From Coriobacteriia bacterium (GTDB taxonomy: Bacteria; Actinomycetota; Coriobacteriia; Coriobacteriales; Eggerthellaceae), in assembly GCA_030526515.1 (NCBI GenBank), contig JAUNCQ010000009.1, positions 1-53,024 on the forward strand: a DNA stretch of 53,024 bases, given 5' to 3'. A program made the translations under genes and the position numbers. This document shows, in pieces, positions 1 through 53,024 of the stretch. Under the pieces are notes generated by a model, which saw only the letters and a list, made by a program, of their open reading frames with translations, made no database searches and had not been told where the DNA came from. Position 1 is the stretch's first letter, and every line of letters starts with the position of its first letter.

Positions 1-804
1 GTTGCCCTGGCCGTGGCTGCTGCGGGCGCTGCTTCGGTATCTGCTGGTGCGGATATGCGACACGTACGGTGGTATCCGCTGGCCAAGTTCGGCCCCGTTG
101 CCGTCTTCGACCAGAAGACGGAGGAGGGGGAGCGCGTGCGCGTGCTTTCCCAGGGAGGTGTGTACCAGAGCGCCAGCTACGTGGACCCCGACCGTCGCTT
201 CGACCTGGCGTTCGAGTACTACCGCGCCTTCGACCATGTTTTTGATGACGAAAGCCCCGAGAATCACCGCAGGCGCATGCTCATGCTGGGCGGCGGCGGG
301 TACGCCTACCCCAAGCACGTGATCAGTCGCTATTCGGATGCTTCCATGGACGTGGTGGAGGTCGATCCCCTGATCACGCGCATTGCTCGAAAGCACTTCT
401 TCTTGAACGAGCTCATGGATTCATACGGCACCGACCGGCTGAACCTGGTCTGCGCTGATGCCAGGGCGTACCTGATGGGCGCCTGCGGCATGGACTACGA
501 TGTGATCATCAACGACTGCTTCGCCGGGTGCGACCCCTCTGGCGGTCAGGACGACCATGAGATGTGCGAGCTGGCCCTGAGGGCCCTGCGCGACGGCGGC
601 CTGTACGTGCTGAACGTGGTAGACGAGGACGGCGCCTACGGCGACGAGGTGGAGCAGGCGGTGGAGCTGCTGTACTCCGTGTTCGGCCATGCCTACGTAA
701 TCCCGTGTCCTGACTCTGAATTCGGTGGAGCGGACAACGTCATGGTCGTGGCCAGCAGCCGGCCCTGCGTCCTGGGCGGCGTGGAGTGGGCCCAGCTGGG
801 GTAG
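1..804 (+). CDS. Spermidine-synthase-like SAM-fold protein, possibly 5' truncated by the window edge
   Basis: The reading frame is open from base 1 to a TAG at 802-804. The first in-frame ATG is at 55; a GTG lies at 13. The protein has a Rossmann methyltransferase core: a glycine-rich SAM loop (LMLGGGGYAYP, about residue 100), the acidic motif VVEVDP and a YDVIINDCFAG segment. These are hallmarks of the spermidine/spermine synthase superfamily. The GGGGYAYP variant, rather than GGGDGG, is typical of family members annotated only as spermidine synthase-like, so aminopropyltransferase activity is not shown. The Ala/Val-rich residues before the ATG at 55 could be the end of a membrane helix of a longer fused protein or simply a non-translated lead-in. 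The fold is secure; start and substrate are uncertain. Confidence 0.75.
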   Translation, partial: VALAVAAAGAASVSAGADMRHVRWYPLAKFGPVAVFDQKTEEGERVRVLSQGGVYQSASYVDPDRRFDLAFEYYRAFDHVFDDESPENHRRRMLMLGGGGYAYPKHVISRYSDASMDVVEVDPLITRIARKHFFLNELMDSYGTDRLNLVCADARAYLMGACGMDYDVIINDCFAGCDPSGGQDDHEMCELALRALRDGGLYVLNVVDEDGAYGDEVEQAVELLYSVFGHAYVIPCPDSEFGGADNVMVVASSRPCVLGGVEWAQLG

Positions 805-902
805 CGCAGGCATCCTTTCGCCCTGATGTAGGGGCGCCTTGGTTTCAAAATGAGGAAATGTTGGCCGAAAACAACCATAAATGGGTAAACTACGGTTAGT
901 TA

Positions 903-924
903 TTCGCATTTTTACCGATGCGAA
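903..924. promoter_or_regulatory. Inverted repeat upstream of the amino-acid importer
   Basis: TTCGCAT at 903-909 is mirrored exactly by ATGCGAA at 918-924 with an 8-nt spacer. It sits 30 nt before the lipoprotein gene and just after a weak promoter-like TAAACT at 896-901. It could be an operator or an RNA hairpin at the 5' end of the transcript. No regulator can be assigned. Confidence 0.4.
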
Positions 925-954
925 GGTATTGGGAAGGAAACAGAGGGGAACATC

Positions 955-1782
955 ATGAAGATTTCCAAGAAGATCCTGGCCGTGGGCTCCTGCGCTGCGC
1001 TGCTGTGCGGTTGCCTGGCCCTGACCGCCTGCGGTGGCGGCAACGCTGACAACGGCGCTCAGAAGCCCGCTGCCAACGACACCCCGAAGGCTGCTGACTA
1101 CAAGCTGCTGACCGAGGGCACCATCACCGTGGCAACCAGCGCCGACTACCCGCCCATGGAGTACATGGACGGCGACGAGATCAAGGGCTTCGACCCGGCT
1201 CTGATGCAGGAGATCGGCGATCGCCTGGGCCTGAAGATCGAGCTGAAGAACCAGGCCTTCGACTCCCTGGTCACCGCTGTTGCCGGCGGCTCCTCCTGTG
1301 ACGTGGCCATCAGCGCCATCACCATCGACGACGAGCGCGCCGAGCAGGTCGACTTCTCCGAGTCTTACTACGATTCCAACCTGGCAATCGTGGTCATGGC
1401 TGACTCCAAGTTCGAGAAGAAGGGCGAAATGAACTCCGACGAGGTCGCCGTGGGCGCCCAGTCCGGTTCCTCCGGCGAGGCTTGGGCCAAGGAGAACCTG
1501 AAGAAGGCCGGCTACACTCCCTACCAGGAGACCCCGGACCTGCTGCAGGCCCTGCGCACCGGCAAGATCGACTGCGCTGTGTACGATGATCCGGTCGCCC
1601 AGGCTCACGTTGCCGGCGAGTACAAGGACATGCGCATCCTTGACGTCATCCCCACCGGCGAGCAGTACGGCATCATCGTCAACAAGGACAACGCCGCTCT
1701 GACCGAGGCCATCAACGGCGCTCTGAAGGAGATCAAGGACGACGGCACCTACGCCAAGCTGGTCAAGAAGTATCTGGCATAG
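955..1782 (+). CDS. Polar amino-acid ABC transporter substrate-binding lipoprotein
   Basis: This is the solute receptor of an amino-acid ABC importer, anchored outside the membrane. The N-terminus (MKISKKILAVGSCAALL) is a Sec signal peptide ending in the lipobox LTAC, with Cys26 the lipidation site, followed by a Gly/Asn-rich linker. The mature part is a PBP type 2 (SBP_bac_3) domain, with TITVATSADYPPMEY at its start and the typical DVAISAITIDDERAEQVDFS segment. At 275 residues it has the usual family length. The ATG follows GGAAGGAAACAGAGGGG. The permease and ATPase genes follow directly, separated by a hairpin terminator that probably lets the receptor be made in excess. The exact amino acid cannot be told from sequence. 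Confidence 0.9.
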   Translation: MKISKKILAVGSCAALLCGCLALTACGGGNADNGAQKPAANDTPKAADYKLLTEGTITVATSADYPPMEYMDGDEIKGFDPALMQEIGDRLGLKIELKNQAFDSLVTAVAGGSSCDVAISAITIDDERAEQVDFSESYYDSNLAIVVMADSKFEKKGEMNSDEVAVGAQSGSSGEAWAKENLKKAGYTPYQETPDLLQALRTGKIDCAVYDDPVAQAHVAGEYKDMRILDVIPTGEQYGIIVNKDNAALTEAINGALKEIKDDGTYAKLVKKYLA

Positions 1783-1806
1783 TCGTAGCCGACACATAGG
1801 CGATTT

Positions 1807-1840
1807 GAAGGACCGTCCATGGGGCGGTCCTTCTTTTTTT
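1807..1840 (+). terminator. Intrinsic terminator or attenuator between receptor and permease genes
   Basis: GAAGGACCG (1807-1815) pairs with CGGTCCTTC (1825-1833), followed by a run of T to 1840. Because the permease and ATPase of the same importer lie downstream without an obvious new promoter, this is probably a partial terminator that sets subunit ratios. Confidence 0.8.
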
Positions 1841-1908
1841 GCGGAAATGGCTTATAATGAGGCGCTCTTTTTATAAGTTTTCTGTGTAGAACAAGGGGAA
1901 TGTGAAAA

Positions 1909-3288
1909 ATGGCTGATTCGCTCAAGGACGTGCTGAAGCGCATGCTCCTAACGGCCCTTTCGCTGTCCTTGGTGATCACGTTCGTGCCCATGCTGGCCGG
2001 CGCGCTCACCCAGGACGTGACGACCGCGAAGGGGAACGAGACCTCCACGGGCAACGTGCTCGGCGGCATGCCGACCCGCGTGACCTGGGAGTCGGTCGTC
2101 GACAAGGGCGAGTCCGTGAAGTCCATCACGGTTCAGTTCCCGGAGGGCTCTGACCTGACCTCGGAGACCACGGCGCGCCTGACGGTGCTCAACGGCGTTG
2201 AGCGTCTTGAGGTGGACGCCGAGCCGGTCATCGACACGGAGGGCGAAAACGTCACCGTTGATTTCGCCCAGCCGCTGGAAGCGGGCCTGCGCGTGCGCAT
2301 TGAGACCTACAACGCCTGCCTGCCCAACGTCAGCGGCGAGGTGACCCTGTCCGGCACCTACACCCGCGACAACGGCGAGGTGGAGCAGCTGCCCGAGTCC
2401 CCGTCCATCGAGGTGACCCAGGCGTCCCTGGCCCAGAAGATCGTGAGCTGGATGGATGAGCAGCCCTTCATCGAGGCATGGAACTCCGTGACCGTCCTGC
2501 GCCTGTTCCTGGAGCCGCAGCTGATCGTGTCCTCCATCCCCACGGTGTTCACCGGCTGGCTGATCTCCCTGGCCCTGGTCCTGGTGGGCTTCCCGCTGGC
2601 CATCCCCATTGGCCTGGCAAGCGCCTTCATGAAGATCAGCCGCTCCCGCGTCATGCACGTCCTGGCGGCCATCTACACCGGCGTGGTCCGCGGCACCCCG
2701 CTGTTCCTGCAGATCTACATTGCCTTCTTCGGCCTGCCGCTGATGGGCATCAACCTGAACGAGTACTTGCTTGCGGTCCTGGTCATGGCCTTCAACTCCG
2801 GCGCCTACATGTGCGAGATCCTGCGCGCCGGCATCCAGTCCATCCCCAAGGGCCAGTTCGAGGCGTCCCGCTCCCTGGGCATGACCCAGGCCCAGACCAT
2901 GTTCAGCGTGATCATCCCGCAGACCATCCGCCGTGTGATCCCGACCATGACCTCCGAGTTCATCCTGCTGTACAAGGACACGTCCCTGCTGGCAGCCGTT
3001 GGCGTCATGGAGCTCATGCTCTACTCCCGCTCCGTCGTGGCGCTTACCGGCAACATGACGCCCTACATCGTGGCGGCGTTCTTCTACCTGATCGTGACCC
3101 TGCCGCTGATCCGCGTGGTCACCATGCTGGAGGACCGCCTTGCCCTTGCCGATAACGGCGGCGGCGCCCCCAAGCCCAAGGCCAAGCGCAAGGGTCTGTT
3201 CGGCGGGGCGAAGAAGAAGGCGGCCGTGGCCGCCGAGCCTGCGGCTGAAGGCCAGTCCGCCGAGGAGAAGGGAGCCGACCGTGACTAG
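1909..3288 (+). CDS. Amino-acid ABC transporter permease with N-terminal extracytoplasmic domain
   Basis: Permease of a polar amino-acid importer (HisM/GlnP family). The C-terminal half (about residues 200-430) has the membrane-spanning BPD_transp_1 domain with the EAA loop [17 protein letters not shown], which docks on the ATPase. The N-terminal half is unusual. A first membrane helix (about residues 10-32) is followed by some 135 residues that look like an exported beta-rich domain ([35 protein letters not shown]), then the amphipathic start of the permease. Ordinary permeases of this family are about 220-280 residues, against 459 here. The C-terminus is a Lys/Ala/Glu-rich tail of about 35 residues. 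The stop overlaps the GTG start of the ATPase gene by 8 nt, implying translational coupling. Confidence 0.88.
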
Positions 3289-4021
3289 CAGCGAATCCAT
3301 GGTGAGCATCCAGCACCTGCACAAGGCCTTCGGCGACAACGTGGTCCTGAAGGACGTGAACATTGAGATCAAGAAGGGCGAGGTCGTGGTCGTGCTGGGC
3401 CCCTCCGGTTCCGGCAAGTCCACCATGCTGCGGTGCATCAACCTGCTTGAGAAGCCTACCGGCGGCCACATCTTCATCGAGGGCAAGGAGATCACCGACC
3501 CCAAGGTGAACGTGGACAAGCTCCGCGAGCACGTGGGCATGGTGTTCCAGCAGTTCAACCTGTTCCCGCACCTTTCGGCCAAGAAGAACGTCATGCTTGC
3601 CCAGCGCAAGGTCCTGAAGCGTTCCAAGGAGGAGGCCGAGCGCATTGCTCTGGAGCAGCTGGAGCGCGTGGGCCTGGCCGAGCGCGCGGACTACATGCCG
3701 TCCCAGCTGTCCGGCGGCCAGCAGCAGCGCGTAGCCATTGCCCGCGCCCTGGCCATGAACCCCCATGTGATGCTGTTCGACGAGGCCACCAGCGCCCTTG
3801 ACCCGGAGCTGGTCCGCGGCGTCCTGGACGTCATGCGCAGCCTGGCTGAGGCGGGCATGACCATGGTGGTGGTCACCCACGAGATGGGCTTTGCCCGCGA
3901 GGTGGCCGACCGCGTGATCTTCATGGAAGGCGGCGTGGTCGTTGAGGACGGCACCCCGGAGCAGGTCTTCGACCATCCCAAGTCCGAGCGCACCAAGGAC
4001 TTCCTGGGCCATATCAAGTAG
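3281..4021 (+). CDS. Amino-acid ABC transporter ATP-binding protein (GlnQ type)
   Basis: Cytoplasmic ATPase that drives the importer encoded just upstream. It has Walker A GPSGSGKS, the Q-loop segment [12 protein letters not shown], signature LSGGQQQR, Walker [13 protein letters not shown] and the switch His in VVTHEMGFA. The length (246 residues) is standard for GlnQ/HisP. I place the start at GTG 3281, 8 nt inside the permease gene, because GAGAAGGGA at 3264-3272 gives a good ribosome site at correct spacing; ATG 3299 is the alternative. It is probably the last gene of the unit, since a strong hairpin lies at 4060-4095. Confidence 0.92.
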
Positions 4022-4059
4022 CTTTCATCAAGGAGCTTTCGCCCTGAAGAGGCTGAGCA

Positions 4060-4101
4060 TGCCGCCCGTTGGGTTCCCCGGACCCGCGGGCGGCATTTTG
4101 T
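4060..4101 (+). terminator. Terminator after the amino-acid importer
   Basis: TGCCGCCCG (4060-4068) pairs with CGGGCGGCA (4087-4095) with an inner GGGT/ACCC stem, followed by TTTTGTT. A copy of TTTCGCCC lies just upstream at 4037. From here to 4293 I see only the trigger-factor leader, with no clear promoter. Confidence 0.75.
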
Positions 4102-4293
4102 TGCCCTGGGGACCTGTTTGGTATAACCTTTCAGAGATTGACTAAATGTGCGATAATTTACGGCTAGCGCGTTTGGGCAAGGGCGCATGCAGCGGTTCAT
4201 CCGCGGGCACTGCTGCCTGGAGGCGCGAGCGCTGTTGCGCAAGCGCGCTGGTGTATGCCGTAAGGCACGTGTAAGAACTATTGGAGGATATAA

Positions 4294-5604
4294 GTGGAGA
4301 CTAACGTTAAGACTCTCGAGGGCAACCGCGTTGAGATCACCGTGACCATCGAGGCCAAGGAGATCAACGACCGCATCGCCAAGCAGTACCGCACCTTCGC
4401 CCGTCAGTACAACTTCCCGGGCTTCCGCAAGGGCAAGGCACCTCGTCCCGTGATCGACAGCCTGCTGGGCCCCGAGGCCGCTCGCGCTGCCGTCACCGAC
4501 GACCTGGTCAACGACACCTTCCCCATGGCCCTGGACGACACGGGCCTGTCCACCGTGGGCCAGCCCGAGTTCGGCCAGATCGACCTGGTCGAGGCCGGCA
4601 AGGACTACAGCTACACGCTGACCATCGGCGTGGTCCCCACCTATGAGCTGAACAGCTACGATAACGTCGAGATCAAGATGCCCGAGGAGGGCGCTACCGA
4701 CGCCGAGATCGACGACCAGCTCGAGGTGACCACCGCATTCTACGTCACCTACGAGAACGCTCGCGCCAACACCAAGGTGAAGAAGGACTCCTATGTGGAC
4801 CTGACCATCTCCGCCAAGGACATGCAGGGCGAGGCCGTGGAGGCCGTTGCCATGACCGAGCAGCGTTATCGCATGGGCGGCGGCCAGCTGCCCGAGGAGT
4901 TCGACGCTGAGGTCCTGGGCATGAAGAAGGGCGAGACCAAGGAGTTCAACCTGGTCATCCCCGTGGACAAGCCCGGTTCCCTGGCTGCCGACCTGGCTGG
5001 CAAGGAGCTCACCTTCTCCGTCGAGTGCGGCGCTGTGAAGAAGGAGGTCAAGCCCGAGGTCACCGACGAGTGGGTCAAGACCACCTTCGGCTTCGACACC
5101 GTCGAGGACCTGCGCAAGCGCCTGGGCGAGTCCATCGCCGAGCAGAAGGCACAGGTGCTGCCGCGTCTGCGCGAGGACCAGTGCCTGAGCGCCCTGGCCG
5201 AGCGCCTGGAGGGCGAGCCCACCGACGCCATGGTCGAGGACACCGAGTCCAACCTGCTGTCCGAGTTCTTCACCCAGCTGCAGCGTCAGGGCATGACCTT
5301 CGACGGTTACCTGGCACAGCAGGGCATTGACGCCGACAAGTTCAAGGAGGACGTCAAGGCCCAGGCCAAGCAGATGACCGCTGAGAACCTGGCCCTGGAT
5401 GCATGGGCACGTCACTTCGAGATCGTGGCCACCGAGGAGGAGGTCATGGACGAGTTCCGTGGCGCTGGCGTAGAGGATCCGAAGGCCGCTTACGAGGAGT
5501 GGCGCAAGAACGGTCGCCTGTACCTGATCCGCGAGGGCATCGTCCGCCAGAAGGCCGCCGACGCCGTCATGGAGAACGCCATCGTTACCCCGCTCGAGGA
5601 TTAA
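4294..5604 (+). CDS. tig: Trigger factor, ribosome-associated chaperone and peptidyl-prolyl isomerase
   Basis: Binds the ribosome exit site and protects nascent chains. The N-terminal ribosome-binding domain carries the signature GFRKGKAP (about residues 45-52). A FKBP-type isomerase domain follows at about residues 155-245 (DSYVDLTISAKD, then GMKKGETKEFNLVIP). The remainder is the helical C-terminal chaperone domain. At 436 residues it has the normal length. The GTG start at 4294 is supported by GGAGGA at 4283-4288. It heads the usual tig-clpP-clpX block. A 12-bp hairpin without a T-run separates it from clpP. Confidence 0.96.
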   Translation: METNVKTLEGNRVEITVTIEAKEINDRIAKQYRTFARQYNFPGFRKGKAPRPVIDSLLGPEAARAAVTDDLVNDTFPMALDDTGLSTVGQPEFGQIDLVEAGKDYSYTLTIGVVPTYELNSYDNVEIKMPEEGATDAEIDDQLEVTTAFYVTYENARANTKVKKDSYVDLTISAKDMQGEAVEAVAMTEQRYRMGGGQLPEEFDAEVLGMKKGETKEFNLVIPVDKPGSLAADLAGKELTFSVECGAVKKEVKPEVTDEWVKTTFGFDTVEDLRKRLGESIAEQKAQVLPRLREDQCLSALAERLEGEPTDAMVEDTESNLLSEFFTQLQRQGMTFDGYLAQQGIDADKFKEDVKAQAKQMTAENLALDAWARHFEIVATEEEVMDEFRGAGVEDPKAAYEEWRKNGRLYLIREGIVRQKAADAVMENAIVTPLED

Positions 5605-5658
5605 TTCCCGAAAAGGTGAAACGGGGCGCATCCGTGCTCTAAGGAACTTGTATGTATT

Positions 5659-5692
5659 GCACGGTCCGTCTTGCTTGCAGGGCGGACCGTGC
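5659..5692 (+). terminator. Hairpin between tig and clpP
   Basis: GCACGGTCCGTC (5659-5670) pairs with GGCGGACCGTGC (5681-5692), with one mismatch near the loop. No U-tract follows (TTCATCATG), so it may be a weak terminator, an mRNA stabiliser or a processing site rather than a strong intrinsic terminator. Confidence 0.5.
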
Positions 5693-5718
5693 TTCATCAT
5701 GGGAGCGTGAAACAAACC

Positions 5719-5732
5719 TTTCGCGCGTGAAA
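5719..5732. promoter_or_regulatory. Near-palindrome upstream of clpP, candidate stress-regulator operator
   Basis: TTTCGCGCGTGAAA is a 14-nt near-perfect palindrome ending 11 nt before the clpP ATG. Actinobacterial clp genes are often controlled by ClgR, whose sites contain TTCGC and GCGAA half-sites, and this element resembles but does not match that consensus. Confidence 0.35.
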
Positions 5733-5743
5733 GAAGGTAGCCA

Positions 5744-6391
5744 ATGAGCTTTCAGCTTGCATCGACGGGCATCGTGACCCCGTCCAATCCCCAGAACGCC
5801 CTGATCCCGTACGTCATCGAGCAGTCTCCCCGCGGTGAGCGCAGCTACGACATCTACTCCCGCCTGCTCAACGACCGCATCATCTTCCTGGGCGAGCAGA
5901 TCGACGACAACGTGGCCAACTCCGTGGTGGCCCAGCTGCTGCACCTGGAGAGCGCTGATCCTGAGAAGGACATCAGCCTGTACATCAACTCCCCGGGCGG
6001 CTCCGTCACTGCCGGCCTGGCCATCCTGGACACCATGAACTTCATCAAGCCCGACGTGTCCACCGTGTGCATTGGCTGCTGCGCCTCCATGGCCGCCGTG
6101 CTGCTTTCCAGCGGCGCCAAGGGCAAGCGCTACTGCCTGCCCAACTCCATGGTCCTGATCCATCAGCCGCTGGGCGGTGCGCAGGGTCAGCAGACCGAGA
6201 TTCAGATTGTGGCCGACTTCATGAAGAAGACCCGCCTGCAGCTGAACAAGATCCTGTCCGACAACACCGGCCAGGACATGGAGACCATCATGCGCGACAC
6301 CGAGCGCGACAACTACATGACCGCTGAGGAAGCGCTGGCCTACGGCCTGGTCGACAAGATCACGGCAACCCATGGCGCTTCTGCCGAGTAG
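5744..6391 (+). CDS. clpP: ATP-dependent Clp protease proteolytic subunit
   Basis: Serine peptidase that forms the tetradecameric chamber of the Clp protease. Catalytic Ser115 lies in GCCASMAAV and His140 in LIHQPLGG. The acidic partner lies in the RDTERDN stretch (185-190; Asp189 by spacing to E. coli ClpP). The oligomer signature [11 protein letters not shown] is present. At 215 residues it has the normal length, with a short N-terminal propeptide-like segment. clpX starts 17 nt downstream, so protease and unfoldase are co-expressed. Confidence 0.97.
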
Positions 6392-6408
6392 AGGACTGCT
6401 TCATACCT

Positions 6409-7896
6409 ATGGCAAACGAACGTGACACCTTTTCCCCGCGGGGGAACGGCATAACCTGCGCCTTCTGCGGCAAGGAGCCCCAGGAGGTTGCCGCCATGGT
6501 CCAGGGCCCCAAGGGCGTCAACATCTGCGACGAGTGCATTTCCATCTGCGCCGACGCCATGATGCGCGACCTGGGCTTCAACCCGGTGCTGCAGAACATG
6601 ATGTCCATGAACGACTTCGACGAGCGCTCCTCTCGCCCCGGCGGCTACGTGGACCTGGATGGCTCCTACGTTCCGGGCGAAGGCTTCGTCCCCGGTGATT
6701 CCGAGGACGGCATCGACGCTGCCTCCATCCTGGGCAACCTGCCCACGCCCCATCAGCTCTACGAGCTGCTGGGCGAGCACGTGGTGGGCCAGGACCAGGC
6801 GAAGCGCGCCCTGTCCGTGGCCGTGTACAACCACTACAAGCGCATCCAGCTGGGCCAGGACGCCAGCTCCGACGACGTTGAGCTGGCCAAGAGCAACATC
6901 ATGCTGCTGGGCCCCACCGGTTCCGGCAAGACGCTGCTGGCCCAAACGCTGGCCCGTTCCCTGAAGGTTCCCTTCGCCATTGCGGACGCCACCACCTTGA
7001 CCGAGGCCGGCTACGTGGGCGAGGACGTGGAGAACATCCTGCTGAAGCTGATCACCGCGGCGGACTTCGACATCCCCCGTGCCCAGATCGGCATCATCTA
7101 CATCGATGAGATCGACAAGATCGCCCGCAAGGCCGAGAACCTGTCCATCACCCGTGACGTTTCCGGCGAGGGCGTCCAGCAGGCGCTGCTGAAGATCGTC
7201 GAGGGCACCGAGGCCAGCGTGCCTCCCCAGGGCGGTCGCAAGCATCCGCAGCAGGAGCTCATCCACATCGACACCACGAACATCCTGTTCATCTTGGGCG
7301 GCGCCTTCGTGGGCCTGGCCGACATCGTTGCCCAGCGCGTGGGCAAGCACGGCCTGGGCTTCAACGTGGACATCCCGTCTTCCAAGAAGCAGGCCGAGGC
7401 CGAGCTGCTGGCCCAGGTCCTGCCCGAGGACCTGAACAAGTTCGGCATGATCCCCGAGTTCGTGGGCCGCATCCCGGTCATCACGTCCCTGGACGAGCTG
7501 AGCGAGGACGACCTGGTCCGCATCCTGACCGAGCCCAAGAGCGCCCTGGTCAAGCAGTACCGCAAGATGCTCTCCTTCGAGAACTGCGAGCTGCACATGG
7601 AGGAGGACGCCCTGCGCGCCATCGCCCATGAGGCCGTCGAGCACGGCACCGGCGCCCGTGGCCTGCGCTCCATCTGCGAGCGCGTGCTCCAGGACGTCAT
7701 GTACGACCTTCCGGAGATGGAGGGTCCGTCCCGCGTATGCATCCGCGCGGAGCACATCACGGGCCAGGAAAAGCCCGTCATCGAGCCGCTGGAGGAGGAC
7801 GACGCCCCGCGTGGCGCCCATGCCGCCCCGGCCAAGGATGCAGTTGAGGAACCGGCGGCCCCCGAGGACGCCCCTGCAAGCGAGGAGACCGAATAA
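6409..7896 (+). CDS. clpX: ATP-dependent Clp protease ATP-binding subunit ClpX
   Basis: AAA+ unfoldase that feeds substrates to ClpP. The N-terminal zinc-binding domain has Cys17, Cys20, Cys40 and Cys43 (CAFC and CDEC pairs). Walker A is GPTGSGKT at about 168-175, Walker B is [10 protein letters not shown], and the C-terminal D2-small domain has [13 protein letters not shown]. The last 30 or so residues form an Ala/Pro/Glu-rich tail not seen in the compact E. coli protein (495 versus about 424 residues); the region between zinc finger and AAA+ core is also somewhat longer. Its TAA overlaps the valS ATG by one base. Confidence 0.97.
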
Positions 7897-10562
7897 TGGC
7901 ACAGGACAACACGCCTAAGAAGGTTGACTACGACTTCGCCGCGCATGAGAAGCCGATCTTCGACGCCTGGAAGGAAGCTGGCTATTTCCAGCGCACCCCG
8001 GGCTTCGGTGAGCATGCGGGCGAAAGCTACACCATCGTCATTCCGCCGCCGAACATCACCGGCGTGCTGCATATGGGCCATGCCCTGAACGACACCATCC
8101 AGGATGCCTGCATCCGCCGTGCCCGCATGCGCGGCTACCAGACCCGTTGGATCCTGGGTACCGACCATGCCGGCATCGCCACCCAGACCAAGGTGGACAA
8201 GCACCTGCAGGAGCAGGGCATCAACCGCCGCGAGATCGGCCGCGAGAAGTTCATCGAGGCCTGCCAGGAATGGCGCAAGGAGTACGGCACCACCATCGTG
8301 AACCAGATCAGCACCATGGGCTGCTCCTGCGACTACGATGACGAGCAGTTCACCATGAGCCCGGAGTTCTCCAAGGCCGTGCGCAAGGTGTTCGCGGACT
8401 GGTACCACGACGACCTGATCTACCGCGGCAAGCGTATCGTGAACTGGTGCCCCCACTGCACCACCGCCATTGCTGACGACGAGGCCGAGTACGAGGATGA
8501 GGCAGGCCATCTGTGGTACCTGCGCTACCCGCTGACGGAGCCCGTCGACGGGCGCGAGTACCTGATCGTGGCCACCACCCGTCCCGAGACCATGCTCGGC
8601 GACACCGGCGTGGCTGTTTCGCCTCAGGACGAGCGCTACAAGGACCTGGTGGGCAAGACCGTCATGCTCCCCATCGTGAACCGCGAGATTCCCATCTTCA
8701 GCGACTTCTACGTTGACAAGGAGTTCGGCACGGGCTGCGTCAAGACCACCCCGGCCCATGACCCTAACGACTTCGCCATGGGCGAGCGCCATGACCTGCC
8801 CAAGATCAACATCTTCGACGAGACCGCCCATGTGGTGGAGGGATATGGCAAGTTCACCGGCATGAGCCGCGAGGAGTGCCGTGAGGCCGTGGTGGCTGAG
8901 TTCGAGGCCCTGGGTCTGCTGGATCACGTCGAGGACCACGACCACTCCGTCATGCACTGCTACCGCTGCCACAACAAGCTGGAGCCCTGGCTTTCCGAGC
9001 AGTGGTTCGTGGCCGTGGACAAGCTGAAGGTCGCTGCCGCCGAGGCCGTCAAGTCCGGCGAGATCAAGTTCTATCCCGAGCGCTGGTCCCAGGTGTACCT
9101 GGACTGGATGGAGAACCTGAAGGACTGGTGCATCAGCCGTCAGCTGTGGTGGGGTCACCGCATCCCCATGTACTACTGCGACGAGTGCGGTTGGGAAGAT
9201 GCTTCCGTGGAGGGCGTGGACACCTGCCCGAAGTGCGGCGCTGCCACCCGTCAGGACGAAGACGTGCTGGACACCTGGTTCAGCAGCCAGCTGTGGCCCT
9301 TCGCCACCCAGGGCTGGGCTGACGCCGGCATGGAGTCCCCGGACCTGGCAAAGCACTATCCCACCCAGGTGCTGTCCACCGCTCGCGACATCATGGGCCT
9401 GTGGGTCGCCCGCATGGTCATGTCCTCCGAGTACTGCACGGGCCAGATCCCGTTCAAGGACGTCATCATCCACCCGACGGTCATGGCTGCCGACGGCAAG
9501 CCCATGTCCAAGAGCCGTGGCAATGGCGTCGATCCGGTGAAGCTGATGAAGGACTACGGCGCCGACGGCATGCGCTTCGGCCTGCTCATGCAGGTGACCG
9601 GCGCCCAGGCCATGCGCTTCAACGAGAAGAAGCTGGAGAGCAGCCGCAACTTCGCCAACAAGATCCGCAATGCCGCACGCTTCGTGGGCATGAACCTGGA
9701 CGGCTTCGAGCCGGGCGAGCCCGTGCCCTCCACGCCGGCAGACAAGTGGATCTTCAGCCGCCTGGCAAGCCTGGTGGAGCGCCTTGACGCTGCCTACGAG
9801 TCCTATGAGTTCGGCGAGATCACCCGCGAGCTGTATGCGTTCTTCTGGAACGAGTTCTGCGACTGGTACATCGAGTTCAGCAAGAGCCGCCTGGCCTCCG
9901 ACGGTCCCGACCGCCTGGCCTGCCAGCGCAACCTGGTCTTCGTCCTTGACCAGGCACTGCGCCTGCTGCACCCGATCATGCCCTTCGTCACCGAGGAGAT
10001 CTACCAGGAGCTGCCGGTGAAGGAGACCGAGCACCTGATCGTGGCATCCTGGCCCAACGCCCAGGAGCTGGCCAAGTACAAGGATCCCCAGTCCGAGCGC
10101 GCCATCACCCTGGTGACCGAGGCTGTTTCCGCGGTCCGCTCCACCCGTTCCCGCTACGGCATCTCCCCGAAGCAGGGCATTGCCGTTGCCATCAAGGCAT
10201 CCGCGGAGGACGTGGCGCTGATCGACGAGCAGGCCGGCCTGATCGCCTCCATGGCAAACCTGGACTCCCTGGCTGCCTCCGCTGATGCGGAAAAGCCCGC
10301 CGAGTCCGCCGTGGTCCTGGTGGCTGGCATGGAGGTCTACATTGTCCTGTCCGGCCTGGTGGACTTCGACGCCGAGCGCAAGCGCCTGGAAAAGGAGCAG
10401 GCCAAGGTCCAGAAGGACGTGGACAAGTTCAGCAAGAAGCTGTCCAACCCGGGCTTCCTGGCCAAGGCCGCGCCTGAGGTCGTGGAGAAGGACAAGGCCA
10501 AGCTGGCTTCCCTGGAGGAGCTGCTTGAGCGCCTGACCGCTCAGATCGCCGAGCTGGGCTAG
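7896..10562 (+). CDS. valS: Valyl-tRNA synthetase
   Basis: Class I aminoacyl-tRNA synthetase charging tRNA-Val. The HIGH-type motif is in [15 protein letters not shown] (about residues 49-63) and the KMSKS motif in [13 protein letters not shown] (about 534). Between them lies the CP1 editing domain, including the [13 protein letters not shown] editing motif. Two Cys pairs (YRCH, then CDEC and CPKC) form the zinc-knuckle region. The C-terminal 70 residues are a coiled-coil arm. At 888 residues it has the normal length. It is translationally coupled to clpX by a one-base stop/start overlap. Confidence 0.97.
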
Positions 10563-10576
10563 TTCCAACAGTCGTG

Positions 10577-10650
10577 TATAATGGGCATTTGCGCAGGGGA
10601 GTTCCTGCGCAAATGCCGTCTATCTACTAGGTTTGAGCCCCTGCGGGGGC
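10577..10650 (+). promoter_or_regulatory. Promoter -10 followed at once by a perfect 14-bp hairpin and a second short hairpin
   Basis: TATAAT at 10577-10582 has no good -35 partner. Immediately after it, 10584-10597 is the exact reverse complement of 10604-10617 with a 6-nt loop. If the TATAAT is used, the transcript would begin within or next to this hairpin. There is no U-tract, so it is probably a 5' stabilising stem or protein site rather than a terminator. GCCCC/GGGGC at 10637-10650 forms a second small stem 16 nt before the next start codon. Confidence 0.5.
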
Positions 10651-10666
10651 GGGAATCGAGGTTCAA

Positions 10667-11155
10667 ATGAGCGAGCTGCTCGCATCCCTGTGGACTCCGC
10701 AGCTGCAGGGCGCCGTCATGGTGGTCGTCATCATGCTGGTCATCCTTTACGTACTGTCCATTGCCTGGGTGGTCCGCGATGCGCACCTGCGCGGTCAGCA
10801 CTGGCAGGTGTGGGGCATCGTGGCGCTGATCCCGCTGCTGGGCGTCATCGCATACTGTCTGCTCCGTCCGCCGCTGCTGCAGATCGACAAGGACGAGCAG
10901 GAGCTGGAGATTGCCCTGAAGCAGCGCCAGCTCATGAAGTACGGCGAGTGCGCCAACTGCGGCTACCCCGTGGAGTCCGACTTCGTGGTGTGCCCCAGCT
11001 GCCACTCCCGCCTGAAGAACCTGTGCCCGGTGTGCCATAAGGCCCTGGATCCCACGTGGCGCGTGTGCCCCTATTGCGCAACGCAGCTGGTTTCGCCCCG
11101 TCGCCAGCAGGCTCCTGCCGCCAGCCAGACCGCATCTGCCCCGGCTCATCGCTAG
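10667..11155 (+). CDS. Membrane protein with C-terminal double zinc ribbon
   Basis: A 162-residue protein. Residues about 15-37 (VMVVVIMLVILYVLSIAWVV) and 48-66 (VWGIVALIPLLGVIAYCLL) are two membrane helices. The cytosolic C-terminal part has four CxxC-type knuckles (CANC, CPSC, CPVC, CPYC), which is a double zinc ribbon of the DZANK type, then an Ala/Gln-rich tail. No catalytic domain is seen. Its role is unknown; proteins of this layout occur widely in Actinobacteria, and the ribbon may bind nucleic acid or protein partners. It stands alone between a promoter with hairpin and a terminator. Confidence 0.85.
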   Translation: MSELLASLWTPQLQGAVMVVVIMLVILYVLSIAWVVRDAHLRGQHWQVWGIVALIPLLGVIAYCLLRPPLLQIDKDEQELEIALKQRQLMKYGECANCGYPVESDFVVCPSCHSRLKNLCPVCHKALDPTWRVCPYCATQLVSPRRQQAPAASQTASAPAHR

Positions 11156-11211
11156 GGTGCAGGCCCTTGCCCGCCCTGTGGGTCGGGTTGGGAGATGACC
11201 TGAATAGCAAA

Positions 11212-11248
11212 GTGCACGTCCCGTTGCGGGGCGTGCACATTTTGTTTT
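11212..11248 (+). terminator. Intrinsic terminator after the zinc-ribbon gene
   Basis: GTGCACG (11212-11218) pairs with CGTGCAC (11232-11238), with an inner CCC/GGG stem, followed by ATTTTGTTTT. A copy of GGGCGAAA begins at 11250, directly after the T-tract. Confidence 0.85.
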
Positions 11249-11341
11249 AGGGCGAAATATGCGTCGGGGAGGGAGGGCGTTGGCCAAGACCCTCCGTCAG
11301 GGATGCGTGCAAGCGGGGTTGCCGCTGCTCTAACGGACTCC

Positions 11342-12313
11342 CTATGCCTGCAGGTAGCGCTGCAGGTCGTCCCAGGATGCGGCAGCGGCCTCCCGGCCCT
11401 GGACGTACAGGTCGAAGAGCTTGTCCGGGTCGGACTCCATGCTGGACACCTCAACGGGTTTGGGCGGCATGATGACGAAGATCTCGCCGTTCTGGTGCAT
11501 GAGCTGGCAGGCGCGGCGGGTGCGGTTGTACTCAAGGTAGCGGAAGTCGGCCCGCTCCACGTACAGCGGGTAGTCCGCGTAGCGCTTGCGCATGAGGGGC
11601 ATGAGGCGGTCGGGTTCCTTTTCGTAGGTTTCGTCCTGGGTCAGCACCACTATGTGCTTGGTGGCGCCGGTCTTCAGGGAGTAGACCAGGGGAATGCTGT
11701 CGCAGGTGCCGCCATCCAGCAGCACCTTGCCGTCCACCTGCACCGGCTGGCTGACCAGGGGCATGGAGGAGGTGGCGATCAGGTAGGGCATGTCGTTTCG
11801 GGCATCCCGGAACTCATGGTAGTCCGCTTCGCCGTAGCGCAGGTCGCTGGACACCGCCACCAGCGTGCTGGGGGAGTCGTTGAAGGCCTGGTAGTTGAAG
11901 GGCATGAGTCGGTTGGGGATGTCGTCGAAGGCGAAGGCGCGGTTCAGGGCGTTGCCCGTGGTGGCGAAGCAGCGCATGCTGAAGTAGCGCGGGTCGTCGC
12001 AGAACGTCATGTTCAGCAGGCAGGTGCGCTCCGGCAGGCCGGCCACGTAGGGGTATCCGGCCAGGGCGCCGGCGGATGTGCCAATGACCTTTTGGCACAG
12101 CAGGCCCTGCTCCATGAAGTAGTCCAGCACGCCAGCGGTGAACTGGCTGCGCATGGCGCCGCCCTCCAAGATCAGGTTGGCGGGGGTCACCGGGTGGCCG
12201 GGCTCCCAGACGGATTCCTGCAGGGGCATGAGCGGCTGGTCCTGCTCCGTGGCCTCCTGGGCAGGGGACGGCTCGGCGGGCTCCTGGGTTCGGTTGCGGC
12301 GGAACAACTTCAT
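11342..12313 (-). CDS. Patatin-like phospholipase family protein
   Basis: Predicted cytoplasmic or membrane-associated lipid acyl hydrolase with the Ser-Asp dyad of patatins. The oxyanion-hole segment LILEGGAMRSQF is followed by the nucleophile elbow GTSAGALAGYPY, and the catalytic Asp lies in LLDGGTCDSIPL. I place the start at the ATG whose complement ends at 12313, because AAGGGAG precedes it at good spacing. An upstream in-frame ATG (12352) lacks a ribosome site. The first 30 residues are charged and low complexity (NRTQEPAEPSPAQEATEQ). At 323 residues it resembles the YjjU/RssA-type bacterial patatins. Physiological substrate unknown. Confidence 0.88.
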   Translation of the reverse strand: MKLFRRNRTQEPAEPSPAQEATEQDQPLMPLQESVWEPGHPVTPANLILEGGAMRSQFTAGVLDYFMEQGLLCQKVIGTSAGALAGYPYVAGLPERTCLLNMTFCDDPRYFSMRCFATTGNALNRAFAFDDIPNRLMPFNYQAFNDSPSTLVAVSSDLRYGEADYHEFRDARNDMPYLIATSSMPLVSQPVQVDGKVLLDGGTCDSIPLVYSLKTGATKHIVVLTQDETYEKEPDRLMPLMRKRYADYPLYVERADFRYLEYNRTRRACQLMHQNGEIFVIMPPKPVEVSSMESDPDKLFDLYVQGREAAAASWDDLQRYLQA

Positions 12314-12499
12314 GTGCGCTCCCTTGGTCGGTGGATTTTCTGTTGGGTTCATTATACGGACCGCCTGCGGGCGTGGTGATTTTACACATAGTCGTTACAA
12401 TAGGGGCTGAAAAACAACCGACGGGGGCACCGGAGCGGGTCTTTCGCCCTGATGATTCGCGTGTTTGCGGCTCTGGACAACGCCCCAGGTAAGGAGCAT

Positions 12500-12811
12500 A
12501 TGATGACTCAGATGGTTACCTCTGCCGACTTCCAGGAGAAGGTCCTGGACAACCCGCTGCCCGTCCTGGTGGACTTTTCCGCCAGCTGGTGCGGCCCGTG
12601 CCGCCGCGTAGCGCCCATCGTGGACGAGATCGCCCAGGAGCATGAGGGCTCCGTGGCCGTGTTCAAGCTGGACATTGACGAAAGCCGCGACATTGCCGAG
12701 CGCTACAGGGTCATGAGCGTGCCCACCCTGATGGTGTTCCAGGACGGCCAGGTGGTGAACACCGCCATCGGCGCCCGCCCCAAGTCCGCCATCGAAGCGC
12801 TGCTGCCGTAG
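12500..12811 (+). CDS. trxA: Thioredoxin
   Basis: Small dithiol reductase with the active site SASWCGPCRRVAP and the cis-Pro motif SVPTLMVF. Two adjacent ATG codons (12500, 12503) follow AAGGAG at 12491-12496; the second has the better 6-nt spacing. At 103-104 residues it is of normal size. The reductase gene starts one base after its stop, so the two are an operon. A TTTCGCCC copy lies at 12442 in the leader. Confidence 0.96.
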   Translation: MMTQMVTSADFQEKVLDNPLPVLVDFSASWCGPCRRVAPIVDEIAQEHEGSVAVFKLDIDESRDIAERYRVMSVPTLMVFQDGQVVNTAIGARPKSAIEALLP

Positions 12812-12812
12812 C

Positions 12813-13739
12813 ATGGGCGCCTTCGACTTTGACATTGCCGTGGTCGGTGCCGGTCCCGCCGGCCTGACCGCGGGCATATACGCCGCCCGTGCGGGCATGA
12901 GCGCCTGCCTGTTCGACTCCGTGGGCTACGGCGGCCAGCTGGCCCAGACGGATTGGGTCGAAAACTACCCTGGCTTCCCCGAGGGCGCCAACGGCTTCGA
13001 CCTGGCTGACAACATGAAGCAGCAGGCGGACCGCTTCGGCGTGCAGGAGATCGACTGCCCCGTGACGGCGGTGGAGCGCCTGGCCGAGGGCTTTCGGGTG
13101 GTGACCGAGTGCGGAGAGCATACCGCCCGTGCCGTGGTGGTGGCCACCGGCGCCCGCCCCCGCAAGCTGGACGTGTCGGGGCTGCTGGAGCTGGAGGGCA
13201 GGGGCGTGTCCTACTGCGCCACCTGCGACGGCAACTTCTTCCGAGGCCGCGACGTGGTGGTGGTCGGCGGTGGCGATACCGCCGTGGCCGACGTGCTGTA
13301 CCTGGCGCAGATCTGCCGCAAGGTGTACCTGGTGCACAGGCGCGACCAGCTGCGCGCGGCGGCATCGTACCTTGAGCGGCTGAATGCTCTGGACAACGTT
13401 GAGCTGGTGTGGAACAGCGCCGTGGCCCAGGTGGGCCAGGAGGGCGGCTCCCTTGCCAGCGTGACCGTGGCCCATGTGGCCACGGGGGAGAAGCGGACCA
13501 TCCCGGCCAGCGGATTGTTCGTGGCCGTGGGCACGGTGCCCAACGCCGAGTTCCTGCAGGGCTTTGCTCCGCTGGACGAAGGCGGCTACGTTGTGGCGGG
13601 CGAAGACGGCGTCACCTCGGTGCCCGGCCTGTTCGCTGCCGGCGACGTGCGCACCAAGGTGCTGCGCCAGGTGGTGACCGCCGTTTCCGATGGCGCCAAC
13701 GCAGCCCAGAGCGCGGTGGAGTACCTGCATACGCGCTAG
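12813..13739 (+). CDS. trxB: Thioredoxin-disulfide reductase
   Basis: FAD- and NADPH-dependent reductase of thioredoxin. FAD-binding VVGAGPAGLTAGIYAAR opens the protein, the redox-active pair is in YCATCDG (about residues 133-139), the NADPH-binding motif is VVVVGGGDTAVAD, and the C-terminal FAD motif is GLFAAGDVR. At 308 residues it matches the low-molecular-weight bacterial type. It is coupled to trxA with a one-base gap. Confidence 0.96.
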   Translation: MGAFDFDIAVVGAGPAGLTAGIYAARAGMSACLFDSVGYGGQLAQTDWVENYPGFPEGANGFDLADNMKQQADRFGVQEIDCPVTAVERLAEGFRVVTECGEHTARAVVVATGARPRKLDVSGLLELEGRGVSYCATCDGNFFRGRDVVVVGGGDTAVADVLYLAQICRKVYLVHRRDQLRAAASYLERLNALDNVELVWNSAVAQVGQEGGSLASVTVAHVATGEKRTIPASGLFVAVGTVPNAEFLQGFAPLDEGGYVVAGEDGVTSVPGLFAAGDVRTKVLRQVVTAVSDGANAAQSAVEYLHTR

Positions 13740-13828
13740 TTTTACATGACGCGGATATGCTGCGCATGGTAAACTGATTCGGTTAAACGTTCATACGAGT
13801 ACCGTATACAGATAGGAGCATCTCAGCA

Positions 13829-14890
13829 ATGCGTGACAAGCTGACCCGAATCATCGACGCCTACGAGGAGCTCGAGCTCAAGATGGGCGACCCGGCGGTG
13901 CTTTCCGATCAGAAGGAATACAACCGCCTGGCCAAGGAGTACGCCAGCCAGGGCCCGCTGGTGGCTGCCGCCCGCGAGTACGTGACCAGCCTTGACGACC
14001 TGGATGCCGCCAAGGAGATGCTGTCCGACCCGGACATGGCCGACTTCGCCAAGGAGGAGATCTCCGAGATCGAGGCCAAGCTGCCCAAGCTGGAAGAGGA
14101 CATCAAGTTCATGCTGATCCCCGTTGATCCGGCGGACGAAAAGGACATCATCGTGGAGATCCGCGCCGCTGCCGGTGGCGACGAGGCGGCCATCTTCGCC
14201 GGCGACCTGTACAAGATGTACGAGCGCTATGTTTCGTCCCGTGGCTGGAAGACCGAGACCATGGACGTGTCCCCGTCCGAGATGGGCGGCTACAAGAAGA
14301 TCCAGTTCAAGGTCAAGGGTGACAAGGTCTTCTCCGTCATGAAGTTCGAGTCCGGCGTGCATCGCGTGCAGCGCATCCCGAAGACCGAGTCCCAGGGCCG
14401 CATCCAGACGTCCACCGCAACGGTGGCCGTGCTGCCCGAGGCGGACGAGATCGATGTGCAGATCAACGAGAACGACCTGCGCATTGACGTGTACCGCGCA
14501 GGCGGCCCCGGCGGTCAGTGCGTCAACACCACCGACTCCGCCGTGCGCATCACCCACCTGCCCTCCGGCCTGGTGGTGCAGTCCCAGGACCAGAAGTCCC
14601 AGCTGCAGAACAAGGTGGCGGCCATGGCCGTTCTGCGCGCCCGCCTGTATGAGAAGATGCTGGCCGAGCAGCAGGCAGCCGAAGGTGCCAAGCGCCTGGC
14701 CCAGATCGGCTCCGGCGACCGTGCTGAGAAGATCCGCACCTACAACGGTCCCCAGGACCGCGTGACGGACCATCGCATCGGCTTCAACAGCACCTACAAC
14801 GGCGTGCTGCTGGGCGACCTGCTGGACGACGTCATCTCGGCGCTTCAGGCCGCCGACCGTGCCCAGAAGCTTGCGGACGCGGTTGACTAA
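13829..14890 (+). CDS. prfA: Peptide chain release factor 1
   Basis: Terminates translation at UAA and UAG. The catalytic GGQ lies in [18 protein letters not shown] (about residue 228), and the class I release-factor fold is complete at 353 residues. The ATG at 13829 follows ATAGGAGCATCTCAGC. prmC, which methylates the GGQ glutamine, lies downstream behind a terminator-like hairpin, the usual gene order. Confidence 0.97.
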
Positions 14891-14910
14891 TACTTTCAAG
14901 CAATAGACCG

Positions 14911-14954
14911 CAAGGCGAGCGGGACCTGGAGCAAGGGTCCTGTTCGCCTTGTTT
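14911..14954 (+). terminator. Long hairpin between prfA and prmC
   Basis: CAAGGCGAGCGGGACC (14911-14926) pairs imperfectly with GGTCCTGTTCGCCTTG (14936-14951), followed by TTT. It ends only 13 nt before the prmC ribosome site, so it is probably an attenuator that lowers prmC expression relative to prfA. Confidence 0.65.
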
Positions 14955-14978
14955 GGTATGGGGGATAAGGAGCGGATC

Positions 14979-16016
14979 ATGGCGGAAGAGAACACCTGGA
15001 CCATCAAGTCCACCCTGGATTGGTGCGAAGGCTACCTGGAGCGCAAGGGCGACCAGAACCCGCGGCTTTCGGCCCAGTGGCTCATGTCCGAGGCCACGGG
15101 GCTTTCCCGCATCCAGCTGTACGCCAATTTCGACCGACCTCTGACCATGGAGGAGCGCGACGTCATGCGCGGCTACGTGACCCGTCGCGGCAAGGGCGAG
15201 CCCCTGCAGTACATCACCGGCGAGGTGGGCTTCCGCTACATCACCGTGAAGGTCCGCCCCGGCGTGCTGATTCCGCGACCGGAGACGGAGGTCCTGGTCA
15301 GCGAGGCTCTGGCCCTGCTGCCCGCCGCCGAGCGCCGGGTGGCCCGGGACTCCCTGCTAAACGAATACGATGGTGCGGCCCTGCTTGAGGCCCTGGCTGA
15401 GGCCGGGGCGGGGGAGCCTGCGGAAGGGGGCGAAAGCCCCGCTCCCGAGGACGCTCCCGCGTCCGAGGCGACGGAGCCGGAGCCCCTGGTGGTGGCGGAT
15501 ATCTGCACCGGCAGCGGCTGCATTGCCTGCTCCATGGCCTCCGAGCGGCCGGACCTGCGGGTGATCGCAACGGACATTTCGCCCGAAGCGGTGGCCCTTG
15601 CCCAGGACAACGTGGATGCCTTGGGACTGGCTGACCGGGTGACCGTGGCCCAGGGCGACCTGGGGGACGCGGTGGTCGGCGTGGCGCCGGAGCTCATCGG
15701 CAAGCTGGATGTGGTGGTGTCGAACCCGCCCTACGTGCCCACCGCCGTCATGGAGCAGATTCCCGCTGAGGTGGCCGACTACGAGCCTGCCCTGGCGCTG
15801 GACGGTGGCGCGGACGGCCTGGACCTGTTCCGCCGGCTGCTGGTGTTCTGCGGGCAGGCGCTGCGCCCCGGCGGCGGCTTTGCCTTCGAACTGCACGAGA
15901 CTTGCCTGGACGATGCGGCCGACCTGGCCCGCAGCGCCGGCTTTGCCAACGTGCGGGTGGTCTACGACCTGACGAACCGTCCTCGCGTGCTGACGGGCCT
16001 GAGGCCGCTGCAGTAG
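14979..16016 (+). CDS. prmC: Release-factor glutamine N5-methyltransferase with an internal low-complexity insert
   Basis: Methylates the GGQ glutamine of release factors. The N-terminal helical domain (about residues 1-125) ends in the QYITGEVGFRYITVKV and GVLIPRPETEVLV segments typical of PrmC. The SAM-binding motif is DICTGSGCIACSMA, and the catalytic NPPY is at about residue 248. Between the domains, about residues 128-167 form an Ala/Glu/Pro-rich insert (EAGAGEPAEGGESPAPEDA) not found in standard PrmC. It resembles the C-terminal tail of ClpX in this window. The ATG at 14979 is supported by AAGGAG at 14967-14972. The macro/HTH gene starts 22 nt after the stop. Confidence 0.93.
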   Translation: MAEENTWTIKSTLDWCEGYLERKGDQNPRLSAQWLMSEATGLSRIQLYANFDRPLTMEERDVMRGYVTRRGKGEPLQYITGEVGFRYITVKVRPGVLIPRPETEVLVSEALALLPAAERRVARDSLLNEYDGAALLEALAEAGAGEPAEGGESPAPEDAPASEATEPEPLVVADICTGSGCIACSMASERPDLRVIATDISPEAVALAQDNVDALGLADRVTVAQGDLGDAVVGVAPELIGKLDVVVSNPPYVPTAVMEQIPAEVADYEPALALDGGADGLDLFRRLLVFCGQALRPGGGFAFELHETCLDDAADLARSAGFANVRVVYDLTNRPRVLTGLRPLQ

Positions 16017-16038
16017 ATTCGGGCGAAAGGAGCCTGCC

Positions 16039-17031
16039 ATGCCGTTCACCCTTGTTGCCGCGGGTGACCTTACCCATGCTGGCGCCGATGTCCTGGTAGG
16101 GGATGCTGCGGTCGTCGCCATGCCTTCGAGTGTCACCAAGGGGCGGACGATTCGCGTTGCCGTGCCCGCTTGGGGCGGCAGCCGCGACGAGCAGGAGGCG
16201 CTGCGGACCGCCTACGACGACGCCTTGGCCCAGGCCGCTGCCGCCGGCGCGCAGTCCGTGGCGCTTTTGCTGTTAGGCGTTGATGCCGGCGCGTCGGCGG
16301 AGGATTCCCTTGCGGCTGCCCACGGCTCCGTCCGCGGGTTCCTGGAGGCCCACGAGGATGTGGACGTGATCCTGGGGGTGCCCGATCGCCGCTTGCTGCC
16401 AAGCCGTGCGGAGGTCCAGGCGTTCCTCGATCAGGTGGAGGAGCCGCCTGCGCCGGCCGCGGCGTCGTATTCGGGTATGCCTTCGCGGGAGGAGCGCTCG
16501 CGGACCAGGTTCGGCCGCCTGCGCAAGCTTGTCGCCCGCGATCGAAAGGTGCGGGAAGAACCCTGCGACCTAGACATGTACCCGCGGATGGCTGCGGACT
16601 GCTTCTGCGCCCCGGCGGCTGCGGGAGCCGTGCCGGTTTTCGCCCAAGAATGCGAACCCGACCTGGGGGACCTGCTCAGGAACCTGGATGCTGGGTTCTC
16701 GGACACGCTCATGACGCTCATCGATGCCCGTGGGCTGACGGACGCCCAGGTCTACAAGCGGGCCAACATGAGCCGCCAGCTGTTCAGCAGGATCCGCAGC
16801 AACGCTGACTACGCGCCCTCCAAGCGCACGGTGCTGGCCCTGGCGGTGGCGCTGGAGCTGAGCTTGGACGAAACCCGCGACCTGCTGGCCCGGGCGGGCT
16901 TTGCCCTGTCCCGCAGCTGCAGGTTCGACGTGATCATGGAGTACTTCATCGGTCGCGGGATCTACGACGTATTCACCATCAATGAAACGCTGTTCGCATT
17001 CGATCAGCCGCTGTTGGGCGGCAGGGGGTAG
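16039..17031 (+). CDS. Degenerate macro-domain protein with C-terminal HTH-like domain
   Basis: Residues about 1-140 resemble a macro domain. AAGDLTHAGADVLVGDA replaces the canonical GDIT...DAIVNAAN loop, and ALRTAYDDALAQAAAAGAQSVAL matches the helix before the second loop, but the ADP-ribose-binding Asn and Gly loops are not recognisable. Residues about 215-330 are a conserved module (LTDAQVYKRANMSRQLFSRI, then KRTVLALAVALELSLDETRD, GIYDVFTINETLFAFDQPLLG) seen attached to macro or other domains in many Firmicutes and Actinobacteria and annotated as HTH-like. A regulator or sensor of a nucleotide signal is a plausible inference. RBS AAAGGAG at 16026 abuts a GGGCGAAA copy. The MBL gene follows after 3 nt. 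Confidence 0.75.
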   Translation: MPFTLVAAGDLTHAGADVLVGDAAVVAMPSSVTKGRTIRVAVPAWGGSRDEQEALRTAYDDALAQAAAAGAQSVALLLLGVDAGASAEDSLAAAHGSVRGFLEAHEDVDVILGVPDRRLLPSRAEVQAFLDQVEEPPAPAAASYSGMPSREERSRTRFGRLRKLVARDRKVREEPCDLDMYPRMAADCFCAPAAAGAVPVFAQECEPDLGDLLRNLDAGFSDTLMTLIDARGLTDAQVYKRANMSRQLFSRIRSNADYAPSKRTVLALAVALELSLDETRDLLARAGFALSRSCRFDVIMEYFIGRGIYDVFTINETLFAFDQPLLGGRG

Positions 17032-17034
17032 GCC

Positions 17035-17856
17035 ATGAAGGTCACGGTTCTGGTAGACAATCAGGCGGGCTGCGGCCTGCAGGGCGAATGGGGCCTTAGC
17101 GTCCTGGTGGAGCAGGGGCAGACGCGGGTGCTCCTGGACGCGGGCGCTACGGACCTGTTCGCGGAAAACGCCCGTGCCCTGGGGATCGACCTGGGGAGCG
17201 TGCAGGCGGCGGTGCTGTCCCATGCCCATTTCGACCATGCCGGAGGCATGCGGGCGTTCTTCGGCGCCAACGACCATGCGCCGTTCTACGTCCAGGAATC
17301 CTGCGGGGAGGACTGCTACGCGGAGCACCCGGAGAAAGGACTGGAGTACATAGGCGTGCCCAAGGGCGTGCTAGGGGAGCACGCCGACCGCGTTGCGCGT
17401 GCAGGCGAAAAGGTCCAGGTAGCGCCGGGCTTCTGGCTGCTGGGCCACAGCACGCCGGGGCTGGAGGAGGTCGGCCGCGCCAGCCATATGCTAGTAGGGG
17501 AGCCAGGCTGCCTGCGCCCCGATGACTTCGCCCACGAGCAGAGCCTGGTGGTGGAGCTGGAGTCCGGCGGCATTGCCGTGCTGAACAGCTGTTGCCATGC
17601 CGGCGCCGACGTGGTGGTGCGGGAGGCGCAGCGGGCCTGGCCCGACCAGCCCGTGCGCGCAGTGGTGGGTGGCTTCCACCTGTACGAAACGCCGGAGCCG
17701 GAGGTGCGCGCCTTTGCGCAACGCCTGAGGGAAACAGGCGTGGAGCTGGTGGTGACCGGCCACTGCACCGGCCCCGAGGCGCTGGGCGTCCTGACCCAGG
17801 AGCTGGGCCAGGACGTGGTGTGCCCCCTGAGCTGCGGATTGGCCTTCGAGCTGTAG
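17035..17856 (+). CDS. Metallo-beta-lactamase-fold hydrolase
   Basis: The metal site motif is LSHAHFDHAGGM (about residues 60-71), with later metal ligands in GCHAGAD-like NSCCHAGADVVV and VVTGHCTGPEAL. The N-terminal VTVLVDNQAGCGLQGEWGLSVLVE and the C-terminal layout match the group annotated as 7,8-dihydropterin-6-methyl-4-(beta-D-ribofuranosyl)aminobenzene-5'-phosphate synthase-like MBL proteins, known from methanopterin work but widespread in anaerobes without that pathway. True substrate unknown. It lies 3 nt after the macro/HTH gene and is co-transcribed with it and prmC. 273 residues, full length. Confidence 0.85.
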   Translation: MKVTVLVDNQAGCGLQGEWGLSVLVEQGQTRVLLDAGATDLFAENARALGIDLGSVQAAVLSHAHFDHAGGMRAFFGANDHAPFYVQESCGEDCYAEHPEKGLEYIGVPKGVLGEHADRVARAGEKVQVAPGFWLLGHSTPGLEEVGRASHMLVGEPGCLRPDDFAHEQSLVVELESGGIAVLNSCCHAGADVVVREAQRAWPDQPVRAVVGGFHLYETPEPEVRAFAQRLRETGVELVVTGHCTGPEALGVLTQELGQDVVCPLSCGLAFEL

Positions 17857-17879
17857 GGCCTGGCTCCGTCGCGCGGCCC

Positions 17880-18650
17880 TTACCCGCGGGCGGCGTGGTC
17901 CCGATCGACGGAGTCGCGCCAGCTGCTGCCGGCCAGCGCCATCCGGGCGGCGCGGCGGGGTGCTGCGCTCATGTCCGCGGTGGCGGCGCACACGGCCTCG
18001 TACATGACGGCGCTGCCGGCGGCGTCGGGCACGTAGTTGGCGGCGTACTCGGCCCCGATGCCGATCTTGCCAGCCTCCTCCGCCGCGTCGATGTTGGCGC
18101 CCAGGAACAGGTAGCTCCAACCCTCCTCCTCGGTGGCGCTGATCAGGCGCTTGACCTGGTCGTAGTCGTAGGTGCGGCTGGCGTTTTCGTACCCGTCGGT
18201 GGTGATGACGAAGATCAGGTTGGCGGCCTGGAACCCTGCCGGCTGGTATCCCTGCACCTGCCTCACGTGGGAGATGGCGCCGCCCACCGCGTCCAGCAAT
18301 GCGGTGCAGCCACCAGGCTGGTAGTCGTCTTCGGTCAGGTCGGCCGCCTGGGCAATGTCCTGGCGGTTCACCAGCACCTGCGCCTCATGGTCGAACAGCA
18401 CCACGGTGACCAGCGTGGGCACGCCGCCCTTGCGGTGCTTGTGCAGCAGCGCGTTTATGCCGCCGATGGTGTCGGACTCCATGCCGGCCATGGAGCCGCT
18501 CTTGTCCACGATCAGCACCAGCTCCGTGTAGTCCTGCGCCGGCGACGGGCTGGCCGCCGGGCATGCCGCCCACGGGTCCCGGCCCGCTGCGTCCTTGCCC
18601 CACGTGGCGCCCTTGCCCTGCTTTGCCTGCTTGCCGAAGAACTTCATCAT
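17880..18650 (-). CDS. von Willebrand factor A domain protein
   Basis: The N-terminus (MMKFFGKQAKQGKGATWGKD) is basic. The VWA domain begins at about residue 42 with LVLIVDKSGSM, an intact MIDAS DxSxS metal site (Asp49). The later MIDAS residues lie in GGCTALLDAV (Thr) and FVITTDGYENAS (Asp). No signal peptide is seen, so it is probably cytosolic, like TerY- or YfbK-type VWA proteins that assemble partner proteins. Start chosen at the ATG whose complement ends at 18650, because GAAAGGA lies at the right distance. It is divergent from the DUF262 pair and shares a 204-nt intergenic region with it. Partner unknown. Confidence 0.85.
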   Translation of the reverse strand: MMKFFGKQAKQGKGATWGKDAAGRDPWAACPAASPSPAQDYTELVLIVDKSGSMAGMESDTIGGINALLHKHRKGGVPTLVTVVLFDHEAQVLVNRQDIAQAADLTEDDYQPGGCTALLDAVGGAISHVRQVQGYQPAGFQAANLIFVITTDGYENASRTYDYDQVKRLISATEEEGWSYLFLGANIDAAEEAGKIGIGAEYAANYVPDAAGSAVMYEAVCAATADMSAAPRRAARMALAGSSWRDSVDRDHAARG

Positions 18651-18798
18651 GACCGTTCCTTTCGTCCTGAATCCTGCGCCCGTCCGTGCGGCGGGCCCCT
18701 GTGACGCCACTTACTTTACGGAGGGCGAAAGGCTCCTAGGTAAACTGCCGGTTGACATTCGACGGAGCTGCCGCGCCGTGCTCGCCAGGGTGCGGCTG

Positions 18799-18807
18799 TG
18801 GTACAAT
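18799..18807 (+). promoter_or_regulatory. Extended -10 promoter for the DUF262 pair
   Basis: TGGTACAAT is an extended -10 element (TGn plus TACAAT) 47 nt before the GTG start at 18855. No good -35 is present at 17 nt. TTGACA at 18752-18757 is too far away for this -10. A GGGCGAAA copy lies at 18723 in the same divergent region. Confidence 0.55.
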
Positions 18808-18854
18808 GTGCGGCAGCAAATGCAAGCGCAAGCCCCGCTACCAAGGAGGTACCC

Positions 18855-19961
18855 GTGGAAACACGCCAGGGCCCGTTGCTCGACATCCTGGGCGATGAAT
18901 CCGCCCGCTTCACCCTGCCCGACTACCAGCGTCCCTATTCCTGGGACGAAAGCCAGTGCATGGAGCTGTGGCGCGACGTCCTGCGCTCCGCCCGCCAGGG
19001 CCAGCAGCACTTCGCCGGCATGTTCATCTGCGCCGACGTGAACGACCAGGACGCGGCCGAAGGCAACCGCGTGCTGGAGATCATTGACGGCCAGCAGCGC
19101 CTGACCACCACCTTCCTGATGGTGCTGGCCTACTCCCACTACGCCCAGGCCCATGACCTGAGCTTCTACGGAGCCGGCCCCGGCTACCTGAAGGACACGT
19201 TCCTGACCTGCGCCGCAGGACGCAAGCTCACCCTGTCCGAGGAAGACCGCGACGTCCTCTTCGCCCTGTTGGACGGCACCCCGGTGGACCAGGTTGCCGC
19301 CGACCTGCAGTCATCTGGCAGCCCCGTTGCCGCCCGCAGCCGCGTGCTGGCCAACTTCCGCTTCTTCCAGGAGCAGATGGCGGCGGAGGACTTCGACGAC
19401 GAGGCCTTCTGGCGGGGCCTGAGCGGCATCTACGTGATCCAGATCATCCTGGGCGAAGGCGACGATCCCCAGGAGATCTTCGAAAGCTTCAACTCCAAGG
19501 GCGTGTCCCTGAGCATTGCCGACATGCTCCGCAACCACCTGCTGGTGGCCGAGTCCCTGGAGGAGCAGGAGCGCCTGTACACCAACTACTGGGAGCACGT
19601 GCAGTCCGCCTTCGGCGATGACCCGGGCGGAAAGCGCCTGGGCGCCTGCCTGCACTCCTGGGTCACCGTGCGCTGCAAGAACGCCCGCGGCCACAACGAC
19701 CGCGAGATGTTCGCCGCCTTCAAGGTCTACGCCGCGGAAAAGCTCAACGGCCGCACCGAGCAGTGCCTGAAGGAGATGGTGAACTTCACCAGCATGTGGG
19801 CGGAGCGGTACCGCTACCACGCCACCAAGGCCTACGTGTCCTACAACTGGGCCACCCTGGGCGCCACCACGCTGGTGTCCGAGGAGCTGCGCCAGAAGGT
19901 CAAGGCCGACAAGGACAGCTGGTACTGGCAGCGCTACATGAACGTCGACGTGACCAAGTAA
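18855..19961 (+). CDS. DUF262 domain protein, first of a tandem pair
   Basis: The N-terminal DUF262 domain has PDYQRPYSW at residues 22-30, DGQQRLTT at 78-85 (the NTP/nuclease-type motif of the ParB-like superfamily) and IFESFNSKGVSLSIADMLRNHLL at about 213-235. In GmrSD and related type IV restriction systems, DUF262 is joined to a DUF1524 HNH nuclease. Here the remaining 130 or so residues show no HNH motif (no HxxP). The GTG start follows AAGGAGG with 5-nt spacing. The second DUF262 gene starts 9 nt after the stop. Function unknown; a defence or DNA-repair role is inference from the family. Confidence 0.85.
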   Translation: METRQGPLLDILGDESARFTLPDYQRPYSWDESQCMELWRDVLRSARQGQQHFAGMFICADVNDQDAAEGNRVLEIIDGQQRLTTTFLMVLAYSHYAQAHDLSFYGAGPGYLKDTFLTCAAGRKLTLSEEDRDVLFALLDGTPVDQVAADLQSSGSPVAARSRVLANFRFFQEQMAAEDFDDEAFWRGLSGIYVIQIILGEGDDPQEIFESFNSKGVSLSIADMLRNHLLVAESLEEQERLYTNYWEHVQSAFGDDPGGKRLGACLHSWVTVRCKNARGHNDREMFAAFKVYAAEKLNGRTEQCLKEMVNFTSMWAERYRYHATKAYVSYNWATLGATTLVSEELRQKVKADKDSWYWQRYMNVDVTK

Positions 19962-19970
19962 GGAGACCCC

Positions 19971-21017
19971 ATGCAGACCAAGCAGACCGCGCTCCTGGAC
20001 TTCCTGGGGCAACCGAAGATGCAGTTCACCATCCCGCCGTTCCAGCGCGTGTACTCCTGGGAGGAAAAGGAGTGCGGCGACCTGTGGGACGACTGCCTGA
20101 AGGCCGGACGCAGGGCCCGCTCCCACTTCATGGGCGTGGTGCTCTACGCCGCCAGCACCGAGGGCTGGCGCTCCTGCGACCGCCTGAACGTCATTGACGG
20201 CCAGCAGCGCCTGACCACCTTCACGCTGCTGCTGACCGCCCTGTACCACCATCTGCTGGAAACCGGCCAGACCGTTGACGGCATGACCGCCGACGACGTT
20301 GCCGCCCGCTTCCTGCTGGTTGACCTGGACGGCCAGATGCAGCCCAAGCTGGTGCTGACCTACCTGGACCGCTTCACCCTGTACGAGCTCATCGTGGGCG
20401 CCGAGCCCTCCAAGGAGCACTCCCAGCGCATCCTGGACAACTGCGCCTTCTTCAAGGGCAAGATGGGCGAAAGCGACTTCGACCTGGACGTGCTGTGGAC
20501 CGGCCTGAAGCAGATGCTGCTGCTGGACGTGTCCCTGTCCGGAGAAGACAATCCCCAGGCCGTGTTCGAGAGCCTGAACTCCAAGGGCATGAGCCTGACC
20601 ACCGGCGACCTGCTGCGCAGCCGCATCCTGCTGTACGACCGCGAGCATCCCGGCGACGAGCTGTTCGAGCGCTACTGGAAGAAGATCTGGCGGGTGGGCC
20701 ATGCCTGCATCCCCGAGGGCGTGAAGTCCTCCGACGGCCCCAGCGTGCTGGTGGAGTGCTGGATCACCAGCAAGTGCCGCGACATGGCGCTGATCCACGA
20801 CGAAACCGAGATCTATCCCTTCTTCAAGACGCTGCTGCGGGGCGAGTACGAAAACTCCCTGCCGGACCTGCTGAAGGACCTGGAGGAGTTCGTGGACGTC
20901 TTCAACCGCACCGACGTGTTCCGCGAAGACGCCCTGAAGGACCGTGCCGAATGGGTGAAGGGCCGCATGGGCTCGTCCATTGCCAACTACCGCATGTTCG
21001 GCACCGCGGGCCACTAG
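19971..21017 (+). CDS. DUF262 domain protein, second of a tandem pair
   Basis: Clear paralogue of the preceding gene: PPFQRVYSW at 22-30, VIDGQQRLTTFTLLL at about 74-88, and VFESLNSKGMSLTTGDLLRSRILL in the same relative position. The pair share the N-terminal two thirds, and their C-terminal thirds differ. No HNH or other nuclease motif is seen. ATG follows AAGGAGACCCC. At 348 residues it is compact compared with GmrS or GmrSD fusions (over 500). Tandem, similar but diverged copies suggest a heteromer or two specificities. Confidence 0.85.
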   Translation: MQTKQTALLDFLGQPKMQFTIPPFQRVYSWEEKECGDLWDDCLKAGRRARSHFMGVVLYAASTEGWRSCDRLNVIDGQQRLTTFTLLLTALYHHLLETGQTVDGMTADDVAARFLLVDLDGQMQPKLVLTYLDRFTLYELIVGAEPSKEHSQRILDNCAFFKGKMGESDFDLDVLWTGLKQMLLLDVSLSGEDNPQAVFESLNSKGMSLTTGDLLRSRILLYDREHPGDELFERYWKKIWRVGHACIPEGVKSSDGPSVLVECWITSKCRDMALIHDETEIYPFFKTLLRGEYENSLPDLLKDLEEFVDVFNRTDVFREDALKDRAEWVKGRMGSSIANYRMFGTAGH

Positions 21018-21050
21018 CGGGCGTTTGCCAGAGGAATAGAAGGGAGTTGC

Positions 21051-21983
21051 GTGAGCAGTTACGCGCATGAATCCGAAGAGGGGCTGAGCAGCAGCCGCGT
21101 TGAGCGGGCGCGCCGCGAGGACGGCCTGGCCATGAACCAGCCGCAGCCGCCGGCCCGCCATGCCCTGCGGCTGCACGTGCTGGCAAGCGGCAGCTCCGGC
21201 AACGCCGCCGTGGTGGAAAACGCTGCTACCGGGCGGGGCATCCTGATCGACTGCGGCATATGCAAGCGGGACTTCTTCGCTCGCTGCAAGGAGGCCGGCT
21301 TCGACCCCGTCAACCTGGAGGGCGTGCTGATCACCCACGACCACACCGACCACACGAAGGGCCTGGGTGTGGTGCTGCGCGGTCTGGCCAAGCTGGGGGT
21401 GCATCCATCGGTGTGCACGGGCCCGGCGGTGCGGGACGCCTCCAAGTACGTTCGAGAGGTGCTGGATACCGACCTGGCCCCTTTCGTCCCCTTTGCCGCG
21501 GGAGACGCCCTTTCCCTGGCGGGATGCCAGGTCCACGTGCTGCAGTCGTCCCACGACGCCGCGGATTCCTTCGGCTTCAGGGTGGAGGCGCCGGACCTGC
21601 CCGAGGTAGGCGGCACCGACTCCCTGGGCTACCTGACGGACTCCGGCGTGGTGACGCCCCAATGCCACGAGGGCCTTTCCCAGGTGCGCCTGCTGGCCCT
21701 GGAAAGCAACCATGACCCCCATATGCTCAAGACCGGTCCCTACCCGTACCACATCAAGCAGCGGGTGGCGTCGGACTTCGGCCACCTGAGCAACCAGCAG
21801 TCCTGCGCCGAGCTGGCCGGCCTGCTGCATTCCGGGCTGGAGCAGGTGGTGGCCATGCACGTGTCCCGGAACAACAACACGTACCGACTGCCGCTGGAAA
21901 CGCTGCGTGCCGGGCTGCAGGAGCAGTGCCATGGCGCCCAGATTTCCGTGGCGTATCAGGACCGCCTGGTCAGCGTGGTGTAG
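21051..21983 (+). CDS. YycJ/WalJ-like metallo-beta-lactamase-fold hydrolase
   Basis: LHVLASGSSGNAAVVEN followed by ILIDCG is the diagnostic opening of the YycJ group, and ITHDHTDHTKGL is the metal-binding HxHxDH motif. FGFRVE, LGYLTDSG and ALESNHD follow in the expected order. YycJ-type enzymes are predicted nucleases linked to DNA mismatch repair and cell-wall signalling. GTG 21051 follows AGGGAG with 4-nt spacing. An in-frame ATG at 21132 would remove a poorly conserved 27-residue N-terminus and is a real alternative. It lies 33 nt after the DUF262 pair and may be co-transcribed. Confidence 0.88.
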   Translation: MSSYAHESEEGLSSSRVERARREDGLAMNQPQPPARHALRLHVLASGSSGNAAVVENAATGRGILIDCGICKRDFFARCKEAGFDPVNLEGVLITHDHTDHTKGLGVVLRGLAKLGVHPSVCTGPAVRDASKYVREVLDTDLAPFVPFAAGDALSLAGCQVHVLQSSHDAADSFGFRVEAPDLPEVGGTDSLGYLTDSGVVTPQCHEGLSQVRLLALESNHDPHMLKTGPYPYHIKQRVASDFGHLSNQQSCAELAGLLHSGLEQVVAMHVSRNNNTYRLPLETLRAGLQEQCHGAQISVAYQDRLVSVV

Positions 21984-22016
21984 CGCAGGCGGACGAAACA
22001 TAAGGAGATAAGCAAC

Positions 22017-23006
22017 ATGAAGATGCTGGTCATTGGCGACGAGCAGCGCACCCGCCGCTACCTTCCCGACCTGCCCGTGGTGGGCCGGACCGAGCTGGTG
22101 GTGGTGCCCCGCGGCACCTCTGACGCCCAGATCCTGGCGGAGCACGGGGACGCGGACTATATCATGGCGGACGCCATCAGCCCCGTGAGCGCGGAGCTCA
22201 TAGCCGGGCTGCCCAACCTGAAGCTGATCCACTCCGAGGGCGTGGCCTTCAACGCCATCGACTGCAATGCCGCCGCGGAGCGGGGCATACCCGTGTGCAA
22301 CAATGCGGGAGTGAACGCCGGCGCCGTGGCGGAGCAGGCCATCCTGCTCATGCTGGGCTGCCTGCGCGGCGTGGTCGCCGGCGACGTGGCGGTCCGCGCG
22401 GGCCAGCAGATCCAGACCAAGGAGCGCCTGATGGTCCAGGGCATCCGCGAGCTGGGGGACTGCACCGTGGGCCTGATCGGCTTCGGCGCCATTGCCCGCG
22501 CCACCGCGGAGCGCCTGCGCCCCTTCGGCTGCCGGCTGCTGTACAACAAGCGCAGCCGCCTTGCCCCCGAAGAGGAGGAGCGCCTGGGCGTGGCCTATGC
22601 ATCGGTGGACGAAATAGCCGCCCAGGCTGACATCGTGAGCCTGCACTGCCCGGTGACCCCGCAGACCACCGACCTGGTGGACGCGGCGTTCCTGGAGGCC
22701 ATGAAGCCCGACGCCATCCTGATCAACACCGCCCGCGGAGAGGTGGTGGACCAGGTGGCCCTGGCCCGCGCCCTGGAGCAGGGGCAGATCGGCATGGCCG
22801 GCCTGGACACCCTGTCTCCGGAGCCGGTGCAGACCGACCATCCGCTGCTGACGGCGGGGCCGGCGGTCGCCGAGCGGGTGCTGCTGAGCCCCCACGTCGG
22901 CGGCGTGACGGAGGGCATGTTCTACCGGGCGCACCGCTGGGTGTGGGAAAACGTTGCCCGGGTGGAGGCGGGGGAGCGCCCCGTCAACGTGGTGAACGGC
23001 CTGTAG
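22017..23006 (+). CDS. D-isomer-specific 2-hydroxyacid dehydrogenase, candidate 3-phosphoglycerate dehydrogenase
   Basis: NAD-dependent dehydrogenase. NNAGVNAGAVAE is the segment typical of SerA-like enzymes; the dinucleotide motif is GLIGFGAIARATAE. The catalytic Arg is in INTARGEVVD and the acid-base His in LLSPHVGGVT. At 329 residues it lacks the C-terminal ACT or intervening domains of long SerA. serC lies just downstream on the same strand, so a short SerA making 3-phosphohydroxypyruvate is the best guess; a related hydroxyacid is possible. ATG follows AAGGAGATAAGCAAC. A perfect 14-bp hairpin separates it from serC. Confidence 0.8.
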   Translation: MKMLVIGDEQRTRRYLPDLPVVGRTELVVVPRGTSDAQILAEHGDADYIMADAISPVSAELIAGLPNLKLIHSEGVAFNAIDCNAAAERGIPVCNNAGVNAGAVAEQAILLMLGCLRGVVAGDVAVRAGQQIQTKERLMVQGIRELGDCTVGLIGFGAIARATAERLRPFGCRLLYNKRSRLAPEEEERLGVAYASVDEIAAQADIVSLHCPVTPQTTDLVDAAFLEAMKPDAILINTARGEVVDQVALARALEQGQIGMAGLDTLSPEPVQTDHPLLTAGPAVAERVLLSPHVGGVTEGMFYRAHRWVWENVARVEAGERPVNVVNGL

Positions 23007-23017
23007 ATAGCAATCGC

Positions 23018-23063
23018 GGAGGCGGTCCCCAGGGCTTCGGATGGAGCCGTGGGGACCGCCTCC
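23018..23063 (+). terminator. Strong hairpin after the dehydrogenase gene
   Basis: GGAGGCGGTCCCCA (23018-23031) is the exact reverse complement of TGGGGACCGCCTCC (23050-23063), with a small GGCT/AGCC inner stem. The T-tract is poor (GTACGTTTA), so it may be Rho-assisted or an attenuator. Confidence 0.7.
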
Positions 23064-23172
23064 GTACGTTTACGGCCCTTTCACCCTGATTAACCAGGTT
23101 GAAACACTTTAGCGTGATGGAGGGGCATACAATGCAGCGAATACCGTAACCCTAAGAAGAAGGAGAGAACGA

Positions 23173-24255
23173 ATGGCTAGGGTGTTTAACTTTTCCGCTG
23201 GTCCGGCCGTGCTGCCTGAGGAAGTCCTCCAGGAAGCCGCCGCTGAGATGCTCGACTACCGCGGTACCGGCATGTCAGTCATGGAGATGAGCCATCGTTC
23301 CGCTGCCTTCAAGGGCATCATCGACGAGGCCGAGGCTGACCTGCGCCAGATCATGGGCATCCCGGACAACTACAAGGTCCTGTTCCTGCAGGGCGGCGCC
23401 ACCCAGCAGTTCGCCGCCATCCCCATGAACCTGCTGAAGACCGGCAAGGCCGACTACATCGTTACCGGCGGCTGGTCCAAGAAGGCCTACAAGGAGGCCA
23501 AGAAGTACGGTGACATCAACCTGGTGGCCAGCACCGAGGACGCCAGCTTCACCTACGTCCCCGACGTGGACCAGCTGGAGCTTTCCGCTGACGCCGACTA
23601 CGTGTACATCTGCGAGAACGAGACCGTCTACGGCAACAAGTTCCACAAGCTGCCCAACACCGGCGACGTGCCGCTGGTGGCTGACGTGTCCAGCTGCTTC
23701 CTGTCCGAGCCCATCGACGTCACCAAGTACGGCGTGATCTACGGCGGCGTGCAGAAGAACGTCGGCCCGGCCGGCGTGGTGATCGTGATCATCCGCGAGG
23801 ACCTGATCCGCGATGACGTTCCCGAGTTCGTGCCCACCATCATGCAGTACAAGACCCAGGCCGACGCCGGCTCCATGAGCAACACCCCGCCCTGCTACGG
23901 CATCTACATCTGCGGCAAGGTGTTCAAGTGGATCCTGGCCCAGGGAGGCCTGGAGGGCATGCAGAAGCGCAACCAGGAAAAGGCCGCGCTGCTGTACGAC
24001 TACCTGGACTCCACCGACTTCTACCAGGCACCGGTCCGCAAGGAGGACCGCTCCATCATGAACGTGCCCTTCGTCACCGGCGACGCCGACCTGGACGCCG
24101 AGTTCGTCAAGGGCGCCAAGGCCAAGGGCATTGAGAACATCAAGGGCCACCGCTCCGTGGGCGGCATGCGCGCATCCATCTACAACGCCATGCCCCTGGA
24201 GGGCGTCCAGGCGCTGGTGGACTACATGAAGGAGTTCGAGGCTGCCCACAAGTAG
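23173..24255 (+). CDS. serC: Phosphoserine aminotransferase
   Basis: PLP enzyme of serine synthesis converting 3-phosphohydroxypyruvate to phosphoserine. FNFSAGPAVLP at the N-terminus and GISVMEMSHRS-like GMSVMEMSHRSAAF are diagnostic. QGGATQQFA binds PLP phosphate, and the Schiff-base Lys lies in YGGVQKNVGPAG. At 360 residues it is full length. The ATG at 23173 follows AAGAAGGAGAGAACGA. A variant of the dispersed octamer (CTTTCACCC) is at 23079 in its leader. Confidence 0.97.
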   Translation: MARVFNFSAGPAVLPEEVLQEAAAEMLDYRGTGMSVMEMSHRSAAFKGIIDEAEADLRQIMGIPDNYKVLFLQGGATQQFAAIPMNLLKTGKADYIVTGGWSKKAYKEAKKYGDINLVASTEDASFTYVPDVDQLELSADADYVYICENETVYGNKFHKLPNTGDVPLVADVSSCFLSEPIDVTKYGVIYGGVQKNVGPAGVVIVIIREDLIRDDVPEFVPTIMQYKTQADAGSMSNTPPCYGIYICGKVFKWILAQGGLEGMQKRNQEKAALLYDYLDSTDFYQAPVRKEDRSIMNVPFVTGDADLDAEFVKGAKAKGIENIKGHRSVGGMRASIYNAMPLEGVQALVDYMKEFEAAHK

Positions 24256-24282
24256 CCCCGCGCCCCGCATAGATTCGCGACC

Positions 24283-24319
24283 AAGGCTCCTCGGCACCGC
24301 CGGGGAGCCTTCTTCTTTT
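24283..24319 (+). terminator. Intrinsic terminator after serC
   Basis: AAGGCTCC (24283-24290) pairs with GGAGCCTT (24304-24311) with an additional CGGC/GCCG segment, then CTTCTTTT. A GGGCGAAA copy starts at 24320, touching the T-tract. Confidence 0.9.
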
Positions 24320-24483
24320 GGGCGAAAGACCCGGGCGAAGCGCTCGGGCGTAGGGTTCGGGCGGACTTTTGGTCCTTTGTAAAAGAGGCGCTGATCGGGG
24401 CTGGTTTTGGCCGATGGCGAATATTTCGTCCTTCAAATGAAAAATCACGGGGCGAAACCGAGCCAGGGGAGTATACTGGACGG

Positions 24484-24744
24484 AACCTCATAACCTGTTG
24501 CTATGACGAGGAAAGTAGGGGCCAACCCATCTTCAGAGAGTCGGCGGTTGCTGCGAGCCGACGGTGGGTGTTCCGAAAGCCGCCTCCGAGCAGTTTGGCA
24601 TGAACGATTGGCTGCCGCGCGGACGACCTTCGCTGCGGGGCCAAGGCAAGTAGGCTGAACCGGTGACATCCGATAATTGTCAGGCGCCTTGGCGCTTCCC
24701 AATCATGAATGACCCGGTGCAGCCGCACTGGGATTTTTTATTTT
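24484..24744 (+). promoter_or_regulatory. T-box-like tRNA-sensing leader upstream of ilvD
   Basis: The 525 nt between serC and ilvD hold one long structured leader. A -10-like TATACT is at 24472-24477. Stem I elements appear in order: kink-turn ATGA (24503-24506), S-turn AGTA (24514-24517), CCCATC pairing GGTGGG around AGAGAG (24535-24540) and GGTTGCTGCGAGCC, then CGAAA followed by GCC (24579-24581) and GAGCAGTTT. The last part aligns base for base with the specifier region of B. subtilis glyQS (CGAAA-GGC-N6-GAGC), making GCC, an alanine codon, the specifier. A T-box-like AAGTAGGCTGAACCGG lies at 24648-24663 but lacks the standard TGGN. An intrinsic terminator ends the leader. tRNA identity is inference. 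Confidence 0.75.
24713..24744 (+). terminator. Leader terminator of the ilv operon
   Basis: CCCGGTGC (24713-24720) pairs with GCACTGGG (24725-24732, one G-U pair) across an AGCC loop, then ATTTTTTATTTT. It lies 37 nt before the ilvD start, so it must be read through for ilv expression. Confidence 0.88.
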
Positions 24745-24780
24745 CCGGCTTGTTTCTACGCGGAAGAAAGGAAGGAACCC

Positions 24781-26450
24781 GTGGAGCTCAGAAGCGCTCA
24801 GATCCGCGAAGGCGTGATGCGCGCACCGCATCGCAGCCTGCTCAAGGCCGACGGCCTTACCGACGAGGAGATGAAGAAGCCGCTGGTGGCGGTCTTCAAC
24901 TCCCGCAACGACATCATCCCCGGCCACCTGAACCTGGACAAGATCGCCGACGCCGTGAAGGCGGGCATCTACATGGCCGGTGGCATCCCGTTCGAGATCA
25001 GCACCATCGGCGTGTGCGACGGCATTGCCATGAACCACGAGGGCATGCACTACTCCCTGGTCTCCCGTGAGACCATTGCGGACTCCTTCGAGTGCGCTGT
25101 CCAGGGCCATGCCTTCGACGCTGCCGTGTGCATCCCCAGCTGCGACAAGATCGTGCCCGGCATGATCCTGGGCGCCCTGCGCGTGAACATCCCCACGGTG
25201 TTCGTGTCCGGCGGCCCCATGCTCCCGGGCAAGCCCAAGGGCGGCTGCGGTCCCACCACCGACCTGAACTCGCTGTTCGACGGTGCGGGCAAGGTCCAGG
25301 TGGGCGCCATGACCGACGAGGAGCTGTCCTACCTGGAGAACACCGCCTGCCCGACCTGCGGCAGCTGCTCCGGCCTGTTCACGGCCAACTCCATGAACTG
25401 CCTGTGCGAGGCCCTGGGCATTGCGCTGCCGGGCAACGGCACCATCCCCGCCGTGTACTCCGAGCGCATCCGCCTGGCCAAGCATGCCGGCATGAAGGTC
25501 ATGGAGCTGCTGGAGAAGGACATCCGTCCCATGGACATCATCTCCGAGGCGGCCATCCACAACGCCATGGAGTGCGACATGGCCTTCGGCGGTTCCACCA
25601 ACACCGTCCTGCACCTGACGGCCATTGCCCATCAGGCCGGCCACCCCATCACCATGGACGACTGGGACGCGGCTTCCGCCCGCACTCCGCACCTGCTGAA
25701 GCTGGCCCCGTCCGGCCCCCGTCCGCTGATCGACCTGCATGAGGTCGGCGGCGTGCCCGTGGTCATGCACGAGCTCAACGAGCTGGGCCTGCTGAACCTG
25801 GATGCCGTGACGGTCATGGGCCCCATGCCCGAGTACCTGGAGAAGTGCTGCCCGCCGGCTGACGGCGAGGTCTGCCGTACCCATGACAACCCCTTCAGCG
25901 CCGTGGGTGCCCTGCGCGTGCTCCATGGCAACCTGGCTCCCGACGGAGGCATTGTCAAGAAGAGCGCCGTTGATCCCGGCATGCTGACCCACACGGGTCC
26001 GGCCCGCGTGTTCAACAGCGAGGAGGAGGCCTGCGAGGCCATCAACGGCGGCAAGATCGTCGCCGGCGACGTGGTGGTCATCCGCTACGAGGGCCCCAAG
26101 GGCGGTCCGGGCATGCGTGAGATGTTGACCCCCACCAGCTCCATCTGCGGCATGGGCCTTTCCAGCAGCGTTGCCCTGATCACCGACGGCCGCTTCTCCG
26201 GCGCCACCAAGGGCCCTGCCATCGGCCATGTTTCGCCCGAAGCAGCCGCAGGCGGTCCCATCGGCATCATCCAGGAGGGCGACTCCATCACCGTGGACAT
26301 CGAGGGCGGCCTGCTGCAGCTCAACATCTCCGACGAGGAATTCGCCCAGCGAATGGCTGACTTCACTCCCATGGAGCAGAAGCACAACCACGGCGTCCTG
26401 GCCAAGTACGCAAAGCTCGTTTCTTCCGCAGACAAGGGGGCGTTCCTGGC

Positions 26451-26454
<4 letters not shown>
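24781..26454 (+). CDS. ilvD: Dihydroxy-acid dehydratase
   Basis: Fe-S enzyme forming 2-oxoisovalerate and 2-oxo-3-methylvalerate in valine, isoleucine and leucine synthesis. Cluster ligands are in CIPSCDK and [18 protein letters not shown]; the active-site segment [22 protein letters not shown] is intact. I take GTG 24781 as the start ([11 protein letters not shown]) because AAGGAAGG precedes it; upstream in-frame codons lie inside the leader terminator. 557 residues, normal length. It overlaps ilvB by 4 nt (ATGA). Confidence 0.96.
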
Positions 26455-28280
<1,826 letters not shown>

Positions 28281-28283
28281 GCA

Positions 28284-28775
28284 ATGGAATCCAAGAAGCA
28301 TGTGCTTTCCGTCACCGTGGAGAACAAGTCCGGCGTGCTTTCGCGCGTCACGGGCCTGATCAGCCGCCGCGGCTTCAACATCGAGTCCCTTTCCGTAGGC
28401 CCCACGGAGGATCCGACCATGAGCCGCATCACGGCAATCGTGAACGCGGACGAAATGGGCTACGAGCAGATCACCAAGCAGCTGCATAAGCTGATCAGCG
28501 TGTTCAAGATCACCGACCTCACCAACGACGGCGCCATCGAGCGCGAGCTGGTGCTGTACAAGGTGAACGCTGCCCCGGACCGTCGCTCCGAGATCATCGA
28601 GATCGTGAACATCTTCCGCGCCAACATCGTGGACGTGGGCAAGAACTCCCTGACCATCGAGGCCACCGGCTCCGAGGACAAGCTCAAGGGCCTGGAGGAC
28701 CTGCTGCGCGCGTACGGCATCAAGGAGACCGTGCGCACCGGCAAGATCGCCATGTCCCGCAATTCCCGCGAATAG
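28284..28775 (+). CDS. ilvN: Acetolactate synthase, small regulatory subunit
   Basis: Valine-binding regulatory subunit that activates IlvB. The ACT domain begins at once (HVLSVTVENKSGVLSRVTGL, with ISRRGFNIESLSVGPTED), followed by the C-terminal ALS_ss domain ending near RTGKIAMSR. 163 residues, standard length for IlvH/IlvN. ATG lies 3 nt after ilvB within the operon. Confidence 0.95.
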   Translation: MESKKHVLSVTVENKSGVLSRVTGLISRRGFNIESLSVGPTEDPTMSRITAIVNADEMGYEQITKQLHKLISVFKITDLTNDGAIERELVLYKVNAAPDRRSEIIEIVNIFRANIVDVGKNSLTIEATGSEDKLKGLEDLLRAYGIKETVRTGKIAMSRNSRE

Positions 28776-28780
28776 GGCAG

Positions 28781-28808
28781 GGGGCGAAGTCCCCGGTGGC
28801 TTCGCCCC
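28781..28808 (+). terminator. Hairpin built from two inverted near-copies of the dispersed octamer
   Basis: GGGGCGAAG (28781-28789) is the exact reverse complement of CTTCGCCCC (28800-28808). There is no T-tract directly after. A full TTTCGCCC follows at 28861, preceded by ATTGATTTTC. It may dampen transcription into ilvC. A weak -10-like TAGAAT is at 28886-28891 before ilvC. Confidence 0.5.
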
Positions 28809-28937
28809 GTTCCGCCGTTCAGGTGCTGCAACGGCACTTTTCGGGAATCTATTGATTTTCTTTCGCCCTCTTCGACTAGAGCGCGTAGAATACAAAAATT
28901 ACGAATTGTGAGTAAAGCCAATTGAAAGGAAAGTCCA

Positions 28938-29936
28938 ATGGCTATTGAAATGTGCTACGAGAAGGACGTCGATCCTTCGATCATCCAGGGCATGAAGGTC
29001 GCCGTCATCGGCTACGGCTCCCAGGGCCACGCTCATGCGCTGAACCTGATGGACTCCGGCTGCGACGTCCGCGTGGGTCTGCGCGAGGGCTCCAAGTCCT
29101 GGGCTGTTGCCGAGGAGGCCGGTCTGAAGGTCATGACCATGGAGGACGCTGCCGAGGAAGCCGACCTGATCATGATCCTGGTTCCGGACGAGATCCAGGC
29201 CAAGGTCTACAAGGAGTCCATCGAGGCTCACGTGAAGCCGGGCAACACCCTGGCATTCGGCCATGGCTTCAACGTCCACTTCGGCTACATCGTTCCGCCG
29301 GAGGGCGTCAACGTCATCATGTGCGCACCCAAGGGCCCGGGCCACATCGTCCGTCGCCAGTACACCGAGGGCTCCGGCGTGCCTGATCTGATCTGCGTCC
29401 ACACCGACGCTACCGGCAACGCTTGGGACATCGCCAAGTCCTACGCTTGGGGCGTCGGCGGTGCTCGCACCGGCATCATGCTGGGCACCTTCGCCCAGGA
29501 AACCGAGGAGGACCTGTTCGGCGAGCAGGCCGTCCTGTGCGGTGGCGCCGTCGAGCTGGTCAAGGCTGGCTTCGACACCCTGGTCAACTACGGCGGCTAC
29601 CCGGCCGAGCTGGCTTACTTCGAGGTCTACCACGAGCTGAAGATGATCGTGGACCTGATGTACGAGAAGGGCATCAGCTTCATGAACTACTCCATCTCCA
29701 ACACTGCTGAGTACGGCGAGTACTACGCAGGCCCGAAGGTCATCAACGAGCAGTCCCGTGAGGCTATGAAGCTCATCCTGGACCGTATCAAGAACGGCGA
29801 GTTCGCCAAGGAGTTCATGGCTGACTGCGAGAACGACCACAAGTGGCTGCTGGAGCAGCGTGCCGCCTGCGACGATCTGGAGATCGAGAAGACCGGCAAG
29901 AAGATCCGCTCCATGTTCACCACGGTGAAGAAGTAG
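28938..29936 (+). CDS. ilvC: Ketol-acid reductoisomerase
   Basis: Class I KARI converting acetolactate to dihydroxyisovalerate. The Rossmann motif is [15 protein letters not shown], followed by the cofactor-selecting loop GLREGSKSW (Arg and Ser suggest NADPH). Metal-binding Asp and Glu lie in GEQAVLCGG and the C-terminal knotted domain ([15 protein letters not shown]). 332 residues, normal length. AAAGGAAAG precedes the ATG. It follows ilvN after 162 nt containing a hairpin and perhaps its own promoter. Confidence 0.97.
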
Positions 29937-29961
29937 CAGATACCCGCTTGATAGCACTGCA

Positions 29962-29993
29962 GGGGCCGAGGGCATGCGCCTTCGGCCCTTTTT
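29962..29993 (+). terminator. Intrinsic terminator of the ilv operon
   Basis: GGGCCGAGG (29963-29971) pairs with the CCTTCGGCCC region (29979-29988), with slippage near the loop, then TTTTT. Confidence 0.88.
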
Positions 29994-30030
29994 GCGTCCA
30001 GGGCCCGGATTGCGCGGTATGATGGTGCGC

Positions 30031-30945
30031 ATGTCTTCGAGCCTGCTGGAACATATGACCTCCCGGGAGCTGCCCGCATGGGCCTACCGGGTCATCCTGA
30101 TATCCTGCACCCTTATCTGGGGCGGGAACTTCGTGGTGGCCAAGGGCGCCGTCACGGCGGTGGGGGCCACGTGGGTCATAGGCATCCGCTTCTTCGTGGC
30201 GGGCCTGATCATGCTGGTGGCGCTGCTGCCCCACATGCGACGGCACCTGACCCCGGAGCTGGTCAAGGCGGGCTGCCTGATCGGATTGTTTTCGTTCCTG
30301 GGCTACGGCGCCCAGTTCCTGGGGCTGCAGGGCACCACGCCCTCCAAGAACGCGTTCCTGAGCACCTGCTACTGCGTCATCACGCCCTTCGTCTGGTGGC
30401 TGGTGGCGCATCGGCGACCCACGGGCCGCAACCTGCTGGCGGCGGCCATCTGCGTGGGCGGCATGGCTCTGATCACGCTGCAGGGCGACCTGACCGTGAG
30501 CTGGGGCGATGGCGTGAGCATGCTCAGCGCGGTGCTGTACGGCATCGAGATCGTGGCCATTGCCAAGCTCATCCGCAGCTACGACGTGCTCACCATAACC
30601 GCGGTGCAGATGATCAGCAGCGGCGTCTACGCCATGGCCCTGGCGCTGGCGCTGCACCAGCCCCTGGACGTATCCGTGGCCACCAGCCCTGCGTTCCTGG
30701 CCCAGATGGCCTACATCATCATCCTGGGCAGCTGCTACGCCAGCACCGCCCAGAACTTGGCCCAGACCCACGTGCCGCCCGCCCAGGCCAGCCTGTTCTT
30801 CGCTCTGGAGAGCGTCTTCGGCACCGTGTTCAGCGTCCTGTTCTACGGCGAGGTCCTGACCCTCAAGATGCTTGCGGGCTTTGCCCTCATATTCGCCGCC
30901 ATCCTGATTTCCGAGCTCAAAGGTGGAAAAGACGTGCAAGAATAG
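30031..30945 (+). CDS. EamA/DMT-family transporter
   Basis: Integral membrane protein with about ten hydrophobic helices and two EamA repeats (WGGNFVVAKGAV at the start of the first; SVFGTVFSVLFYGEVLTLKML near the end of the second). This is the drug/metabolite exporter layout. The start is uncertain: ATG 30019, 30031 and 30055 are in frame and none has a ribosome site. TATGAT at 30018-30023 would place transcription start at or near 30031, so a leaderless message starting with ATG 30031 is plausible, a mode common in Actinobacteria. Substrate unknown; the position after ilv genes hints at amino-acid export but is weak. Confidence 0.85.
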   Translation: MSSSLLEHMTSRELPAWAYRVILISCTLIWGGNFVVAKGAVTAVGATWVIGIRFFVAGLIMLVALLPHMRRHLTPELVKAGCLIGLFSFLGYGAQFLGLQGTTPSKNAFLSTCYCVITPFVWWLVAHRRPTGRNLLAAAICVGGMALITLQGDLTVSWGDGVSMLSAVLYGIEIVAIAKLIRSYDVLTITAVQMISSGVYAMALALALHQPLDVSVATSPAFLAQMAYIIILGSCYASTAQNLAQTHVPPAQASLFFALESVFGTVFSVLFYGEVLTLKMLAGFALIFAAILISELKGGKDVQE

Positions 30946-31067
30946 GGGGCGAAGTCCATGGTCGCTTTCGTCCATGGTATTGTAATGAACTCCGCGTCGG
31001 GCCTGTTTGCCCGCGCCACACCGCGAAGCCAGGCGCCCCGTGCGCCCCGACCCCGCAGGAGGCAACC

Positions 31068-32483
31068 ATGTCCCAAGATCACGAATACCGCGTTTACGGC
31101 GGAGAGGTAGACGGCAGTGGCCCGTGGTACGATCCCGGCCAGGTCTACACCCATGAGGTCCACGGTCACCAGGAGCGCTATCAGAAGCTGCTGCGCTTCA
31201 CCAGCTCGTCCACCAAGGCCGCAGGCGTCATGCTGCTGGGCGCCATCGTGGCGCTGCTGGTGGCGAACAGCGGCGCCTACCCCCAGTTCCTGGAGTTCTG
31301 GCACACGGAGGTGGGCTTCTTCGTGGGCGGGGCTCACGTGGAGATCCACCTGAGCCACATCATCAACGACGTGCTCATGGCAGTGTTCTTCCTGCTGGTG
31401 GGCCTGGAGATCAAGTACGAGATGACGGTGGGCGAGCTCACCGACCTGCGTGCGGCCCTGCTGCCCATCATCGCTGCGTGCGGCGGCGTGCTGGCGCCGG
31501 TGGCCATCTTCCTGGCATTCAATGCCGGGTCGCCGGAAAGCGCCGGCGGCTGGGGCGTGCCCACGGCCACGGACATCGCTTTCGCCCTGGGCATTCTTGC
31601 CCTGCTGGGCAGCCGCGTGCCCGCGGGTGCCAAGGTGTTTCTGTCCACCCTGGCCGTGGCTGACGACATCATAGCCATCCTGGTCATCGCCGTGTTCTAC
31701 GGCCACAGCCCCGACTTCATGTGGTTGGCCTGCGCCGCCGTGGTGTTCGCGCTGCTGATGGTGCTGAACCGTCGCCATATCTACTCCATCGTGCCGTACC
31801 TGCTGCTGGGCGGCGTGCTGTGGGTGTGCATCTACCTGTCCGGCGTGCACTCGACCATCGCCGGCGTGCTGCTGGCGCTGACCATTCCCGTGGGCTCCCG
31901 CGTGCACCTGAGCAACTACCTGGGCTGGGCCCAGGACCGCGTGACCGAGGCCAAGCACCTCTACGACGATGGCGCCCACGTCATGGCGCAGCCGGAGTAC
32001 CTGAAGACCCTGAAGAATCTGAGCCGCGTCAGCAGCCAGGCCATTCCGCCGGCCGTGCGCCTGGAGCACGGCCTGTACCCGTGGGTGTACTTCGCCATCC
32101 TGCCGCTGTTCGCTCTGACCAATGCCGATGTGTGCCTGGCCGGCATAGACCTGGGCGCCACCGTGGCCAGCCCGGTGTTCCTGGGCGTGTTCTTCGGCCT
32201 GCTGGTGGGCAAGCCTCTGGGCATTCTGCTGGCCAGCTTCCTGACCGTGAAGGCCGGCGTGGCGCCGCTGCCCACGGGTGTTTCCTGGACCCACATGGTG
32301 GGCGCGTCCATCCTGGGCGGCGTGGGCTTCACCATGGCCATCTTCGTTTCGAACCTGGCCTTTGCCGATGCCGCGCTGGTGAGCACCGCCAAGCTGGCCA
32401 TTCTGCTGGCGTCCCTGGCGGCGGGCGTGCTGGGCTTTGCCGTGCTGTTCGTTCGCGCTGCCCGTGACAAGGAGCGGGAATAG
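31068..32483 (+). CDS. nhaA: Na+/H+ antiporter NhaA
   Basis: Exchanges sodium for protons in salt and alkaline stress. TDIAFALGILALLGSRVP and LAVADDIIAILVIAVFY contain the paired Asp residues of the ion-binding site (E. coli Asp163/164). About 12 membrane helices follow a 45-residue hydrophilic N-terminus (GGEVDGSGPWYDPGQVY). The central loop (LYDDGAHVMAQPEYLKTL) is longer than in E. coli NhaA (471 versus about 388 residues). ATG 31068 follows CAGGAGG. The stop codon overlaps a GGGCGAAA copy. The leader contains a CCATGG-based hairpin near 30957-30979. Confidence 0.95.
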   Translation: MSQDHEYRVYGGEVDGSGPWYDPGQVYTHEVHGHQERYQKLLRFTSSSTKAAGVMLLGAIVALLVANSGAYPQFLEFWHTEVGFFVGGAHVEIHLSHIINDVLMAVFFLLVGLEIKYEMTVGELTDLRAALLPIIAACGGVLAPVAIFLAFNAGSPESAGGWGVPTATDIAFALGILALLGSRVPAGAKVFLSTLAVADDIIAILVIAVFYGHSPDFMWLACAAVVFALLMVLNRRHIYSIVPYLLLGGVLWVCIYLSGVHSTIAGVLLALTIPVGSRVHLSNYLGWAQDRVTEAKHLYDDGAHVMAQPEYLKTLKNLSRVSSQAIPPAVRLEHGLYPWVYFAILPLFALTNADVCLAGIDLGATVASPVFLGVFFGLLVGKPLGILLASFLTVKAGVAPLPTGVSWTHMVGASILGGVGFTMAIFVSNLAFADAALVSTAKLAILLASLAAGVLGFAVLFVRAARDKERE

Positions 32484-32586
32484 GGCGAAAACGCCGCAGG
32501 GCAAAGTTGCGCCTCTAGGCCGTCTTGGCCAAGGCTCACGCAGGGCGAGCTGCGGCGAGTGCGGTGACCGTGCAGGGCCCGCCTCG

Positions 32587-33183
32587 CTACTCGAAGGAAA
32601 TGCGCAGGGTGCGACCGCAGCCTGCTGCCAATATCTCCATGGTCTCAAGGGTCGGGTTGCGCCGGCCCTTTTCCATTGCGCTGATGACCGGCTGGGGAAT
32701 GCCCGTGGCCTCCGAGAGCTGGTGCTGGGTCATGCCGGCGGCACGCCGTGCGCGGCTCAGCTGCGTGCCCAGCTGCTCGGGGCCCTGCAGCGGCTCGGTC
32801 AGGGATGCGGTGCGATAGCTGGAGGCGGGAACCTCCTCCACCAGGTAGTCGTCGTCCAGGGAGCGGCCATTGGTCTGGGACAGCAGGGTGGGGACGTAGT
32901 AGTCCTCCAGGCCGTGGGCTGCCAGCACCTGGTCGACGTTGGCGCGGTCCGCCGGTGGGATGCGGGTCTGCAGCCAGGGCCAGGTCAGGTATGGCGGCAC
33001 GGTGCGAGGCTGGTCTTGCGTGGGCGGCTCCGCAGCGTAGGCGGCAATGCCCAGGGGCAGATCGTCGGGAGCGGCCCAGTTTGCGATCTCCAGGGAGAAT
33101 TCCTCGGTGGCGGGCTCGAACAGCAGCCATGCGCAGGCCTTGCGGTGGCGCTTGGAGGAGTCGTACAGGGCAAAGGCGCGCAT
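32587..33183 (-). CDS. XRE-family regulator with C-terminal HTH, partner of a HipA-like protein
   Basis: The HTH is at the C-terminus (about residues 138-198: LGTQLSRARRAAGMTQHQLS, then VISAMEKGRRNPTLETMEIL). The first 130 or so residues are a separate domain of unknown function (ALYDSSKRHRKACAWLLFEP) with a HipA-N1-like feel but no firm match. It starts one base after the stop of the upstream HipA-like gene, so the two are translationally coupled, in reverse order to classic hipB-hipA. It probably binds DNA and represses its own operon; an AT-rich palindrome lies upstream of the pair. Confidence 0.8.
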   Translation of the reverse strand: MRAFALYDSSKRHRKACAWLLFEPATEEFSLEIANWAAPDDLPLGIAAYAAEPPTQDQPRTVPPYLTWPWLQTRIPPADRANVDQVLAAHGLEDYYVPTLLSQTNGRSLDDDYLVEEVPASSYRTASLTEPLQGPEQLGTQLSRARRAAGMTQHQLSEATGIPQPVISAMEKGRRNPTLETMEILAAGCGRTLRISFE

Positions 33184-33184
33184 G

Positions 33185-34006
33185 CTAGAGCCCCCTGTTC
33201 TTACGAAGCTCGCAGTAGGCCTGCCATCGCTTCCAGACGATGGTCCAGGAGCCGTTCAGCTGCACGTGGTCGGCTATGTCCGTCAGTCCGCCGCGGAAGG
33301 CCGTGCGGTCGCTGGCGCTCAATTCGCGGCAGGTGAAGGCGGGGCTCATGAGCTGCAGGTTCTGCAGGCAGCTTGATTCGCCCAGGTAGTTGTTAGCGCG
33401 GACGGATTCCAGCGCGTTCTTGCGCCAGGTCTGCATGCGGAAGGACGAAACGAGGCACCGACTGCTGGGAAGGATCGGGGCCGGCCGCATGGTGCCGTCG
33501 GCGGTGCGCAGCACCTCGATCTGACGTCCGGTGCGGCTGCGGTTGGCGCACAGGTAGTCCGCCAGGAACATGCCGCTGAGCTGATCCTGCCATCCGTTGC
33601 GCAGGCAGAACTCCCAGGTGCCTTCGCCGGGCTGGGCGAAGGTGCCGTGGATTTGTTCCAGGCTGGCCTTCTGCTGGCTGGGGTTGCGGTAGTTCATGGT
33701 GCGCAGGAGCCAGGTGAGCTCGGTTCTGCCGTTGAGGCTAATCTGCGCGCGAACCAGGGTGACCGGCACGTGCTCGATGCCCAGAAGGCGCATGACGCGG
33801 CAGCTCAGGAGCTCGCATAGCAGGTCGCGGTTGACTTCGCCTGGCATGGCGGGGTCGCGGGGAAGCTTGTACAGGACGGCGTGGGCGCCGGTGCCCTCCC
33901 GTGCCTTCAGGCGCGAGCCCTGGGCACCGCTGGGGCGCCCACGCTCGTCCCATTCCAGATAGGTCAGGTCCTGGGGCGTCTTCACTATGTCGTAGTTGCG
34001 GGGCAT
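33185..34006 (-). CDS. HipA-like protein with degenerate kinase motifs
   Basis: 273 residues. The segment SGMFLADYLCANRSR followed by RTADGTMRPAPILPSSR matches the HipA/CtkA pattern DYLxxNxDRHxxN...DG.LR.APlyDxG in position and spacing. The catalytic Asp of DRH and the DxG metal Asp are replaced (SRT and PSS), while the Asn and the DGTMRPAP turn remain. The N-terminal LLSCRVMRLLGIEHVPVTLV also fits HipA-type architecture. It is therefore probably catalytically dead or very divergent. Start at the ATG whose complement ends at 34006, preceded by GAAAGGAAGG, which overlaps a dispersed octamer copy at 34016. Confidence 0.7.
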   Translation of the reverse strand: MPRNYDIVKTPQDLTYLEWDERGRPSGAQGSRLKAREGTGAHAVLYKLPRDPAMPGEVNRDLLCELLSCRVMRLLGIEHVPVTLVRAQISLNGRTELTWLLRTMNYRNPSQQKASLEQIHGTFAQPGEGTWEFCLRNGWQDQLSGMFLADYLCANRSRTGRQIEVLRTADGTMRPAPILPSSRCLVSSFRMQTWRKNALESVRANNYLGESSCLQNLQLMSPAFTCRELSASDRTAFRGGLTDIADHVQLNGSWTIVWKRWQAYCELRKNRGL

Positions 34007-34235
34007 GGGCCTTCCTTTCGCCCTCTTGCTCTGCGCGGTCAAGCGCGGCAGGGGAGGGGTGCTTGCATTTCCTGGGTTACGCGCCTTCCTGGCCTTGAGT
34101 CTTCCCAGGCCCATAGGCTTGCGGTTGTCCTGCCATGGGCTTTCGTCGGGCTTTCGGTGGGCTTCCCTTGGACTTCCCTTGGACCTACTGTGGATTCGCC
34201 GTGCCGCTAGGCCGTCGTGTCCTTGCACGGTGATT

Positions 34236-34268
34236 TCACTTGTCAAATTATGTATATCATATAAGTGA
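34236..34268. promoter_or_regulatory. AT-rich palindromic element in the HipA-like/leuA intergenic region
   Basis: The 455 nt between 34007 and 34461 serve two divergent genes. In a G+C-rich stretch this AT-rich island contains TATATCATATA (34253-34263, an odd palindrome) flanked by TCACTT (34236-34241) and AAGTGA (34263-34268). It is a likely promoter/operator for the HipA-like/XRE unit. On the plus strand TATACT near 34311 may be the leuA -10. The span 34024-34230 shows nothing I can name. Confidence 0.5.
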
Positions 34269-34345
34269 TACTACATTGGGCCTACGCGCGAAAAACCTGA
34301 TGGGAACGGCCTATACTGTTCAGGATTCAATTTGCTATTGACGTT

Positions 34346-34438
34346 CGCCGCTTGGCTGATGGGCCCTGAAGGGCTCCGATGGGCCCTGAGGAGCCTGCTG
34401 TGCGGCGAGCTTGCACCCGAAGCGTTCGCCAAGCGGCG
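34346..34438 (+). promoter_or_regulatory. Structured leader of leuA
   Basis: CGCCGCTTGGC (34346-34356) is the exact reverse complement of GCCAAGCGGCG (34428-34438), closing a 71-nt region just before the leuA ribosome site (AAGGAGG at 34450). Inside is a 12-nt direct repeat GATGGGCCCTGA (34358-34369 and 34378-34389) and a GGGCTCC/GGAGCC stem, giving alternative foldings. An overlapping 37-codon frame from ATG 34359 contains five Leu codons and ends in leuA, but has no ribosome site. Attenuation of leuA by leader peptides is known in other Actinobacteria; here it is only a candidate. Confidence 0.55.
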
Positions 34439-34461
34439 GACCGTACCTGAAGGAGGATCGA

Positions 34462-35988
34462 ATGTCCCGTAAGATTCACATTTTCGACACCACGCTGCGT
34501 GACGGCGAGCAGTCGCCCGGCGCTTCCATGAACACCCAGGAGAAGCTGGTTGTTACGCGCCAGCTGCTGCGTCTGGGCGTCGACGTGATCGAGGCGGGCT
34601 TCCCGATCAGCTCCCCGGGCGATTTCAAGTCCGTTCAGCAGATCGCCGCTGAGGTGGGCGACCGTGCTGTGGTCTGCGGCCTGACCCGCGCCGTGGAAAA
34701 GGACATTGACGTCTGCGCCGACGCACTGCGCAACGCCGCCCGTCCGCGCATCCACACCGGCATCGGCGTGAGCCCGGAGCACCTGAAGTACAAGTTCCGC
34801 GGCATGACGCTGGAGGAGGCCATCGACCGTGGCGTCCACGCCGTCAAGCATGCCCGCCGCTACGTGGAGGACGTTGAGTTCTACGCCGAGGATGCCGGCC
34901 GCGCCCCCTTCGAGGACCTGGCCCGCATGATCGAGGCCGTCATTGCCGCTGGCGCTACCGTCGTGAACATCCCGGACACCACCGGCTACAACATGCCGTG
35001 GGAGTTCGGCCAGCGCATCAAGTATCTGTGCGACCACGTTAAGGGCATCGAAAACGCCACTATCTCCGTTCACTGCCACAATGACCTGGGCTGCGCCACG
35101 GCCCTGGCCCTGGAGGGCGTCCGCAACGGCGCCACCCAGGTTGAGTGCACCATCAACGGCCTGGGCGAGCGCGCCGGCAACACCGCCATGGAGGAGATCG
35201 TCATGGCGCTGAAGATGCACGAGAAGAACCTGGACGTCCATACCGACATCAACTGCGCCGAGTTCCTGCAGGCTTCCCGCCTGGTCTCCAGCATCACCGG
35301 CTTCACCGTTCAGCCCAACAAGGCCATTGTCGGCGCCAACGCTTTCGCCCACAGCTCCGGCATCCACCAGGACGGCGTCATCAAGGAGCGCAGCACCTAT
35401 GAGATCATCGATCCCAGCATGGTGGGCGCTGCCGGCTCCAGCATCGTGCTGACCGCTCGTTCCGGCCATGCCGCCCTGCGTCATCGTCTGGAGCAGCTGG
35501 GCTACGACCTGTCCGACGCCGAGCGCTTCGAGAGGATCCACAAGGCATTCCTGGACCTGGCCGACCGCAAGAAGGAGGTCATGGACGAGGACCTGCACTC
35601 TCTGATGGGCGAGGCCGAGCGCGACGAGAGCGCCCTGTACACCCTGAAGTCCACCCAGATCAGCTGCGGCCAGCCGCTGACCCCGACTGCAACCGTGACG
35701 CTCATCGACCCGTACGGCAACGAGCGCACCGCCTGCGACTTCGGTACCGGCCCCATCGACGCCCTGTGCAAGGCCATTGACAAGATCGTTCAGACCGACT
35801 GCGAGCTGAGCGAGTTCAGCGTTCAGTCCGTCACCCACGGCATTGACGCTCTGGGCGAGGTCACCATGCGCATCACCGCCCGCGACGGCCGCGTGTACTC
35901 CGGCCGTGGCTCCGAGTGCGACATCACCGTGTCCAGCGCCAAGGCCTACATCAACGCCCTGAACCGCATGATCCAGCATCAGGAGTAA
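34462..35988 (+). CDS. leuA: 2-isopropylmalate synthase
   Basis: First committed enzyme of leucine synthesis, condensing acetyl-CoA with 2-oxoisovalerate. [17 protein letters not shown] opens the TIM barrel; metal ligands are in the NVHCHNDLG-type [26 protein letters not shown] and [12 protein letters not shown] follow. The C-terminal LeuA dimer regulatory domain (about residues 390-508) is present, so leucine feedback inhibition is expected. 508 residues. The ATG at 34462 follows AAGGAGG. leuB, leuC and leuD are not in this window. Confidence 0.96.
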
Positions 35989-36020
35989 CGCTCGGGCATC
36001 TTGCATCCAAAGAAAACGAG

Positions 36021-36066
36021 GGGCGCCCTCCCGTCAGCCGGCAGGCTGGGGGAGGGCGCCCTTTTT
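36021..36066 (+). terminator. Intrinsic terminator after leuA
   Basis: GGGCGCCCTCCC (36021-36032) pairs with GGGAGGGCGCCC (ending 36061) with an inner CAGCC/GGCTG stem, followed by TTTTT. The 95 nt beyond, up to the converging SGNH gene, show nothing further. Confidence 0.92.
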
Positions 36067-36161
36067 GCGGTTTGGCGGATGGCTTGGCCGAACGACTGCG
36101 CGATGCGTTCGGGATGCGGTTCGATCGGGCGGCGTCGGTTGTGTGCTGGCGCGCGGCGTTG

Positions 36162-37058
36162 CTATTCGCGGTCGGTGCAGTGCAGCGCCCAGCTGGTGGG
36201 CGTAGTGGGGGCGAAGGGACAGCCGGCGCAGCTGGGCTTGGGACAGGCGTCCACCGGCTGCGGCGCCGCGGCGGCCATCTGCTCGAGCTCGGCGGTCTTC
36301 TGGCCCTCCATGGCGCTGATGACCGCCTGGGCGATCTGTCGCATGCCCAGGGCGCTGGGATGCACACCGTCCACGGCATCCACGCAGAAGCCGAGGCTCC
36401 TCAGGTCAACTACCTGGGCATCGTGTGCTGCGGCCGCCTGGTCGATGGCTCGGTTGTAGTCGTCCAGCTCCAGGCCGCGCAGCCGGAAGGTGAACTGGGC
36501 GCTGGGTCCGCAGTCAGCGGGCGTGGTGCCTGGCGTCAGGTTCAGGCACCAGATCTGCGCCTGGGGTGCCAGCTCGCGGATTCCCGCCAGCATGCGATCG
36601 TAGGCCTGCTGGAAGAGCTCCAGCGCCTCGGAGCCCACGGCCTCCTGAATTTGATGGGGTGTCGGCAGGTCGTCGGGGACGGCGGAAGCCGACTTGCTCA
36701 GGCCGAAGGTCTGGTTGCGGGCGCCGCCCCAGCCGAAGTCGTTGATGCCCATGAAGACCAGCACCACATCGGGTGTTTCGTCCCCTTGGCCTTTAAGGGC
36801 CGTCAGGCGCTGGGGGCTCCAGCCTGCGGGAAAGCCGAAGCCCTCCACGCAGCTGCCGGAAAAGGACGCGTTGCCCACCAGGCGTCCGCCGAAGTGGTCG
36901 ATCACCTGGCCCCACCAGGTGTGCTCGGGGGCGGTCACGCCGTCAACGTGGACCTCGCCTTCGTAATGGACGCGCCAGCCCGCGGGGATGCACCCGCCCA
37001 GGGTGCTGATGGAGTCTCCGAGCACGGAGAAGCCGGGCGTGGGGTTGGCGATGTCCAT
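36162..37058 (-). CDS. SGNH/GDSL-family hydrolase
   Basis: Esterase or lipase fold with block I GDSIS (Ser16), block III in MGINDFG and block V DGVHPSALG. No signal peptide, so cytosolic. A C-terminal extension of about 30 residues contains a Cys cluster (DACPKPSCAGC) of unknown purpose, possibly metal-binding. Start at the ATG whose complement ends at 37058, preceded by AAAGGA. A -10 TATAAT for this gene lies at 37093-37098 (complement), overlapping the stop of the upstream flavoprotein gene. Given the nearby sialic-acid genes, a sialate O-acetylesterase is one possibility; carbohydrate or lipid esterase are equally open. Confidence 0.8.
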   Translation of the reverse strand: MDIANPTPGFSVLGDSISTLGGCIPAGWRVHYEGEVHVDGVTAPEHTWWGQVIDHFGGRLVGNASFSGSCVEGFGFPAGWSPQRLTALKGQGDETPDVVLVFMGINDFGWGGARNQTFGLSKSASAVPDDLPTPHQIQEAVGSEALELFQQAYDRMLAGIRELAPQAQIWCLNLTPGTTPADCGPSAQFTFRLRGLELDDYNRAIDQAAAAHDAQVVDLRSLGFCVDAVDGVHPSALGMRQIAQAVISAMEGQKTAELEQMAAAAPQPVDACPKPSCAGCPFAPTTPTSWALHCTDRE

Positions 37059-37093
37059 GGGCGGTCCTTTCACTCTTCGGTATTGCGGGCCAA

Positions 37094-38695
37094 TTATACC
37101 GTGGGCGAAATCCCCCTGGGGTCGTCGGCTCGGTAGTGGGACCCCAGGCTTTCGGCGCGCGTCAGGGCGGCGTCTAGCATGAGTCGGGCGGTTTCCAGGC
37201 GCAGCTGGGTGCGGCGGGTGAGCGCGGCGTCGGCGGGGCAGGCTGCGGGCTGGCGGGTGGCGGCAAGCTGGTCCTGGAGGGCGGCGACCTGGCGCAGGCC
37301 ATGGCTCAGCCCGCCGCCAGTGCGGACGATGCCGCAGCTCGCGTCCATGACGGCCTGCAAGTCCTCTTCGACCTGAGAGGCGCAGGGGGAGCTGGTGGCG
37401 CTCCAGCCAGGCAGGAGCTTGCTGGCGCTGGCGGGCTGGCTTGCGTCCGCGGCGAACCGGGCCGCGGCTTCTCCGGCGCGCAGGCCGAAGGTCAGGCCGT
37501 TGGCGCTGGACAGGCCGCCTATGCGGTCGGCGCCGTGCATGCCGCCGGTGCTTTCGCCCGCTGCGTAGATGCCCTCAACGCCCGTGAAGCCCTGGGAATC
37601 GATGCTCACGCCTCCGTTGCTGGCATGGGCGTAGTGGGCGATTCGAAGGGGGGCGTCGGGGCTCACGCCCAGGTCATGCTCCAGCCAGTCAAAGTAGGTT
37701 CGGGCGAACTCGGGCAGGTCGTCGGCCAGCCGCGGCATCAGGGGCAGGCCCTGGGGACCGGCCCGGTGCACGGCCAGGTCCAGGGCTGCGGACTCAAGCC
37801 GGCAGGTGAAGGGCCCGTAGGTGCTTCGCTGGTCCAGCAGACGCGTTGCCGCATCGGCACCGCCCAGCTCCCGGACGGCCTCCGAGGGCAGCTCCATGAA
37901 GCGGAAGGCCTTCTCGTTGAACACCACGTTTTGCACCGGGCTGACCAGGCCGGGCATGAACTGCAGGAACTCCAGGTTCACCAGGCGGCAGCCGGCCTGG
38001 GCGGCCAGGGCATGGACGGTGGCCCGGCAGTCCGCGCGGGTCAGGCGGCGGGGGAACAGGGAGCTGGCGCCGCCTGCGCAGAGGATCACCGCCTGGAAGG
38101 CCATGGACCGCAGCGTCCCGGAGTCGGCGTCGAAGAAGACGGCCGTGCCCGCGTTGGCCAGGTCGGGCGCGCTTAGGTCCAGCAGCTCCCAGCGCTCGCG
38201 AACGCGCACCTGGTGCTGCCGCAGCTGGTTGCCCACCGCCTTGACGAAGGGCTCCCGCCGGATGCCGCGCCAGCGCCGATGCTTGCGGTCGAAGCAGGGC
38301 ACGTACTCCCGCTGGCCCGCTGCCTGGGCGCTGGGCTCCATGAGCTCGCAGCCCCAGCTCTCCAACGTGCGGATGGCGGGCTCGATGCCCTGGACGAAGC
38401 TGCGTACCAGTTGAGGATCGGCGGCGTTTTCGCCCACCTGCACGATGGTCTGGGCCAGGTCCTCCTGGTCGTCGGGGCCGTCGGGGGCGATCAGGCCCAG
38501 GCCCCAGGTGCCCTTGAAGAAGCTGGAGCCGGAAAACAGCGGCCCGGCGCTGGCCAGCAGCACGTCCTGGCCGCGGCCCAGGACCTGGGCGGCGCGGACG
38601 GCGGCCACGGTTCCGGCAATGCCCGAGCCAACCACCAGCACACGGCAGCTGTTGTCATCGTCAGCGGTCTTCGGCATGGGGGCGAAAGTGCTCAC
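37094..38695 (-). CDS. FAD-dependent oxidoreductase, SdhA/NadB (fumarate reductase) family
   Basis: FAD-binding VLVVGSGIAGTVAAVRAA (about residues 19-36) and a second FAD segment GIYAAGESTGGMHGADRIGGLSSANGLTFG at the C-terminal part are characteristic. HYAHASNGGVSID holds the substrate-site position that is HxTxGG in fumarate reductases and aspartate oxidase. The helical C-terminal domain ends with SHYRADDPRG, as in SdhA/NadB. It lacks heme-binding motifs and a signal peptide. GTG start at 38695 follows GGAGGAGG. Substrate unknown; no partner Fe-S subunit or nadA/nadC is adjacent, so classical succinate dehydrogenase or NAD synthesis is not indicated. Confidence 0.8.
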   Translation of the reverse strand: MSTFAPMPKTADDDNSCRVLVVGSGIAGTVAAVRAAQVLGRGQDVLLASAGPLFSGSSFFKGTWGLGLIAPDGPDDQEDLAQTIVQVGENAADPQLVRSFVQGIEPAIRTLESWGCELMEPSAQAAGQREYVPCFDRKHRRWRGIRREPFVKAVGNQLRQHQVRVRERWELLDLSAPDLANAGTAVFFDADSGTLRSMAFQAVILCAGGASSLFPRRLTRADCRATVHALAAQAGCRLVNLEFLQFMPGLVSPVQNVVFNEKAFRFMELPSEAVRELGGADAATRLLDQRSTYGPFTCRLESAALDLAVHRAGPQGLPLMPRLADDLPEFARTYFDWLEHDLGVSPDAPLRIAHYAHASNGGVSIDSQGFTGVEGIYAAGESTGGMHGADRIGGLSSANGLTFGLRAGEAAARFAADASQPASASKLLPGWSATSSPCASQVEEDLQAVMDASCGIVRTGGGLSHGLRQVAALQDQLAATRQPAACPADAALTRRTQLRLETARLMLDAALTRAESLGSHYRADDPRGISPTV

Positions 38696-38790
38696 GGGCC
38701 CTCCTCCATAGAATCGAACGTCATGGAACCCATCATACCCGCTGGGGCGGGGGCGTGCCGATTTCGACGCTCCGTTCGTCCATGGAGCCT

Positions 38791-38825
38791 TTGCAAAACG
38801 CGCTCAATTAATACATAATTGAGCG
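38791..38825 (+). promoter_or_regulatory. Promoter with overlapping 10-bp palindromic operator for the importer operon
   Basis: TTGCAA (38791-38796) and CATAAT (38814-38819) are spaced by 17 nt, a good sigma-70-type promoter. CGCTCAATTA (38801-38810) and TAATTGAGCG (38816-38825) form a perfect inverted repeat with a 5-nt spacer covering spacer and -10. Such placement suggests repression by a dimeric regulator, presumably responding to the imported sugar. I do not find the same half-site at the nanA, nanE or nagB promoters. Confidence 0.72.
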
Positions 38826-38894
38826 GAATAGGCGCAGCCGGGGACGCTGTGCCCAGAACAGGGGGACACCCCGCTACGTATTGGAGGAATCCAT

Positions 38895-40511
38895 ATGAAG
38901 AAGAGCACCATTAGCCGTCGCTCCTTCGTTGTTGCCAGCATGGCAGCAGCAGGCGCTTTCACCGTTGGCCTTTCCAGCTGCGGTGGCGGCGGCGACAAGT
39001 CCAAGGAAGAGGGTAAGCCCGCAGAGGACGGCGCACCTGCAAAGGGCGGCACCATCACCGCTGCACTGAGCTACCCGACCAGCAACGCCTACACTCCCGT
39101 CGGCGTTTCCGCTGCTGGCGTCATGGCCGCGTACTGCCACACCTGCGAGGCCCTGTACGACCTGGACTACACCACCTTCGAGCCCTACGCCGCACTGGCT
39201 GACGGCGATCCGGTGAAGATCTCCGACACCGAGTACAACATCAAGATCCGCAAGGGCGCCAAGTACAACGACGGCTCCGACGTGACCGTCGACGACGTGG
39301 TCAACGCCATCAAGATCGAGATGGAGAACGACCTGTACGCTCCGTTCCTGAGCTTCATCAAGTCCGTTGAGCCCAGCGACGGCGCTGTGTTCCTGACCCT
39401 GAACTATCCGGCCGAGAGCCTGATCAAGTGCCGTCTGGCCACCTGCCGTGTGTTCCCGAAGGACACCAAGCAGGAGGACCTGGACAAGGGCACCTTCCTG
39501 ACCACCGGCCCCTGGGTCATGACCTCCGCCAACTTCGAGGACGGCGGCGCCGTGGAGTTCGTTCCCAACGAGCACTACAACGGCCCCAAGCCGGCTTCCG
39601 CAGACGCCATGCACTGGGACATCATCTCTGACGAGACCTCCCGTACCCAGTACCTGACCGAGCAGACCGCCATGGCCATGGACAGCGTTCCCGCCGCCAA
39701 CGTCGACCTGATCACCCAGGCTGGCGCCAGCGTCGAGTCCGTCGACGGCTTCGGTCTGCCCTTCCTCATGTTCAACACCAACAAGGCTCCGTGGAACGAC
39801 TATCGCGTCCGCCAGGCCATGTTCTATGCAATCGACGTTGAGAAGCTCATCGACAACCAGCTCAACGGCTACGCAAAGGCTCTGACCTGCTTCCTGCCCG
39901 AGAACCACAACAACTACCAGAAGGCCGCCACGGTCTACACCTACGACCCGAAGAAGGCCGAGGAGCTGCTGGCAGAGGCTGGCGTCAAGGACCTGAAGCT
40001 GGAGCTCATGGTCAACGACCGTTGGCCGAAGGACCTGGCTCCCCAGATCAAGAACGACTGGGATGCCGTCCTGGGCAAGGACGCCGTGACCCTGAACGTG
40101 TGCGAGGTCGACTGGGCTTCCTTCGCCGATCCCGATGGCGCCAAGTTCGACATCCTGCTGTCCCCGGGCGACCCGTCCTGCTTCGGCAACGACCCCGACC
40201 TGTGGATGTCCTGGTGGTACGCAGACAACATCTGGACCCAGCAGCGCACCTTCTGGAAGGTTTCCGACCCGAAGAAGTTCGGCGAGCTGCAGGAGATCAT
40301 GCAGAAGGCTCGCGAGGCCTCCGGCGACGAGCAGCAGAAGCTGTTCGGCCAGTGCTTCGACCTGATCGCCGAGCAGGTGCCGCTGTACCCGCTGATGCAT
40401 CGTCAGGTGACCTCCGCTTGGTGGCCTGAGCTGATCAACGGCTTCCAGCCGGTTTCCACCACGGGCCTGTACTTCCTGGATGCTGCTTGCACCGAGAAGT
40501 CCGCTAAGTAA
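38895..40511 (+). CDS. Opp/Dpp-family ABC transporter substrate-binding lipoprotein, probably for sialic acid
   Basis: Extracytoplasmic receptor. The N-terminus has a twin-arginine motif (SRRSFVVAS) and a lipobox ending LSSC, so it is predicted to be a Tat-exported lipoprotein. The mature part is an SBP_bac_5 domain (GTFLTTGPWVMTSANF, FVPNEHYNGPKP, NDYRVRQAMFYAIDVEKLI). This family takes up peptides, nickel and, in SAT-type systems of Haemophilus ducreyi and Corynebacterium glutamicum, sialic acid. The adjacent nan and nag genes favour sialic acid. ATG follows ATTGGAGGAATCCAT. A terminator downstream probably keeps receptor levels above those of the membrane parts. Confidence 0.88.
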   Translation: MKKSTISRRSFVVASMAAAGAFTVGLSSCGGGGDKSKEEGKPAEDGAPAKGGTITAALSYPTSNAYTPVGVSAAGVMAAYCHTCEALYDLDYTTFEPYAALADGDPVKISDTEYNIKIRKGAKYNDGSDVTVDDVVNAIKIEMENDLYAPFLSFIKSVEPSDGAVFLTLNYPAESLIKCRLATCRVFPKDTKQEDLDKGTFLTTGPWVMTSANFEDGGAVEFVPNEHYNGPKPASADAMHWDIISDETSRTQYLTEQTAMAMDSVPAANVDLITQAGASVESVDGFGLPFLMFNTNKAPWNDYRVRQAMFYAIDVEKLIDNQLNGYAKALTCFLPENHNNYQKAATVYTYDPKKAEELLAEAGVKDLKLELMVNDRWPKDLAPQIKNDWDAVLGKDAVTLNVCEVDWASFADPDGAKFDILLSPGDPSCFGNDPDLWMSWWYADNIWTQQRTFWKVSDPKKFGELQEIMQKAREASGDEQQKLFGQCFDLIAEQVPLYPLMHRQVTSAWWPELINGFQPVSTTGLYFLDAACTEKSAK

Positions 40512-40541
40512 ACAGGTTTCGCAGGTAACTTGATCTAAACG

Positions 40542-40584
40542 TAGGAGGGCGAGGCCATAGGCATGGTTTCGCCCTCCTAATGCT
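40542..40584 (+). terminator. Attenuating terminator between receptor and permease genes
   Basis: TAGGAGGGCGA (40542-40552) pairs with TCGCCCTCCTA (40569-40579), then ATGCTTTT. The 3' arm includes a TTTCGCCC copy (40567). It lies 31 nt before the permease GTG. Confidence 0.8.
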
Positions 40585-40614
40585 TTTGTTGTTGGAAAGA
40601 AGAAAGGGGGAGGG

Positions 40615-41562
40615 GTGAACAACCTTATCCGACTGATCGGCAGGCGCCTGATTGCGCTTCCCATCATGGTCATAGGCGTCACCATCCTCGTGTTCTTCAT
40701 CACGTCTCTTTCGCCTATCGACCAGGCCTATTCGGTTCTGGGCGAAAACGCCACCCCGGCACAGGTGGAGCAGTACCGTGAGGAACACGGCTTGAATGAT
40801 CCCATCGTGGTTCAGTACTTCACGTACATGGGCAACCTGTGTCAGGGCGACATGGGTGTGTACGGTGCTACCAGGACTCCTGTAGCAGAAAAGATCGCAC
40901 AGGCGCTTCCCGTCACCCTGGAGCTGACGTTCCTGGGCCTGATCGTGGCGCTCATCTTCTCGACGATCTTCGGCGTGGTATCGGCGGTCTACCGTGACAA
41001 GTGGCCCGACCAGCTGCTGCGCATACTTTCGATCGTTTCGCTGGCCATGCCTTCGTTCTGGCTGGCGGTCCTGCTGATCTTGGCTGTTTCAGGCGCCCTG
41101 CCCGCATCTGGTCAGCTGCCTGACTTCTTCGAGAACCCGACGGGGCACCTGCTCCGCATGGCTCTGCCCACCATCGCCCTTGCGGTGCCGGTGATCGGCC
41201 AGATGACCCGCGTCATCCGCACCTCCATGGTCGAGGAGCTGGACAAGGACTACGTCCGCACCGCCATGGGCTTCGGCATCCCGTACCATACGGTCATCGC
41301 CCGCAACGTGCTGCGCAACGCCCTCATCAGCCCGGTGACGGTCCTGGGCCTGCGCATTGCCCACCTGATCGGCGGCGCTGTGGTCATCGAGGTCATCTTC
41401 AACCTGCCTGGCATGGGCATGGCCATCCTCGGCGGCATCCTGGCCAACTACATCACCCTGATCCAGGGCGTCGTGCTGGTCGTTGCCGTGGCCTTCATCA
41501 TCATCAACATCATCGTTGACATGCTGTACATCCTGATCGACCCCCGAATCAGGACGGTGTAG
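40615..41562 (+). CDS. ABC transporter permease, DppB type
   Basis: First membrane subunit of the importer. The opening LIRLIGRRLIALPIMVIGVTILVF and the REEHGLNDPIVVQYFTYM segment are typical of DppB/OppB. Six membrane helices with the ATPase-docking loop EELDKDYVRTAMGFGIPYHT follow. 315 residues. GTG start follows AAAGGGGGAGG. The fusion gene starts 2 nt after its stop. Confidence 0.93.
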   Translation: MNNLIRLIGRRLIALPIMVIGVTILVFFITSLSPIDQAYSVLGENATPAQVEQYREEHGLNDPIVVQYFTYMGNLCQGDMGVYGATRTPVAEKIAQALPVTLELTFLGLIVALIFSTIFGVVSAVYRDKWPDQLLRILSIVSLAMPSFWLAVLLILAVSGALPASGQLPDFFENPTGHLLRMALPTIALAVPVIGQMTRVIRTSMVEELDKDYVRTAMGFGIPYHTVIARNVLRNALISPVTVLGLRIAHLIGGAVVIEVIFNLPGMGMAILGGILANYITLIQGVVLVVAVAFIIINIIVDMLYILIDPRIRTV

Positions 41563-41564
41563 CC

Positions 41565-43595
41565 ATGGTGAAGCTTAGAGAGAACACTACCCAGAAGCTG
41601 GAGTCCAACGCAGGCAAGAAGATCAGCTTCAAGGCCCTGGCCAACATGAGCTGGGGCAGCCGCATCTCCCTGGTCGTGCTGATCCTGGTGGCCCTCATGG
41701 CCCTCACGGCGCAGTTCATCGCCCCGTACGATCCGCTGGAGATCTTCACCGCCCGCACGGCTCCCAACGGCGAGTTCCTGTTCGGTACCGACGACAAGGG
41801 CCGCGACGTGCTGTCCCGCGTCATGTACGGTGCAGGCTACTCCCTTATGATCGGCCTTGGCTCCACGGCCTTCGCCCTGATCTCCGGCGCCATCATCGGC
41901 GCCATCGCCGCAGTGACCCGCACCTGGATCAGCGAGGTCATCATGCGCATCATGGACGTCGTCATGTCCTTCCCGGGCATTGCCCTGGCAGCTACCGTCG
42001 TGGTGGTCATGGGCGCGTCCGTCCCGTCGCTGATCGTGGCAATCGGCATCCTGTACGCACCGCAGGTGGCCCGCGTGGTTCGCGCGAACATCATGAGCGA
42101 GTACGGACAGGACTACGTCCGCGCTGCCATGGTCAACGGCGCCAAGGCCCCGTGGATCCTGTGGAAGCACGTCATGCGCAACTGCCTGGCACCCATCCTG
42201 GTGTTCACGGTGGTCTGCGTTGCCGATGCGATCGTGTTCGAGGCCTCCCTGGCCTTCATCAGCGCGGGCATTCCCGAGCCGACCCCGACCTGGGGCAACA
42301 TCCTGGCTGACGCCCGCGCCGGCGTGCTTGCCGGTCGTTGGTGGCAGGCACTGTACCCGGGCCTGATGATCATGATCACGGTCCTGTGCCTGAACATCCT
42401 GTCCGAAGGCGTCACCGACGCCATGGCCGCTGCCCCCGGCGCTCCCGTTGAGGCTGGCGACGACAAGCTGGACTCCGACCGCGAGGCCGACCGCCTGGTC
42501 GCCGACCCGAAGCTGGCCTACGCCGCTCAGGCCGAGTCCCTGAAGGCCCGCCTGGCCGCCCTGGCCGAGGTGGAGGCAAAGCGCACCGACCGCTTCCAGT
42601 CCCGTACCGACGTGCCGCCCATCCTGGAGGTCAAGGACCTGTGCATCAAGTTCCCCCGCCATGGTGACGTGAACGTGGTCGACCACCTGAACTTCGTGGT
42701 CCGTCCGCGCCAGACCATGGGCCTGGTGGGCGAATCCGGCTGCGGCAAGTCCATCACCTCCCTGGCAATCATGGGCCTGCTGGACGAAAAGGCCCAGATC
42801 TCCGGTCAGATCCTGTACAACGGCCAGAACCTGCTGGATCTGGACTCCAAGGCCATGAACGAGCTCCGCGGCAAGGAAATCGCCATGGTGTACCAGGACG
42901 CCCTCTCGTCCTTGAACCCGTCCATGCTCATCCGCTCCCAGTTCAAGCAGCTGACCAAGCGCGGCGGCACCCGCACCGCAGAGGAGCTGCTGGAGCTGGT
43001 CGGCCTGGATCCGTCCCGTGTCCTGGGCTCCTATCCGCATGAGCTCTCTGGCGGCCAGCGTCAGCGCGTGCTCATCGCCATGGCCCTGACCCGCGACCCC
43101 AAGATCATCATCGCCGACGAGCCCACCACCGCTCTGGACGTGACGGTTCAGAAGCAGGTCGTGGACCTGCTGAACCGCCTCCAGCACGAGCTGGGCTTCG
43201 CCATGGTGTTCGTCAGCCATGACCTGGCACTGGTTGCCGAGGTGGCGAACTCCATCACCGTCATGTACGCCGGCCAGGTGGTCGAGCAGGGTCCGGTGAC
43301 CGAGCTCATGACCAACCCCATCCACGAGTACACCCGTGGCCTGCTGGGTTCCGTCCTCTCCATCGAAGAGGGTGGCGACCGTCTGCACCAGGTTCCCGGT
43401 TCCGTGCCGTCCCCGAAGGACTTCCCCGAGGGCGACCGCTTCCGTCCGCGCTCCAGCCATCCGGACAAGATCTCCAACGTCCGTCCCATGCTGAAGCAGC
43501 TGAAGGGCACCGACCACTACTACGCCGAGCTGCCTGACAGCGAGCTGACCCGCATCGGCCTTGAGCCGCTGGTTCCGAAGGAGGGGAGGGAATAA
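41565..43595 (+). CDS. Fused ABC transporter permease (DppC) and ATP-binding protein (DppD)
   Basis: Residues about 1-290 are a DppC permease: NPAEFLFGTDDKGRD-type GTDDKGRDVLSRVMYGAGYSL, then docking loop QDYVRAAMVNGAKAPWIL. Residues about 290-345 are a charged linker (DDKLDSDREADRL). Residues about 346-650 are a full ATPase: Walker A GESGCGKS, signature LSGGQRQR, Walker B IIIADEPTTALD, H-loop FVSHDLAL. The usual C-terminal oligopeptide motif has Cys residues (RCPxAxxxC type); here the matching segment RFRPRSSHPDKISNVRP has none. The same permease-ATPase fusion is known in some actinobacterial SAT-type importers. 676 residues. Coupled to the next gene by a one-base overlap. Confidence 0.92.
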   Translation: MVKLRENTTQKLESNAGKKISFKALANMSWGSRISLVVLILVALMALTAQFIAPYDPLEIFTARTAPNGEFLFGTDDKGRDVLSRVMYGAGYSLMIGLGSTAFALISGAIIGAIAAVTRTWISEVIMRIMDVVMSFPGIALAATVVVVMGASVPSLIVAIGILYAPQVARVVRANIMSEYGQDYVRAAMVNGAKAPWILWKHVMRNCLAPILVFTVVCVADAIVFEASLAFISAGIPEPTPTWGNILADARAGVLAGRWWQALYPGLMIMITVLCLNILSEGVTDAMAAAPGAPVEAGDDKLDSDREADRLVADPKLAYAAQAESLKARLAALAEVEAKRTDRFQSRTDVPPILEVKDLCIKFPRHGDVNVVDHLNFVVRPRQTMGLVGESGCGKSITSLAIMGLLDEKAQISGQILYNGQNLLDLDSKAMNELRGKEIAMVYQDALSSLNPSMLIRSQFKQLTKRGGTRTAEELLELVGLDPSRVLGSYPHELSGGQRQRVLIAMALTRDPKIIIADEPTTALDVTVQKQVVDLLNRLQHELGFAMVFVSHDLALVAEVANSITVMYAGQVVEQGPVTELMTNPIHEYTRGLLGSVLSIEEGGDRLHQVPGSVPSPKDFPEGDRFRPRSSHPDKISNVRPMLKQLKGTDHYYAELPDSELTRIGLEPLVPKEGRE

Positions 43596-44548
43596 TGACG
43601 GAAAACAACAACGGCGTCATCCCCGTTGAGGAAGACGTGTTCGCCGCCCCCATGGCCGGCCGCCGCGACGTGCGCGAAGCGCTGCAGGCCATTCCCATCC
43701 CGGAGACCAGCGTGCCTGACGACACGCCGGACGACGGCCGCGAGCCCATCGTGTTCCTGGACGACATCCATGTGACGTTCAAGACCCGTACTGGCTCCCT
43801 GCTGCATCCCAACAAGGTCAAGGCCGTCCGCGGCGTGACCATCAAGCTCATGCCGGGTGAAACCATCGGCATCGTGGGCGAGTCCGGCTGCGGCAAGTCC
43901 ACCACCGCCAACGTGCTCTGCGGTCTGCAGGCACCCACCAGCGGCAAGGTGTACTTCAAGGGCAAGGACGTTACCAGGCGCACCGCCGCCGACCGCAAGA
44001 CCATCGGCCGCGTGCTGTCCGTGGTCTTCCAGGACCCGGCCACCGCGCTGAACGCCCGCATGACCATCCACGACCAGCTGCTGGACCCCATGATCGTCCA
44101 CAACGTGGGCGATCCCGCCAGCCGCGAGAAGCGCATCCGTGACCTGATCCATCTGGTCGGCTTGCCGTCCTCCTGCCTGGAGGCCCTGCCCGGCCAGATG
44201 TCCGGCGGCCAGCGTCAGCGCGTGGCGATCGCCCGTGCCCTGGCACTGGAGCCGGAGGCCATCATCGCCGACGAGCCCACCTCCGCGCTGGACGTTTCCG
44301 TGCGTGCTCAGATCCTGAACCTGCTGATGGACCTGAAGAAGGAGCTCAACCTGGCCATGGTCTTCATCAGCCACGACATCTCCACCGTTCGCTACATCAG
44401 CGACCGCCTGATCGTCATGAACAAGGGCGTGATCGTGGAGCGCGGCACCGCCAAGGAGGTCTTCGAGAACCCGAAGGATCCCTACACCAAGCTGCTGCTG
44501 GGCGCTGCGCCGTCCCTGCTCCATCCCGGTGAGGAAAGCTTCCGCTAG
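43595..44548 (+). CDS. ABC transporter ATP-binding protein, DppF type
   Basis: Second ATPase of the importer. Walker A is GESGCGKST, signature MSGGQRQR, Walker B IIADEPTSALD and H-loop FISHDIST. A 50-residue N-terminal extension (VEEDVFAAPMAGRRDV) precedes the domain. It ends soon after DPYTKLLLGAAPSLLHPGEE and lacks the Cys-containing OppF tail. 317 residues. ATG overlaps the TAA of the fusion gene. Confidence 0.92.
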   Translation: MTENNNGVIPVEEDVFAAPMAGRRDVREALQAIPIPETSVPDDTPDDGREPIVFLDDIHVTFKTRTGSLLHPNKVKAVRGVTIKLMPGETIGIVGESGCGKSTTANVLCGLQAPTSGKVYFKGKDVTRRTAADRKTIGRVLSVVFQDPATALNARMTIHDQLLDPMIVHNVGDPASREKRIRDLIHLVGLPSSCLEALPGQMSGGQRQRVAIARALALEPEAIIADEPTSALDVSVRAQILNLLMDLKKELNLAMVFISHDISTVRYISDRLIVMNKGVIVERGTAKEVFENPKDPYTKLLLGAAPSLLHPGEESFR

Positions 44549-44586
44549 GTCGGGGCAACCAAGGACCTGACGCCTTGAAGCAACAG

Positions 44587-44624
44587 GGCGAAAAAGAAGG
44601 GCGACTCCATTGGAGTCGCCCTTC
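44587..44624 (-). terminator. Intrinsic terminator for the leftward nanA-kinase operon
   Basis: GAAGGGCGACTCC (44596-44608) and GGAGTCGCCCTTC (44612-44624) form a perfect 13-bp stem. On the minus strand it is followed by TTTTTCGCCC, so it terminates transcription from the right; the T-tract itself contains a dispersed octamer copy (44586). It may also stop the converging importer operon. A further copy is at 44668. Confidence 0.85.
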
Positions 44625-44685
44625 GTGCGTTCAGGAGCCGTGCGTTTGAAGACGCTGCGCTCGGGTCTTTCGCCCGCTTGAAGCC

Positions 44686-45642
44686 TTAGTGCTCGGCCAG
44701 GGAGTCCAGCAGGTGCTCGGCGGCGCCGATCAGCGGCGCGTCGCCGCCCAGGGTGGCGGCTACGATGGGGGTTTCCCGCATGGGCGGCATGGCCTGGGAT
44801 GCGTAGCCTTCGTTCAGGGCCTGGCGCCACAGGGGACCGGCGTTCACCACGGTGCCGGTGAGCACGATGGCGGCCGGGTCGAGGATGTTGGCCCAGGAGC
44901 CCATGGCCTGGCCCAGGGCAAAGCCCGCGGCCTTCAGGGCGTCGACGGCTTTCTGCTCGCCCTGCTCTGCGCGTTCGCTGACCTGGGCGCCGGTGACGGC
45001 GGGGTCGTAGTCGGCATTGGTCAGGGACGCGCCCTGGTACAGGCAGCCGATGCCGGTGCCGCTGGTCACGGCCTCCACGTGGTCCTGCCCGCCGCAGGCA
45101 CAGGTGAAGCCAGATGCTGCCGGGTGGATGGTGTGGCCGATGTGGCCGGCTGCGCCGTGAGCGCCGCGAAGCACCTTGCCGTCCACCACGTAGGCGCCGC
45201 CCATGCCGGTGCCGGCAGCCACGAACAGGCAGCTGGAAAGGCCCTTGGCCCCGCCCCAGCGGGTTTCGCCCAATGCATGGCCGTGTACGTCGCCCATGGC
45301 GGCAGCGGGAACGCCCAGAGCCTGGGAGGTGGCGGCCGCCAGGGGCTGGCCCGTCCAGCCGGGCATGATCTCGTTGGCGTAGAGCACGCTGCCGTCGTCC
45401 GGGGAAATGCAGCCTGCGGCGGCAATGCCCACGCCCACCGGCTGCTCGTCGGAGGCGGCGGCCATTTCCTTGGCCACGGAGATGACGCGCGCCAGGACGT
45501 TTTCGCCCCCTTCCTGGGCATTGGTGGGGACGGCGGTGCGGGCCACAATCACGGGGGCCTGGCCGTCGGACTCGTAGCGGACCAGGGCGCCGGCGATCTT
45601 GGTGCCGCCCAGGTCGATGGCGACCACGTTGCAAGGCTTCAT
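44686..45642 (-). CDS. nanK: ROK-family sugar kinase, probable N-acetylmannosamine kinase
   Basis: ATP-dependent sugar kinase. VAIDLGGTKIAGALV is the ATP phosphate motif, and GTGMGGAYVVDGKVLRGAHG with HIGHTIHPAASGFTCACGG is the ROK signature. The third zinc ligand is changed: the family motif CxCGxxGC reads CACGGQDH, with His where the last Cys should be. The gene lies downstream of nanA on the same strand, which points to ManNAc as substrate; glucose is a fallback. Start at the ATG whose complement ends at 45642, preceded by GAAAGGA. 318 residues, normal length. Confidence 0.82.
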   Translation of the reverse strand: MKPCNVVAIDLGGTKIAGALVRYESDGQAPVIVARTAVPTNAQEGGENVLARVISVAKEMAAASDEQPVGVGIAAAGCISPDDGSVLYANEIMPGWTGQPLAAATSQALGVPAAAMGDVHGHALGETRWGGAKGLSSCLFVAAGTGMGGAYVVDGKVLRGAHGAAGHIGHTIHPAASGFTCACGGQDHVEAVTSGTGIGCLYQGASLTNADYDPAVTGAQVSERAEQGEQKAVDALKAAGFALGQAMGSWANILDPAAIVLTGTVVNAGPLWRQALNEGYASQAMPPMRETPIVAATLGGDAPLIGAAEHLLDSLAEH

Positions 45643-45670
45643 GGGGATCCTTTCAGGTGCGGGTACAGAA

Positions 45671-45695
45671 AGGGGCATGCGCGGTGCATGCCCCT
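45671..45695 (-). other. Perfect 10-bp hairpin between nanA and the kinase gene
   Basis: AGGGGCATGC (45671-45680) mirrors GCATGCCCCT (45686-45695) with loop GCGGT. No T-tract follows on the minus strand, so an mRNA processing or stabilising stem that sets nanA to nanK ratio is more likely than a terminator. Confidence 0.5.
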
Positions 45696-45716
45696 GGTAA
45701 GTGCGGTTGCGCTGGA

Positions 45717-46661
45717 TTAGATGCGCGGTGCCACGGTGACGTCCAGGAAGCCGCAGCGCTTCAGCGTGCGGACGATCTGGACCACGTCGTCGCCCACCAG
45801 CGGCTGCACGGGCTCGCGCATGGCGTTGGTGTCGAACACGCCCAGCTGCCACAGGGCGGTCTTGAAGGCGCCCACGCCGGCGCCGAAGCCGACGGTGGCC
45901 TGGACGCTGCGGGTCATGAACATGAGGCGGGCCAGCAGGTCCTGGGTTTCGCGCACGGTGTCCCAGTCCTTTGCCTGGTAGGCGTCCCACTGCTTCACGT
46001 ACAGCTCGGGGGCAATGTTGGCCAGGCCCGGAACGGAGCCGTCGGCGCCACCCAGGTATGCGCCGTCAACGACGACCTCATGGCCGGTGAGCAGGCTCAG
46101 GGGATGGCCGGCATCCTCGTTTTCCAGCATGAGCCAGCGGAACTGGACGTCGTCGCCGGAGGAGTCCTTCACGCCGGCCAGGACGCCGTCCTTGCCCAGG
46201 CGAACCAGCATGGTGGGGTCCAGCTTGGTGTGGACGCACACCGGCAGGTCGTAGGCGAACAGCGGCAGCTCGGTGTGCTCGCGGATCACGCGGAAGTGGC
46301 GCTCGTTTTCCTTTGGGCCGCCCAGGGCGTAGAAGGGAGCGGTGCAGACCAGGCCGTCCACGTCGAACTGCTGGGTGCGCTCGACCTGCTTGATCACGCG
46401 CTCGGTCTCCATGTCGATGACGCCCACCAGCACCGGAACGCGATGGTCGACGATGCGCACGGCCTCTTCCAGGACCTGGTAGCGCTGGTCGTCATTGAGG
46501 AATGCGACCTCGCCGCTGGAGCCCAGGAAGAACAGGCCATGGACGCCGGCGTCGATCATGCGGTTGATGGAGCGCTCGAAGGACACCACGTCGAGCTCGC
46601 GGTCCTTGGTCAGGGGAACGACTACCGGCGGGATGACGCCGCGGAATCGGGGATCTGCCAT
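45717..46661 (-). CDS. nanA: DapA-family aldolase, probable N-acetylneuraminate lyase
   Basis: Splits sialic acid into pyruvate and N-acetylmannosamine. FFLGSSGEVAFLNDDQR is the carboxylate-binding GxxGE motif. The Schiff-base Lys lies in GVKDSSGDDVQ, and the catalytic Tyr region is LPLFAYDLPVCVHTK. The DapA/NanA superfamily shares these, so the specific call rests on the nanE, ROK kinase, nagA and nagB neighbours. Start at the ATG whose complement ends at 46661, with GAGG at 8-nt spacing. 314 residues. It is divergent from nanE across a 213-nt control region. Confidence 0.85.
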   Translation of the reverse strand: MADPRFRGVIPPVVVPLTKDRELDVVSFERSINRMIDAGVHGLFFLGSSGEVAFLNDDQRYQVLEEAVRIVDHRVPVLVGVIDMETERVIKQVERTQQFDVDGLVCTAPFYALGGPKENERHFRVIREHTELPLFAYDLPVCVHTKLDPTMLVRLGKDGVLAGVKDSSGDDVQFRWLMLENEDAGHPLSLLTGHEVVVDGAYLGGADGSVPGLANIAPELYVKQWDAYQAKDWDTVRETQDLLARLMFMTRSVQATVGFGAGVGAFKTALWQLGVFDTNAMREPVQPLVGDDVVQIVRTLKRCGFLDVTVAPRI

Positions 46662-46826
46662 TGGTAAAACCTCAATTTCTGTAGAACGGGCCCGAGGGCC
46701 CACGGAATTTGACTGCTAACAGTATGCCTAAAGCGGCGGCGTATGGGGAGGGCATCCTGTGGATTTTTAGGTGATTCCTGCAGTGCATCTGTCGTTGCGC
46801 GGGTTTTCCGCCCTGGGCGGCTGGGT

Positions 46827-46843
46827 TAGAATCGGGGGCGAAA
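46827..46843 (+). promoter_or_regulatory. Probable nanE promoter region
   Basis: TAGAAT at 46827-46832 with a weak TTTTCC at 46804-46809 (17-nt spacing) precedes nanE by about 43 nt. A GGGCGAAA copy (46836-46843) would lie at the transcription start. Also in the nanA-nanE region are GGGCCC repeats and ACTGCTAACAGT near 46712, without a clear operator. Confidence 0.4.
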
Positions 46844-46874
46844 GACTTGGTTCGAACTGATTTGGAGGAACATC

Positions 46875-47552
46875 ATGATCCATCCCCTCATCGAGCAGCT
46901 CCGCGGCAAGCTCATCGTGAGCTGCCAGGCCTACGTGGGCGAGCCCATGCGCCATCCGGAGACCATGGCCCAGGTGGCCCTTGCCGCCGAGCAGGGCGGC
47001 GCCGCGGCCATCCGCTGCCAGGGCCTGGCTGACATCTCGGCCATCAAGGGCCAGGTGGAGGTGCCCGTGATCGGCCTGTGGAAGGAAGGCCATGAGGGCG
47101 TCTACATCACCCCGACCTTCCGCCACGCCCGCGCCTGCAGCCTGGCCGGCGCTGACGTGGTGGCCCTGGACGCCACCGACCGTCCGCGTCCCAACGGGGA
47201 AACCTTCGAGTCCATCGTGTCCGCCTGCAAGGCGGAGGGCATCCTGACCATGGCTGACTGCTCCTGCATCGAGGACATCCAGCGCGGCCTGGACGCCGGC
47301 TGCGACATCGTGTCCACCACCATGGCAGGCTACGTCCCGGGCGGTCGCGCAAAGACCGAGGGCCCGGACCTGGAGCTGCTGCGTGAGGCCGTGGCCATTG
47401 CGGGCGAAACCCCCGTCATCTGCGAGGGCCGTCTGCATACTCCCGCCCAGGCTGCCGCTGCCATGGAGGCCGGCGCCTTCGCCTGCGTGGTGGGCACCGC
47501 CATCACGCACCCCACTTCCATCACCCGTTGGTTCGTGGACGCGGTGGAGTAG
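46875..47552 (+). CDS. nanE: N-acetylmannosamine-6-phosphate 2-epimerase
   Basis: Converts ManNAc-6-P to GlcNAc-6-P. GKLIVSCQAYVGEPMRHP is the NanE start signature, AIRCQGLADI and PVIGLWKEGHEGVYITPT follow, and the catalytic Lys and Glu lie in GLWKEG and VICEGRLHTPAQA. TIM barrel of 225 residues, full length. ATG follows TTGGAGGAACATC. Its stop lies only 6 nt from the end of converging nagA, with no terminator between them. Confidence 0.95.
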   Translation: MIHPLIEQLRGKLIVSCQAYVGEPMRHPETMAQVALAAEQGGAAAIRCQGLADISAIKGQVEVPVIGLWKEGHEGVYITPTFRHARACSLAGADVVALDATDRPRPNGETFESIVSACKAEGILTMADCSCIEDIQRGLDAGCDIVSTTMAGYVPGGRAKTEGPDLELLREAVAIAGETPVICEGRLHTPAQAAAAMEAGAFACVVGTAITHPTSITRWFVDAVE

Positions 47553-47558
47553 GGGAGC

Positions 47559-48680
47559 CTACAGCGGGGTGCCCCGCAGGATGACCTTGGTGACGGAGGC
47601 GTCATCGTCCAGCAGGATGCAGTCCGCGATCCTGCCCGGGGCGATGGCGCCTCTTTCGTCCTGAATGCCCAGGGCGCGCGCGGGGTTGCAGGTGGCGGCT
47701 CGCAGGGCGTGCTCCAGGGGAATGCCCATGTCCCGCACGGCCACGCCCAGGCACAGGGCAAGGTTGGTGTTGCTGCCGGCGAGGGTGCCGTCGTGCAGCG
47801 TGGCGCGGTTGCCTCGCACGGTCACGGGCTGGCCGCCCAGGGAGTACTCGCCGTCGTCAAGGCCGGCGGCCTCCATGGTGTCGCTGATCAGGATCATGCG
47901 CTCGGGGCCGAACAGGGTGAAGGCCAGGCGCACCATGGCCGGATGGATGTGGACGCCGTCGCAGATGATCTCCGGCGTCACGTCGTCGCGTTCCGCCGCG
48001 GCGGCAATGGGGCCGGGGTTGCGATGGTGCAGGCCCGGCATGGCGTTGTACAGGTGCGTCATGTGGCGGGCGCCCGCCTGGAACGCGGCCGCTGCCTGGT
48101 CGTAGTCGGCGCAGGTGTGGGCCAGCGATATGCGCACGTCGCTTGCGGTGCGCTCGATGAACTCCAGGGCGCCGGGCTCTTCGGGGGCAATGTCCACCAG
48201 CTTGATCAGGTTGCCGCTGCGCTGCTGCAGACGGGACAGCATGCCCTCGTCGGCTCCCTGGACGTACAGGGGGTTCTGGGCTCCCACCTTGGAGGGCGAA
48301 ATATAGGGTCCCTCCATGTTGATGCCCACCAGGGCCGCCTCGGTCGGGCCGGGCTCGTAGGCCGCTGCGGCGTCCATGATGCGGCCGAGCACGTCCTCGG
48401 GGAAGGTCATGGTGGCCGGGCACATGGCGGTCACGCCCTGGGACGCCTGGTAGGCGCCTATGGCGCGGATGGACTCGACGGTGCCGTCGCAGAAGTCGCG
48501 GCCCACGCAGCCGTGGAAGTGCAGGTCGACCAGGCCCGGGGCCACCACCTGGCCGGCGGCGTCGACCACCTGGCCGTCGTCCACGTAGTCATCGGGGCTG
48601 ACGAAGCGGCCGTCCCGGATGAGCACGTCCTGGTTGGTGAATCCTTCGCCGTCGAACACGCGGCCGTTGATGATCTTCAT
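47559..48680 (-). CDS. nagA: N-acetylglucosamine-6-phosphate deacetylase
   Basis: Removes acetate from GlcNAc-6-P to give glucosamine-6-P. LVDLHFHGCVGRDFCDG holds the metal-side HxH region. Glu and His ligands are in NMEGPYISPSKVGAQNP and ISLAHTCADYD; HLYNAMPGLHHRNPG binds substrate. The catalytic Asp is in LISDTMEAAG. 373 residues, typical. Start at the ATG whose complement ends at 48680, preceded by AAGGAG. It lies downstream of nagB behind a terminator-like hairpin. Confidence 0.95.
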   Translation of the reverse strand: MKIINGRVFDGEGFTNQDVLIRDGRFVSPDDYVDDGQVVDAAGQVVAPGLVDLHFHGCVGRDFCDGTVESIRAIGAYQASQGVTAMCPATMTFPEDVLGRIMDAAAAYEPGPTEAALVGINMEGPYISPSKVGAQNPLYVQGADEGMLSRLQQRSGNLIKLVDIAPEEPGALEFIERTASDVRISLAHTCADYDQAAAAFQAGARHMTHLYNAMPGLHHRNPGPIAAAAERDDVTPEIICDGVHIHPAMVRLAFTLFGPERMILISDTMEAAGLDDGEYSLGGQPVTVRGNRATLHDGTLAGSNTNLALCLGVAVRDMGIPLEHALRAATCNPARALGIQDERGAIAPGRIADCILLDDDASVTKVILRGTPL

Positions 48681-48702
48681 GCTTGAGCTCCTTCTTGCCC
48701 TG

Positions 48703-48740
48703 AAAACAAAAGGAGCCGGGCGCACGGGGCGTCCGGCTCC
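48703..48740 (-). terminator. Terminator or attenuator between nagB and nagA
   Basis: GGAGCCGG (48712-48719) pairs with CCGGCTCC (48733-48740). On the minus strand the stem is followed by TTTTGTTTT. It therefore stops part of the nagB transcription before nagA. Confidence 0.8.
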
Positions 48741-48750
48741 GGGAATGCGG

Positions 48751-49485
48751 TTACTGCTGCGGGCACTTGCTGCCGGCGGCGGCGTCCACCACTACGGTCA
48801 CGTCCGGGTGGAACTGCAGGACGGATGCGGGGACCTGCGGGGTCACCGGGCCGAAGAAGGCCTGGGCCACGATGTCGGCCTTGCCTTCGCCGTTGGCCAC
48901 CACCAGGATCTTCTTGGCGGCCATGATGGTGCCGATGCCCATGGTGTAGGCCTGGGTGGGCACCTGGTCGATGGAGTCGAACAGGCGGCTGTTGGCGGTG
49001 ATGGTGGACTCGGTCAGGTCAACGCAGTTGGTTTCCTTGACGAACTCGGTGTTGGGCTCGTTGAAGCCGATGTGGCCGTTGTGGCCCAGGCCCAGCAGCT
49101 GCAGGTCAACGCCGCCGTGGGCCTTGATGGCTGCCTCGTACTCGGCGCAGGCGGCCTGGGCGTCGGGGTTGGAGCCGTCAGGCACGTGGGTGCGGGACTG
49201 GTCGATGTCCACGTGGTCGAACAGGTTGTCCTTCATGAAGTAGTGGTAGCTCTGGACGTGGTCGGCGGGCAGGCCGCGGTACTCGTCCAGGTTGTAGGTG
49301 TCCACGTCCTTGAAGCTGATCTTGCCGTCGGCGCAGTCCTTGACCAGCTCGGCATACAGGCCGATGGGGGTGGAGCCGGTTGCCAGGCCCAGGGTGCAGT
49401 CGGGCTGGGCGGCCACCAGGTCGGAGATGACGTCGGCCGCAGCGCGGCTCATTTCGTCGTAGTCTTTGCAGATGATGAACTTCAT
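48751..49485 (-). CDS. nagB: Glucosamine-6-phosphate deaminase
   Basis: Isomerises and deaminates glucosamine-6-P to fructose-6-P plus ammonia, the last step of amino-sugar catabolism. LGLATGSTPIGLYAELV binds phosphate, FKDVDTYNLDEYRGL carries the catalytic Asp, and LGLGHNGHIGFNEPN the catalytic His and Glu. 244 residues. Start at the ATG whose complement ends at 49485, with AAAGGGAG as ribosome site. First gene of the nagB-nagA unit. Confidence 0.96.
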   Translation of the reverse strand: MKFIICKDYDEMSRAAADVISDLVAAQPDCTLGLATGSTPIGLYAELVKDCADGKISFKDVDTYNLDEYRGLPADHVQSYHYFMKDNLFDHVDIDQSRTHVPDGSNPDAQAACAEYEAAIKAHGGVDLQLLGLGHNGHIGFNEPNTEFVKETNCVDLTESTITANSRLFDSIDQVPTQAYTMGIGTIMAAKKILVVANGEGKADIVAQAFFGPVTPQVPASVLQFHPDVTVVVDAAAGSKCPQQ

Positions 49486-49531
49486 GGAAGCTCCCTTTCG
49501 CACGGAAAAATTTGTTGCGTATGTGCAGGGG

Positions 49532-49558
49532 ATTATACCGAAGTTCGCAGGCTGTCAG
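49532..49558 (-). promoter_or_regulatory. Probable nagB promoter
   Basis: On the minus strand, TATAAT (complement of 49532-49537) is preceded by CTGACA (complement of 49553-49558) at 15 nt. The spacing is short but both boxes are good. It lies about 47 nt from the nagB start. Confidence 0.5.
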
Positions 49559-49663
49559 CCCCGCAGGTCGTCTTGCGGAGGGTCCTGGTCGGGACGGGGG
49601 GCGCGGCTGCGGAGGCGTGTGGGCGGAATGTGGAGAAAATAGGAAACGCCCGGAACCGTGGTG

Positions 49664-49692
49664 TTGGCAAACCTTGACCTATGTGTTATAAA
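49664..49692 (+). promoter_or_regulatory. Sigma-70-type promoter of the rimP-nusA-rnpM-infB operon
   Basis: TTGGCA (49664-49669) and TATAAA (49687-49692) at 17-nt spacing, 116 nt before rimP. The leader then contains a terminator at 49751-49779. The rest of the 323-nt nagB-rimP interval (49559-49663) shows no recognisable element. Confidence 0.7.
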
Positions 49693-49750
49693 TGTACTCA
49701 CATACGCGACTGCGTGCAGGTCCGTATGCAGCAACATACTTTCGACATTC

Positions 49751-49779
49751 AGAAAGTGGGCGTGTCCCGCTTTCTTTTT
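49751..49779 (+). terminator. Early intrinsic terminator in the rimP-nusA leader
   Basis: AGAAAGTGGG (49751-49760) pairs with CCCGCTTTCT (49766-49775, one G-U), followed by TTTT. It lies between the promoter at 49664-49692 and rimP, so operon expression needs read-through, which suggests feedback through NusA or another elongation factor. Confidence 0.75.
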
Positions 49780-49808
49780 ATGTAGGGCAGAAAACGAGGG
49801 GAGGAACC

Positions 49809-50276
49809 GTGCTGACAGGACGAGAGCAGAAGCTCCTTGACCTGCTTGCCGCCCAGGCTGAGCAGAAGGAGGTCGAAATCGTCACCGTCGAGGTGGTGGG
49901 CTCCAAGAAGGCTCCCACGGTGCGTGTCTACATCGATACTCCGGAAGGCGTCAGCTTCGACCAGCTGGCCGCCGCCCAGGTGTGGATCAACGAGCTCATG
50001 GACCAGGAGGACCCGTTCCCGGGCGCCTATACGCTGGAGGTGTCGTCCCCGGGCATCGACCGCCCGCTGCGCACCGCCGAGCATTTCGCCCGCTTCGCCG
50101 GCCAGGAGGCCGTGGTGAAGCTGGTCGAGCCGATCGAGGGCCGCAGCTCCTACACCGGCGTCATACAGGACGTCAAGGACCAGGACGTGGTCCTGCAGGT
50201 GGGCGAAGACCAGGTCGTGCTGCCCCTGGGCGCCATGAAGCGCGCCCGCCTGAAGGGAACCATCAGCTTCAAGTAG
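49809..50276 (+). CDS. rimP: Ribosome maturation factor RimP
   Basis: Assists 30S subunit assembly. VRVYIDTPEGVSFDQLA and the signature YTLEVSSPGIDRPLRTAEHFARF are diagnostic, with the C-terminal SH3-like domain from about residue 90. GTG start at 49809 follows GAGGGGAGG. 155 residues, normal length. nusA follows after 96 nt, which contain a 10-nt direct repeat GGCCGTGACG (50313 and 50348). Confidence 0.95.
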   Translation: MLTGREQKLLDLLAAQAEQKEVEIVTVEVVGSKKAPTVRVYIDTPEGVSFDQLAAAQVWINELMDQEDPFPGAYTLEVSSPGIDRPLRTAEHFARFAGQEAVVKLVEPIEGRSSYTGVIQDVKDQDVVLQVGEDQVVLPLGAMKRARLKGTISFK

Positions 50277-50372
50277 GCGGATGCGGACCAACGCATGCTA
50301 CCGGCCCGATGCGGCCGTGACGATTGTTTATGACAGACCCCGCAAGGGGCCGTGACGAAAGGAAGAGAAGAC

Positions 50373-51581
50373 GTGGCAACTTCTGAGTTGATCGAGGCGC
50401 TGCAGGCGCTGGCACACGAGCGCAAGATCGATGAGTTCTACCTGATCGATCGCCTGGAGGCCTCCCTGGCAAAGAGCTATCAGAACATCCTGGACCTTGA
50501 GTGGGATGCTCGCGTTACCATCGACCGCCAGACCGGCAAGATCTACGTGTACGAGCTGGTTCCGGTGGGCGAGCCCGATGAGGAGACCGGCGAGTACTCC
50601 GAGTTCGAGGAGCGCGACGTGACCCCGAACGACGTCAGCCGCATCGCTGCCCAGAACGCCAAGAGCGTCATCAGCAGCATCGTGCGCGAAGCTGGCCGCC
50701 AGTCCATCTACGAGGAGTTCTCCGGCCGCGTCGGCGACCTGGTCACCGGCACCGTGCTGCAGGGCACCCCTGAGTTCACCATCATCAAGATCCGCGAGGG
50801 CGTCGAGGCCGAGCTTCCCCACTACGACCAGAAGCACAGCCCCGAGGAGCACAACGAGCGTCCGTCCAACGAGCACTATCGCCACAACCAGCGCCTGAAG
50901 GTGCTGATCATCGACGTCCGCGACCCGCAGATGGAAACCCAGCTGAAGGCCCGCGGCGACCAGGCCCGTCCGCCCATCGTGGTGTCCCGCACCCACCCGG
51001 ACCTGATCCGTCGCCTCTTCGAGATCGAGGTTCCCGAGATCTACGACGGCGTGGTGGAGATCAAGTCCATCGCCCGCGAGCCCGGCGCCCGCTCCAAGGT
51101 CGCCGTTTCCTCCCGCGAGGCTAACCTGGATCCCGTGGGCGCCTGCGTGGGCCCCAAGGGCAGCCGCGTGCGCATGGTGGTCGAGGAGCTGCGCAACGAG
51201 CGCGTTGACGTCATCCAGTGGAGCGACGACCCCGCCACCTACGTTGCCAACGCCCTGTCTCCGGCAAAGGTCAACCGCGTGATCGTTGACATGGAGAACC
51301 ACTACGCCACCGTCGTGGTCCCCGACGACCAGCTGTCCCTGGCCATCGGCAAGGAGGGCCAGAACGCCCGCCTGGCCGCCCGCCTGACCGGCTGGCACAT
51401 CGACATCAAGTCCACCTCCTTCACCGGCGAGCCGCTGAAGGTTGACAACCCCCTCATCGACGAGGAGGACGTCGAGGACGAGGACTTCATCTGCGCCTAT
51501 GAGGACGAGGACGGCGTTCGCTGCCGTAACCACGCCCGCCCGGGCACCCGCTTCTGCGGCATCCACGCAGATCAGGAATAA
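50373..51581 (+). CDS. nusA: Transcription termination/antitermination factor NusA with Cys/His C-terminal tail
   Basis: Elongation factor controlling pausing and termination. N-terminal RNA-polymerase-binding domain (about residues 1-105), S1 domain (about 110-190), then KH1 and KH2 ([19 protein letters not shown] and [19 protein letters not shown]). It lacks the acidic repeats of E. coli, as usual in Actinobacteria. The last 35 residues carry an extra segment with three Cys and two His ([20 protein letters not shown] followed by FCGIH), a possible small metal site. GTG 50373 is chosen for its AAAGGAAGAG ribosome site. 402 residues. Confidence 0.95.
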
Positions 51582-51614
51582 GCCGGCATTCGACTGGTAA
51601 GAAGGAAGACGACC

Positions 51615-51896
51615 ATGGCCCAGGAGATGGGGAAGAAGAAGCAGCGCACCTGCGTTGCATGCGGCAGGCAGGACACCAAGGTGGGTCTGCACCGTATCGT
51701 GCGCCTTGCGCAGGGCGGTGCCGATTTCGACCCCACGGGCCGTGTTGCTGGTCGCGGAGCCTACGTGTGCTCCGCCGATTGCTTTGCTGCAGCGCGCAAG
51801 ACCGGGAAGATCGACCGCGCCTTGCGTACGAAGCTTGATGAGGACAGTTACGAACGAATCGCAGCGGGCCTTGCCCAGGCGCTGCGCGAAGCTTAA
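51615..51896 (+). CDS. rnpM: RNase P modulator RnpM (YlxR, DUF448)
   Basis: Small RNA-binding protein of the YlxR family, standard between nusA and infB. RTCVACGRQDTKVGLHRIVR carries the family opening and GRVAGRGAYVCSADC the GRGAYVC signature. 93 residues. ATG follows AAGAAGGAAGACGACC. B. subtilis YlxR binds RNase P RNA and modulates its activity; the same role is assumed. Confidence 0.92.
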   Translation: MAQEMGKKKQRTCVACGRQDTKVGLHRIVRLAQGGADFDPTGRVAGRGAYVCSADCFAAARKTGKIDRALRTKLDEDSYERIAAGLAQALREA

Positions 51897-51912
51897 TAGT
51901 TAGGAGTGATGT

Positions 51913-53024
51913 ATGGCAGTGCGCGTACATGATCTGGCAAAGGAGTTCGGCCTTTCCAACAAGGAGATGCTGGACAAGCTTGCCGCATTGGACATTCCCG
52001 CGAAGACCCACGCGACTCCGCTTTCCGACGCTCACGTCGAGGAGGTCCGCAAGGCCCTGGCCCCGCAGGTCAAGGCCCAGGCTGGCGACCTTGAGGATCC
52101 GGCAGCCAAGGAGCTGGCCGAGCAGAAGAAGGCCGAGGAGGAGGCAGCTCGCAGGGCTGCCGTAGAGGCCGAGCGCGCAGCCCGCGAGGCAGAGCGCGCC
52201 AAGCGCGAGGGCGAGCCCAAGAAGGACGATGCCTCGGCCAAGAAGCAGGCCCCCAAGGCCGCATCCGCGTTCCAGTCCCTGGAGGAGCAGATCGAGGCCG
52301 AAAAGGAGCGCGTCGCCCGTGAGAAGGAGGAGGCTCGCCAGCGTGCCCGCGCTGCAGCCATCGCCAAGGAGGTGGCCAAGAAGCAGGCCGTCGAGGACCA
52401 GCTGCGTAACCGCGGTTCCAAGAAGGCCGCTACCCCGGCCAAGCAGGCTCCCAAGCCCGCTCCGGTGATGGGCGCCAAGAAGAGCGCCTTCAGCTCCCTG
52501 CTGTCCCAGATCGAATCCGAGCAGCAGCGCATCGAGGCCCAGAAGGCTGAGAAGAAGAACGAGCGTGCAGCCGGCAACGGCGCGAAGCGCAACGCCGCTG
52601 ACGCCAAGCCCGCCCGCGGTGCTGGCAAGAAGAAGGGCAAGAAGGGCCCGAACACCATCGAGCCCGACGTGCCCGAGCTGCAGGGCGCAGGCGAGCCCGC
52701 CGAGGACCGCTACGCTCAGATGGCCGTCCAGGCCGAGAAGCTCCAGCGCGACAAGGTGCTGGCCGAGGCCCGCGCCGCCGTGGCTGCCGCAAGCACCCAT
52801 GAGAACGAGGGTCGCCGCAAGAGCCGCAAGAAGAAGCGCGAGGCTGAGAAGCGCGAGAAGCTGGTCCAGGTGGCCGAGGAGCGCGGCATCGACGCCGCCC
52901 TGCTGCTGGACGACTCCGTGGTGGAGATTCCCCAGGGCGCTACCGTGGCCAAGTTCGCCGAGCTGCTGGGCGTTGCCCCCAACGACGTCATCAAGCGCCT
53001 GTTCATGCTGGGCCAGATGATGAC
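51913..53024 (+). CDS. infB: Translation initiation factor IF-2, N-terminal part, runs off the window
   Basis: Starts at ATG 51913 after TTAGGAGTG, 16 nt from rnpM. Residues 1-52 are an IF2_N module (RVHDLAKEFGLSNKEMLDKL). A long Ala/Glu/Lys-rich, probably extended linker follows (about 60-310). A second IF2_N module is at about 313-370 (VEIPQGATVAKFAELLGVAP, then IKRLFMLGQ), just before the G domain, which lies beyond the edge. The frame is open at 53024, so the gene is 3' incomplete only because of the window. Confidence 0.95.
   Translation, partial: MAVRVHDLAKEFGLSNKEMLDKLAALDIPAKTHATPLSDAHVEEVRKALAPQVKAQAGDLEDPAAKELAEQKKAEEEAARRAAVEAERAAREAERAKREGEPKKDDASAKKQAPKAASAFQSLEEQIEAEKERVAREKEEARQRARAAAIAKEVAKKQAVEDQLRNRGSKKAATPAKQAPKPAPVMGAKKSAFSSLLSQIESEQQRIEAQKAEKKNERAAGNGAKRNAADAKPARGAGKKKGKKGPNTIEPDVPELQGAGEPAEDRYAQMAVQAEKLQRDKVLAEARAAVAAASTHENEGRRKSRKKKREAEKREKLVQVAEERGIDAALLLDDSVVEIPQGATVAKFAELLGVAPNDVIKRLFMLGQMM

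What the first reader, a model, noticed from the sequence alone, without database searches (positions are those of the whole stretch)
816..50091. Massively over-represented dispersed octamer GGGCGAAA/TTTCGCCC with the profile of a DNA-uptake-like sequence
Seen: 38 exact copies in 53 kb (about one per 1.4 kb) against roughly 2 expected from base composition. Fifteen are in about 4.8 kb of intergenic DNA, where about 0.2 are expected. The orientations are balanced (20 versus 18). Intergenic copies extend to CTTTCGCCCTGAW and have near-copies (CTTTCGTCCTGAAT at about 18657 and 47652, CTTTCACCCTGAT at 23079). Copies touch terminators (11250, 24320, 40567, 44586), stop codons (32483) and ribosome sites (16021, 34016), and two inverted near-copies form a hairpin at 28781-28808. 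Known: Neisseria and Haemophilus uptake sequences show similar density, lack of polarity and terminator-linked inverted pairs. Inference: a sequence recognised by a lineage-specific DNA-binding or uptake protein. I know of no description in Coriobacteriia. Some coding copies may reflect the favoured Phe-Ala and Gly-Glu codon pairs.
Basis: partly seen in the sequence, partly recalled or inferred. Interest (0 to 1): 0.85.

Follow-up and report, generated by a model that had tools for sequence, protein, structure and literature searches.

The report
DNA-uptake-like signal in gut Coriobacteriia
One genus of gut Eggerthellaceae carries thousands of copies of a short DNA word with the genomic signature of the self-recognition tags that Neisseria and Haemophilus use for natural transformation, which would be an unexpected further, independent origin of such tags.

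Summary
The word is GGRCGAAA/TTTCGYCC. The window holds 38 GGGCGAAA (2.1 expected) and 16 GGACGAAA. The 2.42 Mb genome holds 2,794 GGRCGAAA, against 117 for the reversed control. Of 138 family (Eggerthellaceae) genomes, this one (24x) and weakly its one genus-mate (3.7x) stand out. Of 621 class and phylum genomes searched with GGGCGAAAG, only this one does.

The word has most diagnostics of uptake sequences. Perfect copies are 871 against 67 expected; one-mismatch words 1,182 against 1,152. Strands are balanced. Intergenic density is four times coding density. Coding copies far exceed synonymous shuffles. Inverted pairs are over-represented, some forming strong hairpins. Sites align to the genus-mate mostly by substitutions, and no gap removes the whole word.

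ComEA-ComEC, DprA and type IV pilus genes are present. Relatives with ComEC and pili lack the word. In the genus-mate's draft no PilB match was found.

Best reading (0.65): a DNA-uptake sequence evolved independently in a monoderm actinobacterium. Uptake and receptor are not shown.

The parts
816..823 (-). GGGCGAAA, intergenic
1422..1429 (+). GGGCGAAA, coding
2241..2248 (+). GGGCGAAA, coding; inverted pair with 2262 (21 bp)
2262..2269 (-). GGGCGAAA, coding; inverted pair with 2241
4037..4044 (-). GGGCGAAA, intergenic
8018..8025 (+). GGGCGAAA, coding
11091..11098 (-). GGGCGAAA, coding
11250..11257 (+). GGGCGAAA, intergenic, after a T-rich tract
11629..11636 (-). GGACGAAA
12442..12449 (-). GGGCGAAA, intergenic
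14134..14141 (+). GGACGAAA
14232..14239 (-). GGACGAAA
15428..15435 (+). GGGCGAAA, coding
15577..15584 (-). GGGCGAAA, coding
16021..16028 (+). GGGCGAAA, intergenic, overlaps a Shine-Dalgarno-like AAAGGAG
16638..16645 (-). GGGCGAAA, coding
16866..16873 (+). GGACGAAA
18660..18667 (-).
18723..18730 (+). GGGCGAAA, intergenic
18944..18951 (+). GGACGAAA
20465..20472 (+). GGGCGAAA, coding
21482..21489 (-). GGACGAAA
21991..21998 (+). GGACGAAA
22607..22614 (+). GGACGAAA
24320..24327 (+). GGGCGAAA, intergenic, directly after a terminator-like T-tract
24424..24431 (-). GGACGAAA, intergenic
24450..24457 (+). GGGCGAAA, intergenic
26231..26238 (-). GGGCGAAA, coding
27830..27837 (-). GGGCGAAA, coding
28448..28455 (+). 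GGACGAAA
28781..28808 (.). hairpin of two inverted near-copies (GGGCGAAG)
28861..28868 (-). GGGCGAAA, intergenic
30966..30973 (-). GGACGAAA
31580..31587 (-). GGGCGAAA, coding
32483..32490 (+). GGGCGAAA, overlaps the end of a gene
33443..33450 (+). GGACGAAA
34016..34023 (-). GGGCGAAA, intergenic, overlaps a Shine-Dalgarno-like AAAGGA of the minus-strand gene
35343..35350 (-). GGGCGAAA, coding
36776..36783 (-). GGACGAAA
37103..37110 (+). GGGCGAAA, coding (3' end of a minus-strand gene)
37552..37559 (-). GGGCGAAA, coding
38428..38435 (-). GGGCGAAA, coding
38680..38687 (+). GGGCGAAA, coding
40567..40574 (-). GGGCGAAA, intergenic, reads as the 3' arm of a terminator-like hairpin (not folded)
40740..40747 (+). 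GGGCGAAA, coding
42782..42789 (+). GGACGAAA
44586..44593 (+). GGGCGAAA, intergenic, next to a hairpin-forming repeat (not folded)
44668..44675 (-). GGGCGAAA, intergenic
45264..45271 (-). GGGCGAAA, coding
45501..45508 (-). GGGCGAAA, coding
46836..46843 (+). GGGCGAAA, intergenic
47402..47409 (+). GGGCGAAA, coding
47654..47661 (-).
48294..48301 (+). GGGCGAAA, coding
50084..50091 (-). GGGCGAAA, coding

Best explanation
GGRCGAAA is a DNA-uptake-type sequence. Most likely a surface DNA receptor on a type IV filament (a pilin or a tip protein) of this genus binds DNA containing GGRCGAAA in either orientation. The pilus retracts, ComEA and ComEC bring in one strand, and DprA and recombination insert it. 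Because tagged fragments are taken up preferentially, any sequence that mutates into the tag and is released and re-acquired by kin spreads by biased transfer. The tag therefore accumulates wherever sequence constraint allows: intergenic DNA, terminators and permissive codon frames. Shown here: the genome-wide excess, the narrow core, the lack of polarity, alignment of the sites to the genus-mate mainly by substitutions, restriction to one genus among the genomes searched, and the presence of competence and pilus genes. Inferred: binding, uptake preference, the identity of the receptor, and biased transfer as the driving force.
For: Density: 2,794 GGRCGAAA in 2.42 Mb (one per 865 bp) vs 117 for the reversed control. 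Narrow core: 871 perfect vs 66.5 expected, while the 44 one-mismatch words total 1,182 vs 1,152 expected. Away from position 8 they are 711 vs 845; the position-8 words are 471 vs 307, chiefly GGGCGAAG (221 vs 85). PMC1626085 (passages read) names a very strong consensus as the puzzling attribute shared by USS and DUS. No polarity: 427 vs 444, chi2 27.3 over the 43 stretches with at least 5 sites, P = 0.97, lowest single-stretch P 0.11; no link to GC skew in 19 stretches. Coding 0.80 vs intergenic 3.21 per kb. Coding excess over synonymous shuffles: GGGCGAAA 174 vs about 20, GGACGAAA 105 vs about 11. 166 of 174 coding GGGCGAAA copies lie in the frames Gly-Glu (91), Phe-Ala (41) and Ser-Pro (34). 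Convergent inverted pairs within 60 bp: 52 vs 13.8 random, maximum 25 in 300 simulations; three of five pairs folded make hairpins far better than shuffles (z -5.3 to -7.6). Spacing close to exponential, mean 850 bp, CV 1.03. Not insertions: 40 of 45 distinct aligned sites have no gap against the genus-mate and none of the 5 gaps removes the whole word, the kind of test PMC1626085 used for USS. Competence genes: comEA-comEC, dprA, a pilB-pilT-pilC operon with pilins and a separate pilT/pilC cluster. The genus-mate, with a weaker signal (824 vs 225), shows no PilB match in its draft; H. ducreyi in PMC1626085 has weak USS and damaged competence genes.
Against: No transformation or uptake data. 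ComEC and both kinds of pilus cluster occur in relatives without the word, so the machinery does not predict it. No ComP-, FimT- or ComN-like receptor was found: the small pilus-cluster proteins scanned hit no receptor-type Pfam family, and the pilin-like proteins are mostly acidic. Only one genome has the strong signal. In raw counts perfect copies (871) do not outnumber one-mismatch copies (1,182), unlike USS and DUS in PMC1626085; the strong consensus appears only after background is subtracted, and position 8 tolerates G. Gaps at aligned sites are somewhat more frequent than at other 8-mers (coding 3 of 38 vs 3.9%; intergenic 2 of 7 vs 14%). Depletion from mobile DNA could not be tested (two integrase-family matches only). 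Intragenic quintiles are flat, unlike the end bias reported for Pasteurellaceae (PMC2346458, first of three parts read). Two of five folded pairs were not clearly better than shuffles (12 and 76 of 200). Divergent pairs are also in excess (24 vs 13.8, within the simulated maximum of 26).
Confidence: 0.65

Rival explanations
1. Intracellular recombination or chromosome signal (a Chi site for AddAB, or a KOPS/AIMS-type polar signal).
For: AddA- and AddB-like genes lie near the pilT/pilC cluster (named by me from their sequence starts, not by a family search). Chi sites are short, asymmetric and over-represented (recalled).
Against: Strands are balanced overall and in each of the 43 stretches tested (lowest P 0.11), with no relation to GC skew. 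Inverted-pair excess and a four-fold intergenic preference are not expected. Other genera in the family lack the word, although AddAB specificity might be expected to be conserved.
Confidence: 0.1
2. Sites of an abundant DNA-binding protein (nucleoid or regulatory) with no role in uptake.
For: A narrow 8-mer with weak flanking preferences is what a binding protein would leave; in tandem intergenic regions sites lean to the upstream gene's 3' end (65 of 78 in the first three fifths).
Against: Regulatory sites usually have a relaxed consensus; here one-mismatch words away from position 8 show no excess. 516 of 871 sampled copies are coding.
Confidence: 0.12
3. Site of a methyltransferase or restriction system, or methylation-dependent self-recognition, in which modification rather than bare sequence is read.
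For: An asymmetric site with one R/Y position resembles type IIG/IIL sites, and methylation-dependent uptake is known in Campylobacter (both recalled).
Against: No MmeI-type methyltransferase match in either genus member (0 of 2); other methyltransferase families were not searched. I recall no restriction site enriched about 20-fold on both strands.
Confidence: 0.08
4. Small mobile repeat (MITE or REP-like) or terminator family spread by copying.
For: Convergent pairs are in excess and some form hairpins.
Against: Flanks of the window copies are unrelated; 52 convergent and 24 divergent pairs involve only a minority of 871 copies; no gap in the genus-mate removes the whole word.
Confidence: 0.02
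5. By-product of codon-pair use or base composition.
For: Coding copies use the codon pairs GGC-GAA, TTC-GCC and TCG-CCC.
Against: Synonymous shuffles give about 20 vs 174 observed; intergenic 102 vs 5.1 expected.
Confidence: 0.01

Closest known systems
Pasteurellaceae uptake signal sequence (USS: AAGTGCGGT, ACAAGCGGT)
   Same: 8-9 bp asymmetric core, high density, both strands, coding plus intergenic, strong consensus, arises by mutation not insertion, weaker in a relative with damaged uptake genes (PMC1626085, passages read).
   Different: Unrelated sequence: AAGTGCGGT 3 and ACAAGCGGT 0 copies in 757 kb. Monoderm actinobacterium; one genus only among those searched; raw perfect copies do not outnumber one-mismatch copies; flanks only weakly preferred; no end-of-gene bias.
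Neisseriaceae DNA uptake sequence (DUS, GCCGTCTGAA and dialects; receptor ComP)
   Same: High density, inverted pairs linked to terminators (PMC3630211, passages read), type IV pilus genes.
   Different: Unrelated sequence: GCCGTCTGAA 3 copies in 757 kb. No ComP-like family hit among the proteins scanned.
Chi sites (RecBCD/AddAB)
   Same: Short over-represented asymmetric word (recalled).
   Different: No strand polarity, intergenic preference, genus-restricted.
HIP1 of cyanobacteria (recalled)
   Same: Massively iterated octamer, also in coding DNA.
   Different: HIP1 is a palindrome; this word is not.

Membership tests
DNA uptake sequence (DUS/USS) as a functional kind | Genome-wide over-representation of one short asymmetric word | tested here: met
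   2,794 vs 117 control; 871 vs 66.5 Markov
DNA uptake sequence (DUS/USS) as a functional kind | Strong consensus above background: perfect copies in excess, one-mismatch copies not | tested here: met
   one-mismatch 1,182 vs 1,152 expected; 711 vs 845 away from position 8, but 471 vs 307 at position 8
DNA uptake sequence (DUS/USS) as a functional kind | Raw count of perfect copies exceeds one-mismatch copies | tested here: not met
   871 vs 1,182. Background one-mismatch words alone are expected at 1,152 for this 8-mer in GC-rich DNA, so the raw test has little force here.
DNA uptake sequence (DUS/USS) as a functional kind | Both orientations, no replication polarity | tested here: met
DNA uptake sequence (DUS/USS) as a functional kind | Coding and intergenic, denser in intergenic DNA | tested here: met
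   516 coding, 351 intergenic; 0.80 vs 3.21 per kb
DNA uptake sequence (DUS/USS) as a functional kind | Excess of inverted pairs, linked to terminators | tested here: met
   52 vs 13.8 convergent pairs; three of five folded pairs are strong hairpins; terminator function itself not tested
DNA uptake sequence (DUS/USS) as a functional kind | Sites arise by substitution, not insertion | tested here: met
   5 of 45 distinct sites with a gap of 1-3 bases in or at the word, none removing it whole
DNA uptake sequence (DUS/USS) as a functional kind | Competence and type IV filament genes present | tested here: met
DNA uptake sequence (DUS/USS) as a functional kind | Depleted in mobile or foreign DNA | tested here: inconclusive
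   Only two integrase-family matches in the genome; the two longest gaps are a ribosomal-protein cluster and a stretch of unidentified, partly surface-like genes
DNA uptake sequence (DUS/USS) as a functional kind | DNA with the word is taken up preferentially | not testable with these tools
   needs an isolate
Neisseriaceae DUS | Core GCCGTCTGAA | tested here: not met
   3 copies in 757 kb; other dialects not counted
Neisseriaceae DUS | Receptor ComP | tested here: inconclusive
   No such family among the hits listed for the 20 protein scans (some proteins scanned in both); ComP itself was not used as a query
Pasteurellaceae USS | Core AAGTGCGGT or ACAAGCGGT | tested here: not met
   3 and 0 copies in 757 kb
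Chi / KOPS | Strand polarity | tested here: not met
MmeI-type restriction-modification site | Cognate methyltransferase in the genome | tested here: inconclusive
   MmeI_Mtase 0 of 2 genomes; other families not searched

The most novel reading that the evidence does not exclude
A further, independent origin of sequence-specific self-DNA uptake, the first in a monoderm (Gram-positive type) phylum. It would have evolved de novo within one genus of Eggerthellaceae, with a new receptor on one of its type IV filaments, and would be caught at two stages: full in one species, and eroding or incomplete in its genus-mate, in whose draft the PilB-type pilus was not found.
Probability: 0.6. Interest if true: 0.95.

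Novelty: new variant of a known kind. Interest (0 to 1): 0.85.

Why it matters
Uptake sequences have, to my knowledge (recalled), been established only in Neisseriaceae and Pasteurellaceae, both with outer membranes. A convergent case in a Gram-positive-type gut lineage would show that an outer membrane is not required for self-specific uptake. It would give an evolutionarily young system in which to follow how such tags start or decay (two species, one strong and one weak). It could help genetic work in gut Eggerthellaceae: add GGGCGAAA to transforming DNA. It also offers a way to find a DNA receptor of a monoderm type IV filament; a 2019 review (PMC6370729, passages read) says none has been identified for com pili.

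Tried and rejected
Codon-pair and composition explanation: rejected. Mobile repeat: rejected. Polar signals: rejected. Single-stranded RNA signal: disfavoured, because both orientations occur in coding strands (75 and 99). Extended 12-13-mer motif: only weak flank preferences.

A mobile-element depletion test had no material. A look for a basic, ComP-like pilin by isoelectric point and Pfam gave no candidate. Comparing pilus proteins with relatives did not single out a receptor. The first idea that the genus-mate lacks all type IV pili was dropped: its PilT of the pilT/pilC cluster is present (92% identical), and its PilC of that cluster could lie beyond the contig end (the contig ends at 12,158, about 1 kb past pilT).

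The first gene caller picked shadow ORFs and was replaced; rest on this home-made caller. One search printed nothing (module name clash). Relatives sampled at 20 kb each (16 stretches of 15 family genomes, plus three stretches of under 4 kb) showed no comparable word, but this is too little DNA to exclude sparser words.

Corrections on re-checking: the alignment count (48 sites, 6 with gaps) included a stretch fetched twice (L149 lies within L004); one search gives 45 distinct sites, 5 with gaps. The reverse count (9 of 24 genus-mate sites intact, 4 with gaps) was not corrected.

Rows dropped: L015 and L016 read as N and were left out of gene-based counts; L055, L057 and L061 (short contigs) were left out; searches used 28 best BLAST blocks of at least 250 bp; one search lists the 30 densest loci of at least 3 kb plus six named; the chi2 uses the 43 stretches with 5 or more sites; folding used 5 of the 25 pairs listed, chosen by me, plus the window hairpin. 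No structure prediction was run.

Full report
WHAT IS THERE. The octamer GGGCGAAA/TTTCGCCC occurs 38 times in the window at the stated positions, against 2.08 expected from dinucleotide shuffles. It has the highest score of the window's 8-mers in an order-2 Markov comparison. A second form, GGACGAAA, occurs 16 times in the window. The window is contig 47 of a draft genome of 2,416,968 bases in 93 contigs. Whole-genome counts: GGGCGAAA 883 + 895 with 40 for the reversed control; GGRCGAAA 1,391 + 1,403 with 117 for the control; GGGCGAAAG 386 + 436 with 16.

SIGNAL IN A LARGER SAMPLE. In 757 kb (31% of the genome; stretches plus the window), GGRCGAAA occurs 871 times against 66.5 expected from an order-3 Markov model. 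The 44 words one mismatch away total 1,182 against 1,152 expected: 711 against 845 away from position 8, and 471 against 307 at position 8. So the core is narrow, with some tolerance of G in the last place. In raw numbers one-mismatch words still outnumber perfect ones. Position by position for GGGCGAAA, in a 499 kb subset, G3>A stands at 9.2x, the last position at 2.6x (G) and 2.1x (T), and the other changes at 0.3-1.5x. Flank preferences in 152 intergenic copies are weak: C just before TTTCGYCC, C six bases before it, a pyrimidine just after it, and A or T three bases after it.

WHERE IT SITS. Intergenic density is 3.21 per kb and coding density 0.80 per kb (351 and 516 copies, 4 at edges; 605 genes called by my own simple caller; reversed control 12 and 29). 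The excess in genes is not synonymous codon use: GGGCGAAA 174 copies vs a mean of about 20 in 100 within-gene synonymous shuffles (maximum 29), GGACGAAA 105 vs about 11 (maximum 20). Coding GGGCGAAA copies lie mainly in the frames Gly-Glu, Phe-Ala and Ser-Pro (166 of 174). Both orientations occur on coding strands (75 and 99). Quintiles along genes are flat. Strand counts are 427 and 444 (chi2 27.3 over 43 stretches, P 0.97); the most uneven stretch has P 0.11, and the whole-genome GGGCGAAAG counts of 386 and 436 give P 0.09. There is no relation to GC skew in 19 stretches. Gaps between sites are close to exponential (415 gaps). The longest gap (10.8 kb) is a ribosomal-protein cluster, the second (8.6 kb, cut by the end of the stretch) has unidentified, partly surface-like genes; other ribosomal-protein or translation clusters are among the nine longest, but so are metabolic genes (genes named by me from their sequences). 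Convergent inverted pairs within 60 bp number 52 against 13.8 expected (maximum 25 in 300 simulations), divergent ones 24 against 13.8 (maximum 26). Of five convergent pairs folded, three are strong hairpins (z -5.3 to -7.6) next to gene ends, and two are not clearly better than shuffles (12 and 76 of 200).

WHO HAS IT. In the family, 138 genomes of 48 genera were searched: the window's genome has 24 times the control, its only genus-mate in the set (G396) 824 against 225, and the others range from about 0.4 to 2.3 times the control (highest G646). GGGCGAAAG was searched in 396 class genomes and 246 phylum genomes, 21 of them shared, hence 621 distinct including the window's own: only that one stands out (822 vs 16); no other exceeds 97 copies. 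The family is Eggerthellaceae: a PilB query finds Paraeggerthella, Gordonibacter and Eggerthella sinensis at 76-77%, and two family handles, G009 and G074, have contigs of the same lengths as named Paraeggerthella and Gordonibacter records of that list. In G396 both forms are enriched (71 vs 14 expected, 48 vs 13) and coding copies exceed synonymous shuffles (42 vs 11, 34 vs 8); one inverted pair was seen against 0.84 expected. G396 is listed as 98% complete with contamination 8 in about 200 contigs, so absences in it are weak.

HOW IT AROSE. In about 47 kb of aligned DNA (28 blocks, 79% identity), 45 distinct G000 sites could be compared: 9 intact in G396, 31 changed by substitutions only, 5 with a gap (one search gave 48 because one stretch was counted twice). 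The gaps are of 1-3 bases and none removes the whole word. Gaps are somewhat commoner than at other 8-mers of like GC (coding 3 of 38 vs 3.9%, intergenic 2 of 7 vs 14%). The intact share, 20%, is not significantly below that of other words (28%; P 0.20 with its uncorrected 9 of 48). So the copies were made or lost by substitution, not inserted. This is the kind of test and the outcome that PMC1626085 reports for Haemophilus USS (passages read).

MACHINERY. ComEC is in 29 of 31 genomes searched, including both genus members. In G000 comEA and comEC lie in line; dprA is in both genus members. G000 has a PilB-PilT-PilC operon on contig 70 with pilins, a 2,196-residue pilin-like protein, and genes I read as PilM/N/O-like and prepilin-peptidase-like from position and sequence (the last has no NCBIfam hit). 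It also has a separate PilT/PilC cluster on contig 76 and a pair that I take for Tad-type. Further pilins lie elsewhere. Relatives with the same two kinds of pilus genes lack the word, so pili alone do not explain it; a lineage-specific receptor could. G396 has the contig-76-type PilT (92% identical) but no PilB match and no contig-70-type PilT or PilC; its other PilC could lie beyond a contig end, so no claim is made on that gene.

READING. The combination of a narrow core, strand balance, tolerance-limited distribution, inverted pairs, substitution origin, clade restriction and competence genes is the profile of DUS and USS, and I know of no other kind that has all of it. The step from profile to function is inference. 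Chi-type, methylation and intracellular-binder rivals keep some weight because no binding or uptake was measured.

LITERATURE. No paper in the held library contains both 'uptake sequence' and 'Coriobacteriia', 'DNA uptake sequence' and 'Eggerthella', or 'natural transformation', 'Eggerthella' and 'type IV pili'. 'Uptake signal sequence' with 'Actinobacteria' gives two papers that by their listing concern other matters. The results were seen as listings, apart from the papers named next. PMC12616744, PMC3630211, PMC6370729 and PMC1626085 were read as passages; PMC2346458 as the first of three parts.

Noticed in passing
G000:C70:25181-31771 (L072:10181-16771): A 2,196-residue protein with a type IV pilin-like N-terminus inside the pilus operon; in the relatives' loci compared only partial matches of 26-36% identity were found.
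   Followed up: partly
G000:C76 (L074:7643-12626); L150-L156, L158, L159: A separate pilus cluster also found in the nine relatives' loci compared, in whole or part: PilT-like ATPase, PilC-like protein, small pilin-like proteins, a DUF4860 protein and a transglutaminase-like lipoprotein. No PilB among the genes called there; it may be an ancestral competence pilus.
   Followed up: partly
G000 sample, coding DNA: CATTGCC is over-represented on the sense strand only (165 sense, 22 antisense; synonymous shuffle 34 and 16), probably a codon-context effect; the 7-mer is also enriched in G396 (124 vs 39).
   Followed up: no
window 4036-8017 and L010: Site-poor stretches coincide with genes likely to be highly expressed (by my reading tig-clpP-clpX in the window; ribosomal proteins in L010). 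The window gap alone is not longer than chance allows.
   Followed up: partly
G000 whole genome: Only two phage-integrase-family matches in 2.4 Mb: few integrating elements, or lost in assembly or binning.
   Followed up: no
L012:11440-20000: 8.6 kb without a site up to the end of the stretch, with partly surface-like genes; possibly a recent acquisition.
   Followed up: no
L075, L076, L077: Four type IV pilin genes away from the pilus clusters, on three contigs, with very similar N-termini and apparently different C-terminal parts.
   Followed up: partly
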